From Artemia franciscana (taxonomy: Eukaryota > Arthropoda > Branchiopoda > Anostraca > Artemiidae), in contig NC_088880.1 in the NCBI RefSeq assembly GCF_032884065.1, positions 33,854,008 to 33,918,007 of the forward strand: a stretch of 64,000 bases of DNA. Reading direction: 5' to 3'. Below the pieces are notes generated by a model, which worked only from the letters and a program-made list of their open reading frames with translations, was not told where the DNA came from and made no database searches. The position numbers and the translations under genes are program-made. Positions within the stretch are counted from its first letter, which is position 1. Each line of letters opens with the position of its first letter. Positions 1 through 64,000 of this stretch are shown here, piece by piece.

Positions 1-362
1 CCGTAAATAAGTTTCAACGCACACTCCTGTTTACTCCACTCTTCTCGTTTTATTTTTCTTACCCTGAATTTTTTTTATTTTAGTTCTTAATTGGGGAAAC
101 CCAAGCATCTAATTCAGAAGCAAAACAAAAAAAAAAACTAACGGCCATTGGAACAATTTGGTCATGACAGATACGAATTTAAAAAAAGAATTTGAAATTT
201 CAGTTTGATATTTGATACTCTCAAGTTCAAGTTTGCGTTTGTTAAGTTGGATTCTAGACACTTCGTGATACTATTAACATAATTAAGAGTCCGATGGCCC
301 AGTAATGACAAAGCCGATTATCTTTAAGAAAAGTGAGATTCCAGCGAGCAATAGATAAGAGC
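1..362 (+). repeat. Left arm of long inverted repeat
   Basis: Reverse-complementary to 4060..4424. Shared landmarks include the segment containing ttcaagtttgcgtttgttaa and the segment aatgacaaagccgatta. Small indels and substitutions between the arms show that this is an old pair and not an assembly foldback. Confidence 0.85.
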
Positions 363-624
363 CAAGATTGGGCTTTGAATTATTTTTAATATGAAAAGTA
401 AACAGACATGTTAAGGGGATGGGGTTGGCAAGTCGGCTTGTTTGAAAATATGCTCACCTAAATGTTTTAGGATCTATTCAGTTTTTCTTTAACATTTTAA
501 CTTGCATCAAGCTTTAATAAGGTCACTTGCATAAAACCGCATGCCACATTCAGATATTAGGGTCAAGCACTTTTGTGCAATTGACCATGGGAAGAAACCT
601 GACAGCCTAGAACTGTGACAAGAA

Positions 625-755
625 GATTCTTTTTATGCAAATATTGTTATATTAAGTTTTTTCATAAAAAAAGCTCTAGAGTTAGGTAATTGATTTTTTT
701 CAAAAAAAAACTCCAAGAAAATAGCTTTGATAGCAATATTTGCATAAAAAGAATC
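625..755. repeat. 22-bp perfect inverted repeat (hairpin)
   Basis: gattctttttatgcaaatat... at 625..646 is exactly complementary to 734..755, separated by about 87 bases. It lies inside the long-inverted-repeat element. Its function is unknown. Confidence 0.8.
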
Positions 756-1242
756 AGCTTTTTATCGTGATTCTGAATATTAAAAATTCCTTAAGCTTAA
801 ACGTACAGACCTAAAACTATGGGCCTGAAAAGATGTTTCTTATTTTCGAAGAGTGGGTAAAACACCCCTGAAAGGGCGAGTGATTTTGATTAAAATTATA
901 CCGTTATTTTTCCATCAGATTCATATTATTTTCGGAAAGAATGGTTTTGGATGCCTGATTATTAAATTGTTCCAGGAGTAATCGTCTGAAACTAAGAATC
1001 CTAGGAAAATGGGTGTGGCTCACTGGAATAGAAAATTAAAATTTGTATTGCTCTATTAAGCATCGATTGGATTGTGCTATAGAAAGTGCCATTTTCTATT
1101 TTTTGCACAAAATAATAGTTCGTCTCAAATAGGGCTAAATTGCTATCGAGAGAATTCTGAAGTAGCCAATCGATTTGAACTATCGAAAAAATTGTATCAT
1201 TAGCTTATCAGTTTCAGAGGCAGTAATGCGTATGATGGCATA

Positions 1243-2632
1243 TCAAGCAATTTGTGGTAACGAACTGTAGGTAAAGAGCGACTCGGCTCAGTAGTAATCG
1301 AAACTCTAAAAAAAAATCTTTGATACCTATAAAAATGTCAAAAGAACTAGATTTTTATGCTGATTTTAAATTTACAAGTTTTATTAGGTTTAATTATACC
1401 CATGGAAGGTTATGATCTTGAGAAAATTTGTCTGATCTTTGAAAGAAGGGGGAAATTCCCCTTAAAATTCATAGAATCTTAATCAAAGTCACGCCATCAG
1501 ATTAATTGTATCAGAGAGCCTTTCTGTAGAGTTTTCAAACTCCTGTCTTCAAAAATGTGGAATTTTATTATTATTTGCCAGAAGAAAGACCACGGATGTG
1601 TATTTTTTTTTCCAGGGGTGATCGTATCAATCCACTGAGCTTAAAACATCGGACTGGGGCTCTTTCTAACGGAAATCGAAATTTATAGTGCCCTTTTTAA
1701 TTGACCACAAAATGGGAGGGCACCTAGGCCGCCTCTCACACCTTTTTTTTTCCAAAATCGTCTGATCAAAAATCTGAGATTGCTATATTATTCAGCATAT
1801 TCGAAAGGCTTAATAACTATGTTTTCATAGATAACATGACCCCCCCCACACCTCCTAGGGAAAGGTCTTTAAGTTATAAAATCTGGGCATTGTTTACGTA
1901 TAGTATTTGTATAGCATTAATATTTTGGGAAGAATGTATACATTTTTCGGGTGGGGAGGGGAGGACGAATTTTTATTAGAGAGATTTAGCACAGTGAAAA
2001 TTTCCCATGGAGAGGAAATTTTCAAGGAGGTGAACTTTTCAGGGGAAATTGTATGCTAGGGAAATTTGCCAAAATTCCTTTACGGAATTTTTTACGTCTT
2101 CCTTTCTGTTTACTGACTCAGTTTTACACGTGGAGGAAAATTTTCTGGGTAAATTTTCACAAGGATTGAACAGTCCAGAAAATATTTCCGTGGGAGGGGG
2201 ATTTTTCCATGGAGGTGGAGCCAGATTTCCTGGCGTTATTTAAAGACGATCAGAAATTAAATAAAAAAGTAATATGACTCAGTTTTACGCCTGGAGGAAA
2301 ATTTTCTGGGTAAATTTTCACAAGGATTGAATAGTCCAGAAAATATTTCCGTGGGACGGGGGGTTTTTCCATGGAGGTGGAGCCAGATTTCCTAGCGTTA
2401 TTTAAAGACGATCAGAAATTAAATAAAAAAACAAATCTGTTCAACTGAAAGTAAGGAGCAACATTAAAATTCAAAAGGAACAGAAATTATTGCGTACACG
2501 AGGGAGGTTACCACCTCCTCAGCGTCTCAATCTCTGCGCTAAAGTTGAAATTTTGCTCCAATTCATTAAAAAACGATTCCTGAAACACATGGGTCGTTTA
2601 GTTAGAGCAATAATTTTTTTTTTTTTTTTTTT
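1243..2632 (+). mobile_element. Diverged copy of fold-back element Fb1
   Basis: It starts with TCAAGCAATTTGTGGTAACG, matching the Fb1 start TCAAACAGTTCGTGGTAACG and preceded by A as in the other copies. It continues through the Fb1 landmarks (gcgactcggctcagtagta, a ccaggggtgatcgtatc block and a gtgccctttttaattgacc block) to the left arm of the terminal hairpin (gaaagtaaggagcaacatt near 2450). The right arm is not recognisable before a poly-T run. No coding capacity is evident; the short ORFs across it are incidental. Confidence 0.75.
2114..2435 (+). repeat. 161-bp tandem duplication inside Fb1
   Basis: The unit starting tgactcagttttac at 2114 is repeated from 2275 with about 95% identity, including the ggaggtggagccagatttcc and gacgatcagaaattaaataa segments. 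Period 161 bases, two copies. It explains the short ORF at 2049..2243, which is not a gene. Confidence 0.9.
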
Positions 2633-3540
2633 TATGCCGAAAAACTTCAGGGTGAATAGCCATTTAGCTGAGAAGCATAATTACAAGCTTCATAAAATAC
2701 GTAGGGCGATGTATAATTGTACATCAACGATTATGAAGAAGAGCCGGAGGATATTTGTGAAGCAAAGAGGGGAATGTGCCTGACCATTCAAAATGTTTAT
2801 TTTTGTAGACTGATTTTCGAAGGGAAGCTTGTGGAGGGGGTTAGAATCGAATCTCTTTCTCCTTTATTTCCTGGAAATGTTTTTAGACTAAGCCTTTAAT
2901 ACGGGGGCTGTAGCGCAATCGCACTCCTGTTATTCCAGAAAAGCATTTTTGTGTAGCGTAAATTATTTGTGCAAATTCAAAATATGTAAATTATATAGTT
3001 TTAAATAAAGCTGTTTGTACATGAACATTTGTATAGTTATAGGAATAGGAATTGAACTCTCCCAAAAACATATGTGATCTTGACTTTTCCGGGGAAGAAT
3101 GGTCAAACACGTGACCATTCAGGGTTCTTAAAAGTATACTAAATAGTTTTTTTTTTTCAAACGAGAGTAAATAACAACAGTAATCCTTATTAATAACAAA
3201 AATTATTCTGTCTATGAGGGGGATTCTTTTCCTCAAACCCTAATTTTATGCTAAAGTTTAATAGTGCTATGCTGAAAATATGTATGAGTGCAATAAATGT
3301 AGAATCGATTTTTTTTTATAACAATTAAAGAATATTGTTTAAAGTATATTTTAAAAATATTGCATTTAAAGTATATTTTTTAAAGCAAATACTGATCAAT
3401 TAGCTATTCCATTAATGAGATACGCTTACTATGAAATATACTTTTTATTCCATTCCAATTGCCCTTGCTCTTTAGCATTAATTAAAAAAGAATTTGGGAT
3501 AAAAGTCAAACTTTAGCATAAATAGGGGATGCTGTGGGTT
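2633..3540. other. Unassigned AT-rich interior
   Basis: No supportable gene. It holds a poly-T run near 2616..2632, poly-T stretches around 3150 and 3310, and a short direct repeat with aaagtatattttaaaaatat near 3340 and again near 3368. The short ORFs show no recognisable domain. Confidence 0.5.
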
Positions 3541-3544
3541 ACTA

Positions 3545-3596
3545 GTTGTGGCAGTAGGAGTAGGAGTTGTAGTAGCAGTAGTATTACCAGTAGTAA

Positions 3597-3637
<41 letters not shown>

Positions 3638-3770
3638 ACAGTAACAACAGTGAAAGTAGTAGGATTTGTAGTAGTAGTAGCAATAGCTATAATAGTAGTG
3701 GCAGTACTAGCAGTGATAGCAGCAACAACAGAAGTAGAATTGGCAGTAGTAGTAATAGTAGTAAGCCTCC
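3545..3770 (+). repeat. Degenerate TAG trinucleotide microsatellite
   Basis: About 225 bases of (TAG)n with interruptions; the purest tract is near 3598..3636. It creates overlapping Val-, Ser- and Thr-rich ORFs in several frames on both strands, all artefacts of the repeat. Confidence 0.95.
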
Positions 3771-4059
3771 TCCTAACATCCCGTATTTTAGTTAAGGTGA
3801 ACATAATGCATAAAATACCTGCTCTATCTTAAATCCTGATAAAAGTGTATAAAATCCCAATCAGTCTCAGAATAGATGGAAAAGTAGATAACAAAATGTT
3901 TCAACAATAAAGTATACAAGGACGAATAAGAGAAAAATGAGATTATGGAGAATAGAATTAGAAAAAGACTACTGGATTATCTTCACTCTACCTAGATTTT
4001 TGCCAGAACCTTACTAATAAAAGTTATAGGTTGCTTAAAAGATAATGTTTCATCTAGGA

Positions 4060-4424
4060 TCTTATTTATCGCTATTTAATTTTCACTTTAATTATCGCTA
4101 TGTATAATCGGCTTTGTCATTATTGGGTCATCGAACTCTTAATTATGTTAATAGTATCACGAATAGTCTAGAATCCAACTTAACAAACGCAAACTTGAAC
4201 TTGAGAGTATCAAATATCAAACTGGAATTTTAAGTTCCTCTTTTAAATTCGTAACTGTCGTGTCCAAATTGTTCCAATGACCGTTAATATTTTTTTTTGC
4301 TTCTGACTTAGATGTTTGGGTTTCCCCAATTAAGAAGTAAAAAAAAAATAAAAAAATTCTGGTCAAGAAAAACAAAACAAGAAGAGTGGAGTAAACAGGA
4401 GTGTGCGTTGAAAGCTATTTACGG
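4060..4424 (-). repeat. Right arm of long inverted repeat
   Basis: Reverse complement of the first ~360 bases of the window. The arm ends at tatttacgg, immediately before a decayed retrotransposon fragment. Confidence 0.85.
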
Positions 4425-4439
4425 AAGACGCTCTTTAGA

Positions 4440-4690
4440 GGCCAGTTCAAATGTTGCGTCGTTTATCAGGCTGGGACACGTTTTGCAGCTGATAGATTGC
4501 CCAAAGTTGTCCTTGACAGGTGACCGTGTAGGGTCACAAGAAAAGCAAGTTATGCCCGAATGGGGTGGGAGGATGTCACATGGAAATATTTAAGGGACAT
4601 GGATATTTCTCGGGAGGATGTAAAGAGTGAGGCGTTGCATCCCTCTTTACACCAACTGGCACATAAGGCGACAACTGTACCTCTCCATGA
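4440..4690 (+). pseudogene. Decayed non-LTR reverse transcriptase C-terminus
   Basis: Translation gives RLGHVLQLIDCPK followed, in another frame, by GWEDVTWKYLRDMDISREDV. These align with RWLGHVLRMKDDRLPK and GWEDVINKDLKEMGTSWEGV of the better-preserved retrotransposon at 14274..15152. At least one frameshift near 4560 separates the two blocks, and the catalytic part is absent. It abuts the right inverted-repeat arm, so the large element may have landed in or next to a retrotransposon. Too short to classify beyond this shared family. Confidence 0.75.
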
Positions 4691-5279
4691 CGACCTCTCT
4701 TGTGCTTTTGACAAAGGCGATCATCTCAAAAGTGCAGCATCCTTTTTAAGGCATTTGCCTAGTGTTGCCTTCTGTTGAATTTTAAACGAACAAAATTATT
4801 GCAGCAGAAATAGTGCAAGATTTACCTAAAAACTAGCTTATGTATATTGAATTGGGATATATCTCAATATCTGTAAAATTTTAAAAGCAATCAAAAACAC
4901 AAAACCGACCCATGCCCCTCAAAAAATACAAAACATATTCACTTAAGAGGCGAAAATTCCATAAGTACCCCACAGAAAGTAAAGACTAATTCGTAAGTCT
5001 CTTAGTAGTCTTTTATTGGCCGTGATATCGTTCACTTTTGCGATATAATTGTAATTCTCTATGAACCTCATACCCTATGGTAGCAGAATAGACTGATGCT
5101 CTCCTTAGTAATAAACTTTAAAAAAATAAAATTTTTCCGAGGAAAGTAAAGAGTGAAGTTGAAACTTAAAACGGACAAAAATTATTACTTCACAGCCTAT
5201 TCAACATATATCAATAAAACTAGCCAAAATAAATCAAATAGTGATATTTCCTGATGTTTTTAGGATTAAAGAAAACTAG
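4691..5279. other. Unassigned intergenic sequence
   Basis: No gene or clear repeat recognised. AT-rich, with stop codons in all frames. Confidence 0.4.
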
Positions 5280-5696
5280 CACTTTATTGAAAACACAACA
5301 GCCGGTGTAAGGGCTTACATTTGGTACCAGAAACAAGATGTGAGAAGACTGCCACCTTCTGACGACACCTTCGAGCCATGCATACGAAGAGCCATATTCG
5401 CTGAATGGATAATCTTGTCGTCAGTACAGGCTCGGCTGAGCATTCCAGACTCAATCCTCCATGGATAGAAGATGGCTGACGGGGAAGTAGATGCGGTCGT
5501 CTCAAGCTGTAAAGGAGCATCAAGCCTGGAAGCTTAATGCAGACGCAAAAGTGGAAGATGCAGGAAAGACTGTAGCTGATCAAAAATGAAAGGATGCTGC
5601 AGCTTATGCTCCTGCCGCGGAACGAAGAGGGCATGCAGGGAGTTCGACCTTGCCCCATCTGAATTCTCGGAAGAAGAAAATGAGGAATATTTTTGA
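5280..5696 (+). pseudogene. Decayed gene fragment with Cys-rich C-terminus
   Basis: One frame reads through 5280..5696 except for three nonsense codons: TAG at 5466, TAA at 5535 and TGA at 5577. The translation has a block DVRRLPPSDDTFEPCIRRA, then a HG(stop)KMADGE block, then a cysteine cluster (C-x6-C-x3-C, then C-C-x2-C-x-C and a last C) and an acidic tail EFSEEENEEYF before a TGA. From memory, an LPPT...H.KRA.YQ / W-G-W / Cys-rich C-terminal module occurs in a repeated uncharacterised protein family of animal genomes, often near transposons; the HG(stop) would be a HGW whose Trp was lost. The opposite-strand ORF 5284..5658 is a shadow. The order of motifs and the unbroken frame support a recently dead gene; the family assignment is tentative. 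Confidence 0.55.
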
Positions 5697-8150
5697 AAGT
5701 TGTATTTGATACCTTTTACTTTTAATTACAATAGGTAGCTAATCAGTTACTATTACCCAATTTTACGGGCAGGCCGAGTAAGACAACTCCAGTGCGCCGA
5801 CTGAATCCATCTGTGAAGCAGAATTCTTTCATGCAGTAAATAGCTCAGTCGTATCAGTGGCAAATCAGGTCCCAAAAAGGTAATAGCAGACGTCTTAGTA
5901 AAAAAAACACTTTTTTTAGTCAACATTTTTTAAACCTATTTTTATTTTTAAGTAAAAGTTAAAAATTTTAAACAGTTAGGAAGTTTGAAGTATTCCTACC
6001 CTTTGAAGAAAAAAACAATTATGTCCCTTTTCACAATACGGCTAGTGATCATTTAGTGACACTACAAAAAAAAAACGCAGACCTTTTAAAAATAAAAATA
6101 GTTTATATTTTTTTTTAGCTCAAATTGTACGGAATTAAATGAACTTTCTTTTCGAATAAGAAAAAAAAATGTTTGTTACCTTGAAGAAATTTCAAGTTTT
6201 TAGCCTTTCTTTGACATATTTGTCGAATTTTACAGCACTTATTTTGAAACTGCAGTAAATAGGAAAAAAACAGTGTTTTTTTAATTTAAAAATCACATTT
6301 TTGTAGATCTAGATCTCTTTTATCGATTGATATAACATTTCGCCGGATTCCTCAACCCAATAGCTCGCAAAAATCCTGAATCGTCACACTTAGTTATAGG
6401 CTAAATTTAGCGGTTTTGGCCTATATCTCAGAAACGCCCCAATGGCGAACATGCGCCCTACAATATTTGTTTTCAGCATGATCGACTACCCTAGGATCTT
6501 TCCTCAGCATTTTTGTACCTTCCGACATGGGTGGGTGCACGATACAGAATCTGGTGCCCTGACTATATCAATCAAGTTTACTATAAAATTACATAAAAAA
6601 CAAGTGCACTACAGTATTTAGTAAAAACCAGGTGTACGTAATAACGTTTTGAGGGGTTAGTAGCTCCAACGGTATACCTCTGCCTGTCTGCTTGAATAGT
6701 CTGCCTCACTACTGACAATTTTCTTTTGAATTTATTAATTGCGATATTGCCGTTTCTTTTGCAGTATATTGTTATAAATTTTATTAAAACACGTTTATAT
6801 TATCATTAAAACAAAACAAAATTCACAGCCTCTTCCCTCCAAATATCATGAATTTTTAAACCCCCTTTCCATATTGTCAAATCGTATTAAACAAAATATG
6901 CCATTTTCACTCTTCTGAATCTACCCCCCCCAAATTCTGACCCAAAAATATAACTGTAAATAAGTCTAGCTTGAGAGCTCCTATTTGAACCCCGGGGTCA
7001 AAATTGTTTCAAACAGTATGCAAACTTCATCTTGAAGTCTAGTGTCAAAAGCCCCATGAAAAAGTTGATAAAAAGTCTCTTTACGCAAACAAATCATTTG
7101 AAAATTTCAACTTCTTTCACAATGGCCGTTTAAATCATACGGAAGTCAATTTGCTACTCTTTATGATTTAGTGAGACTCAAATGAATTTCTATCAAGCGT
7201 GTGTGTTATTCAGCACGTATTACAGCCCAGAACTAATTAATAAAATGCAAAAATGTTAAAAATGAAATTTACTGCATGTTACAAGCAATTAAAGTTTGGC
7301 TGATGTGCAAAGCAATAACTATCCATTAAATTACTTTATGTACAAGAGAAACATCACCGGAAGTAACGGATATGGGGCCAGAGATGAGCCTGAGGGTACA
7401 GAACCAGGCATGAGCCAAGGGAAAGGCACATCCAAAGCGTTTATCCATGAAAACCAAAGAAAATTTGATGTATTCTTAAGCTGTATACTCTCCCCTCAGA
7501 AAGCAATACAAAATATTGCTGTATATGTGCCTACACATTTTGTGCATTCAAATGAGGAAAGTTGTGTACCTCCGTAAGGAGCAATGCAGGAAAACTTCTG
7601 GGTCATAAAATAAAAATATTTTAGTCCTGGTCATCTTCCAGATATATCGCAGCTATTTCTTTCTTTCTTGTTTTTAGAAAAAGGTAAAGTAATATACAGA
7701 TAAAAAATAAATAAAATAACAAAAACAGGAAGTAAAAAGACAGATAAAAGAAAGAGAAAAGAAGTGACCACTCATTGGATTTAAACGAAGCCCTATCTCA
7801 TTGAATCCCAGTCCCGATACTTTTTTCAAAGCTCTTCATGACACTGGTGTATGTTACGTCATAGGGAACGTTTATTTTGATTGTTGAGTAATAGTTTCAT
7901 AGATTCCTTAAAAAAATCTACGAAACACCACTAAATCAGGATTTATCTGGAGGATTAAAAACCTGCGAGGGCCAAGAAACAACATACGAGACCCCGCAAA
8001 ATCAGGATTTCCTTGGATGTTATGTCATAGGGTTTGCTTGTTACTTAATAGGGTTTCGATTGTTTAAGAATCTTCAGGAGCCGTCCCGATCAGGATTTCT
8101 TTGGTTTTTATATTCCAAAACCTACGAGGGCCAGGAAAAAACCTTCAGAG
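5697..8150. other. Unassigned intergenic sequence
   Basis: About 2.4 kb without a supportable gene. An open frame at 7296..7577 (93 codons, TTG start) has no recognisable domain and no splice or promoter context. 7890..8150 carries loosely repeated phrases (atcaggatttcctttgg, aaacctacgagggcca), a few diverged copies of one short unit leading into the minisatellite that follows. Confidence 0.4.
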
Positions 8151-8154
8151 CCCA

Positions 8155-8905
8155 CTAGTGGGGGACCTCCAAAACGTCAGACCCCAGCAACCAATTCCCA
8201 TGGGCCCCCTAGCATTTAATTCCATCTGGGCCCCTATCATCAAATTTCATCGGACCACTAATCTAACCAAGTAAACAATTTCAATGGGGCCCTAGCATCA
8301 AATTGCATCGGGTCCTTACCTAACCAGTGGGGCTCTAGCATCCCATTTCACCAGGCTCTGAGCCTAACCTACGGGGACCTTAGCATCTGATCCTATCAGG
8401 GACCCTAGTGATCAATCCCAGCAAGATCCCCTAATAACAAATTCCAACGGGGTCCCTAGCGTCCAATGTAACTGGGGACCTAGCATATGATTCCACCGGG
8501 TGCCCTAGCATCCAATGTCATCGGAGCCCCTAACCTAACCAGTGGGGGCCCTAGCAACAAATTTCATCGAGTTGTCACCTAACCAGCGGGGGCCCTAGCA
8601 TTCAATTCCATTGTTGGCTCTAGCATCCAACTTCATCGAGTCTCTAACCTTACCACCTGGACCCTAGCATCCGATTCCATCTGGGACCCTAGCGAGCCAT
8701 TCCAGCAGGGTTCCCTAACAACCAATTCTAACGGGGTCCCTAGTGTCCAATTTCGCTGGGGCCCTAGCATACAATTCCAACGGGGGCCCTAGCATCAAAT
8801 TTCAGTGAGTTCTAAACCTAACCACCGAGTCCTCCCTAACATCCAGTTCAATAGGCATCTGACCTTACCACAAGGGTCCCGAGCAACCAATTTTACTGAC
8901 AAGAT
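8155..8905 (+). repeat. Minisatellite with higher-order structure
   Basis: A basic unit of about 26-30 bases (ggggccctagcatccaattc with variants) is repeated some 25 times. Some units are joined by a linker of the type cctaacctaaccagtggggg. A larger period of about 300 bases is visible: the block from 8366 to 8536 corresponds unit for unit to 8667..8825. No coding potential. Confidence 0.9.
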
Positions 8906-9685
8906 GTTTTTCCAGAAATTTCAAGATATTTTTTATTGTTATGTAATCGAGGAATGTTTACTTATGTTAAGGATGACGCATTCTAACGTGACTTGTTTCT
9001 TCTGGCTCCTTGGGGAAACCCCAAATTTAACAATGGAGGGCGAAAACGTGGGGTGTTACGTAATGACGGTGCACACATGGGTGTTACATAACACTTTAAG
9101 ATATTTTTTCTTTCAATGCGTTTGTTTTTCAGGGAACCTTTACATTCCAAAAATTTTATGTCCACATTAGGATTTGGAACGGGCTTCCCCAAAACTGAAT
9201 TGTGCCTTGAAGATCTAGACCAAAAAGCCATTCTATTATTATTATGCAGGAAATACTTTCTAGCAGAAACGTTTTGAAAAATCTATGGTTCCCGAGTTTC
9301 CTAACCATTATCTCTGAGCCATGTAACTATCCAGCAAAGCTATCGATTTTTTGTATATAAGATGCACCTGCTTGGTACTTTCTAGTAAATGTTCTAACGT
9401 AACCTAAACAGGTTAAGCTACATAGCAGATGTTACATAGTATTGGTGTTAGATTTTTCAGTAAGTGAATGATTACGTATTGAAGTTTTATCCTGGAACAA
9501 GAAATCTACAGAACACAGACTTTTGTACATGCTAACTTTATTAATAATAACTAATTTACAAGCATTATTAAAACACAGAAAAAGCAGTTAAAACTCAACA
9601 AAAGAGAAAACGAAACGTGAAAAAAGCTTATAAGGGATAAAATATGAGCAAAAAGAGCCAATAATTAAAGAAAGGTGAGAGCCCT
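8906..9685. other. Unassigned intergenic sequence
   Basis: Sequence between two minisatellite blocks. The ORFs at 8805..9170 and 8983..9231 overlap the minisatellite edge and show no domain. No gene called. Confidence 0.4.
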
Positions 9686-9960
9686 AGAAGCTATTCCACC
9701 ATTCCCCCTAGCATTCAATCCCACCTGGCCACCTAACACCCAATTCTACCGGGCGCCCTAGCAACCAATTCATACGGGGCCCTATCAAGTAATTCCACCA
9801 GGGGGGGGCGGTTCTTGTTATTAGAGGTAAATTTAACCCTTATTAAGAAGTATTTCTGAGTGGTTCTAATGAAAATGCTGCGTTTCTCTGAGCCAAGGCA
9901 CCGTGACAATATGAGGCTAACCCACCCTAGCAGGCAATTCCAGAGGAGGAGCGTTGTTAT
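9686..9960 (+). repeat. Second block of the ccctagcatccaattcc minisatellite
   Basis: Further units (ccctagcattcaatccca, cgccctagcaaccaattc, accctagcaggcaattcc) related to 8155..8905. They are interrupted by a diverged duplicated segment with gttcttgttattagaggtaa near 9812 and gttgttattagagatagg near 9953. Confidence 0.8.
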
Positions 9961-10189
9961 TAGAGATAGGTTTAAGCAATATTAAAAAGTATTTCTGAGA
10001 GGTTCTCATTAAGATACCTCATTTCTTTTGAATGACTGTTAGATTTCAGTCCCCCCCCCACCATTGAAAAATTCTTTTAACACCACCTAGCTTTGAGGTT
10101 TAGAACTTGTAAGTCTAAGCAATTCCCAGCCTGTGACACTGAATGACTGATACAAGCCACCCTCTAGAAGGTATTATCGCACACATGGT

Positions 10190-11540
10190 GTGTTTTAATT
10201 TAGCTCAACTTTCCCCTCAACATTTTGCCAAAGTTTTTGCCTTAATTCCATTAGTCTTATTAGTGGTTAAGATAGAACTAGTAATTGTAGTAGTAGTAGT
10301 AGGGGTAGTAGTAGTAGTAGCGTGCACAAATAGACTTTCCGTCAATTAATCATCAATTCGTCAATCAAGAACACTAAGCCGTTCTTAATATGTTGTTGAT
10401 GTTCTTTTTTTGCGAACCGATATGTATATAGTGTCTTTTGATTTAGTTTAACCTCACCCTTAACATTTTCTGCGATTTTAACCTTAATATACTAGGCCTT
10501 AATAGTAGTCACTCTAAAAATAGTAGTTGCAGTAGGTGTAGTAGTAGTAAAAGTAGTAGTTGTTGCAATAATATTAGCATGATCTCATTGCTGTTTGTTC
10601 AATTGATTATCCCCGCTACCATTCCCTGAAAGTTCCAACTCAATACTCTAAGACTTAGAATATTAACTTAGTATAGGTCTTTCCTGAGATATGTACTTTC
10701 AACAATCTTCAAGCACATAGTGTGTTTTTATTTAGTCCAACACACCCCTTAACATTCCATAGAAGCTGCACCTGAATGACCTTGGCCTTTTTTAACTCAA
10801 AAGGTTGAACATGACCCCCTTTCCCGACAACAAACACTGTATGTAAACAATGGGTGTATTTACAATTTACAGCCAATTTACAGCCAGTTTTTGGACCATT
10901 CAACTATGTTGAAAAAGATGGCCTTTTCAAAATTTTAATCGGATATCTTTGGAGCAGAAAAGTGCGCCGTCGGTGGTGTTGCCCTCCAGTCACTTTGACT
11001 CTTAAAAAGGCCAGTATAATTTTTGATTTCCAATCGAATAAGCAACTTTCGAAGTTTCTACACTAACTCCTATCAAACGAAATTCCTTAGCAAAAAAAAA
11101 TTATAAATAAGTAGACGTTGTGCCCACTTCTTCGAGAAGTTTTGTTTTCTCTACGATACAGTCCAAGATACAATTTTTTTTTTAGCAGCATCCAGTAACG
11201 CAAGCAGAAATTCATTCATGGGGAGCAATCCCTGTCTCCAAAATAAATTTCAGAATTTTAGAAGAAGTGCAGCATAATCGGCTATACAAAAGAGAAGTTG
11301 GAGATATTTGGAAGATTACACCCATCTCTCCTCCTTGTCCATGCTTTATGCGTGCTTAGTACCGCCCATCTTTGTGTAATGGACATCAGTAAACATTTTG
11401 ATTAGGAATAACAAAAACTGCATTTATCATAAACCACAACCCTCTCCCAATTAACCCAACTCAAATACAAATAGACCGTAAGCCATAAACCCTCTCCAAA
11501 GTTTCTAAGACAACTCTTTCCATACTAAGTAGCTTGGGAG
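10190..11540 (+). repeat. Composite TAG-bearing satellite element, copy 1
   Basis: Repeated 250-300 bp modules, each with a phrase like tttagttcaacattcccctcaacatt, then a (TAG)n tract, then a gcacaaatag or gcatata segment. The tail contains acaatgggtgtatttacaat, ccattcaactatgttgaaaa and gatttccaatcgaataagc, matching the tail of the larger copy at 46950..48880. The ORFs across it (10143..10349, 10709..11066) are incidental. The tail also resembles the middle of Fb1, so the two families share a module. Confidence 0.75.
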
Positions 11541-12654
11541 TAAAAACAAATTATTTTTCCCAAAAATGATAATAACTTCCTTGACAGATGATAATTGCAG
11601 TCACTTAATCAATCTCAATCTCTGCCTTCGTGTTCATTATTTCCATGAAAAATTAATGGTTGTTCTGGCATTTTCGAGGTCGGCATTGTATTACTGGAAC
11701 ATTTCCATGTTTACATACCACTGCACTAATACGCCATGATGAAGTGAACTGTGTAATGCCACTTTCCATTTGGCTGGAGAGTTAACATATAATTTTTAGC
11801 TATCATGTGTTGTATCGATTCCCGTACAGTTTCTGGCGTAGGGAGCACATCAACCCTTGCTCTCTTATTTTTAAGAGAACTATATGCATAAAACCCAACC
11901 TTTTCGTTTTGGTTAAACTGAACAATTTCTTGGTTTTAGCAAAATAAATAATATAAACAGTCCTAAGAATGGAAACAGAATGGCCCCCTTAATATTTTTC
12001 CTAAATCGTCTGTTGACCAAAAGGACTAGGCTAGCTCTTGTGGTCAGGCTTGGTAAGTTTTAAGCTTAACTAGTGGTATCAATTCATAAAAATTTAGGGG
12101 CATTTTTCAATGAGAACACTCCAAAAAAAGATATTTTTTCATTATCAAGGCAATTGCAAAAAAACTAAGGTACGGCAAAGGTAAAAAAGGTAAAGAATAG
12201 GACATTGGACTTTACAGTCCCTATTAGTGGTGCTGATCTAAGTTTCTTGGCTCTTTTGCCAGGAAGCGCTAAGGGGCGCAGGAAACCCTGCTCTTTCTCC
12301 AATTGACGCAACTGGAACTAGCCGGCCCATGTAACACCGTAAAGAGAGGTTTAATGGTTCAATTCAAAGCTGTTACCATTTCATGCATTACCATTCATGT
12401 TTTAATGGCCCACTACAAGCCATGTTTTCTGGGCCAAGAAACCCTTTCACGTTTGTAATAATGAAGTAATAATGAAACGATGATGATGATGAAAAGAGCT
12501 TAAGAAAACCACATCGAGTGGTGATTGTCTTCTTGTCAGGATTGTCTAGCGTGTAATAGGCACATGACTGGGAACAGCAAAAAGTATGAAACAAACACTA
12601 ATCGTCAAGACTAATCGTCAAGGACACATCATTGGGACTGTGGTAGCAGTAGTT
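11541..12654. other. Unassigned intergenic sequence
   Basis: No gene recognised. The minus-strand ORF 12388..12594 lacks domains. A phrase near 12240..12300 (ttgccaggaagcgctaaggg) looks like unique sequence but does not translate into anything I recognise. Confidence 0.35.
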
Positions 12655-12995
12655 TTCAGGCGGAATCGTTCGCAAGAAGTTTTACGAGGAGAATTTCCAG
12701 CGAGATGGAATTGTCAGGGGGCATTTTAATTGGTAGAAACGTAGAGCGGGGGATTTTTCAGTGGGAGGGGAACTTTCCATGGAGAGGAACTGAATTTCCC
12801 GGTATTATCTGAAAAACAATCAGAAATTAAATTGAAAAACATTTTTTCAATTGAAAGCAAGGAGCAACATTGAAACTTAACATGAACAGAAATTATTCCG
12901 TTTAAGAGGGGTTACCTCCTCCTCAATACATCACTCTTGACGCTAAAATTTTTTAGTACTTTAAAAAAGCTACTCTAAAGCAAGGTATTGGGGAG
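12655..12995 (+). mobile_element. Fragment of Fb1-type element
   Basis: It carries ccatggagaggaactgaatt, the cagaaattaaattgaaaaac spacer, and a terminal-hairpin left arm ttgaaagcaaggagcaacat followed by aacagaaattattccg and a gaggggttacctcctcctca segment. The 5' two thirds and the right hairpin arm are missing. Confidence 0.75.
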
Positions 12996-13224
12996 GGTTT
13001 ATTTTTATTTAATCATAACATAAGGTGAAACAAGTTAAAATCTATAGCTTAGTGTACAATTAGTGTCAGGGGCTCGCACAGGGATTTTTGGATCCCATAA
13101 TCCCCTCTTAATGATGAGCTCATTCTGAATTTCTCTGCACATTTTATTCAGGTCTTTTCAGTATCCCTAAAAAAAAAAATTCTGTGCATGCGTCTAATTA
13201 GTATACATTTCTAGCGGCTTATTG

Positions 13225-13345
13225 TTTCTGCTTTGTTTTCGCAGTGAAAATACTGTTTTCGCTTTGTTTTCGCTGTGAAAATATTGTTTTCACTTTGTTT
13301 TCGCTTTGACAATACTGTTTTCGCTGTGACAATTCTTTTTTCGCT
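13225..13345 (+). repeat. Short minisatellite, ~33-bp unit
   Basis: About four units of tgttttcgctttgttttcgc followed by tgtgaaaatac or tgacaatac. Low complexity, non-coding. Confidence 0.85.
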
Positions 13346-13739
13346 TTTCTCTTACAGAGGTTTCTTTCGTAGATTTTGATAATAAACAAATACAATATAG
13401 TGTTTTAATCTACTTTTCATCATAGTTTGGAACCAAACTTGATGAGTTTGGTCTTTTTGAATGAGATCGAATTGAGTCCGAGGTTTATCGTTGTCCTTTC
13501 ACGGATCAGTAGTGTTTTATGGGGATTAGTCTATCCCCCAACCATCCTCCTTTTCCTGGCTTGGGACAAGCTGCTCACCAAAGCCCCGAAAGGCAAGAAT
13601 CCTCACAGGGAAGTTTAGATTTATCTAAACATGCTTTTTCGTACAAGTAATAGCAACGAAAAAGAGAAAAAATTTGTCTTGACTTTGCAAACACGAATTC
13701 GCACAATTAATAGACACAAAAAACGCAACAAAGTGCTTG

Positions 13740-14110
13740 TAAAAACCATATTCGGACAGGTTAAAATTTCTGACCCGAACCCACACTTTAGCTTATTCAT
13801 AGGATGGAGAAGATACCCGCCCAAAAAATGGCAACTCCAGCAAACTGGATATGGGGTCATCAAAGACTTGATTTCCATGTTACAACATCGCTATAACAAA
13901 ATATCTCCTTAAAAATTGTTTTTCAGTGTCGATACGGACTTTGGTGGCAAATATACTGAAAATGAAATTGGTTCGTTGTAACTTTTTATACTTGTAATTT
14001 ACAGAGCCTTTATTTTTAATAATCTATATATTAACACCTGAGGGTGTTATACTAGTCTTATGAAAATGTATCTTTTCGTTAATTTACCTTCAATAGACTT
14101 AATCTCTTAT
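13740..14110 (+). repeat. Dispersed repeat shared with 42400..42660
   Basis: The segment aggatggagaagatacc ... ggatatggggtcatcaaaga ... tgaaattggttcgttgtaac is matched by aggatggaaaaatacc ... atattgggtcacccaagacc ... tgaaatcggttcgtaacagc in 42432..42590. The ORF 13631..13912 covers part of it but has no recognisable domain, and the second copy is not open in the same way. An unclassified repeat is the best call. Confidence 0.65.
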
Positions 14111-14273
14111 AATTCTGTTTACTAGAATCTTTGTCATGAATACTTGATAAAGAAACCGGGCGGGGCAACTAGGCTGATGATTACATACATCCCCCTTAAT
14201 CAGCCAAACTTAATATGCGTAGCTCCGCTTTGTGGACGCTTTGTTCCAATCCTGAAATTTCTAAAAATATTTA

Positions 14274-15152
14274 CAGATTTTGGTGGGAAATATATTAAAA
14301 TAAGTGGAGACCACGGAATCAAATGGGGAGGAAAAACGCTCCTGGACTTATATTATGCTGATGATTTAAGCATATTAGATGAAAGTGTGAGCAAAATGAA
14401 TGAAGTTTTAGAGGTTTTGCGAGTTCAGGGTGCTAAAATAGGCTTGAAAATTAATGTTAAGAAGACTAAGTCACTAAGGCTAGGAATAAGTGAAGATGAA
14501 CAGGTGACATTAGGTAACGAAAAGATTGATCAGGTTGGGAGCTTCAGTTACCTTGGTAGTATTATTAGTAAAGACGGTGGGAGCAGTGAAGATGTTAAAA
14601 GTAGAATAGCTAAGGCCCAGGGTGTTTTTTCACAGTTAAAAAAAGGTTTGGAAGAATAGAAAGATAAGCCTACAAACCAAGATTAGAATATTGGAAGCTA
14701 CAGTGATGACAGTGGTCAAATATGGTTCTGAAGCATGGGCGCTCCGAGAAGCAGATGACAATTTACTAGATGTTTTCCAGAGAAATTGCCTACGGATTGT
14801 TCTGGGTACCCGGCTGACTGACCGTATTTCAAACAGTAGACTGTACGAAAAATGTGGTTCAATCCCGCTTTCTAGGGCTATGATGAAAGTAAGGTTGAGA
14901 TGGCTAGGCCACGTTCTACGGATGAAGGATGACAGATTACCGAAGATTGTCATTTTTGGCCAACTATCTGGGGCTACATGGAAAGCAGGTCGTCGTTGTC
15001 TGGGTTGGGAGGATGTCATAAATAAAGATTTGAAGGAAATGGGAACTTCCTGGGAGGGTGTAAAGAGGGAGGCTTTAAATAGATTAGGTTGGAGGAGGAG
15101 CGTGTGTAGTTATGTTGGCCTCAGGCGGCTTGGTGCTGCAGTGAGTTATTAG
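14274..15152 (+). mobile_element. Non-LTR retrotransposon, reverse transcriptase C-terminal part, frameshifted
   Basis: The first frame (to a stop at 14659) carries LLDLYYADDLSILDESV, with the YADD catalytic box of reverse transcriptase at 14354..14365, then NVKKTKSLRLG and VGSFSYLGSIIS, the region after the active site. The second frame (to 15152) continues with KVWKNRKISLQTKIRILEAT, VKYGSEAWAL, RNCLRIVLGTRLTDRISNS, LRWLGHVLRMKDDRLPK and GWEDV, a typical C-terminus of RTE/Jockey-like LINE reverse transcriptases. The frames join across an A-run at 14638..14644, where one extra A restores nothing but a stop, so the copy is dead. The endonuclease and N-terminal reverse transcriptase are missing: 5'-truncated. 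A short TAG tail follows. Clade uncertain. Confidence 0.9.
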
Positions 15153-15172
15153 TAGTAGCAGTAGTAGTAGTA
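15149..15172 (+). repeat. TAG tail of the LINE copy
   Basis: tagtagtagcagtagtagta directly after the reverse transcriptase stop. The copies at 49467 and 20085 end in the same triplet (as its complement), so this is the element's 3' tail. Confidence 0.8.
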
Positions 15173-17557
15173 ATATATGTATGAACGAATGAAGGGAGCA
15201 ATAAGACTTTGTTAGGCAACTAGATCGATGAGTGCCAAACGGACCCAATTTCTTATGTTTTCGTCTTCCAAATCTTTATTTTGTATAATTAATATATAAA
15301 CAAGCCAAGAGCATGTTGCGACCTCGCGGGGCTATTGGGCTGGTGAACATCTGTGGCTTCTTTAATGACCAAAACTAATATAGGTGGCTTCCCTTTGTAG
15401 AAAGTTGGCTCCAGCCCTGAATATTTTGTAATTTATCGAAAGGAGAATAAGCACGTAGGCATAACGTTAGGACCTGTTTCTCACTCACTCGAAATCTCAA
15501 AACTTTCACCATTTTTTAACTTCGCACAGCCTATTTTCACGACATCTCACCCATTTCTTTATCTTTTCAAATCTCAGTCTTCTAGCAGAAATGTTCTATC
15601 CCTTCTGGAATATACTTTTGTACATCTGCGTTACTAATTTTTGTTAGAATGAGTTCTAATATTTTCAGTATATCTCACCTACCTTTGTATATCGCCTACT
15701 ATCAGAAATGTTTGACTCCCTCTGAAATATACCCTGTACTGAGTTTATTGTGTAAACTAAAAACTATGTTTAAATTTTTGGTAATGCAAACTTAAAAATA
15801 TTTTGCTCGTTTCATCAAAAATGAATTGCAGTCTGAAAATGGTAACTAGGCTTCTCAACCTTGGGAGCCCATGGCTGAGAAATATAATGAGGCTGTTCAT
15901 AGCAGGTTGAAGTTAAATAATTTCATCAACAGTGCATATGAAGCTGCTCAGTCATATACAACAACAAAACACACAACAATAACAAAAAAAACCTAAAAAA
16001 AAATAACTTTTAGAGCCTTTTTTGGTTCGTCTGTTCTAGTGTAGTAGGAAATCTTACCTTTATTTCTTACTCTAAATTATAAATGTATTGAATTGAGCAT
16101 ACGTAATTTCGCATACCTATAACCCAAATTCGTTTATGAGGAAGATCGTAGACACTATAAATTAAAACAGATGAAATAGTATCACCGTAGAATCACATAA
16201 AACAAACAATCAAATGAAGAATTTTACTAAAAACATTGAAATATTAGTGAGAACAAAGGTATTTTAAGGGCCCAACCCTGAAGGTTCCACTTCTCTCTAC
16301 GTACATTCCTATTTAGATACGTAAATTATTGGCGATGATTTGAAAAAACACCGCCAAGTGGCTCTTATGCAATCATATATACTGATTGCATTCTTTCAAG
16401 GTGCTTCTTTTGAGGTGTTTCTTTTGAGGTGCTAGGGTCAAAATTTCTTAAGGGCCATCACACCGGAAAACCCTAGCTATATTTAGTTTTTAGCGAAAGA
16501 CTTTAACTATTAAGCCAAAATTTGGATTATATCCCTTACCTAAGTAAAAAAAAAAAAACATACGTCTTGGGAAATAAAGGCCCCAGGAAAACTTTTGTTT
16601 CAAGAACAGCATGCGAAGATAAGAATCCACAGCTCAGTCCAAAAATAGAGGAAACAGAAGCAATAGCTTCAGCATCTTATACATTTTTTTTGTCTATGGT
16701 ATATTTTCTTCTAATTTTTAACATATTTCATGACAAGGTCATGTATAGACCTCTGTTTACTCTTCCCACTCCCACTTGCATTCCATTTATGATTTCTTAA
16801 CAAATCGGTGTCAAGTTTTGTCGAGATTAAAGACAAGATAAACCCATTGTGTCAAGATTTAACAGGAATTTGTTTTCAAACAGAAGTGAGATTCCAAAAC
16901 TATAACCAACCGCCTTCGTTTATCTTGGTTTGGACAACCCTGTCGCAAGTTTAACACCACCTTTGACTCATACCTGCTATCCCCCTGAAATTTTTCTGAA
17001 CCCTTGAAATTTCCGTCTTAAGCTTAAGATCTATGCATAGTATGATTTCTAGGCGGGCTGTGGATGGAGGTTTAAAGAGCCTATTTTCCTTTCATATAAA
17101 TATAAATTATGAATGTCTCAGTTCGGTTTAACCCTTCATAAGGTCAAATTACCTTCTGAGCTGATTTGTTCCGAATGAATAGTTGTTCTGCTTGTTCACT
17201 TTGAAATTAGTTCGGTTTAAACAACTTGTTGTCTTTGTTTTGTTTGAAAATTTATGGACAAAATTAACTAACAGTAAACGAATTAACGAAATTTAACTAC
17301 TTCCGTACCTTAACATTTTTATATGCTTCTTTTTTAGAAAGAGTTACTGTGAGAGAGAGTATTTTTTGTTTTATTGGACTGAGTACTTGGTCAAGAGTTA
17401 AAGGGCTACAGTCGTCTTTTATGAGGCGCATTGTACCTTCCTTGGGCGGTTGTTGTGTTTAATTTATTAACTTCCGTAAATAAAATAGTCAATAGTCAAT
17501 ATCTTTTGTTAGTACGTTTCATATCTTAAAGCATGCTTTTTAATATTTTTTTTTTAG
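15173..17557. other. Intergenic and 5' region of secreted-protein gene copy 1
   Basis: 15325..15430 is a diverged direct repeat of 14150..14290, flanking the LINE copy. The ORF 16522..16800 shows no domain. The first exon of the downstream gene, with its start codon, must lie here or further left, but I could not pick a convincing ATG plus donor site; the same holds for copy 2. Confidence 0.4.
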
Positions 17558-17642
17558 GTAGCAGTTTTATTATGTATATTAGGAGCATCTTTGGCCCTAG
17601 AACCTGAAAATAGAAGCAGTGATGATAAAGCTGTTCTAGAAG
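17558..17642 (+). CDS. Secreted Gln-rich protein copy 1, signal-peptide exon
   Basis: An 85-nt internal exon between a strong acceptor (T-run then tag) and a donor g|gtact. Entering in phase 0 and leaving in phase 1, it reads VAVLLCILGASLALEPENR followed by SSDDKAVLE and the first base of a Gly/Val codon. The hydrophobic core ending GASLA looks like the end of a signal peptide, cut before LEPE, so the product should be exported. An upstream exon should supply the start Met and a few residues, a layout common in arthropod cuticle and secretory genes. The exon at 48991 has the same length, phases and sequence pattern, strong evidence that it is real. The long downstream intron (17643..20438) joins it to the terminal exon. 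Confidence 0.8.
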
Positions 17643-17891
17643 GTACTCCCGTTTTCATGACAATTTTTGATCTTTTGACCATAGTTTTCAATTGTCTGGC
17701 TAATCACTCACAAGAATAAAATATTTGCAACTGTCTGAATAAAATATTTCGTTTGTCAATCTGATTTTAAAGAGGATAATTATGTATGTATATTACAGAC
17801 ATTCATTTGTCTTGTTTGTGATTAGACAGACAATTAGGTTACGTTATTTACAGTTATGAAAGCGTTTAAAATGTGAGTTGTATTTTTTTTT

Positions 17892-18340
17892 CGCTTGTGT
17901 GTTAGTTTTTGTTTTATTTAAATAATTTTATTCATTTTGAAATATTTTTTCATAATTTTTTTTTCCGCTGAAAGAGGTTCCCGGACGTAAAGTTTCTATT
18001 TTTGGTTTTATTCCACTGTTTATTTAAATCAAACCCGTTTTTCTCTTAATTTACCCTCTAACGCAAATCAGAAGTTCTAGTGCCCTTTTTAAGTGAACGA
18101 AAGATTTAGAGGGCAACAAGGCCCCCTCCCAAGCTCATTTTTTCCCGAAGTCAATGGATCAAATTTTACACTCTTGTGTGTTAGTTTTCGTTTTCTTTAG
18201 ATGATTTTATTCTTTTTTAAATACTTATTCTTATAAATCTGTTCCACTGAAAAAAGGCTCCGGAACGTGTAGTTTCTATTTTTTGTTCTGTTTCACTGTT
18301 TATTTAAATTAAAACCCGTTTTTTCTCTTACTTTTTGTAA
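17892..18340 (+). repeat. Fb1 piece flanked by 165-bp direct repeats
   Basis: 17892..18058 and 18173..18340 are diverged direct copies (shared gtgtgttagtttt, gttttattcattt-like, cactgtttatttaaat and aaacccgtttttctctta). Between them, 18060..18170 is an internal Fb1 piece (agaagttctagtgccctttt ... cccaagctcattttttccc). It lies in intron 2 of secreted-protein copy 1. Confidence 0.75.
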
Positions 18341-19149
18341 AAATAAATTCCTTCATACTCAATCATCTCTAATAGCCATGAGAGTAGGAAAATGAAAAAA
18401 TATTAACTAGGACTGGGCTAGAACAAATATACTTGTTCAAATGGGATTTTCGTCCTAAATTCAAAGTAAAACAAAGATTAATTAACAAAAAAGTCAAGTC
18501 AAGAAAACGGTTATACTATATGTAAAAAAAAATTCCAAAATTAACTAGGTATTTCTTTGAATTTGATTTTTGGATGAATGCTCCAATAGTACATGTATTT
18601 TTTTTTATTTACCCCCCTTGGACCCAAAACTCAGCATTAGTCAGAAAATATAAATTAGCCTACCCAGCAATAGCTCTGTCAAAAGTATTTTAAAAACCTG
18701 ACCGCCAAATCAGTTTTCATCCATGACTTCCCTTTTCATACAGTGCTTTTTTCGAATCCCTATCCCTTATTTTAGTAGTTTAATCGGTAACGATTGGCTT
18801 ATTTTCGCCTCATGTTAGAGTCCATGAGAAATATAAATGGTTGTATTTATGTAAGTTGATTTTACATAAATTATTGCTATAAAAAATGGCTGTATTTTCT
18901 TTATTATTCAGTTTTAGTTTATAGCGAGCCTTTCTAATTAAACAAAGATGCCTTTAGTTGTTCCAGTTCATTTCGTTATCGATATCAGAAGAAAGCAAGA
19001 AAAAAGGCTTCGGAATTCATAATGGAAAAAAACTTCTACAAATTATTTTCTAAGAGTCTTTGGCAAATTATTACGTTAATATTTTTTTTCTTGAATTTGA
19101 ATAAAATAAAAAGCCCTAAGGTACATTAGTTGATCGATCTTTGCTTGGA

Positions 19150-19385
19150 AATGTAGAAAAACAAAAAATGAATGTAATGACGATAAAGAAATAAATAGAA
19201 TGACGACAAATGATTATAATGAAAATAATGACGACAAAGGAATGAATATAATGGTGACAAATGAATATAATGAATATAAATGACGGTAGATGAATTATAA
19301 AATTAATATAATGAGGACTTATGAATATAAAGACCACAAAATGATTTATGACCAGTAAATGAAAACGAAGAGAAACAACAAAAAT
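19150..19385 (+). repeat. AT-rich minisatellite in intron
   Basis: Repeats of the type atgacgacaaatgaatataa with variable spacing. They generate a Phe/Ile-rich minus-strand ORF (19116..19388) that is not a gene. Confidence 0.8.
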
Positions 19386-20084
19386 CAAACGACCATTTCA
19401 CCCGTGTACAACAAGGCGTCTTCAGCGTAAAAAAAAACAAAAAAACAAACAAACTAGAAACTAAAACTAAAAAATATATATAAAACTGAAATAAACTAAC
19501 ACAAAATATATAATATACAATTACTTACTTTTGAAATTGACAGCTACCTTCATGGAACCACAAAAGTAATTTGATTGAAATTTTAAAATAACAAATAAAC
19601 TAGAATTGTCGTCTTTATATTCATTTCTTTAGTTTTGCCATGGCTGGCCAGTTCGGCTTCAGATCTTTTAATGGCAATACAGGCCAAGGGTTTGATCAAA
19701 GCTGGCATAGGGCTTAGAATTGCATGTAAATTGCACATCTTCAAATAATCAAACAAGAAAGGTCAAAGAAGGAACGGCTTGGCCATAAGACAGGGAGAAG
19801 GGCTTGCATGTTCAAAGTATGTTTATCCTAGCACTAATTGTGTTCCTGTCAAGACTGCCCATAAAGCATTATGAAGCATTGACACACAATTATTTAATGG
19901 GGTATAAACATCTAAATGACAATACACCAAGTAGATATGTACACAAGTTTTTTTGGTACAAACCAGCCAGATTTTTCAATTATGTGTATTTTAACAATTT
20001 TATGGAATTTTGAAATCCTTTGCCCAATTGAAATTAAATCACTCGCTTGTGTCTGGCACGGGAAAGGGTTTGAACTGGTTTTAT
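19386..20084. other. Intron 2 remainder, secreted-protein copy 1
   Basis: No gene, no classified repeat. The ORFs at 19804..20013 and 19916..20284 are short, and the second runs into a reversed LINE tail. Confidence 0.4.
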
Positions 20085-20300
20085 TACTACTAACAACTTA
20101 CTGCAGCACCAGGCCAACTAAGAACAACACAGCTGCGTACGCTACTCCTCCACCCCAGTCTATTCGAAACTTCAGTACCCCTCCCATGAAGCTCCGATTT
20201 TCTTTAAATTCTTCCTTAGGATTTCTTCCCAGCCCCGTCGAGAACGACCTTATTTTGTTTCGTTCCAAATGGATTACCGAATAGGATAATCTTTATACAA
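20085..20300 (-). mobile_element. LINE 3' end fragment (antisense)
   Basis: Read on the minus strand it is the 3' end of the 14274..15152 retrotransposon family: a TAG-type tail (ttactactaa), then ctgcagcacc, then the complement of the GWEDV region. About 215 bases remain. It sits about 140 bases before the terminal exon of copy 1. Confidence 0.75.
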
Positions 20301-20438
20301 TTTGGGTTACCCTTTAGTCCAAGAAAGGGGACTGCAGTTTTCTTCATCATGGCAAGAGTCAATCGCACTCCTTCACTATCCCCTCTATATATTTTTCAAT
20401 CCTTTCTATTTATATATTTTTCTATTTATTTCTTATAG

Positions 20439-21139
20439 TTGTTGATGACACTCCAGTAGAGCAGGAAGATCAGCAAAAGGATGATGAAGCTGTTGGTGAC
20501 AGTCCAGTTGAGCAGGAAGATCAGCAAGAGAACACTGATACTAGTTTCAGACAATTTTTAATCCAAAAACAGCCTAAGCCTGCACAAAGCCAAATTTTCA
20601 GGGTTATTCCTCAGCAGCAGAACTTATTTGCACCACAAATTGCACAGTATGAACAATTTAGAGCTCAACCCGTTTACCTTCTAAACCCATTTGCAGTTCA
20701 GCACAGCAACCCAAGCTACCAGACAGCTAAGATCTATCGAAGACCACAATTCGCAGGATTCAAAGGTCAAATCCCAGCTATAATTCAGCAAGATCAATAC
20801 AGCCCAAGCTACCAGACAGCCCAGCTATATCAACAACCCCAAAGTGTAGGATTCCAAGGTCAAGTCCCAACCCCAAATCCTAGATTTTTCTTTAAATATT
20901 TGAAGCACGAGAATGGTATTTGGTATGCCTGTAAGTTTATGTTGGGCTGTGTAGAGCTTCCATTTGGACAAGGAGAAGGAAATGGACTTCCACAACTCGT
21001 CGTAGGACAAGGAAACGGTCTCTCCAGTATCACTCAAGGGAATGGGCTTCCACAACTGATTGTAGGACAAGGAGGTGGCATCTCGGGTATCACTCAAGGA
21101 AATGTAAATCCAGGAGCGGGAACGGTTCTTGTTGGTTAG
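20439..21139 (+). CDS. Secreted Gln-rich protein copy 1, terminal exon
   Basis: Joined in phase 1 to the exon at 17558, it encodes 233 residues to the TAG at 21137. Order: an acidic 18-residue block occurring twice (VVDDTPVEQEDQQKDDEA then VGDSPVEQEDQQ); a hydrophilic region rich in Gln; two PSYQTA repeats of about 32 residues, each with a following F-x-GQ; PRFFF; a conserved motif WYACKFMLGCVELPF with a Cys pair spaced C-x5-C; then two 20-residue Gly/Gln repeats beginning GNGLPQL. No membrane segment, no catalytic motif. The acceptor is tttcttatag. The composition suggests an extracellular structural, matrix or secretion-type protein; no known family is recognised. The minus-strand ORF at 20825 is a shadow. 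Confidence 0.85.
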
Positions 21140-21193
21140 ATGTATAGTATTTATGAAAGGGGGGTATTTATGCTTGTTTTGCTTGATTCTTTT

Positions 21194-21199
21194 AATAAA
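21194..21199 (+). promoter_or_regulatory. Polyadenylation signal, copy 1
   Basis: AATAAA 55 bases after the stop codon, followed by a T-rich stretch. Copies 2 and 3 have a signal at a comparable distance. Confidence 0.7.
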
Positions 21200-21564
21200 G
21201 TTAGATTACATTTTTAGTTTTATTATCCTGAGTTCTATACTCTTAAGCCCTACTTAATACAGAAATTTGTCGTTATGACGTCATTCGTCTCTGACGTTTC
21301 TTTAACGTCAAGAACGTCTTTGACGTTCTTGGGTAGCGTAGGCTATAGTACCTCTTGTTTGTTTCGTTTTTTGTTTTGTTTTTCAAGTGCAATCAAAGAA
21401 TATAAAGATTAAGTAAAACCAATTCAAGCAATTCGTGCTATACTCAAAGAGCATGGGAAACAGATAAGAAGAAAATTGAGCCACTAGTTTGAATCTTATA
21501 TGAACAAACAATGCAAAAATACAGATGAAATTAAAGAGCAATATATAAACTTAAAACGATTAAA

Positions 21565-23290
21565 TCAAACAGTTCGCGGTAACGAACTGTAGTAAGGAGT
21601 GAAACTGCTCAATAGTTACCGAAACTCTAAAAAATGGAATTTTGTTACCAATAGATAAATCAAAAGAATCAGATTTTAATACTAATTTTAAATATATAAG
21701 TTTCGTCAAGTTTATTCTTACCATTCGAAAGTTACGAGCCTATATTATTTGCGTTATTTTCGAAAAAAGAGGGAAACACCCCCTAAAAGTAAAAGAATCT
21801 TAATGAAAATCACGCCATCAGATTCAGCGTATCACAGAACCCAAAAGTGAAGGTTTCAAGCTTCTAATGTCCTAAAAATGTCAAGCTCCTAAAAATATAG
21901 AATTTTGTATTTTTGCCAGAAAGAAAGATGACGGATACGTGTTTATTTATTTTTTTTTTGTTTTTTTTTCAGGGGTGATCGTTTCGACCCAGTGGTCCTA
22001 GAATATCACGAAAGGTCTCATTCCAACGGAAGTTAAAAGTTCTAGTGCCCTATAGTTCTAGCGACCAAAAAAATTGGAGGGCAACTAGGCCCACTCCCAA
22101 GCTCATTTTTTCCCAAAGTAACCGGATCAAAATTTTGAGATAACCATTTTGTTCAACATATTTGAAAAATTTAATAGCTATGTATTTGAGAACGACCTAA
22201 TCCCCCGCAGTCCCCGGGGGAAGGGCTGCAAGTTGTGAACTTTGCCCATTGTTTACATACAGTATTTCTTATTGGGAAGTATACAAACGTTTTCAAGGTG
22301 GATTTTTTCTGGTGGTGGGGGGGGGATACGTGGAAGGATCTTTCCATGGAGAATTTTATCATGGGAGAAAAAATTTTCATGAAGGGGGCGCTGAATTTTC
22401 CAGGATTATTTAAAAAAAATGAGAAATTAAATTAAAAAAAAAAAGTTTTCGACTGAAAGCATGGACCAACATTACAGCTTATGACGAATAGAAATTATTA
22501 CGTATAAGAGGAGCTTCGTCCCCTCCTAAATACCTCACTCTTTACACTGAAGTATTTTTAGAATATCAAAAGAGCTATTTATTCTAATTAAACGGCCTTT
22601 GTGATTCAGGGGTCATTTTTAAAGAATTTGAATAATATTCGAACTTTACTGTAAAGAGCGAGGTATTGACGAAGGGGCAAAACCCTTCAGATACGTAATA
22701 AAAATATATGAATATAGAAGTTCGTTACGTAAGTTAATTCGTAAGATACGTATATTTATTTACTAATAAAAACGTTCGCAAACAAAATTAAAAGTTCTAG
22801 TGGCCTTTTTAAGTAACCAAAAAATTGAGGGGGCAACTAGGCCCCTCCCCCGCCCCTCGTTCTCAAAATCGTCTGATGAAAACTTTGAGAAAGTCATTTA
22901 GCAAAAATAAGTAAAATTAATATGTAAATTTCGTTTTAACTATTCTTATAGGATGAGCCAAAATCAAAATCTGCATTAAATCAAAAACATTCAGAAATAA
23001 AATAAAAAGCAAGTTTTTTAACTGAAAGTAAGGAGCGACATTAAAACTTAAAACGAACAGAAATTATTCCGTATATGAAAGGGGCTGTCCCCTCCTCAAC
23101 GCACCACTCTTTACGCTAAAGTTTGACTCTTTTTCACAGCTCTACTTTTTAAAACAATGAAAAATCCTAGCGTAAAGAGCAGGGCGCTGAGTAGGGGACA
23201 GCCCCTTTCATACACGAAATAATTTCTCTTCGTCTTAAATTTTAATGTCGCTCCTTACTTTCAGTTAAAAAGCTTGTTTTTTTATTTTAT
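21565..23290 (+). mobile_element. Fold-back element Fb1, near-complete
   Basis: About 1.7 kb from A|TCAAACAGTTCGCGGTAACG to the T-rich end after the terminal hairpin. Landmarks in order: gaaactgctcaatagttacc, a ccctaaaagtaaaagaatct block, a caggggtgatcgtttcgacc block, gttctagtgccctatag, ggaagggctgcaagttgtga, a first imperfect hairpin (about 22440..22720) and the large terminal hairpin. No ORF has coding character, so it must be non-autonomous or an unusual replicon. Confidence 0.85.
23010..23276. repeat. Terminal hairpin of Fb1 (first copy)
   Basis: Arms of about 110 bases (actgaaagtaaggagcgaca ... ggggctgtcccct ... ctctttacgctaa) around a ~45-base loop. The arms are about 85-90% complementary. 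Confidence 0.9.
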
Positions 23291-23454
23291 ATTATTATTG
23301 GAATGACTGCTTAAGTACGAAGGCAATTTGAATGGGATAAAAGTATTTTTCACAACACCTCAAGAATTGAGAATATTATTGCTATACATTCGTTTTTAGC
23401 AATAAAATTTCCTTTCAAATGTTTTAAAAGGCGGAAATGCTTTTGGTATGGTAC

Positions 23455-23595
23455 TAAAAGACTTCAGTGTAAAGAGCCGGGGTTAAAGGGGGAGCAGCTC
23501 CTCCCTCTCATTTAAGGAATAATTTCTGTTCTTTCTAAGCGTTATAAATAACATTCTTTACTTTCACTTGAAAACACCTTTTGTTTCTACAGTCA
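23455..23595 (+). repeat. Isolated Fb1 hairpin right-arm fragment
   Basis: tgtaaagagccggggttaaa ... ggaataatttctgttctttc ... tttactttcacttgaaaaca is a diverged right arm only. It lies between two adjacent Fb1 copies. Confidence 0.65.
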
Positions 23596-24920
23596 TCAAA
23601 CAATTCCTGGTAACAAACTGTAAGTAAGGATAGACCCGGCTCAATAGTGACTGAAACTCTAAAAAACTAGTAGGTACTCTAGATACCAGTAGGTACATGA
23701 AAAGAATCGAATTTTTATGGTGATTTGAAATATGCTAGTTTTATTAAGTTTAGCCTTACCCACCAAAGGTTATGAGCCTGAAAAAGATTTGCCTGATTCT
23801 CGAATAAAAATCACACCATCAGATTTGGCTTATCAGAGAACTCTACTGTCGAGGTTTCAAGCTCCTATCTGAAAAATGCAGAATTTTGTAATTTTTTTTA
23901 CCAGAAGAAAGATCACGTTTACATGTTTATTTATTGATTTTTTTTCCCAGGTGTGATCGCATCGCCCTAGTGGTCCTAGAATATCGTGAAAGGGCTCATT
24001 CGAATGGGAATTAAAACGGAATTTAAGTGACCAAAAATGTTGGAGGGCAACTAGGCCCCCTCCCACACCCTTTTTTCTCAAAATGGTCCGATCAAAATTT
24101 TGGGATAGGCTATTTGTTTAGCATAGTTGAAAGGCCGAATAACTATGCCATTGGAGATTTAGCAATTCCCTAAAGCCTGTGGGGAAAGATCTAAGTTGCG
24201 AAATTTGTCCATTGTTTACGTATAGTATTTGTTAATGGGAAGTATGCATACATTTTTCTGGGAGGGCAGATTTTCTGCTGGTGGGATTCTCCAAGGGGAT
24301 AATATTCGATGCAAAGGAAGTTTCCAAGGAGGGAATATTTCAGGAGAAATTTTACACTAGGGGAATTTGCCAGAATATCTATATCAAATTCTTCTTATGT
24401 CCTATTTTCTCATTACCGACTTAATTTTACGGGTGGATTTGTTAAGGGTAATTGTCCGAGGTATATTTTCGCCAGAATTGAATTGTCTAGAGGATAAATC
24501 CACGAGAAGAGGGGATTTCCTGGCATTCCTGAACCTATAAGATCAGAAATTACCCAAAAAAGATCAGAAATTAAATAAAGAAAACAAGTTTTTTCAATTG
24601 AAGTAAGTAGTGACATTAAAACTTGAAACAAATAGAAATTATTGCGTAGATGAGGGGGTTCATCCTCTCCTCAATACTTTGCTTTTTGTGCTAAAGTTTG
24701 AAATCTGTCCCAATTCTTTAAGAACTGTTACCGAAAACTGTTCGTTTAATTAGAATAATAAGGAAATCTTTCTAAAATACTAAGAAAAATTTTAGCGAAA
24801 AGAGCAAGGTATTGAGGAGGAGCGACCCCTCTCATATACGTATTAATTTGTGTTCGTTTTAAGTTTTAACATTGCTCCTTACGTTTGGTTAGAAAAACTC
24901 GAATTTTTTATTTAATCATC
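23596..24920 (+). mobile_element. Fb1-type element, shorter subfamily
   Basis: Begins TCAAACAATTCCTGGTAAC and ends after a hairpin near 24590..24905 (gtgacattaaaacttg ... attgctccttacgtttgg). The middle resembles 1940..2245 (acactaggggaatttgcca, ttttacgggtggatttg) more than the 1.7 kb copies, so 1243 and 23596 form a subfamily. Non-coding. Confidence 0.75.
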
Positions 24921-25039
24921 ATAAGAAACCAGTTCTTTTGATGTATTTTATTGCTATCAAAACTGCTTTTTTTTGCAATTTTGTTTACTATTTGTACTGC
25001 TTACTCCTTACTTACAGTTCATTAGCACGACCTAATTGA

Positions 25040-25215
25040 CAAAAGCCAGTAACGTGCACTGCTGCACTGCAAGTGCAGGAGTGCTGCACTGCAAGTGAAC
25101 TGCTGCACTGCAAGTGCAGTAACTGCAAGCGTACTGCTGCACTGCAAGTGCAGTAACTGCAAGTGCACTGCTGCACTGCACGTGCAGTAACGTGCACTGT
25201 GCACTGCTGAACTGC
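25040..25215. repeat. Palindrome-rich tandem repeat (TGCACTGCAAGTGCAG)
   Basis: About 170 bases of permuted ctgctgcactgcaagtgcag and taactgcaagtgcactgc units. ctgcac/gtgcag pairs make most units self-complementary. Three overlapping Cys/Ala/Ser-rich minus-strand ORFs are artefacts of this repeat. Confidence 0.9.
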
Positions 25216-27156
25216 CAACTAAAAACATTCAAAAACAAGTAGGTTATTGATTTGGATTAAGGATTAAGGAACTAAGTATTTCTGATATCCATCCTGTAAT
25301 AGGGCAATTTCTGAAACTCAGTTTCCGAATTTTTCAATTCCGATTTTTGAATTCCGATTTCTGATTTGAATCCAATTCCTAAAATTAGGAAGATTCGTTT
25401 TCTTAGAAATACCTCTAACTTATTATAAGACAATTAGGGCTTGGTTAGAACACAAAACGTGGACTATTTCGAGAAAATTACAAAAATTTACTTATTGGTG
25501 GTAATAGTGGTTATTCTACTTTAGCTCAATGTTTAACACAAACTTATGTTAATAAAACAAAAAACAAAAATTTGTATCGACGTTTTAGCTGCTATTAATT
25601 TTTAATGGTATTTGTTGTATTTTCCAAAGTAATGAACTGTGATTAAACAGCAACCCGTGTGATTAATAACCGAAAATGTAAAAACAGAATTTCCGCCGAA
25701 AATAAACATAAAAAAAAAAAAATCAGTTTTATGTTGATCCCAAATTTAATAATCACTAAGCTTATAGATCAACGTCAAAAAACTAGTGTAGTTTTTTAAA
25801 CTACAAACACTTTCTGAAAACACCCCTATTAAGCTCGGCCTGACCTTGGTTATTTTTCTTTCAAGAAGTTTTTCTTTCATTGATGGCTCATTCAAGCGTG
25901 CCAACTTCTGCCATTATATGTAGCAACCGAACAATTTCTCTTACTAGGACCAAAATACTGTTAAGCAAATATTCAAAAATAGCCAATCACTTTAAACTAA
26001 AAGGCTTTACTAGTACTAACATTTATGAAAAATTGCATAGGCACGTATTACGTATTAAAAGATGATTATCAAAGTTTATTGAAAGGGGGAGGGGGTCTAG
26101 CATTTAAAAACGTTTGCCTTTGATCCCAAGCTTCTAAACTTTCCATAAGATGCATTCAAAATAAATATGAAAGGGAGATTTAGCCTCCTGACTTCAACAA
26201 CAAATTCGAGAGAAAGGTGTGATAGGGCGTCCCCACTAAAAAATCATCCTATACGTCGGTTTGCAATTTTATGTTTAAATAAAATAAAGATGACTGTCAT
26301 AACCATTCCACACAAGGTCTTACCTAATGCATTTTATTACCGAATATCTTGTCTAAACATAAAATGTAATGTTTAGTTGAAACAAACTAAAATATGAGCC
26401 CTATTGTCCATCTGAATGACCAGTCCTCCTCCCTCAATCAAAAACTTGACCTCCTAAGCGTCCCTTCCCCCAGGAGAATTCCCCCAGAAATTTTACCCCT
26501 GGATAATTCCCCCTGTCGAAGATTCCCCCTCGTACAAAATTGAACTTCCACAGAGAAAGTACCAAATGGGTACCTCAAAATATCGGTTAGAGATATTGTC
26601 CTAAGGGGTAACAAAAAGACCAAATGTCTGCACTTTCCTTGAAGTTTAACAAGCCCTTTTCAGTATCAAAAATGAATTGAATCAAACGGTATATCATATT
26701 TTCTGAGCAAAACGCGAATGAAACAAACCAAATAAAAATAAAAAGACAAAACAAACAACGCCGAAACTAAAAAGAAAAAAAGCAAATAGAAGAATAAAAA
26801 AATCTCTAAATCTCCTTATGAAGGAAAAGGGATTGTTCTCAAGAAAAAATCCTCGGGAAGTCTCCAGGATACATGTTCATAATTTTTGAGTGAAAATAAG
26901 AGTGAAACAACCCGAATAAAAAGAAAAAGAAAAAAAAACAGATAACACAGAAAGTAAAAAGCAAAAATGATAAAATTCGTAGAATTAAAAAACTAACACT
27001 CCGAAAAAAACCAACAACATATAAAATAAATAGCATGGAGTTAAACTTTAAATCAGAACTAAGCAAATTTCAAATGAACAGGGCATATTATTCCAAAAAT
27101 ACAAAAGTTTAAAAAAACATAAAAAACTTAAAAAAAATGAAAATGAGAACCACTGG
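25216..27156. other. Unassigned AT-rich sequence
   Basis: No gene recognised. 25310..25400 has a short internal repeat (attccgatttttgaattccg). 26400..26540 is a Pro-codon-like C-rich stretch with gaattcccccagaaatttta and gataattccccctg echoes of the ggagg-rich middle of Fb1. A DNA-transposon end is seen at the right edge (gagaaccactg before gtctagac). Confidence 0.4.
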
Positions 27157-27269
27157 TCTAGACAATTCAATCCTAGTGAAAGCTTACCCCGCACAAGTAC
27201 CCTTAACATCTCCACGCGTACAATTGAGTCGGCAAAGAGAAAGCATGACCTAGGACGAATTTCTTATAG

Positions 27270-27493
27270 CAGTGGTACTCAAACTTATTTAGGCACTGTA
27301 CCCCTTTTTACCCACAAAACATTTTAGACACCCCTTATTGGGTACTGGTACTATGCAAACTGTAGGCAAAATATAAACACAATTACCACTTTTAGAGTTA
27401 AAGGGTTGTTAAATATTTTTTTTGTTGATGGGCCGCGTGTTCCCTTTTTTCGTACCCCCAATAGGTACGCGTGCCACACTTTGAGAGCCGCTG
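27270..27493. mobile_element. Small hAT-like MITE
   Basis: 224 bases with ends cagtggtactcaaactt and (complemented) cagcggctctcaaagtg, the CAG-G-TCTCAA type of terminal repeat found in hAT elements. The bases after the right end (gtctagtg) fit the hAT target preference nTCTAGAn; the left flank tcttatag matches poorly. A second right end of the same type stands at 27146..27156 before gtctagac. Non-coding. Confidence 0.6.
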
Positions 27494-27534
27494 GTCTAGT
27501 GCATAAATCCCTGATTGAGAGAAAAAATGTTTCC

Positions 27535-27640
27535 GTGGCGTTATTGTAACAACAATCAAATTGTAACAACGTTATTGTAATCGTTAGTTGTAACGTTATT
27601 GTAACGTTAGAGTGTATCGTTATTGTAACAACGATCAAAA
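27535..27640. repeat. Short cluster of gttattgtaac repeats
   Basis: gttattgtaacaacaatcaa, gttattgtaatcgttagttg and related phrases repeat five times in 100 bases, with local complementarity (ttgtaacaac). Confidence 0.75.
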
Positions 27641-27644
27641 ATTC

Positions 27645-27990
27645 AACAAAAAATAAGTTTTTTCAACTGAATGTAAAACGCAAAATCAGAACTGAAAGCG
27701 AGCAGAAATTATTGCGCATACGAGGGGGGTTGCTCTTCCTCAACACTTCGTCCTTTCCGCTAAAGTTTGAATTTTGTCTAGATTCCTTAAGAACGACTCC
27801 TGAAACACTATATTCGCTTAATTAGAACAATAAGAAGCTTTTTTTAAGTACTAAAAACCTTAGCATAAAGATCGAGGTGTTGAGGAGGGGGCAATCCCCC
27901 TCATATACGCAATAATTTTTGTTCGTTTTACGTTTTAATGCTGCTCTCTACTTTCAGTTGAAAAAAGGTGTTCTTTTTATCTAATCACAT
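27645..27990 (+). mobile_element. Fb1 terminal hairpin, solo
   Basis: Left arm actgaatgtaaaacgcaaaa through acgaggggggttgctcttcc, right arm gtgttgaggagggggcaatc through tctactttcagttgaaaa, ending tttttatctaatcacata. The 5' part of the element is missing. Confidence 0.75.
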
Positions 27991-28039
27991 AAAGGGGCAC
28001 TTTCTGCAATGACGGGTGAGAAACTGATTTGGAATGCAG

Positions 28040-29470
28040 TTCCTAATTTCTCATTTCGATAAGAACAAGAGCTAAGAGCTCGTATGGCACTTGTGACGAA
28101 GTCGGAAGAGCTAAAAGCTCATATGGTATGAGCTCTAGCAAACTTCTAAGAATCAATAGATTAATTTGAAAGGAAAATCAGAGGCTTCATGCCGGTTGGG
28201 ATTTAACATAAGAGCTCTGAGACACGAGGTCCTTATCAAAATTAATTAAGATCCGATCACCCACTCGTAAGTTAAAAATACCTCATTTTTTCTAATTTTT
28301 CCTCTCCCTTCAGCTCCCTCAGATGTTCGAATCGGGGAAATCGACTTTATCAAGTCAATTTGTGAATGTCCCTGACGCGCCTACCAATTTTTATCGTCCT
28401 AGACGTCCAGAAGCACCGAACTCGCCAAAGCACTGATCCCCACTAACTTCCCCAAAGAGAGTGGATCCAGTCCGGTTACGTCAATCGCGCATCTACGACA
28501 TTTGCTTACTCTACCCACCAAGTTTCATCCCGATCTCTCCACTCTGAGCATTTTCCAAGATTTCAGGTTTCCCCCTCCAGCTGCCCCCCCCCCAAATGTC
28601 ACGAGATCTGGTTGGGATTTAAAATAAGAGCTCTGGAACACGAGCTTCTTCTAAATATCAAATTTAAAAATACCTCACGAACGGTAACCCGTTCTTAAGT
28701 TAAAAATACCTCAATTTTTTTAATTTTTCCAAATTTACACCCCCTCCAACTCCCCCAAAGAGAGCGGATTCAGTCCAATCATGTTAATCACGTATCTAGG
28801 ACTTGTGTTTATTCTTCCCACAAAGTTAAATCCTGATCTCTCCACTCAACTCCCCCCAATGACACTGGATCCGGTCGGGATTTAAAATAACTGAGTTACG
28901 AGGTCCTTCTAAATATGAAATTACATTAAGATCCGGTCACTCCTTTGTAAGTTAAAAATACCTCATTTTTCCTAAATTTTCAGGATTGAACCTCCCCCCA
29001 ACTCCTCCAAAGAGAGCGAATCTGCTCTGGTTATGTCAATTACGTATCTAGGACTTGTGCTTATTTTTCCCACCAAGTTCCATCCCGATCCCTCCGCTCT
29101 AAGCGTTTTCCAGGATTTTAAGTTTTCCCCTCCAACTCCTCCTAATGGCGAATTCGGTCGGAATTTAAATGTGAGCTCTAAGAAACGATATCCTTCTCAA
29201 TATCAAATTTCATTAAGATCCGATCACCTGTTCGTAAGTTAAAAATACCTCATTTTTTCTAATTTTTCCAAATTAACCGTCCCCCTCTCCCCCCAAATGG
29301 TAAAATCAGGGAAAAGACTATATCCAATTTAATCTGTTCTGGTCCCTGATACATTCACCAAATTTCATCGTCCTAGCTTATCTGGAAGTGCCTAAACTAG
29401 CAAAACCGGGACCGACAGACCGACAGAATTTACGATCACTATATGGCACTTGGTTTTTTTCCAAGTTCCA
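28040..29470 (+). repeat. Tandem ~300-bp repeat block
   Basis: At least three diverged units contain gatccgatcac, cgtaagttaaaaatacctca, caaagagagcggat, tatctaggacttgtgc, cccaccaagtttcatccc and gggatttaaaataagagctc. Anchors: 28249, 28928 and 29218. The block ends with ggaccgacagaccgacagaa and gatcactatatggcacttgg, an ending I recall as a widespread arthropod repeat. The ORF 29033..29242 is incidental. Confidence 0.8.
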
Positions 29471-29534
29471 TAAAAATGGGGATTGCTTGTACTGATATTA
29501 CAAAAAAACTACTTGTAAATCTTTTGCCACTGAT

Positions 29535-30475
29535 TTGATACTTAAGCCAAGAAATTGCTGTTGGCTGAAGCTACCGTTTCTACATGTGCTACAGATAGAC
29601 AAAATATGATTGACAATGTCGGAGATATGACTAGATGTCTTGATCTCTGTGATGAACGTAAAGTGGTATTACCCCGTTTTGTCATTTTTGAACCTGATGA
29701 GGCGGCTGTAGTGCTCTGTGAAACAACTGCTACATTCGTTCGAAAATTCAACGAGTTAAGCCTAAAGATCAATAACCTGGTTGATTCTGAAATGCTCAGG
29801 GTTCGTATAACAGGCTTCAAATCCGACTTATGCAGTAGTCTTGAAGACCCCCCTCGAAAGATCTTGACTATGGCGTATCGTGAAAAGACTTTTAATAATA
29901 CGAAAGAATCGTATTATTGAATTAAGCCCTGTAAGAATGCTTGGCGGCTTATTTTGTCTGATAAAGATGTTGCTCAGTCAGTAGCACAGGCTCTCAACGA
30001 TCATGTTCAATCTTTGAATGCCAAAGGGAAAAGCCCGCCGTATTTTGGAATTGTTAGCTAGACCCCTGATTACATCTGATAATTTCATTCAGCTAGTAGC
30101 AAGCTGCTCTGAAGATAAGCAGTTAGGTAGAACGCAATCCTTTCGTCTCAAATTTTCTGAAAAGGCACATCTCGAACAAGCCTCTCATAAAAATTTATTG
30201 GTCGGATATGAGCGCCTACCTATTAGCAGTTCAAATTTTTGCCTATGCAATATTAAAGCTGTCAACGATTCGGCCAGGCTGAGAAACTTGTAAGAATCCC
30301 CTAAAATGTGCAAGATGTTCTGGTGATCATCCAAAAACTAAGGATAATCAGTCCAAGAGACCTAAGAAATGCGGCCTATGTGTCTCAGTTGACCACCCTT
30401 CTTACACGCTAAGTGTCCAGTCACACAAGCAGCTTTGGGCAGAAGGTGCATCAATGCCTCTTAAAGGACATTATC
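29535..30475 (+). pseudogene. Degenerate retrotransposon ORF1 (gag-like) with zinc knuckles
   Basis: 29555..29920 encodes a hydrophilic, partly coiled-coil-like stretch (CATDRQNMIDNVGDM, LPRFVIFEPDEA). 30018..30293 continues with LLARPLITSDNFIQLVA and a Ser/Lys-rich part. After a frame change near 30300 the reading is LKCARCSGDHPKTKDNQSK then KKCGLCVSVDHPSYTL, two CX2CX4H-type knuckles, with another shift giving KCPVTQAALGRRC. This order is typical of the nucleic-acid-binding ORF1 of non-LTR elements. At least three disruptions make it a pseudogene. The matching reverse transcriptase is not adjacent. Confidence 0.7.
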
Positions 30476-30904
30476 CCTGAAAACTTTACAGTTGATCCCT
30501 TGAAAAGGGGTTAAGATGGTGTCTTAGAACAGATAATCTAGCTTTCATTGCAGGTTAGACATAATTGAACAATGGTACATTAAAAAATCGAGTGTTAATT
30601 AAAAAATAAAATAGATAGAAAAATTTAAATCTTGCCACAAGTTTTTACTGGCGCGATGAAAGTGCTTTAGGTCAAATCGGCTATTCTACAAGTCGCAGCT
30701 TGTCTGGTCATATAAACTTGAAAGCTATTGATAGTAGTTTAATGTAAAGATGTACTAATTAAACTTCTAGAAAAATCATTTAGCTTAATTTACGACAGTC
30801 TATCCGGTTTTGGATACAGCCAAAGATTAAGGTAAACTGACAAATGACGAGGTTCGGGCTCACTTTTGACAAGACTAAATTAAGATGACGGGTTTTTTAT
30901 TGTT

Positions 30905-31035
30905 TTATAAAGTAGAGCTGTGAAAAGAGTCAAATTTTAGCGTAAAGAGCGGGCCGTTGAGGAAGGGACAGCCTCCATCATATACGGAATAATTTCTGTT
31001 CGTTTAAGTTTTAATGTTGCGCCTTACTTTCAGTT
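30905..31035 (+). repeat. Fb1 hairpin right-arm fragment
   Basis: agagctgtgaaaagagtcaa, ttttagcgtaaagagcgggc, atcatatacggaataatttc and tgcgccttactttcag: the loop and right arm of the Fb1 terminal hairpin alone. Confidence 0.8.
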
Positions 31036-32862
31036 TTACCCTAAAGAGGGAAAAAATCTGTAGATGGAAGATCTAGAGACCGCAAATTAATCTAAGTATT
31101 ATTGAAAAGTTATATGTTGAGTATCCCAGTTTCAGAGGTAGTAATATCATCTCAAAGAAGTATGTGGTCATACAAAATGAACGGTTAACACACATGGTTA
31201 TTTTAAAGCTTCATCAACTTTTTGACCAATTTGAGGTTTGATAAAATCATGTACCGTGATGCATACTTTCATTAGAGACAAGGAACGGTGGATCTTGGGG
31301 TAGGTTAGAAAGAGAGTGTGCCTAAAAAGTGTTTTTTTTTATGCCCAAATTTTCAAACTACCCATGAAGCTTCAACCTGATGAACTAGGATGTATACTGG
31401 GATAAGGGGTAGAAACCTGTCTCTAATATCTCTTGATTCCTAAGAGTAATTTTTCGGATTAAGCCTTCAATATGAGCTAGCAACTTCGGGCTAGCAGCTC
31501 GACTCTTATTTTAGAATTTTTATGAGTCTAATATAAATATTCATACAATGTTATATATAATATTCATGTGTTTCCAGCACAAAAGAGAGGGACGTGGAGA
31601 AAAATCAGAAGTGCCATCAGGAAATTTTCAAGGGGAGCGGGGAAGTACCAGCAGAAGCTTTGTTTTTCCCAAGATTTAAACGGGAATGTTTTTCATTTTA
31701 TTTATTATTTATTTATTTTCTTTATTGCCCACAAAAAATGAGAAGTAGGCTACAATATAATATAAAGAAAAGACAAATGATAACGCTTACAATAAAAAAA
31801 TATCAAATATTGATCAAACACAGAGAAAAAAAGATACAAAAACACTTGCTAAATAATTTAGCCTATAAATCATCAAGAGCCAGAACTGTTACTAAAAAAC
31901 GGAAATAAATTGTGGCCTAAAAGGATAATTTTCGCCTTGTCTTCAAACGTTTTATATTTTTTCTTTATACAGACTACAGGATCCTTCACTTTAGCTTTAA
32001 AACAATCTCAGTGTTACTAAAAGAAAGATTTATATGCATTTTTCAATGTTTTCTTGTTGTCCAGCGAGAAAAAGCGGGGATTTTCAGATAAATAGAAAAA
32101 GAAGTTTATAGTGGGGGGGGGGAGGGTAGGTAGAAGTAAATCTAAAATCTCTCTTCAGAATAAGAAATTTTATTTTGAATAAATTCAAAAAAAATTAATG
32201 CAATCACATAATGTAAGTACTGCGTGGTGATAGGGGAATAGGGAATTCCCCTATAATTGAAGATAAAATATGGAGAGGTGGGGAGGATCATGGTTACTAC
32301 CAGGAAAATTCCTAGGAAGGAGTTAAGTGCTACCAGGAATTTTGTTTTTGTCAAAATTTGAATTGGAGTATTTCCCATTCTATATACATTTTTTTACTAT
32401 TTCTTATTTTTATGGGCAACCTTGACCCCTTGGCCTCCATGCCAGCGTCTATACGAGATGTTCTTATAAAAAACGATTTATTCAAAGAACTCACCTTAAA
32501 AACGATGGACATGCTGATATTATTATAAATTTTTGATGTTTCAGACCCCCCCCCCACCTAAAAGACATTTGGAGGAGTTCTCTTTTTCAGGGCTGATTAT
32601 CATTCTCGAAGTAATGTTATGCGAATAATCAATTTGAGGGTCTTGAACATAACAACTCTCAGCAATAAGCTGTAAACAAAGAGCGCCGCTTATTATTTAT
32701 ATTTAAACTAATTTTAAATATACTACAGTATTGAATTAGAGCTGTACGTCGAAAGCATTTTAGACATAAAGATTAGAACACATAAAGATAAGAATTGAAG
32801 TCCCCGAAACAGGGTGCGGTTTTCAGGGAAATTATGCAATTAGCCCCAACATGTATGAGAAC
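31036..32862. other. Unassigned sequence
   Basis: No gene recognised. The ORF 31594..31908 (Lys-rich, from low-complexity AT sequence) and the minus-strand ORFs 32142..32378 and 32351..32557 have no domains. A short G-run at 32110 and C-run at 32547 are typical of repeats here. Confidence 0.4.
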
Positions 32863-33918
32863 GTGAAGCCACTATCAATATGGTGTTAAATTTCTTAATT
32901 TACCAGATAAAGATGGTCACGCATGCGACCATCCTTATTCCGTAGCACAATATTACCAAGAGAGGAGTCTTTCGAGTGAACGCTTAAAGTGCCACGCTTA
33001 AAGTGAAGCCACTATCAATATGGTGTTAAATTTCTTAATTTACCAGATAAAGATGGTCACGCATGCGACCATCCTTATTCCGTAGCACAATATTACCAAG
33101 AGAGGAGTCTTTCGAGTGAACGCTTAAAGAGCCACGCTTAAAGTGAAGCCACTATCAATATGGTGTTAAATTTCTTAATTTACCAGATAAAGATGGTCAC
33201 GCATGCGACCATCCTTATTCCGTAGCACAATATTACCAAGAGAGGAGTCTTTCGAGTGAACGCTTAAAGTGCCACGCTTAAAGTGAAGCCGCTATCAATA
33301 TGGTGTTAAATTTCTTAATTTACCAGATAAAGATGGTCACGCATGCGACCATCCTTATTCCGTAGCACAATATTACCAAGAGAGGAGTCTTTCGAGTGAA
33401 CGCTTAAAGTGAAGCCACTATCAATATGGTGTTAAATTTCTTAATTTACCAGATAAAGATGGTCACGCATGCGACCATCCTTATTCCGTAGCACAATATT
33501 ACCAAGAGAGGAGTCTTTCGAGTGAACGCTTAAAGTGAAGCCACTATTAATATGGTGTTAAATTTCTTAATTTACCAGATAAAGATGGTTACGCATGCGA
33601 CCATCCTTATTCCGTAGCACAATATTACCAAGAGAGGAGTCTTTCGAGTGAACGCTTAAAGTGAAGCCACTATCAATATGGTGTTAAATTTCTTAATTTA
33701 CCAGATAAAGATGGTCACGCATGCGACCATCCTTATTCCGTAGCACAATATTACCAAGAGAGGAGTCTTTCGAGTGAACGCTTAAAGTGAAGCCACTATC
33801 AATATGGTGTTAAATTTCTTAATTTACCAGATAAAGATGGTCACGCATGCGACCATCCTTATTCCGTAGCACAATATTACCAAGAGAGGAGTCTTTCGAG
33901 TGAACGCTTAAAGTGCCG
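32863..33918 (+). repeat. Satellite array, 8 units of 140 or 126 bp
   Basis: Units start gtgaagccactatcaatatg at 32863, 33003, 33143, 33283, 33409, 33535, 33661 and 33787. The first three are 140 bases and the last five 126. The difference is an extra 14-bp gccacgcttaaagt, a tandem copy of the unit's own end. Units differ at only a few positions. Each carries an imperfect dyad atggtcacgcatgcgaccat with the perfect core cgcatgcg. No coding capacity. Confidence 0.97.
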
Positions 33919-34840
33919 TTTTTAAGCAACAAATGAGATCAAACCAAGAAAAAATACAACATTCCAGAATTATGGTCCGTAAAACAGTTATTTTAATCAA
34001 AAAAGGGCAAAATGTTATCGAGCAAAACACATGAGTAGTATTGAAAGAGTTTCTATACCCCGGTCTCAGAGGTTATATTGACGTGCAGTATACAATTTGT
34101 CCCTGAACATAAATGCAGTCCATAAAAATGAAGCATAATTATAGACCGTTTATCATTTAAAAAAACGGCTACAGAGTATAAGAGAGTGTTTTCCCAATTG
34201 TAAGGGGAGAGGAGTACTCTTTTAATATTGCACTGAAAATACCAAAAGGTTATTTGGAAATCTACGGGGGCGATAACTATCCCTTCCCAAACACCAAAAA
34301 CAAGAAGAACAATAGGGAATTTCTCAAGATTTACGTCTCGCTATCCCTTCCCTCCTCAGTAGGGACCAAAAAATGCGTAAGAATATCTTATTAATTTTTA
34401 TGTCTCGTTTTTGAGCTGAGACGATCTATAAGCTACCTGATTTTGGTCTAAAGTTATGCACGGCAGAAAGTTTGTGGCACCGAGCAGTAAGTAAAGAGTG
34501 ACGCTGCTCAATAGTAATCAAATTTTTAATTTGCCTCTTTTTTTAGCTGAGACCATCTATAAGGGCTGTTGATCTAAAGTCGTGTGTGCTAGATATAGAT
34601 CTCAATTTAAGAAGTTTCAGCCTTGTATGCTCCCCACCAGGCACGTACGCAGGAATTTTTTTCTGGGGGGGGGCCAAAACCATCGAAACAGCAGATATAA
34701 AGTAGCACTTTTTTATTTAGTAATGCAAAAACTACGTATGTCGGAAAATACAGACTAACTTTAATGTGTAGTATTGTAGCGGATGGGGGGGGAAGAAGAC
34801 TGAAGCCTCAAAAGTACGGTTTAGGCTCAGGTTATGTTCA
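33919..34840. other. Unassigned, with partial repeats
   Basis: 34395..34620 contains a diverged direct repeat (gagctgagacgatctataag / agctgagaccatctataagg) with an Fb1-start-like phrase (cagtaagtaaagagtgacgc, tgctcaatagtaatc). 34636..34680 is the ggcacgtacgcagg plus G-run start of another dispersed repeat. No gene. Confidence 0.5.
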
Positions 34841-36586
34841 TCAAACAGTTCGTGGTAACGAACTGTAGTAAGGAGCGACCCGGCTCAATAGTAAACAAAA
34901 CTCTAAAAAACAGAATTTTGATGCTAAAATATACATCAAAAGAATCAGATTGTCATGCTGACTTTAAATATATAAGTTTCATCCAATTTAGTCTTTGTCA
35001 TCAAAAGTTACGAGCCTGAAAAAATTTGCCTTATTTTAGAAAATAGGGGAAAACACCCCCCCTAAAAGTCACAGAATCTTAACGAAAATCACACCATCGC
35101 ATTCGGCGTATCAGAGAACCCTATAGCAAAATTTTCAAGCTCCTATCTACAAAAATGTGGAATTTCGTATTTTTTGCCAGAAGACATATCACGGGTGCGT
35201 GTTTATTTTTTTATTTTATTTTTTTTCCCAGGGGTCATCGTATCGACCAAGTGGTCCTAGAATGTCGCAAGAGGGCTCATTCTAACGGAAATGAAAAGTT
35301 CTAGTGCCCTTTTTAAGTAACCAAAAAATTGGAGGGCACCTACGCCCCCTCCCACGCTCATTTTTTCTCCAAAGTCAACAGATCAAAATTTTGAGATAGC
35401 CATTTTGTTCCGCATAGTCAAAAACCATAATAACTATTTCTTTGGGAATGACTTACTCCCCCACAGTCCCTGGGGGAGGAGCTGCAAGTTACAAACTTCG
35501 ACCAGTGTTTACATATAATAATGGTTATTGGGAAGTGTACAGTCGTTTTCAGGGGATTTTTTTTTTTTGGTTTTGGGGGTGGGGTTGAGGGGAGGGGGCT
35601 ATGTGGGAGGATCTTTACTTGGAGAAATATGTCATGAGGGAACAGAAATTCAATGAAAAGGGCGCAGAATTTTCTAAAATTACTATAAAAAAAACAATGA
35701 AAAAATAAACATGGAAAAGTTCTTTCAATTGAAAGTAAAGAGTAGCATTGAAACTTAAAACGAACAGAGATTATTACGCATATGAGGGGTTCTAGAAATA
35801 CGTTAGCATAAAGACTGAGGTATTTAGGAGGAGATAAATACCTCGCTCTTTATGCTATAGTATTTTTAGTAATTTCAACTATTTATTCTACGGCCTTTCT
35901 GATTCAGGGGTCATTGTTAAAGAATTGGGACAAAACTTACGATTTAGTGTAAAGAACGAGGTATTAACGAGGGTAAAAACCCCCTCATATATATAATAAA
36001 AATTAAAGAATATAAAAGTTTGTTACGTAAGTTAATTCTTAAGTTACGTATATTTTTTACTAATAAAAAAATTCATTAAAAATTAAAATTTATAGTTGCT
36101 TTTTTATGTAACCGAAAAAAATTGCATGGCAACTAGGCCTCCTTCCTCACCCCTTATTTCTCGAAATCGTCTGATCAAAACTAATAGAAAGCCCTTTAGC
36201 CAAAAAAAGAATTATTATGCAAATTTCATTTTAATAATTTATCTACGGAGAGCCAAAATCAAACATGCATTAATTCAAAAACGTTCAGAAATTACAAAAA
36301 AAACTAGTTTTTTTAACTGAAAGTGAGGAGCGACATTAAAACTTAAAACGAACAGAAATTACTCCGTACATGAAATGGGTTGTCCCCTCCGCAATCCCTC
36401 GCTCTTTACGCTAAAGTTTGACTCTTTGCCACAATTCTGCTTTTTAAAACAATTAAAAGCTTTAGCGTAAAGAGCGAGGGATTGCGGAGGGGACAACCCA
36501 TTTCATATACGGAGTAATTTCTGTTCGTTTTAAGTTTTAATGTCGCTCCTTACTTTCAGTAAAAAAAACTAGTTTTTTTATGTAAT
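34841..36586 (+). mobile_element. Fold-back element Fb1, near-complete
   Basis: Starts A|TCAAACAGTTCGTGGTAACG and ends after the terminal hairpin (ttttttatgtaat). All Fb1 landmarks are present, including gagcgacccggctcaatagt, agtcacagaatcttaacg, cattctaacggaaatgaaaa and cactcgc-type hairpins near 35730..36000. The ORFs in it (34834..35019, 36096..36320) are incidental. Confidence 0.9.
36303..36573. repeat. Terminal hairpin of Fb1 (second copy)
   Basis: Bounded by ACTAGT on both sides. The arms are almost perfectly complementary and share variants not in other copies: gaaatgggttgtcccctccg and caatccctcgctc on both arms. Confidence 0.95.
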
Positions 36587-39064
36587 AGCGATTTAGAATC
36601 AGTGATTAATCTATTATATCGCACTGAAAGGGAAATTTTAGGGTTAACAGTGCAATATGGGTGCTGCGGGGGTAGTTCTTCTATTGCAAAAACGTAGATT
36701 TTAATGAAAAATGATTGTTTCTGAAATTGATCCATTAAAAGCTGTACTTTATCCTGAAAAGGGGGGACAAACGCCCTAATATCAATTATAATTCTATTTT
36801 GCTGTGGAAAGCAAACCCTCTTTACAAAAATTAAATAACAGTACAATTGCTAATTACTTCAAAGAGGGTAAAAAGTTAGACAGAAAATGGATTAATAATT
36901 GGGTAGTTACTTGACCGGATAATTGCATGCTGTAAAATTCCCCAAAAAAGGCTTCACACATGTATCTAGATTCTTAATAAATGTCCTATTTTTGTTAGAA
37001 ATCCCAAGAAACCAAGGGGAAATTAAACTTTTCACAAAATTTCGGGGGGGGGGCGAAGCCCCCCCCCCCTGAGTACGTGCCATCTCCCCACCATAATTAT
37101 TTGACAAGAAAAATATTAATTACTGGTGTAAACTCTTTAAAATGTTAGGGGGGAGGATAATAACTTTCACTATCCTTTATTATGTCTCAAAAGGATGATA
37201 TAGTTTAGATGTGCGCAAAAATTTATTTTTCAAAGCATTTGCGTCGGAAAAACCGAAGTAGAAAAAGGCATTACGAACCAAATTTTTCAGTATATTTTTC
37301 ATTGACGTTAGTAACAACACTGAGAATATAGTAAAATGATTTTCTATTGCAATGATGTTATAATATGCGAATCAGGTCTTCAGTGACCTCTTGCAAAGAT
37401 CACGAGAGTTGCCTTTTCAGAAAGGGTATTTTTTTCATCCCGTTATTCAAGTCAAGTCTCGTTTCAATCCAACAGTTTGAGCCTGTCTAGGTTTGTTTTG
37501 CAAATAAAAAAAAGTTCCTCGAAATGAAGTTAAAACGCAAGATTAAAGACTCTTAACTAACAGAAATCATCCTATAAATATATGGGGGGAGGCAGCCGCA
37601 CCATTTTATTTGATATTTTCCTTTAAAACTGGTTTTTCAATTTTGGTAACTACGGGGTAAGGCTCATCTTTTCCAAGGTTATCTCTAAGGGGCCAACCCT
37701 GATTCAAGGTTGTCGTAATTTTATCAAATTCAAAAATCTGAGTCTAAAATGCACTCTTTGAGGCTTTAGGCTACCCTTCTTTCCCACAAATGACCATTTA
37801 ACTTGCTCCTTAAATATTGTGTTGCAATTATGCAATATTGCAATTTAAACCAAGTATCAAATTAATCTCCTCATTTTTAAAATATCGATGCTGACAATAG
37901 ACCCATGGTCCTTTCCCATCTCTGTGTAGTTAATTACATGAAAATATCCTTAAATCTTTCACGCTATAAACCTCATTCCAATAAGAAGGGAGCTAAGCAC
38001 CCTTGATACAATCAGTTTTAAAATGTTCCTTCACGTGCAGGAGGCTTATGGGATAATTCCATCTTTCTAATTGTTACAGAACTTTCCATGAAAACTTGGA
38101 CAATTTGGGCGTTCAGTGTGCTTTCTAAGACTTCAGGCAACTCCTCCCCAGTAGAAATATCGAATGACTTTCTCCTTGAACTTGATGTGAACCTTGAGCC
38201 TCAGAAAATGAAAGGTCCGATACCGATACTTTGGCATTTATTTACATAAAAAACAAAAATATAATCCATTACAGTTTATATTATAAAAATCACTACAGGA
38301 GGGAAAAATTTTAATTTTGGCTAACGCGTAGGGATTAACTATATAAGCATTTCTAAGGGAATCCTAAATTGAAAATAATAATAAAAAATTTACATAAATG
38401 TTTCTAGAAGCATCCTACACAAATTAAAATAATAATGAAAGGAAAAAAGAAAAGACAATTAAATTCTCTCAAACACCCCCAGGGTAACAACCCTCATCCA
38501 AATACAGCTCCCTCTACCCCAGCCCCTTCGACCCACTCCTCCCTCCAGCCCTATAGCCCACTCCAACAGAAGACTGTTGATAAATTTAAAATGTTTGATT
38601 GTCTCCGAATTGTACCAGAAAATTGCCAAAAACTGCACCTTATTGGGTATGATCTCTGTTTCAGAAATATAACTCGAGCTTTCCTTTTGAATTTGTCCTC
38701 TCTCAATATTCTGAGTCAACCCTTAAACAGCATACAACAAGTAAACACACATTTCAGAATATTATTCTCAAGAAAAATATGCAATTGCATTCTTATAGAG
38801 CTGATTTTTCTGTCACAAAGATGTCAGGTAATATATGCAATTGCATTCTTATAGAGCTGATTTTTCTGTCACAAAGATGTCAAAACCCTAGTATTTGATG
38901 TTCAGGATTTAAGCTTTTAATGCTTAACCCACCCTCCCTCCGAGAAAATGGTTCAACCACAGCCCTTGACAAAATGATATGCAACTGGTTTACAAGATGA
39001 TATACAAGATGATTTTTCTTGGTACGGCAGCATTTTGTGAAAGATGTGTTTTGGTTTTGTATGT
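36587..39064. other. Unassigned sequence
   Basis: No gene supported. Includes a G-run/C-run palindrome (ggggcgaagcccc core) near 37043..37070 followed by gagtacgtgcc, the reversed counterpart of ggcacgtacgcagg at 34640. ORF 38435..38854 is Pro/Ser-rich then hydrophobic without a domain, and part of it comes from a 56-bp tandem duplication. Confidence 0.45.
38779..38882 (+). repeat. 56-bp tandem duplication
   Basis: atgcaattgcattcttatag ... cacaaagatgtca at 38779 is repeated exactly from 38835. The identity of the ~48-base core suggests a recent event. Confidence 0.95.
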
Positions 39065-40748
39065 GATTAAATAAAAAAAACTAGTTTTTTTTAAACTGAA
39101 AGTAAAGAGCGACATTAAAACTTAAAACGAACAGAAATTACTCCGAGTACGAAAGGGGCTGTTCCCTTCACAACGCCCCGCTCTTTACGCTAAAGTTGTT
39201 TACTGTTTAATAAAATAGAATTGAGAGAAAGAGTCAAACTTTAGCATAAAGAGCGAGGCATTGAGAGGGTAGCAGCCCCTTACGTACTCGGAGTAATTGC
39301 TGTTCGTTTTAAGTTTTAATGTCGCTCTTTACTTTCAGTTAAGAAACTAGTTTTTTTTTTTAATTTCTGAACGTTTTTGAATTAATGCATGTTTGATTTT
39401 GGTTCTCCGCACATAAATTATTAAAATGAAATTTCCCTATTAATTCTTTTTTTGGCTAAATGGCTTTCTCATTGTTTTGATCAGACGATTTTGAGAAAAA
39501 AGGGGTTGGAGAAGAGGCCTAGTTACCCTCCAATTTTTTGGTTACTTAAAAAGGCAACTAGAACTTTTAATTTTTAACGAACATTTTTATTAGTAAAAAA
39601 TATACGTAACTTAAGAATTAACTTACGTAACGAACTTCTATATTCGTATATTTTTATTATGTATATGAGGGGGTTTGTCCCCTCGTTAATACCTCGCTCT
39701 TTACACTAAAGCTTAAATTTTGTCCCAATTCTTTATGAATGACCCCTGAATGAGAAAGGCAGTAGAATAAATAGTTGAAATTACTAAAAATACTTTGGCG
39801 TAAAGAGCGAGGTATTTAGCAGGAAAAGAACTTCTTATATGCGTAATAATCTCTGTTCGTTTTAAGTTTTAATGCTACTCCTTATTTTCAGCTGAAAAAA
39901 CGTTTTCATATTTATTTTTTCATTGTTTTTTATAATAATGCTAGAAAATCCTGTACCCCCTTCATTGAATTTCTCTTCCCCCATGACATATTCCACCATG
40001 AAAATATCATCCCACAAGGCTCCTTCCCCTCAACCCCCCCCCCCAACCACAAAATACCCCTGAAAACGTCTGTACACTTCCCAATAACCATTACTGTATG
40101 TAAACACTGGTCAAAGTTTTTAACTTGCAGCCCCTCCCCCGTGGACTGTGAGAGACTAAGCATCCCTAAAGACATAGATATTATGATTTTCGACTATGTT
40201 GAACAAAATAGCTATCTCAAAATTTTTATTCTTTGACTTTGGGAAAAAATGAGCGTGGGAGGGGGCCTAGGTGCCCTCCAATTTTTTTAGTCGCTTAAAA
40301 AGGGCACTGTAACTTTTCATTTCTGTTAGAATGAGCCCTCTTACGACATTCTAGTACTACTTGGTCGATATGATGACCCCTGAAAAAAAAAACACGCCAC
40401 TTGTTATCGGTCTTCTGGCAAAAAATACGAAGTTTCACATTTTTGTAGATAGTAGCTTGAAACTTTTACAGTAGGGTTCTCTGATAGGTTGAATGCGATG
40501 GTGTGATTTTTGTTAAGACTCTATGACTTCTAGGGGGTCCCCCCTATTTTCCTATTAAATAAGGCAAATTTTCTCAGACTCCTAACTTTTGATAAGTAAG
40601 ACTAAATTTGATGAAACTTATATATTCAAAATCAGCATAAAAATCCGATTCTTTTGATGTATCTTTTAGTATCAAAATTCCGTTTTTAAAGTTTCGTTTA
40701 CTATTGAGCCGGGTCGCTCCTTACAGTTCGTTACCACGAGCTGTTTGA
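39065..40748 (-). mobile_element. Fold-back element Fb1, near-complete
   Basis: On the minus strand it starts A|TCAAACAGCTCGTGGTAACG (+ strand end 40748) and runs to the terminal hairpin at 39080..39351, ending attaaataaaa on the + strand. All landmarks present. The minus-strand ORF 39930..40175 is incidental. Confidence 0.9.
39080..39351. repeat. Terminal hairpin of Fb1 (third copy)
   Basis: Bounded by ACTAGT. Both arms carry the private variants ccgagtacg (others: ccgtatatg) and aaagagcgac (others: aaggagcgac). Confidence 0.95.
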
Positions 40749-42399
40749 TGAAAATAAATAAATAAAAAAAACTACCCAGACTTTACATACACGGAGGAAC
40801 TATCAAGTTAATAGACCGTTTTCTAAATTTTGAGGTTGGAGGAGTATCCCCTACTCCCTATGTAATTATGCGTCTGAAAAACGTTTGAATATTGGACCCA
40901 AGAAATCTTTCTGCAATAAACGAAAGCCACGCTCTCTGAAGGGAGTCCTTCTATAGCCTCGTGTGAGTTTTCTTAAGAATTAAGCTCATTAGCTATAGCA
41001 TTTTTTTAATCGTTCCAGAAAGTAGATTCGCTTATTTATATGTTGCTTTAGAACTGTTGGTCTTAGAGTTTTAGGAACTATTGTTAGGGACTGTTCTTTA
41101 TTTACCAATCATATGATATGATATTACCAATGATTACCAATCATATGATATTACCAATGATATGGCTTCATCTATATCATTAGGATGATATGGCCATACA
41201 TATCAGTCATTCAATGACATCCAATGTTATCCATATTATTGTGTGGTTTTATCTTAATTTACTCCCAAAATATTTTATGTTTGGGTACTCCGATCGCTCT
41301 CCTTCTTTTGAGCAATTTAGTAGCTATGTTACTAGACATTAATTTTTGGTGTTTTAACCCTCCTGAATAAATGTTTTGAACATTTACTGTACGACTGGAG
41401 GTTTGAGGGGACACCAGCCCCTAATATTTACGAAAATACCATATATTGTGCACAGCAAATACAACCGAATGAGGATTTCTTACATTCTTGAAGGATTTCT
41501 TTAAAAATACAAATATTATCGTATGAAGGCGGAAACCAGGAAAAATGCACTCCTTTACTCAATAATGGTAACCCTAAGTAAGATCGAACCCTAGATGATC
41601 GAAACTAGCATATTTCAATTTTAACATCAAAAGATACTGTCTGGTGAAAGTAAAAGCAGCATCAAATCCTAAATTGATCAGACATTATCTTTTATGACAA
41701 TGATCAAACGGTCTATTTATCTTTCAGATGGTGAATTTTCTCCAAAATTTTGGGGATAGTGGATAGTGGACTATCCCCTCCTAAACGACGCCATTGGATA
41801 GTGGATTTCCTACCTTCAACTTTGATGTCTAAAAATTAATTCAATAAATTTTCTTTGTTTATTGTTTTGCTTTTTTCCTCTTGGTGATACATTCTGAGTG
41901 TTCGAATTACATAACCTAACATCAAACTTTACCTAACCTAAGTTTTTAACCTAACCTAAATTGATCAGACATTATCTTAGATACAAGACTGCTGTCACAT
42001 CAGTTCAATTGCATTTACGAAGAAAGAGCAATATTAACCAAGAAATAGCAATTAATAGGTTTTATTAATAGCAATATTTAATTTTATAATTCAAGAAAAA
42101 TGTGATTAAAACTTTGACTCGCGAAATCCTAAAATTCCGCAAGCAAATTTGCTTCAAATGTATTTATTTTAGGGGTTTCAATTCCGGGGGAGGGGGATTT
42201 CTTCTTAGGTTTTTCAAAATATCTTTTCTTGGTATTCTCATTTAAAAAAAGCAAAAATAAACAAAACTATCATCCCCCAACGCCCATAAAATTTGTGTGT
42301 ATTGACGCGACTGGTTTAATTATATTACATTCCAAGATATTTAATGCTTTCAATATTTCAGTATTTGAGGCTTTAGAAAAAATAACCTACACATAGCCA
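40749..42399. other. Unassigned, with small repeats
   Basis: 41100..41220 is rich in accaatcatatgatat-type repeats. A 24-bp exact direct repeat, cctaaattgatcagacatta plus tctt, stands at 41668 and 41955. aacctaacctaa near 41945 is a short interstitial match to the arthropod telomere unit. No gene recognised. Confidence 0.45.
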
Positions 42400-42660
42400 A
42401 ATTGTTGGCAGGAAACCAAACTGAAGTTTATAACAGGATGGAAAAATACCCTTATGAGAGAGGCAGCTCCAGGGAGCTCAATATTGGGTCACCCAAGACC
42501 TGATTCCATGCTATAATAGAAAATCCTTGTACCGTTTGATCAGTGTATAGAATTGACTTTTGGGGAAAACATGCACAAGATGAAATCGGTTCGTAACAGC
42601 TTTTTATGCTTATATTTTTCAAATAGATATTCAAGAGCATCATTTAGAAGGCGATGGGGC
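42400..42660 (+). repeat. Second copy of the 13740 repeat
   Basis: See the match with 13740..14110 (aggatggaaaaatacc, attgggtcacccaagacc, gaaatcggttcgtaacagct). Unclassified. Confidence 0.65.
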
Positions 42661-43794
42661 ATTTACCCCCGTAAGATTTTGAAACATTATTTCTATAAAT
42701 TTCCATTGAAAAAGAATAGACCCACTAGATATTGAAAAATGAACTTATTCATACCTCTATAAAAAAAAAATCGAAAATAAACATTGCCCCTCCCCCGTAT
42801 TTTAGTGAATTGACATCGCTATAAATTTTATACATTCCAAGAAGCTTATAAAGAGAGTATTCCAAAAGGGAGCATATAGAGTAGCTTAATTTGATGCCAT
42901 TCAAGATGTGTAACTTTGGATTTAGAACCCTTAGCTTGAATGTGATTACCAAATATTGACTTCCTGGGCTTTTTTTCGTAAAAATTCTTTTTTGCTTGGA
43001 TTTGTCTGTAAGAAAAAAATTTCAACTATTTTTTTTTTTTTTAAATCCATAGTTTCTTTATAAGTTATGAATAGGCTTCCCAGCTTTGGGGGGTGTCTTG
43101 TATTTAGCTCAAGCATGCACACACAAATTTTCTTGGGAGGAGGCCCAATAATAATAATAAAAAAAACATTTGGGTAATCTGAATACGAAGTTCCCAAAAA
43201 TCAAATGCAATTTAGTATGTCAGGGCTGGCGAGACCACCTCCTGTGTACGTCTCTGACGTAGCCCATGATAATAGCATTTAGATTGGAAGGCTGTTAAGC
43301 CACATACAAAATACACAAAATAAATTATGTTTTGTTTTGCATAAACCCAATTTCTTAAAATAGGATTAATGGGTAAAAGCCCGTTTCCATAATTAAACTG
43401 CACAATTATGCTTTACCAAATTTCAAATTCCTTTTAACTTCCAAGTATTTTCTGGAGATCAATATTTAAAAAAAAAAAAAATAAAAAAAAATAAATAAAA
43501 AATATGGTGATAATGTAGTATTTTATGATTGCATACCAAAAAAAGAATAAAGGAGAAATAAAATAACCCATTGAATACACTGAATTTAAATTCATGGAGT
43601 GTTTTTTATTCTTTTTCTTCCTTGGATGCATCGTGCGCTAAAAAACGGGGATAGGCATCTACCCCCTCATAAAAATACCCCCTAGGAAATAGCCCCCCCC
43701 CTCCCGTGGCTGGGTAGTCTCCGTTCATTTTTACTTATAGAAAAGGACCAGAAGTCTCAGTTTCTGATCTAATGAGCATCCTCTGAAGTTTCTA
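42661..43794. other. Unassigned AT-rich sequence
   Basis: Poly-A and poly-T tracts (43025, 43468..43500) create Lys- and Phe-rich ORFs. No gene supported. Confidence 0.4.
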
Positions 43795-44672
43795 CGACCA
43801 TGAGGTGGAGGTGGGGATAAGGAAGGGGCAGTCCCCTTCCTACAGGGAATAAATTCTGCTCATTTTGGGGTTAAATTTTACTCTTTACTTTCATAATAAC
43901 AGCACAGACCTAGAAAATTTCCGGAAATCAAGAAGGATTTATCAATTTTTCACTTTTGAAGCGTTTTTTAAAGTTTTTGTTCAAAACCCTATAGAAAAAT
44001 ACCCCCCCCCCAAACAAAAGTCACGGACACGGTCCTTGGGATTATGCACCAGTTTTTACTTCTATCCTCCCCTCGTCTCTTCCTTAGTACTGATTCTGTA
44101 TTTATCTGAAGGCTCAATGGACGTTGGGATGTTTTGGCATTAAAATGCACCCTTTGAGGTATATCCATCCCTCTCTAACTAATCATTTATTTATAAGATC
44201 TAAAACAATTTCAGTGTCAATTTCAGTAAATCCTCATTTGTTTTACAATTCCAAACATTTGCATATAAAGGGTTTAAACTTCTACTATGGGATTCTCTTA
44301 TTGTTTTGTAGTTAGGAAGGGAGGGAGATGCCTCAAAGGGTGCATTTTAATGCCAAATATTCCGACTCTCATCAAGTCTTCTGATAAATATTCAATTAAT
44401 TCTAAGGGAGAGACTAGGTGAGGACGGAGGTAGAAAATTGACATAAAACCCCCCGGGTAGTTTCCAGGACTTTTTTTTTGGGGGGGGGTACAGAAAAAAA
44501 TTAAAAACACATCAAAAATCTGAAATGGGTATTTAATCCCTCTTTATTTCTCGGACTATTTCTGGTCTGCGCTGTTATGGAAGTAAAGAGAAACATTAAA
44601 CCCCAACATAAACACAATTTATTCCGTATTCAGGGGAACTGCCCTTTCCTCGTCCTAACCTCCACCTCATGT
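43795..44672. repeat. Large inverted repeat, ~370-390-bp arms
   Basis: 43795..44183 (from catgaggtggaggtgg to atccatccctctctaacta) is the diverged complement of 44312..44672. Shared phrases: ggggcagtcccctt, ggaataaattctgctc, catcctcccctcgtctct and ggcattaaaatgcacccttt, the last almost exact. A 128-base loop separates the arms. The outer 95 bases resemble the Fb1 hairpin arm in layout (stem with ccccttcc, a ggaataaattctg phrase, ctctttactttcat), so it may be a distant Fb1 relative. Confidence 0.8.
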
Positions 44673-45819
44673 TCACAGAAATTTTGGAGGGTACTCATTA
44701 CGTAAGAAATAGAGAGTTACTCTTTTTTTTACAAGTCAAAAGTGATTCGAGACCAACCAGCCGTGGGGGCTATTTTTTTTGGGGGGGGGGGGTGTTTTCC
44801 GAGGTGGTGGTATTTTCCGCGGGATGTGGGGTATTTTCTGGGGTATTTTCCACGATGTAATAAACACCGGCTCTCCTAAAGAACAGCGACGGGAGAGAGA
44901 GAAAAAAATCAGTGACTTTGAGTTTTCAGACACGCTTTCCACAGAAGTGACAAAACCGAAAAATTTTGCTTGATAAACAACCAATTTTTTAACCCTAATT
45001 TTTTATTTAATCCTATGTTTTTAAACCAGATTCAAAATTAAAGCTGGAATTAATTAGAATATCTTCATTTCGCAATCGCCTGTACCAAATCCTACCGTCT
45101 GCTAGATACACAGCTAGTCGTAGTCTGCCCGATTTTCTTTGAGAGAAGTCGAAAGGGTATTTTTCTCTGCATTTGCAGCGTATCTGGTTCTGTCAGGAGG
45201 GACTTTAGGACCTGTGAATAATCTTCCTGAACTGGGCAAAAGGCAAGATGAGAAAAGATAGATGAGAAAAAACAACTAACCACTCTTACCACGGCCGTGA
45301 TAAGTTGGAAAAGGTGAAGTTGTGCAGCTTTGAGGAATCCATCTACAACTAAACTACAGCCCAGGAGAATATTAAGAATTTTAAAGAGTGACCCATACCT
45401 ATAATTAATATAATTACGCCATTTATTGGCCAAATCGACAGTGCTGTTGGCAAAACTGCAACTTGCAATTCTGTAACTGAAAATATGGGTTGTGGATGCG
45501 CAAAAAAAGATGTAATCAATATGAATAGTCTCAATTTCCTGAAGTATGTCTCAAAGCCTTTTCTTGAAAGCCAAGGCGCTCTAAAACAGATAGAAGAAGG
45601 ATTTGATTTTCAAATTAAAGCAAGGCAGTCGAAAGTTATATGTAATAGTTACAAGTTTGAGTTCATTGTTTCAAGGAGATAAACTATAAGATTTCCTTAT
45701 ACCAAACCCCTGACAGTTACTCATTTCCAAATTTTTTTACTATTTGAACTGAGCAGCGATACGGTTGTGACGCTTAATGGGGTCTGGGCCAAATCATCTG
45801 TGGTAATTAAAACCAATCA
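44673..45819. other. Unassigned sequence
   Basis: 44765..44860 is a G-rich stretch of gtattttcc(g/a)-type repeats. The minus-strand ORF 45092..45433 (113 codons) contains a hydrophobic stretch but no recognisable domain or splice context; I do not call it a gene. Confidence 0.4.
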
Positions 45820-46100
45820 ATAATAAATAAATAAATCATCAGTATAATAATAAATAAAGTAAAATAATAAATAAGTAAAAATAAGTAAAAAATAAGGTAA
45901 AAAAATAAAGTAAAAAAAATAAATAAAGTAAATAAAAATAAATAAAGTAAAAAAATTAATAAAGTAATAAATAAATAAATTAATAAATAAATTAATAAAG
46001 TAATAAATAAAGTAAAGTAAATAAAAAAAATAAAAAAAATAAATAAAGTAAAAAAAAGTTAAAATAAATTAATGTAAAATAATAAATAAAGAGCGATAAT
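45820..46100. repeat. AT low-complexity tract (aataaa/gtaaa)n
   Basis: About 280 bases built from aataaataaa and aaagtaaaa permutations, almost free of G and C. Confidence 0.95.
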
Positions 46101-46949
46101 TAAATAGCACCCTTTGCCAGGAGAAACGCATCTAAACGCACTACGCACTAACGCACTAAAAACAACAATTTTAACGTGGATATAGGCTATCGATAGAATC
46201 TCCTTTCAACGGAGATTCCAAATATGTGAAATTCGTATTTTGATTTCATATGTCAATAGTTATGAGCAGAAAAAGATCGAAATATTTTTTCCCGAGTCCC
46301 ATAACTCTGTTTTAGTCCCCTATTTAGTTCCAAATGTATACCCGTACAGAAAGATACTGAAACAGTCTCGTATCTTCTGAACAGTTGATCGGGCCCCCTT
46401 CTTGTTCTCAATTCTAAGTTTTCTTTTATTGCTTTAAAAATGTGTCCAATTTTAAATGAAAGTTCCCTTTTTATCACTGTTTAATCTAAGTCTTGGTGAC
46501 TTTTTCATTTTTAGGGTGCCTTGATATAGGTGGTGCGGGGTGATATCTCGCTTCTTATTTCACAAAACTGTTTTCTTTGTAGCATAAAAGATTATATTTA
46601 TATACTTACCGGTACAAATGGTGGAGATGCGGGAGAAGGCCTACTGACCATCTTCAGGGACTTATCGAGGAGGGGGGAAGCAAATGGTACCAGTAATTTT
46701 TTTTTCATCAAGGTTTAAATTGAAATATTGGGTTATATGCTTGCTTTTTTAATATTTAAACGGTTTGTTGTAACTCGTGCTAATAGTAACCGGAATTGTA
46801 AAAAAAAAGAAATTTGATATGAATATGTACATTAAAAGAAGTCACTTCTTATGGAGACTAAATTAAAATAAAACAGGTTTTTTCAACTGAAGTTAAGGAG
46901 CAACATGAAAACTTGAAAACGAGCAGAAATTATTCCATAGTACACCTTA
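46101..46949. other. Unassigned, with an Fb1 arm remnant
   Basis: 46860..46940 is an Fb1 hairpin-arm start (ggttttttcaactgaagtta, gagcagaaattattcc). The rest is not recognised. The ORFs 46253..46477 and 46530..46718 lack domains. Confidence 0.45.
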
Positions 46950-48880
46950 GTGCCTTTAGTAATGGCAGTAGCAGCAGTAGCAGTAGCAGTAGTAGTAGTG
47001 GTATGCATATAGCAGCTTTTGGTTTGTTCAACATTCCCCTCAAGATGAGCTAAAAATTTCAACTTGCTCTTGGCTCTTCCTCAAATATCGCTCTTATGCC
47101 ATTTTGATAACCGACATCAACATAGTATGGTTCGATTTGGTTCAACATTCCCTGAAAATGTCACCTCAATGTCCTTAGCTTCAGTAGCAGTATTAGTCGT
47201 AGCAGTAGTAATAGTTGTAGTTGTAGTAAAAATAATTTTACAGGCAATTGTAACAGTAGTAGTTGAACCAGTAGCTGTAGTAGTGGCAGTAGTGTGCACA
47301 GAGTATGTTTTGATTAGGTAAACATCCTCTTAACCTAACCTGACAGTTTGAGCTTAATATCCTATGCCGTTCCTGGGACATTGTTGATGTGCCCTATTGA
47401 TATGCTTCAAGCATATACTGTTTTTTGTAGTTAAACACCCCCTAAACACTCTAAAAGCTTTATTTTTGTACCCGTAGGAGTAGTGAAAAAAAAGCTGTAG
47501 TAGTAGTAGCAGTATTCACATGAGCCTGTTGGTTAGTTCAACATCCCCCTCAAAGTGTCCTGAAAGTTTCAACTTAATCCCAACTGTTCTAAAGACATTG
47601 CCTATACGCCCTTTTGACAATCTGAATTCATATAGTACGTTTTGATTTAAGAGTTCGGCTTTTGACAAACTCCTCTTAAACATTCTTCCAAAGTTTCACC
47701 TTAATACAATTAGCCCCTGTAGTAGCAGTAATAGTAGCAGCAGTAGTAATAGCAATAGTTGTATAGGTAGTTCAATATTCCCCTCAACAGCCCTGAAAGT
47801 TTCAACTTAATGCTGTATGCTGTTCCTGAAATATAACTGATGCACCTTTTCGACAACCTACACGTGCATACTACCTTTTGATTTAGAGCAACATCCCCTC
47901 ATCTTTCCCTGAAATTTTTATTTTTATATCCTTAGCTTTATAGTCGCAGTAGTAGTAGCAGAAGTAGTGGTAGCAGTAATAGTAGTAGTAGTAGCAGTAG
48001 TAGTAGTGGTAGTAGCATGCAAATACTGCCTTTTGGTTAGTTCAACATTCCCAACGACATGAACTGCAAGTTTAAACTTAATGCTCTAAGCCGTTCCTAA
48101 GACATTACTTGTACACCTCTTTGACGACCTGCATGAACATAGTGTGTTTGATTTAGTCCAACTTACCACTAAATATTCCCTTAGGTTTTAACTTTTAGCC
48201 TTAGTAGTAGTAGCAGTAGTCACAGTAGTAGTGGTAGGAGCAGTAGTAGTAGTAGTAGCAGTAGTAATTTGCATACATAGCCTTTTGGTTAGTTGAACTT
48301 TCCCCTCATCGTGCCCTGAAAGTTTCAACTTTACACTCAAGGCCGTTCCTAACATATTGCTGAAACGTCCTTTTTACAAACTGTAAGCGCATAGTTTATT
48401 TAGTTTTAGTTCAACTTACGCCCTTTTGACAGTTTGTACGCATATATGGTGTTTTTATTTAATTGAACACTCCCCTCAACATTCTTTAAAAACTTTGCCT
48501 GAATGCAATTGGCCCTTTGGACACCAAGGGCCAAACATTGTCCCTTTTTCGATAATTGTAACTATACATATATGTTAACAATAGGTAAATTGTATAGTTT
48601 AAAGACCTTGCCCCAAAGGTTATAGGGTGGGTAGTGTCATCACCATAGGCATAGATGTTGAACCTTTCAACAATGCTGAACAAAATGGCTATCCCAAAAT
48701 TTTGGTCGAAGGTCTATGGATAAAAAGGGGCATGAGAGGATAACTGGTTGACCTCCAATCACTTTTGACTCTTAAAAGAACTATAACTTTCGATTTCCAA
48801 TCGAACGAGACCCTTCAGAAGTTTCTATGACGACTTCTTCCATACTTAGTGCCTTGGCGGAAGAAAATTATTATTGCATT
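46950..48880 (+). repeat. Composite TAG-bearing satellite element, copy 2
   Basis: Six modules of about 230-285 bases anchor at ggttagttcaacattcccc-type phrases near 47021, 47303, 47531, 47767, 48018 and 48283. Each carries a (TAG)n or (GTAGCA)n tract and gcatacatagccttttg-type text. A unique tail (48430..48880) contains acaaaatggctatcccaaaa and gatttccaatcgaacgagac, matching 10709..11070 and, more distantly, Fb1. It ends about 110 bases before an exon of secreted-protein copy 2. The Val- or Thr-rich ORFs at 47064..47321 and 47117..47299 are artefacts. Confidence 0.85.
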
Positions 48881-48990
48881 GATCCTACTTTGCTCTTTAA
48901 TCAGGCAGCGCTATTGCGCTGCCTATGATAGTATCAATAACTTAATATCAAATATGTTTACAAGTATTTTTAGTTTTTTTTTTCTTTTAG

Positions 48991-49075
48991 GTTGCAGTTT
49001 TCGTTTACATATTGGGAGCATCTTTGGCTTTGGAACCTGAGTACAGAAACAGTGGAGAGGAAATTGTTCCTGAAG
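48991..49075 (+). CDS. Secreted Gln-rich protein copy 2, signal-peptide exon
   Basis: 85 nt, acceptor cttttag, donor g|gtact, phase 0 in and 1 out: the same as the exon of copy 1. It reads VAVFVYILGASLALEPEYR then NSGEEIVPE. ILGASLALEPE is identical to copy 1, while the residues after the predicted cleavage are diverged but still acidic. The start Met must come from an upstream exon, not identified. Translation from the ORF at 48849 would read through the intron and is not the product. It can splice in phase to the terminal exon at 51031 and equally to the one at 53081. Confidence 0.85.
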
Positions 49076-49466
49076 GTACTTCTTTTTCTTTGACCATTTG
49101 ACCTTTTTCGTTACAGTTGTTCAAATTGAAACTTTTTTTGCTTTTAACCTCTTTTGATAACATGGCCTTTTTCATTTTTTTTTATATCTAGTTTTTTCAT
49201 GGCCTTTTCTTCAATCATTAATGAGGAGCTGACTATTCCAGAAAGAACTTCTTTTTTAAGGACAAATCCTATTTACGAAAACTGTATTTATAATTTCTTA
49301 AGCACATTAATTTGACTTTTCGTTTAATATGACGTTTGCAAAATGGACATTTAAGGGAAGAGGGGAAGAAGCCTTCTTCTTAAGGAAGAAGCCCATCAAG
49401 AATAGCTTAGAGTATATTTGGGTATTTAGCTTTACGAAGTCCATCTCACATGTGTTTCATTTTACT

Positions 49467-50030
49467 ACTACTACTACTGCTAACAACTCATCGCAGCACT
49501 AAGCCGTCTGAGGCAAAAACAGCAACGCACGCTCCTCCTCCATCATAATATGCTCAAGGCCTCCCACTTTCACCCTCCCAGGAAGTTCCCAGTTCCCTGA
49601 AACCTTTCTTTACGACATCCTCCCGCCCCAACTGCGAACGACATGATTTTCGTTCAGCCCTAAACGGTTGTCCGAAAAGGACAATCTTTGGCAATCTATC
49701 ATCCTTCATCCACAAAACGTGCCCTAGCCATCTAAACCTTTCTCTTAATATAGCCTAGGAAGCAGGATTGAACCACAATTTTCACAAAGCCTATTGCTTG
49801 AAATGCGGCCAGTCAGCCGGGTACCCAAAACAATCCGTAGGCAGTTTCTCTGGAAAACATCTACCAAATTTTCCTCCGTTTTTCGTACCGCCCATGCTTC
49901 AATACCATATTTGACTCCAATATTCTAATCTTGGTTCGCAGACTTATCCTCCAATCCTTCCAAGTTTTTTCAACTGAGTAAAAAAGCCCTGGCCCTCGGC
50001 TATTCTACTTTTAACATTTTCACTTCAGTG
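49467..50030 (-). mobile_element. LINE 3' part (antisense), reverse transcriptase C-terminus
   Basis: On the minus strand it aligns with 14600..15172: GTT..CAGTTGAAAAAACTTGG, ACCAAGATTAGAATATTGGA, TGTTTTCCAGAGAAACTGCC, GGGTACCCGGCTGACTGGC, GATGGCTAGGGCACGTTTTG and GGGAGGATGTCGTAA, ending in CTGCGATGAGTTGTTAG and a TAG tail (ctactactactactg on +). Internal deletions, for example at the VMTVVKYG region, make it dead. It lies in intron 2 of secreted-protein copy 2. Confidence 0.9.
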
Positions 50031-51030
50031 AGTCAAAATTAAAGTAAGCAAAATTAGTGCCGATATCAGATACAAGGTTTTTTTTTTAGTCTTTCAATTT
50101 GAAAACCTAAGACATCGATACCCGAGTGAGGTAGGAGAAGACTTTACTACGAAAATTTTACTCATTTAAGTGAATATCCCTGTTTTATTCTGTTTTTGTT
50201 TTGTGTTTGTCTGTAGGAGGAGAAAGCGGTTGCAACTCAGCATTTTGTTTCTGTCTCAAATAGTTGCATGGCCAATCTAGTTAAAATAGCCAATGACAAG
50301 CAGGTGAAAGCATTTTTTAGGGGGGGAACTGAGAGGAGGGATCGAAACTTGTCCAAACTATGAGAAACAAGCAACTTAACTGAGCTTTAGAGAAAATAAG
50401 GGAACTAAAAGAATTTAGATGTGGGAAGGTAGCTTAGATCCTCTTTGCTGAGTACAAATTTTATTAAAAATATTTGCAGCGTCATACTTAATAAAGTAGA
50501 AAATACAAATTTGCATAATTCTTATCAAAACGACGACATCCATTTGTAAGTGATAAAGGTAACGAGGGCTAAAGGCCAAAGCTGCCATCCAAGCCTACCG
50601 AGTGCCATTAAAAAGCCCATGAAACGTGGTTTTTTGCCAAGTACATATAATAGTATATATGTTTGTAACATATACGTGTATGTATACGTGGGTGTGTCCG
50701 TGACCGCGCAGGGACGTTGGTGTGTGTGTTTTGTGCTTGCGCGCATATATAAACATATTTCAAACAGTCTTCGCTAACCGTAGGTTTCATCCTTTAGCAT
50801 TAAATATAGCCTCACGTAACTCCCCTACAGTCTCTTTTATGAGTTTTTGTGCTTTCTGAGTCAATCAAAGGACCATGAGGGATGATCTGCTAAACAGCTT
50901 TTGTTATTAAAAGAAGGAATAATATACATTTTCATTATGATTTTTCCTATTTCAGAGAATGATCTATTCATCCCTCTTTTAAACTCTCATATTTTAGTAT
51001 CTCCTCCAACTGTATTTTCTTTTTATGTAG
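50031..51030. other. Remainder of intron 2, copy 2
   Basis: No other gene. 50640..50760 is a GT/TA-rich low-complexity stretch. The acceptor at 51029..51030 (ctttttatgtag) ends the intron. The in-frame ATG at 50901 opening the ORF that runs into the exon is inside the intron and not a plausible start, because copies 1 and 3 are not conserved there. Confidence 0.6.
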
Positions 51031-51725
51031 TTGTTGGTGACGGTCCAGTCGAGCAGGAAGATCAGCAAGACGAAAACCAAAACGGTTTCGGAAAACTATT
51101 AATAAAAAAACAGGCATTACCAACACTAAGCCAATTTCTCAGAGGCATGCCTCAACAACAGAGCTTTTTCGTGCCAGAAGCTTCTCAGTATGATCAGAAA
51201 TTATTTAGATTTCAGCCCGCATATCAACTCAATCCAGCTGCCTTTGGGCCAAACCAATACACCCAGAGCTTCCAGGCAGCTAAGATCTATCAACACCCCG
51301 TGATCACAGGAGTCGAACGTCAAGCTCCAGCTGCCATTATGCTGGACCAATATACCCCAAGCTATCAGACAGATAAGGTAAATCAACAGACCCAAATCAC
51401 CGGGTTTCAAGGTCAAGCCCCAGCTGCTAGTCCTAGATTTATATTCCTTGCGGAACAAAATGGCCATTGGACCGCGTGCAAGCTTCTTTTGGGTTGCGTT
51501 GACATACCATTTTTTGGACATGGTCATAATGAACATCATGGCCATCAAGAACATCACGGTCATAAAGAACATCATGGACATGACCACAAGTGGGCAAGCG
51601 GACATGTCAAAGATAAGTGGACAAGCGGACACGTCAAAAACAAGTGGACAGATGGATATGTCAAAGACAAGTGGACAAGTCAAGATGTGTCCAACATACA
51701 ATACATAATTGGCAGCTATCTATAG
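51031..51725 (+). CDS. Secreted Gln-rich protein copy 2, terminal exon with His-rich tail
   Basis: Phase-1 acceptor tttttatgtag. 231 residues to the TAG at 51723. Order: VVGDGPVEQEDQQDENQ; a Gln/Phe-rich stretch; about three PSYQT/QSFQAAKIYQ repeats; PRFIFLAEQNGHWTACKLLL then GCVDIPFF, which is the most conserved part of the family and contains the C-x5-C pair; then a tail with 12 His in 24 residues built from three (N/Q/K)EHHGH hexads (51515..51590); then four 9-residue KWxSGHVKD repeats; and a hydrophobic end IQYIIGSYL. The His tail resembles metal-binding or pH-responsive secreted proteins, an inference only. The minus-strand ORF 51201..51701 is a shadow. Confidence 0.9.
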
Positions 51726-51792
51726 CCACTAACAAATTATTAACAATGGTGAGGGTATTTATTCTATTTGTCCTTATTTTTAGTAAATTTGG

Positions 51793-51798
51793 AATAAA
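51793..51798 (+). promoter_or_regulatory. Polyadenylation signal, copy 2
   Basis: AATAAA 68 bases after the stop. The surrounding 3' UTR (ggtgagggtatttatt) is also present after copy 3, so the duplication included the 3' UTR. Confidence 0.7.
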
Positions 51799-52382
51799 AT
51801 TACAATTTGTTTCATGTTATAATTTTATACTAAAAGGCCATAGGCAGCTAGAGTTTGTCTTTCGCTTTTATTTCTTGAGTTTTTTTCGTTTTTTGTTTTG
51901 ATGATAGAGAGCCTTATCTGTTTCTGCGTAGATTTTAAGAAATTATTCTCCAATATTACACAGTCTTAATTATTTAACTTTGTTATCTAAAAATACTCCC
52001 TAAGCATGAAGCTAGGTCACGTGATGTAAAACTACAACTGGTTTTCAATTTTTATGGCCACTAGTTCAATACGACAAGCCCCTTGAGGAGAGGTGAAAAC
52101 GCACTTATTCTTTCCAGCAAACATGCACAATTCCTTAGACCTAAAACGTAGGGGTCTTCATTCCAATGAACAACTAATGTGTCTGCACAGATGCTGTCTT
52201 GTATAACTGATCACGATAGGTTACTTTTTAACAACTGGGGTCTGGTAGAGCCTAGTTGCTTGAGGCTACAGTTTTTTTCAATGATAGTTTTTTACGTAAA
52301 ATGATGGTCAAAGGCTAACCGATCAACAGATTCAGATAGGAAGATAAATTAAGTTAATTCTGAAAAACCAAAGGATTTAGAC

Positions 52383-52568
52383 AAGGCTGTATCCAGGGGG
52401 AGAGGGGTTTGAATCCCTTCCCCCTAAATGTTTGTCTGACTCATAAAAATGTAACAAAAATGAATGTAAACAAAATTTTATTCGTTTTTTAAAGTTTTTT
52501 GTAACGTTCCTCCCAAATAAAACCTTTTCTAAACCGTCCCCCGCAAAAAAAACTGGATAAGGCCCTGG
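52383..52568 (+). repeat. Dispersed repeat also at 62548..62710
   Basis: aaggctgtatccagggggag ... aatgtttgtctgactcataa ... ccgcaaaaaaaactgg ... ccctggat matches 62548..62710. It ends exactly where a possible exon remnant begins. Confidence 0.85.
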
Positions 52569-52606
52569 ATCCAGAAACAGAGAGTGGATGTGAGGAAATC
52601 GGAAAG
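52569..52606 (+). pseudogene. Possible remnant of the signal-peptide exon of copy 3
   Basis: ccagaaacagagagtggatg tgaggaaat..., followed by a gtaa donor, resembles the 3' half of the exon at 48991 (tacagaaacag/tgga/gaggaaatt). Insertions of 4 and 3 bases would shift the frame and bring in TGA, and the 5' half is replaced by a dispersed repeat. The match is short, so chance is possible. Confidence 0.35.
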
Positions 52607-53080
52607 GTAAAGTTTTAAAAACAATATTAAAGTACCAAGAACAGTTTCAGATCTGGGAAATCTATTTCTAATTGTGATGTGCAGGAAGAACATCGCCACT
52701 AAGTTTTGTCAGGGAGGATAAACTTTTCCATTGAATACGATTGGTTATCATCTCGCATAATGGCAATCGATTGAAACAGTCTCGATATTTTGATAGAAAT
52801 AAATCAGGTTCGGGTCTTCTGCCCATAGCAAACATTGCCTCGCGTCTCCTCCTTAGGATCTTCAAAATTTCCGCTATTATCCGCTTTCAATAATTTTGGT
52901 TCAATCAAGTCCAGAATGAGGCTCATTAAGGGAAGGTCAATAGAATTATTTCTTCCTACTAAATAAAATAAAAGCACATATTTTATGGTAATTTGTCATA
53001 CTTCAAATGGACCTTCAGACATTCCTCTGCCACACCCATTTCTGTTGTTTCACATATCTTCCAATTGTGTTTTTTTGTAG

Positions 53081-53679
53081 TTGTTGGTGACAACCCAGTC
53101 GAGCAGGAGGATCAGCAAGGTGATTATCAAACTAATTTCAGACGATTATTACTCCAGGAACAGATAAGGCCCGCGCTCAGTCAATTTTTCAGAGGCCTTC
53201 CTCAACGACAGAACTTCATTACACCACAAGTTTCCCGGTATGGTCAGAGTTTCTTCAGAGCTCAGCCTGCATACCTACTCAGTCCAACTGCCTTTGAGCA
53301 AGAACAATACTATCCTAGCTTCCAGACAGCTGAAGTCCATCAACAACACCAAACCCCAGGTTTCCAAGATAAATTCCAGGCTACGTTCAAGCAGCAACAT
53401 AATCCGAGCTACCAGAAAGATGGAGCATATCAACAACCACAGATTACAGGGGTTCAAGGTCAAGTCCAAGCTCCAAATCTTAGATTTATATTTCTTTCAG
53501 AACAAAATGGCCATTGGTCCGCTTGCAAGCTTCTGCTAGGTTGTATAGATATACCATTTATCGGACATGGACATCACGGAAATGACCACAAGTGGACAAA
53601 TGGACACAACAATCACAAGTGGACGAACAAAGAAATGTCCACAATACGACACATAATCGGTGATATAATTAATATATAG
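53081..53679 (+). CDS. Secreted Gln-rich protein copy 3, terminal exon
   Basis: Phase-1 acceptor ttttttgtag. 199 residues to the TAG at 53677. VVGDNPVEQEDQQGDYQ; a Gln-rich middle with RGLPQRQNF and PSFQTAEVHQQ and PSYQKDGAYQQ repeats; LRFIFLSEQNGHWSACKLLL then GCIDIPFI; then a short tail GHGHHGNDHKWTNGHNNHKW. It is closest to copy 2, sharing the 3' UTR, but lacks the hexad expansion and most 9-residue repeats. No intact signal-peptide exon is found between it and copy 2, so it is either an alternative last exon of copy 2 or a gene that lost its 5' exon. An intact frame argues that it is used. Confidence 0.85.
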
Positions 53680-53747
53680 ACTTACAAATTTAATAACAGT
53701 GGTGAGGGTATTTATTTTATCTTTTTTATTCTCCTAATAAGTTTCAG

Positions 53748-53753
53748 AATAAA
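53748..53753 (+). promoter_or_regulatory. Polyadenylation signal, copy 3
   Basis: AATAAA 69 bases after the stop, at the same place as in copy 2. Confidence 0.7.
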
Positions 53754-54525
53754 TTATAGCTTGATTCATATCGAAATATTATACTACAGGGCTACATGCA
53801 GACTGTGGAGGCAAGAGGCTTCTGTAGCCCGAACCTTGGCTCAATTTAGTGAGTTGATAGTTAAGACACTTAGACAATTAGGTCTACAGTAAGGGGATAA
53901 TAAGGTAATTGATCCTACAGGGCTGAAAATCCAGCCCTTCGTTGAAAATGTGCGTTCACAGCAATTTACATTTCATTGTCGATAGATAATTAGCTCATAA
54001 CTTAATTATCATACTTTACTGTGTGAGTAACCCCCACCTGCGAAACCTGTTTGTCATGGGCACCACAAGGATAATGACCCCCTGTAAAGACACAATCTAA
54101 AACTTTACTTTGAGATCTAGGCTCCTATGGATTTCCCCCCTTCATCCGGCTTTTTTCCTTGGAACTTCTTAAGCCCTTGTCATTTTCTTGAAGATGTTAT
54201 TTGTTGATTCATTTATAGCGCTTTTATTTATCATACCTATTCAATATGAAATCCTCCTTGGTAATATTTGCCAGAATAGTTAGAACGAGATTTGTCAGAC
54301 AAACCCTCAATGAAAAGCGCACTGCCTATGACCTTAAAATTTTAATAATATCAAGGATATACACAGAGAGGTTTCATGGCCAAGAACCACTTAAAATCCT
54401 ATATGATCATGTATTTTTTGCTACTTCTTGTTAAAAATATCAACGAAAGCAGCCGAAGTGAAATCCATTTTCTTCCACATACAAATAAGATGATTCATAA
54501 GACTACAATGTACGCATCTATACAA
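53754..54525. other. Unassigned downstream region
   Basis: The first ~70 bases continue the duplicated copy-2 3' flank. The rest is unrecognised. ORF 54246..54434 has no domain. Confidence 0.4.
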
Positions 54526-54529
54526 AGGT

Positions 54530-54715
54530 GGAGCACAATATATGTTAACAAGCCGCTGCAACCTAAACATTTTGAGGGTTGGTACAAACCTCAAGTCTTC
54601 CACCCTGCGTACAAATCTGTACCCCAACAGGATGATACTCTTGAAAAAAATACTTTGAACACAATAAGAAAAAAAATAAAGTTCTGTAAGTTCGGATAAT
54701 TAGGTTCAGATAGAT
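54530..54715 (+). other. Possible coding exon, first of a duplicated pair
   Basis: One frame reads YVNKPLQPKHFEGWYKPQVF then HPAYKSVPQQDDTLEKNTLN and ends with TAA near 54699. Tyr/Pro/Gln-rich with KPxxF/YHP motifs, like secreted structural proteins. The sequence recurs at 54826 with mostly third-position or conservative changes (QVF to EVY, TLEKNTL to ALEKNIL), suggesting past protein selection. No acceptor or upstream exon could be fixed, so this may be a dead exon. Confidence 0.4.
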
Positions 54716-54825
54716 ATATAGATAGATAACAAAAGCTTATAGGCCACATACACACAAAAATATCTATAAATAACAAACAAGCATTCCAGATATTTCTACT
54801 GTCCAGTATGTCTACTGGACAACAT

Positions 54826-54995
54826 ATGTTAACAAGCCGCTACAACCTAAACATTTTGAGGATTGACACAAACCTGAAGTCTACCACCCTGCGCACAAAT
54901 ATGCACCCCAACAGGATGATGCTCTTGAAAAGAATATTTTGAACCCAATAAGAAAAAATAAAGTTCTGTAAATTCGGATAATTAAGTCCAGATAA
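54826..54995 (+). pseudogene. Second copy of the 54530 segment, with a stop
   Basis: In the same frame YVNKPLQPKHFED is followed by TGA where the first copy has TGG (Trp). It then reads HKPEVYHPAHKYAPQQDDAL. About 88% identical to the first copy at the DNA level. The nonsense change indicates loss of function. Confidence 0.6.
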
Positions 54996-55704
54996 TGTAA
55001 ACTACAGGCCATGATGAATACACAATACCCTCTAAGCGTTTTAGGGCTTTGTTAAAAAAAAAAAAAAAACACTTTAGAACCATATCAGAAAAAAATGGTT
55101 CGTACCATTATTACAATGGTACTCAATTCAGCAGGACAAAAATAGTAAGAAGTGCTTTCATTTACGTCACTCGATTATAACGAATGCCATAAGGCATAAA
55201 AACAATTTAAGCGGGACTAATTTTCTCGAGACCAATTTTCCTAAAACTTGTTTGTTCATAATAGAGAATGTCTTGGATATAAAAAGCAAATTTTAAACTT
55301 ATTTTAATAGTTTCACATCTGCTTTTCACAAGATCGGTGTCAATATAATTAGCTATGCAATTTGTAAGTTTTTTTTCTTTTTTATTGCTTTTCGTACTTT
55401 CTATCACTGCTTGTCATGAAAAAAGGATCAAAATCAGGAAAAACAATAAGTATCCTATCATAATCTGAATTGAGCAGAAATCTGCAATATAACTGGCTCT
55501 GTATGAGGTTTCTGATTTGGAGGATTCAAGCTATGAGGCTTTCAACCGTTAAGTTGGAGAACCTTTGCATGAATCCCATTCCGACGTTCAGTTCAGTTCA
55601 GTTCATAATGCGGTGCATAATGTATGCACCTCGGATCATGAAGAGGCCTTTTTAACTATTAGATAATCGGTAACTAAATGTGTTTGTACAATTTAACATT
55701 TCAG
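54996..55704. other. Unassigned sequence
   Basis: AT-rich with a poly-A tract near 55055. No gene recognised. Confidence 0.4.
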
Positions 55705-55886
55705 GGGGAGTGGATACTATCAAACAAATACAAAGTAGAAACAATAGGGAAAATCTTTTCAAGACAGTGGAAATCAATTCTGTGAACATTCCGGCCCTAT
55801 GTCCAAGGACCGTCTTCAGCACAATACGAGAACGAGAGAGAAAATATGTATATATAAATAAACTTACATTAAATTGTGAGAATTAA
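55705..55886 (+). CDS. Candidate terminal exon, hypothetical
   Basis: After a good acceptor (aatttaacatttcag), a phase-1 frame reads GGVDTIKQIQSRNNRENLFK, then TVEINSVNIPALCPRTVF, and ends at TAA 55884, with AATAAA at 55857. The phase equals that of the secreted-protein family and it lies in the same cluster, but it shares no motif with the family. Unproven. Confidence 0.3.
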
Positions 55887-56017
55887 GACTAAATGATGTT
55901 TTTTAAAATCTTTTTAAAAACAACCCTAGTATTCTTATTTCAACGAAGTTCAACCAGGACTGACAAAAAGAATGAAGTGAGAATATAAATTCATTCAAAC
56001 TAAAGAGAACAAAGTGA

Positions 56018-56364
56018 TTAAATGCAATTTCTCAGAGCCAACCTTGCTTTTTTAGCAGCCTGTCTCAAAGGTCTTTTCGTAGCTGGTTCAATACTATTAT
56101 AAATCGGTTTAGTAAAATATTTTGTTAGATCATTTTTAATTAAATTTGAGTATAAAGAATTTAGTGAGTATTCCCCTAAGTCCCTGTTCAAAGAAATATC
56201 ATTATTTATTTTGAGATTAATTTCGATTGATTCTCGAACCACCTGTTTTATCCCCAAACCATTACTGATGAGTGAAGATTTTTCAAAAAGTATCGCGTGG
56301 GACTGATTATTAAATATATGCCAACCTAAAGCAGAATCAAAGGAGTTGTTGGAACTATTTGAAA
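56018..56364 (-). pseudogene. Penelope-like element C-terminus (3' of the Fb1 insertion)
   Basis: On the minus strand ISNSSNNSFDSALGWHIFNN, then AILFEKSSLISNGLGIKQVV, RESIEINLKINNDI and NRDLGEYSLNSLYSNLI are the C-terminal part following a GIY-YIG endonuclease in Penelope-like elements. The same pattern (HFILFENVSLVPRDQGLKQI, FRETIEI) occurs in the element at 63338. A stop follows at 56018..56020. The remainder of the protein lies beyond the Fb1 insertion, at 58076..58690. Confidence 0.8.
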
Positions 56365-58075
56365 TTAAATAAAAAAAAACAAGTTTTTTTAACTGAAAGT
56401 AAGGAGCGACATTAAAACTTAAAACGCACAGAAATTACTTCGTATATGAAAGAGGCTGCTTCCTCATCAACGCCCCACTCTTTACGCTAAAGTTTGACTC
56501 TTTCTCTCAATTCTTCTTTTTAAAACAGTAAAAAACTTTAGCGTAAAGAGCGGGGCGTTGATGAGGAGGCAGCCTCTTTCATATACGAGGTAGTTTCTGT
56601 GCGTTTTAATGTCGCTCCTTACTTTCAGTTAAAAAAACTTGTTTTTTTTATTTAATTTCTGAACGTTTTTGAATCAATGCATGTTTTGATTTTGGCTCTC
56701 CGCAGAGGAATAATCAAAACGAAATTTGCATATTTTTTTTTTTTTTGGTTCAATGGCTTTCTAATAATTTTGATCGAATGATTTTGAGAAAAAAAGAGCG
56801 AGGGACGAAGCCTAGTTGCCCCCCGATTTTTTGGTTATTAAAAAAGGCAACTAGAACTTTTATTTTTTACGAATCTTTTTATTGGTAAAAGATTTACGTA
56901 ACTTATAAATTAGCTTACGTAAAGAACTTTTGTATTCTCATGTTTTTATTACATATATGAGGGGATTCGCCCCATCGTCAGTACCTCGCTCTTTACACTA
57001 AAGCTTAAATTTTATCCCAATTCATTAAGAATGACCCCCTGAATCACAAAAGCCGTAGAATAAGTAGTTGAAATTACTGAAAATACTTTAGCGTAAAGAG
57101 CGAGGTATTAGAAGGAGGTGAGCCCCTCATATGGGTAATAATTTCTGTTTGTTTTAAGTTTTATTGCTGTTACTTACTTCCAGCTGAAAAAGCTTTTTCA
57201 CTTTTATTTTTTAATTGTTTTTTTTTTTTAAATAATGCTAGTAAATCCTGCTCTCCCTTCATGGAAATTTTCTTCTCCCATTACAAATTCTCGAAGGAAA
57301 GTTCCCCCAGCATATCCCCCTCTTCTCAACCCCTCCCTCAAACCAAAAAAAAATCCTCCTGAAAACGCCTGTATACTTCCCAATAACCATTACTATATGT
57401 AAGCACAGGTCAAAGTTTGTAACTTGTTGCCCCTCCCACGGGGACTGTAAGGGAGTAAGTCGTCCCCAAAGACATAGTTATAAGGTTTTACGACTACGCT
57501 GAATAAAATGGCTATCTTAGAATTTTGATCCGTTGACTTTGGGAAAATAATTAGCGTGGGAGGGGGCCTAGGTGCCCTCCAATTTTTTTGGTCACTTAAA
57601 AAGGGCACTAGAACTTTTCATTTCCGTTAGAATGAGCCCTCTTGCAACATTCTAGGACAACTGGGTCGAAACGATCACCCCTGGGAAAAAAAAACAAAAA
57701 AAAAAAAACAAATAAACACGCATCCGTGATCTGCCTTCTGGCAAAAAATGTAAAATTCCACATTTTTGTAGATAGGAGTTCGAAACTTCTACAGTAGGGT
57801 TCTCTGATACGCTGAATCTGATGGTGTGATTTTCGTTAAGATTCTATGACTTTTAGGGGGCGTTTTCCCCTATTTTCTAAAATAACGCAAATTTTCTCAG
57901 GCTCGTAACTTTTGATTGGTAAGACTAAACTTGATGAAACTTATATATTTAAAACCAGCATTAAAATGCGATTCTTTTGATGTAGCTATTGGTATCAAAA
58001 TTCCATTTTTTAGAGTTTTGGTTACTATTGAGCCGGGTCGCTCCTTACTACAGTTCGTTACCACGAGCTGTTTGA
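56365..58075 (-). mobile_element. Fold-back element Fb1 inserted in a Penelope-like element
   Basis: On the minus strand it starts A|TCAAACAGCTCGTGGTAACG (+ strand 58075) and ends after the hairpin with a T-run plus atttaa. All landmarks present. It interrupts the endonuclease region of the Penelope-like element, and removing it restores the reading frame, so both ends are known to within a few bases. The minus-strand ORF 57393..57608 is incidental. Confidence 0.92.
56379..56642. repeat. Terminal hairpin of Fb1 (fourth copy)
   Basis: Both arms carry the private variants cgcacag (others: cgaacag), gaaagaggctgc and catcaacgcc. The right arm lacks an 'aacttaa' segment present in the left arm. 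Confidence 0.95.
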
Positions 58076-58690
58076 TTAATGCCTTGTCTATGTCTTTTTT
58101 ATGCTGTTGTAACCGTTTTTCAAGATTCTGATGGGTCCTGCCGACATAGTAATTTCCACAATCACAGGGTATTTGATAGACCCCTCTTTGGCGAGTAACT
58201 GGGGTCTTATCTGTACCGGAATTTAAGAAATTAATGATTTTAAGATTATTAGTTAAGATTAGATATACGGAAGATAGACAATATTCGAGGGCTTATCAGT
58301 AGCCTCACATTGTGAAATATCTTCTTCGATTTTACAAGAATGTCTTTTTATTCTACGGTTAATTATTTTATTGACAAAAGGAATGGGTATCCATTACCAA
58401 AAAGAACATCTCTGATAAAGTTTATTTCTGCATTTGTACACGAATCGGAGCAAATATTCAGGGCACGATCAATGAGGGAAGTTACAACTGCTCTTTTAAC
58501 TTGTGGGGGGTGATATGAATTAAAGTGAAATTACATCATCCATATAACGACCCCAATAGATGTGTTTTAAAAAAATAAGAATTTAATGCCCAATTTTCAA
58601 GGTTCTTGACATAAATATTTGCCAGTAGCCCGGATAAAGGTGCCCCCATGGGTAACCCATTTTTTGCTGATAAAAAGAATCGCGTTCTCG
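58076..58690 (-). pseudogene. Penelope-like element: reverse transcriptase and GIY-YIG fragment
   Basis: On the minus strand NGLPMGAPLSGLLANIYVKN and, after a frameshift, HIYWGRYMDDVISL are the reverse transcriptase blocks with the MDD active site. Further on, RQRGVYQIPCDCGNYYVGRT and HQNLEKRLQQHKKDIDKAL are the GIY-YIG (GVY...YVG) endonuclease core. Several frame changes and a TAA near the middle show that it is dead. It joins across the Fb1 insertion to 56018..56364. Penelope-like elements copy through reverse transcription primed by their endonuclease nick. Confidence 0.85.
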
Positions 58691-59041
58691 TTTTCGTTCT
58701 TTGTTATAGAAAGGCAGTGTGGTCTTCGTCGCTATTTTAGTGGGTACTATGGTCCAAGGAGCCTTGGAGGTGAAAACATTCCAGGATCCCACAATAGATA
58801 ATGAACGAAAATCATTTTGGAAAGTTTATTGCGAAAAGAAATTTATGGTGATTTCGAAAAAAGTCTAAAACCCCTCAAAAATGACGTCAGATCCAAATAA
58901 AAAAGTGTACCATTGGAACTAGCATGGTTAAAAACCTTATACAGGGAAATTATAATTCCCATCCCTGAACAATAAGGAAAATTACTTTTTTGCATCGGTA
59001 GCAGAGTTCTGTCCTGTTTTTTTTTTCTTTTTTTCAGCAGG
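58691..59041. other. Probable 5' continuation of the Penelope-like remnant, unclear
   Basis: The minus-strand ORFs 58583..58792 and 58843..59049 lie directly upstream of the reverse transcriptase blocks but show no motif I can name. No host gene. Confidence 0.3.
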
Positions 59042-59505
59042 CCTAGCATGCTACCAAGACATCATACAGAGATGGTTAATGGCTCATTCACAAGCTATTT
59101 TCATTCTATGTGCTTTTTATAAAATCCGGCATCTTCAGGTGCCATACGGCATTAAAATGGAACTTTTTGTACCATTTCTAAAGGGATGGGGCTAGCGGGC
59201 TACCAAAACATCGTAGATAAATTTTCTATAGCTTATACAAAAGATATTGCTCTTATCTAAATTTTCTGTATAAAATCTACCATCTACAAGTTCCAAATGG
59301 CACTAAAATGGCACTATTGGTGCCATATCTCAAGTGGAAAAGCTGGGGCTAGTGGGCATCCAGAATTTCTTAGAGAGATGTTTAATGGCTCAGTTGAAAG
59401 TTATTGCTCATGTCTACGTGCTTTTTATCAGTTCTGCCATCCTTAAGTGCCATATAGCACAAAAAACGGCACTCTGGTGCCGCTTCTTAGGTGGAAAAGT
59501 TCGGA
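59042..59505 (+). repeat. Three tandem ~150-bp units
   Basis: Units start near 59051 (ctaccaagacatcatacaga), 59200 (ctaccaaaacatcgtagata) and 59357 (catccagaatttcttagaga). Each has gctcttttta-like text, a ggcactaaaatggcact-type phrase and a ggtgcc end. The units are strongly diverged. Confidence 0.8.
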
Positions 59506-60702
59506 AGCATAAAACGGTACCATTGCAATAGTTATGGTCCAAAACCCTTAACCCTCAAAAACCTTAACAAGAACCCCTCCCGTATACTCCCCCTCCCAGC
59601 CTCCTTGGTAAGTCGCAATAGTCCAATAGGAGAATTCAATAGGAACTCTTTAACACGGTCAGCCAACGATGGGGTTCGCAAAATGATTTTCAAAATATCG
59701 AATGTTCTTAAGAGGCAGAAATTCATAGAAGAACAAATAATTGAATCTCAAAATTCCAAATGACTATTCCTTGACACACTCCCTCCCCTCCCTCTCTCCT
59801 GAGGGGTAAGGACTAAATTTACTTTTCGATTTTTACATTACAATACTAAAAAAGATATTTTCAAAATTAAGACGAGGGGAAGCTCCCTGTCTCCCTATCT
59901 TTCACATACGCCCCCGGATTTATACTCCTATCACAAACTAGGTAAACATTTTAGTGATTATTGCTTTATTTTTTTCGGAAAACCATCCCTCTTAAACTAA
60001 TGGGTTGTATTTGGCACACACACAAGAGACCATTTCTAGCAGGGAAGCACTCTAAAAAAAAGTAAAAATTTAAATGAACTGTAGGAAAATATATGAAACA
60101 AATCAGCCTATTGATATACACCCATATTAAAAGCTAGGTAAGCAATTTTATCGGTAATTGATTTTTTCTCATAAAATCACGCCTCCCTGGCCAATGGTTT
60201 GCGCACATGCAGAAATTTCTTTAGGGGAGATTCCAAAAGCGTAGATATTGGTGATTTTTATAAGATAAAAATGCAGGAAACAGTGGAGATAAATACAAAT
60301 ACTATGGGATTTTAAGGGAGGCTGGTACCTCCCTTTAATCAAGGGAGATTAAATCAAGATTAAAATCAAGAGGTTGCAAGCATCAAGCTATGGCCAATTG
60401 TAGAAAAAAATAGGACAGACAATCCAAGTGAGTAAGAGGCAAATTTGGCAAAAGTCCTTTTTAGGATTGTATAAAAATGGTGTCATTTCATTTGTTGACA
60501 GTTGGGTCTATCTATCATTCGTCCATATGTCATCCCTAGGGCAGAACTAAGATATATAGTCATAGAGCTAAGGGATGAAAGATTGGAGTGATTTTTGGTT
60601 GACGCGTAACGGACAATGACCACTGGACATTGTCGTGACATTGACGCGTGATGGACAATGGTTTGGTTGTATAATATAAGTTATCATCTCCTTGTTTTAT
60701 AG
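59506..60702. other. Unassigned sequence
   Basis: ORFs 59491..59763 and 59532..59726 lack domains. Short repeats of tggacaatg near 60610..60665 (gacgcgtaacggacaatg / gacgcgtgatggacaatgg). No gene before the exon at 60703. Confidence 0.4.
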
Positions 60703-60784
60703 TTTATGGCAATTTTGGCCGTCCTGGCACTTTCAAATGCAGAACAAGAAAAAGACGGCGAAGCCCCGTCAGGAGTTGAAGAAG
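60703..60784 (+). CDS. Signal-peptide exon of a further secreted protein gene
   Basis: 82 nt, acceptor tgttttatag, donor g|gtaaat, phase 1 out. It reads FMAILAVLALSNAEQEKDGE then APSGVEE: a hydrophobic core, a small-residue cleavage site (LSNA) and an acidic start, with the same length class and exit phase as the exons at 17558 and 48991. The protein sequence itself is not clearly homologous. The internal ATG could also be the start codon. The next exon is not recognisable before the window end. Confidence 0.55.
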
Positions 60785-62547
60785 GTAAATGAACAATTAG
60801 TTTATGGGCTTAGTCAATTTGATCTGGAAAGGTTTTACGCAAACAACTTACAAAACATATACACAAACGAACCCTTAACAGGGACTAGAGTCAGTAGCAC
60901 CATTTTAGGGGGAGGGAGGGGTAGTGGCACCTCGATGTTTTGTCCCCCCTTCCACTTTGTAAAATACATTTTTGGCGTTGCCATTTAAAATTATATTTAT
61001 TTTTCAATTAAAACAATGAAAAACACAGCAAAATTGTCTCCTATAGATAAATCGTACCCTATAGATAGCAAAAACAGGTTTTGTCCCCCCCCCTACTTTC
61101 ATTTTCAATGATGTGACACCCCTGATTATTGTCTGTATATTACAGAACGGTAAATGGTCCCTCTCAGAGGTTATGCCATCAAAAAAAATAGGTAGGCTTA
61201 GGTCTACTTTAAGTTTTGGAAGAAACAATTTCACAGCAATTTTTTTTTATCAAATTTTTAATTTTTTTTTTGAAAACTCATAAAGATCATTCCTAAAAGC
61301 ACTATAGATACTATACAATAAATATAGTATAAAAATAAAAAAAGTTTAGGTCTACTTTAAGTTTTAGAAGAAATATTTCACAGCAATTTTTTTGTTAAAT
61401 TTTTATTTTATTTGCGGTAAAAAACTGTCATTTTCGTATAATAAATTGCCCGTTGTTCCAGAATTTTGCCTGATCCCGTATATACACTTATATACCTAAA
61501 CAATATCATATATACCTGTACAAATATTAGAAATAATTCTTATAGAAGCAGTTCTAAAATACTTACTTATAGTGTTTTATACTATGTACTTAAATTTTCC
61601 AAAGCATGCGTGGAAACTTGCTCAAAAATAAAGTAAGTAGCTACTTGTTAAAAAAATGGACTCTATTCAAAAAATGATTATTCCTGTGAGATTTTTTAGT
61701 GATTCGCGGGGTTTCGCTGTAGAAATTCAACAGCAGCAAACGGATTGAAACTCGGTTGAAAAGACCTGACTGTGCCTTTGTGACTCAGGTGAGCAGGGGT
61801 GTAATTTTCAATGGGACAGTATGGACAACTGCTCCTCCAGACTCCATTTTTTTCCCCAGCTGGAATTTAGCTTCTGGAAAAAAATCTTGTCAAAACTAAG
61901 ATAAGTATGCATAATTCAAGCATCCAGTGAAGCAGGTTAGTTTTCTTAAATATTTTTGTTTACCTTTGTGGGATTATATGGCCCATTTTTCGTGTTCCAT
62001 TTCCATTTGGGAAAATTGGTCCCAGCCTCGCCCCCCCAGGGTTTTGACGAAATTATGCCACTGTGAGTCCGCTAATATTTCTAATGATAATAATAACAAG
62101 AATAGACCTGATCTAGTAACAAATCCCTCAATAATTTACTATATTTTAACCATAATGAGGCATAGGTTTAGCAGTAATTTAAACATAAACTTAATATAGC
62201 CTATAAATAGATGTAATTTACTTTCACCGAAATCATTCACCTGATAAGCATCAATAAATACCGCCTCCTTAACATGTTGACTTGTTATCCCTATTTATTC
62301 AGCTTGATTTACACTTTGTGGTTTTAAATTAGTGGCTTCAAGCTTAAACAAAAATGACAATCATTAGGTTGCATCTCAACTTATCTGCTGTGCCAAGTCC
62401 CATCGACGACAATACTCCAATTTTACAGCACTAATGGCAGCATCGAGAGGTTGTGTTCTTGTGTCGGGATAGATTCAAAAACTTATTTTGGGAGGGGAGG
62501 AGTTTTAGATTCTCAAAATTCAAGAAAATATATAAAAAAGCAAATTC
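60785..62547. other. Unassigned sequence
   Basis: Contains a direct repeat of ggtctactttaagtttt(g/a)gaagaaa with cacagcaattttttt at 61201 and 61349. No exon with a matching phase could be supported. Confidence 0.4.
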
Positions 62548-62710
62548 GCAAGGCCGTACCCAGGGGGAGGGTTAGGGGTTTGACCAACCCCCCTGAAATG
62601 TTTGTCCGACTCATAACAATTAATATAAACAAATTTTTGATGTATTTTTAAAGTTCCCCCCACGAAACTAAATCCTTTTGTAGCCCACCCCCCCAGAAAA
62701 AAACCCTGGA
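62548..62710 (+). repeat. Dispersed repeat, second copy of 52383
   Basis: aaggccgtacccagggggag ... aatgtttgtccgactcataa ... ccagaaaaaaaccctggat. The spurious ORF 62451..62651 runs through it. Confidence 0.85.
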
Positions 62711-63337
62711 TGTAAATTAAACATTAATTATGTAACAACCTATAAAAATCTGGAGATTTAAGAGGTTAAGAGAAAAAGGTGTGAATCGTTGGTGAAATTT
62801 TTAATCTGGAGGGAAAACGTCCGTTTATAATTAATCTGGATATATTAAAGTCAATAAGCTTTGTTTTGCCATTATAAGCTTATTGTGCGGATATTTAACC
62901 CCTTCCCCTCCAAAGGCAAAATTTTTTGGGAAGTCTCAACCTTGAGACCCAATAAGTTAGAACCCATGACTCAAACGAAAGAGTAATTTTTTTCACAAAC
63001 AGATGTTAGGCACTGACTCGTTTTGTGCAATAGCCTAGAGCTAGAACCTAGAGCTAGAGACTTGTGAAACTTAACTAAATCCACTACTAGGCAAAAGGGC
63101 CTAACTTAAACCTAGCTAAAACCCGCAACTGGGTAAAAGTGCGCGAACACGTACTTATACGTACTTGCGTACTTTAGTGCTGAATTTAAAAACTCTTAAA
63201 TTTTGTAAAAGAAAAAGCAGTGCGGCCGGATCTCTCTACAGGCATTTTTATTGGGGGTGGGGGATTGTAAGAGGGGTCCGTATCCGGATATTCATTCTAT
63301 TACTACTCAACATAGATAACTACGTTGAGTAGTTGGC
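62711..63337. other. Unassigned sequence
   Basis: No gene. A short duplicated phrase, agagctagaacctagagcta, is at 63036. Confidence 0.4.
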
Positions 63338-63975
63338 GGTCATGCTCGCCAAGTAAAAATTGGTTTAATCATTTCCTTAACTGACCGCATTTTTAGAATT
63401 TGCTCACCAAAATTTATTGAGGAGGAATTATTGTTGTTAAAAGAGATTTTAATAAGTAATCATTATCCGGGTTGGTTAATTGACCAGATTTTTTCGAAAA
63501 GAAGAAAATTTTTTTTAGAATTTTCTGACGATATTCTGGAAACAACAGAAAAGAAAGATGTTTTTTGTTCTCTACCATATGTTCCAGGGTTGAGTGAAAA
63601 ACTTAAAAGAATTTTACAAAATAATGGCTTAAAGGTAGCTTTAAGAGGTAGTAATACTTTGGCTAGTTTTTTATATTCTGGAAAGGATCGAACTTTCGTA
63701 GAGCAACAAAGTGGGGTATATAAAATCCCATGTACTTGTGGAAGCTCTTATCTGGGACGTACTAACCAGAATTTAAAAATGAGATTGCTACAACATCATA
63801 ATTCTATTTCATCGTCTTTAAAGCAAAATACCAAACCTGAAGATTTCACGTCGGCCCTTTCGGAACATATTTTAATTATCCAAATCATTTTATTTTGTTT
63901 GAAAATGTTTCTTTGGTTCCTAGGGACCAAGGTTTAAAGCAAATTTTCAGGGAAACAATCGAAATTAAAAAAAAA
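63338..63975 (+). pseudogene. Penelope-like element: C-terminal reverse transcriptase and GIY-YIG endonuclease
   Basis: The frame is open from about 63329: HARQVKIGLIISLTDRIFRI and CSPKFIEEELLLLKEILIS are the C-terminal reverse transcriptase region. PYVPGLSEKLKRIL is the linker. SGVYKIPCTCGSSYLGRTNQ and LKMRLLQHH are the GIY-YIG core with GVY, YLG and the Arg. A one-base shift near 63870 moves the frame from SEHIL to YPNHFILFENVSLV, and then GLKQIFRETIEI follows, as in the copy at 56018. The catalytic reverse transcriptase blocks are not found upstream, so it is 5'-truncated and frameshifted. It runs to the window edge. Confidence 0.85.
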
Positions 63976-64000
63976 AACTTATTCAAGAATAATTCCATAA

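Follow-up and report, generated by a model that had tools for sequence, protein, structure and literature searches.

Three large open frames and two short exons in the window (the whole 64,000-nt stretch of Artemia franciscana DNA analysed here) raise the question of what kind of protein is encoded at this locus, and whether the last two frames belong to one gene or to two. The frames were identified as homologous terminal exons, all on the + strand: T1 (20439-21139, 701 nt including the stop codon), T2 (51031-51725, 695 nt including the stop codon) and T3 (53081-53679, 599 nt including the stop codon), which are the three longest stop-free runs of the window (279, 273 and 235 aa, intron read-in included). 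Pairwise tblastn gave E values of 8.5e-46 (T1 vs T2), 1.3e-45 (T1 vs T3) and 3e-62 (T2 vs T3), and alignment scores over whole terminal exons were 420-548, compared with shuffle maxima of 53-62 (200 shuffles each). The two 85-nt signal exons, S1 (17558-17642, + strand; VAVLLCILGASLA|LEPENRSSDDKAVLE) and S2 (48991-49075, + strand; VAVFVYILGASLA|LEPEYRNSGEEIVPE), were homologous to each other, with 18 of 28 residues identical (E = 3.5e-7). The exon coordinates, the 85-nt length of the signal exons, the common intron phases and the relatedness within each exon type had all been proposed in the initial annotation, and were confirmed, the homology lying far above chance.

All three terminal exons carry PVEQEDQQ and the motif W-x-A-C-K-x3-G-C without variation. 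The PSYQTA repeat had likewise been described as shared, but its exact form is limited to copy 1 (two occurrences), the counterparts being PSYQTD in copy 2 and PSFQTA plus PSYQKD in copy 3. Reading frames remained open in 3/3 terminal exons through several length changes, and dN/dS was 0.32-0.36 at dS of 0.83-1.29; with dS near 1, such ratios show the copies to be old and under purifying selection, the constraint on copy 3 being inseparable from that on copy 2 with these three sequences. A further feature of T1, unmentioned in the initial annotation, is a tandem duplication at the exon start with 51-nt spacing (20437-20530, + strand), whose arms at 20437-20479 and 20488-20530 (VVDDTPVEQEDQQ / AVGDSPVEQEDQQ) are 88% identical.

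Splice signals were present and in agreement across copies; those of S1 consist of the acceptor TTTTTTTAG and the donor AAG|GTACTC. The intron leading into the terminal exon is in phase 1, the junction reading E-V-V-[DG]-D, and the intron before VAV... was assigned phase 0 because of an in-frame TAG at the acceptor. In both signal exons a hydrophobic stretch ends in SLA|LEPE, which we take to be the signal-peptide cleavage site by the -3/-1 small-residue rule. Both exons begin in phase 0 without an ATG; since S1 has no ATG of its own, it must be preceded by a short first exon. Searches for such an exon returned 4 ATG-donor candidates upstream of S1, 7 upstream of S2 and 3 upstream of T3, none of them convincingly common, and requiring TATA and Inr as well left 1, 1 and 0 candidates, compared with 1 on the whole reverse strand. 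The 10-mer GGGTATTTAT, also unmentioned in the initial annotation, was found in all three 3' ends and nowhere else in the window, lying in the presumed 3' UTRs of T1 (21162-21171, 22 nt past the stop), T2 (51753-51762, 27 nt past the stop) and T3 (53706-53715, 26 nt past the stop). AATAAA poly(A) signals are located at 21194-21199, 51793-51798 and 53748-53753, respectively (10-mers and poly(A) signals all on the + strand). Rfam and tRNA searches gave 0 matches, and satellite and LINE queries returned none.

The regions following the Cys motif had been regarded as freely changing between copies. This holds for copy 1 compared with copies 2 and 3, as alignment of tail 1 to tails 2 and 3 showed no excess over shuffles (167/1000 and 281/1000 reached the score, respectively), but tails 2 and 3 proved homologous to each other (score 112, shuffle mean 33, 0/1000 reaching the score). 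T1 ends in a 20-aa Gly/Gln/Asn repeat tail (60-nt repeat at 20976-21104), and T2 in a His-rich tail (51519-51679, + strand) built of HGHNEH-type 18-nt units followed by KWTSGHVKD-type 27-nt units. A frame-shift origin of tail 1 was rejected, there being no HGH-type repeat when the stretch is read in its two remaining + frames. The mature chains (214-248 residues) contain 29-39 Gln, 8-10 Tyr, 7-15 Lys and 2 Cys, with 16 and 11 His in copies 2 and 3 vs 2 in copy 1. When folded alone, the Cys module of T2 (51414-51512, + strand; QAPAASPRFIFLAEQNGHWTACKLLLGCVDIPF) was predicted to form a three-stranded beta meander at a mean pLDDT of 74.9 (84 in blocks 11-20 and 21-30). Full-length AlphaFold modelling from the 3 sequences was very poor (mean pLDDT 36.6), which does not necessarily imply disorder, and most of the chain has no confident predicted structure.

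No Pfam match was obtained at E up to 1 for the three terminal and both signal exons, and chitin-binding, cuticle and other matrix domains were absent at the Pfam level. Raising the limit to E of 10 yielded SelP_N only (copy 2, E = 9.1), judged compositional, and nothing for the three Cys modules. Three sub-cut-off NCBIfam matches of metal transport proteins to the His tail of copy 2 (best E = 0.0031, 16.8 bits vs a cut-off of 195) were dismissed on the same grounds. Among PDB sequences, copy 2 matched 9 distinct entries up to E of 1 (best E = 0.014), four of which were viral fusion glycoprotein constructs aligned over ~57 residues near the chain end; these are regarded as chance matches, since nothing up to E of 1 was retrieved with the three-sequence profile. 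The Cys-module profile retrieved 6 PDB sequences up to E of 10, the best of which, a designed ankyrin (E = 2.4e-4), was also attributed to chance, consisting of four matches of 15-16 residues with i-Evalues of about 300 each. Foldseek with the Cys module returned 113 matches up to E of 10, 0 at E <=0.001 and a best E of 3.3. Pattern matches in viral contigs (0/39) and matches in prokaryote genome contigs (0/247 and 0/73) were not confirmed as relatives, and tblastn with 156 residues of copy 2 found none in plasmids. A literature search for four family peptides found no mention of them, searches on glutamine-rich eggshell proteins, histidine-rich crustacean matrix proteins and alternative last exons of cuticle genes gave nothing recognisable as this family, and the splicing passages of a lacewing venom study (PMC12758981) had no bearing on it. 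The earlier statement that no known family is involved stands within the scope of Pfam-A, NCBIfam and PDB sequences.

Other kinds of secreted product were weighed against this background. Antimicrobial or other host-defence peptides, comprising an acidic pro-part, a Cys module and a tail rich in Gly or His, would agree with secretion, tandem duplication and the variable Gly-rich and His-rich tails. We nevertheless consider them improbable, as the mature proteins are acidic to near-neutral (pI 4.8-6.3), the single dibasic site of each protein lies in a non-equivalent place (residues 116, 41 and 36), leaving no common processing site, and no convincing family match was found. The lack of a conserved dibasic site, together with repeats devoid of flanking cleavage sites, also makes neuropeptide or hormone precursors highly improbable, despite the signal peptide, the repeats and a C-x5-C loop. 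Decaying pseudogenes or chance open frames could be argued from the first-exon hunts, which established none, and from copy 3, which has no usable leader and perhaps a decayed one; dN/dS of 0.32-0.36 at dS near 1, frames kept open despite several length changes, and the presence of splice and poly(A) signals render this quite improbable.

No usable signal exon belonging to copy 3 was found in 51726-53080, a point likewise unmentioned in the initial annotation. Homology between copies 2 and 3 starts within the intron, at 50905/52957 by blastn (50869/52919 when a preset stretch was aligned more leniently), and ends at about 51847/53801, beyond the poly(A) signal, so the visible duplication is that of the terminal exon and not of the whole gene. 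Given that no usable signal exon accompanies copy 3 and that the homology begins in the intron, T2 and T3 may serve a single gene as alternative last exons, with S2 common to both. Three separate genes, copy 3 having its own promoter and an over-diverged signal exon, or a leader elsewhere, are somewhat unlikely. In favour of this arrangement, copies 2 and 3 lie 2 kb from each other and each have a poly(A) signal, secreted genes often occur in tandem, a first exon may be very short (PMC2259329), and 51726-53080 contains three short ATG-donor candidates; only 1355 nt, however, separate the T2 stop from T3, and no TATA-Inr-ATG-donor chain was found in that interval. The same interval contains a stretch at ~52561-52600 (ALDPETESGCEEI; E = 1.4) somewhat more S2-like than expected, its peptide score against S2 being reached by 8/500 same-size windows, but it is unremarkable in DNA (32/400) and at chance level against S1 (78/500 windows for the peptide, 221/400 for DNA). 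As a working leader it was rejected, having no hydrophobic part and a donor-like AAG|GTAAAG that leaves phase 0, not 1. It could be a decayed leader, in which case the whole gene would have been duplicated and the leader of copy 3 lost later; copy 3 may be a relic that lacks a promoter.

Comparison with known systems revealed partial likenesses. Peritrophin-type chitin-binding proteins (CBM_14) carry a six-Cys chitin-binding domain, whereas the mature chains here have two Cys only and no Pfam match. The GHG repeats of the present family presumably resemble those of squid DgHBP, a His-rich secreted structural protein to which the likeness is one of analogy only; unlike in DgHBP, the His tail here is short and present in copies 2 and 3 only. 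Squid beak, as outlined in a review (PMC9716703), is a material of His-rich secreted structural proteins cross-linked via catechol-His bonds. Arthropod CPR cuticular genes (PF00379) also encode small secreted structural proteins in tandem copies with few exons, according to PMC2259329. There, a first intron interrupting the signal peptide, after first exons of 3-36 coding nt, is described as usual in insect cuticular genes, and such introns as occurring in 86% of intron-bearing CPR genes of Anopheles; a similar intron within the signal-peptide code may be present here, where both signal exons start in phase 0 without an ATG and the first exon is a presumed one. The present family differs in having no R&R chitin-binding consensus (no Pfam match) and in its Cys pair and Gln-rich core, mature CPR proteins being poor in Cys (0.03%; PMC2259329). 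A further possible likeness is to the Artemia shell-gland proteins SGEG1 (EU683079) and SGEG2 of the cyst shell matrix, secreted matrix proteins for which the authors found no database relatives (PMC3108945). SGEG2 is thought to be cleaved at the kexin-type site RYKR (PMC3108945); this string and four short pieces of the two published antibody peptides were absent from all six frames of the window, exact short strings being a weak test across species.

The reading that we lean towards, and consider somewhat probable, is that of secreted structural matrix proteins of low complexity, encoded by a small tandem family of long standing, with T2 and T3 as alternative last exons sharing S2. Splicing would join a short presumed ATG exon to an 85-nt exon that completes the signal peptide and to a single large terminal exon, and the product would lose its signal peptide at SLA|LEPE upon export. 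Its Gln/Tyr/Pro-rich core would next become part of an extracellular matrix, cross-linked most likely by Tyr-based or Gln-Lys bonds, by a disulfide in the three-stranded beta module and, through the His-rich tails of copies 2 and 3, by metal or catechol links. If T2 and T3 share S2, one transcription unit would supply two proteins with the same leader. The initial interpretation is partly upheld: homology, dN/dS and domain searches support a constrained secreted family, Gln/Tyr/Pro-rich and with a fixed Cys motif, and free tail change is narrowed to copy 1 vs copies 2 and 3. Composition makes an extracellular material a reasonable reading; the suggested adhesive or egg/cyst coat is not distinguishable from cuticle or other gland secretion as the site of the matrix.

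A tentative extension, which we regard as rather unlikely, is that of a single locus for matrix proteins with interchangeable ends, in which a shared signal exon is joined to one or another last exon, every one of them followed by a poly(A) signal and GGGUAUUUAU of its own. If so, GGGUAUUUAU would be a conserved 3' UTR control element, and tail chemistry would switch between the signal-exon units (neutral Gly/Gln vs metal-binding or catechol-linking His) with the assembly core kept; were a common unseen ATG exon to serve both units, the tail would depend on which ending is chosen. Secreted proteins rich in Gln and Tyr or in His are sought as bio-inspired materials. If real, the family would add an orphan to the secreted structural proteins of animals, provide a compact case of a fixed core with unrelated repeat tails arising from repeat turnover, and serve as a test case for variety generated by gene duplication as opposed to alternative last exons.

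The signal-peptide exons (85 nt each; S1, 17558-17642, and S2, 48991-49075) and terminal exons of copies 1, 2 and 3 (T1, 20439-21139; T2, 51031-51725; T3, 53081-53679; all + strand) proposed in the initial annotation proved to be real features, with open frames, splice-site boundaries and mutual homology. The boundaries carry AG acceptors with pyrimidine tracts and AAG/GTACT donors; translated from them, T1, T2 and T3 remain open for 232, 230 and 198 residues, respectively, and S1 and S2 for 28 each. When the five peptides were searched against the window (tblastn), the terminal exons matched one another with E values of 8.5e-46 (copies 1-2), 1.3e-45 (1-3) and 3e-62 (2-3), and S1 matched S2 at 3.5e-7. 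The best further match was weak (E 0.033; repeat at 25229-25071, minus strand) and was recovered again by hmmsearch with filters off (E 0.044); at the sensitivity used in these searches, no fourth terminal exon or third signal exon was found in the 64 kb. The introns measure 2.0 and 2.8 kb from coordinates (S2-T3 would be 4.0 kb) and window GC is 0.358; like the LINE and GIY-YIG fragments noted below, these values would suit many animals, among them Artemia (GC 34-35%, mean intron 3458 bp in PMC8406910), to which they are not specific.

Pairwise dN/dS was 0.36, 0.32 and 0.33 for copies 1-2, 1-3 and 2-3, with dS of 1.14, 1.29 and 0.83 (Nei-Gojobori, 192-196 aligned codons). Third codon positions changed most (95 of 214, 93 of 219 and 67 of 166 differences, respectively), and the frames stay open across several length differences, gaps falling in threes by construction in a codon alignment built on proteins. 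The terminal exons are old duplicates under purifying selection; three sequences cannot assign the constraint to a branch.

Each protein runs from a hydrophobic leader (to SLA/LEPE) through an acidic start and a Gln/Tyr/Pro-rich core to the Cys module (the W-x-A-C-K-x3-G-C region) and a tail, with 69 invariant columns in the three-copy alignment. The acidic start carries VxDxPVEQEDQQ, tandemly duplicated in copy 1 at 51-nt spacing. Within this duplicated start lies a further in-phase AG (20488-20490), lacking a pyrimidine tract; as an alternative acceptor 51 nt downstream it could drop one acidic repeat. The core contains two loose repeats, PSYQTAxxYQQPQxxGFQGQ, and the module follows the consensus RF[IF]F...NGxWxACKxxLGC[VI][DE][IL]PF. 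Mature chains counted from LEPE comprise 248, 246 and 214 residues (pI 4.8, 6.2 and 6.3; Gln 39, 29 and 30; Tyr 9, 10 and 8; Cys 2 each) for copies 1, 2 and 3, the last assuming S2. AlphaFold2 on the three-sequence alignment predicted a nearly featureless chain (mean pLDDT 36.6); the exceptions are three strands (136-157) and a helix of low confidence (182-196). Folded alone, the Cys module gave a three-stranded meander (mean pLDDT 74.9; 84 in blocks 11-20 and 21-30) whose second strand holds Cys22 and third strand Cys28; a putative disulfide would join these two strands. Foldseek of the model against PDB returned no significant match.

The tails beyond LGC had been described as exchangeable, and this held in part: tail 1 showed no significant similarity to tail 2 or tail 3 (167/1000 and 281/1000 shuffles reached the score), whereas tails 2 and 3 are significantly related (0/1000). 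Tail 1 (62 aa) consists of 2.2 copies of a 60-nt unit encoding a 20-residue Gly/Gln/Asn repeat, and tail 2 (75 aa) contains His-, Lys- and Trp-rich repeats with units of 18 and 27 nt. Tail 3, at 44 aa, is related to tail 2 but shorter. A frame-shift origin of tail 1 was ruled out, because its other two + frames contain no HGH-type repeat. Immediately after the module the tails seem to align (GQG/GHG, Gln and His differing by one base), and copy 1-copy 2 DNA similarity reaches slightly into the tail, ending at 20996/51552. The difference may stem equally from turnover of repeats that began with a shared short Gly-rich stub or from exchange for a foreign tail.

All three copies share GGGTATTTAT, located 22, 27 and 26 nt past the stops of T1, T2 and T3 and ahead of AATAAA. 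Counting both strands, the window contains it three times (100 shuffles: mean 0.27, largest 2), and any common 10-mer was seen in 7 of 20000 randomly drawn triples of 121-nt stretches, counts that overstate independence since the element was picked after inspecting three homologous ends. The 3' ends of copies 2 and 3 are identical at 60 of 72 aligned positions; the element is notable for its survival in copy 1, which differs from the other copies at 59-62% of synonymous sites. It contains UAUUUAU, the core of AU-rich, Tis11/TTP-type sites.

By blastn, similarity between copies 2 and 3 starts within the intron, at 50905/52957; a more lenient alignment, begun at 50860, runs from 50869/52919 to ~51847/53801, beyond the poly(A) signals. 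Across the final 100 bases of the intron, copies 2 and 3 agree at 69 of 89 aligned positions (0.775; mean 0.59, maximum 0.75 in 200 random pairs), and copies 1 and 2 at 62 of 87 (0.71, inside the range of 200 random pairs). No usable signal exon for copy 3 was found in 51726-53080. The best leader-like stretch, ALDPETESGCEEI (52561-52600; tblastn E 1.4), had a peptide score reached in 8/500 random same-length windows against S2 and 78/500 against S1, and a DNA score reached in 32/400 and 221/400, respectively; with flanks the region scored at background (241/400 and 306/400). The interval 52561-52614 resembles the second half of S2, followed by AAG/GTAAAG. As a working leader the stretch was rejected, lacking the hydrophobic part and having a donor-like site that gives the wrong phase, and it is either chance or a decayed leader, the latter of which would leave copy 3 dependent on S2 or dead. 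The simplest model places T3 downstream of a single leader, which would make T2 and T3 alternative last exons; a dead copy 3 is possible, as is one with a hidden leader. First-exon searches established no ATG exon for S1 or S2, unsurprising if exon 1 encodes just a few amino acids, as is the case for cuticle genes of insects: in Anopheles, PMC2259329 reports an interrupted signal code in 86% of intron-bearing CPR (R&R-consensus cuticular protein) genes, exon 1 contributing 3-36 coding nt.

Other elements accompany the family. LINE-like fragments (RVT_1 and blastn) lie at 14126-15152, 49463-50024 and 20082-20294; 14126-14656 (+) resembles reverse transcriptase (RVT_1 E 4.5e-6; 27 bits, just under the Pfam cut-off of 29.6). 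Matches of 14585-15169 to 50024-49463 (inverted, 79%) and of 20082-20294 to 49472-49689 (direct, 68%; both blastn) place pieces in the introns of copies 1 and 2 alike. Two ORFs similar to GIY-YIG endonucleases (57900-58292, -, E 6.9e-7, above the Pfam cut-off; 63329-63934, +, E 0.003, below it) are presumably Penelope-like element remnants. A satellite-like tandem array occupies 32863-33915, with units of 140 bp (94% matching) and 126 bp (99%), and AT-rich and TAG/CAG trinucleotide-type arrays lie upstream of S2 (45822-46090, 47941-48266), with comparable trinucleotide arrays near 3553 and 10279. ORF 45392-45682, without a convincing Pfam match (DHQ_synthase E 0.18), includes a short frame starting MGCGCAKKD (45485-45511, +) followed by GTAATC, possibly an unrelated exon, possibly chance.

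Searches of Pfam-A, NCBIfam and PDB sequences gave no convincing relative of the family, and a CPR (PF00379) or peritrophin-type identity was rejected. The Artemia shell-gland protein SGEG2 was not recognisable in the window (RYKR site and four antibody-peptide pieces absent), a test of little power should the species differ. Viral and prokaryotic collections held no relatives, as expected of an animal gene; four family peptides had no match in the full-text library searched. The family may nonetheless have been described already, the protein searches having covered Pfam-A, NCBIfam and PDB sequences.

The leader implies secretion, and we infer that family members are secreted. The chains are acidic or near-neutral and the copies have no equivalent processing sites, which disfavours hormone precursors as well as most antimicrobial peptides. 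A structural protein that assembles extracellularly would be consistent with the composition, the scarcity of confidently predicted structure, the repeats and the small module able to form a disulfide. Cross-links of transglutaminase or oxidative type could form through Gln/Lys and Tyr residues of the core, and metal or catechol-His links through the His tails, by analogy with squid beak proteins as described in a review (PMC9716703). We regard these genes as a real, constrained secreted protein family, not categorically new and possibly lineage-restricted, for which an alternative-last-exon arrangement is plausible.
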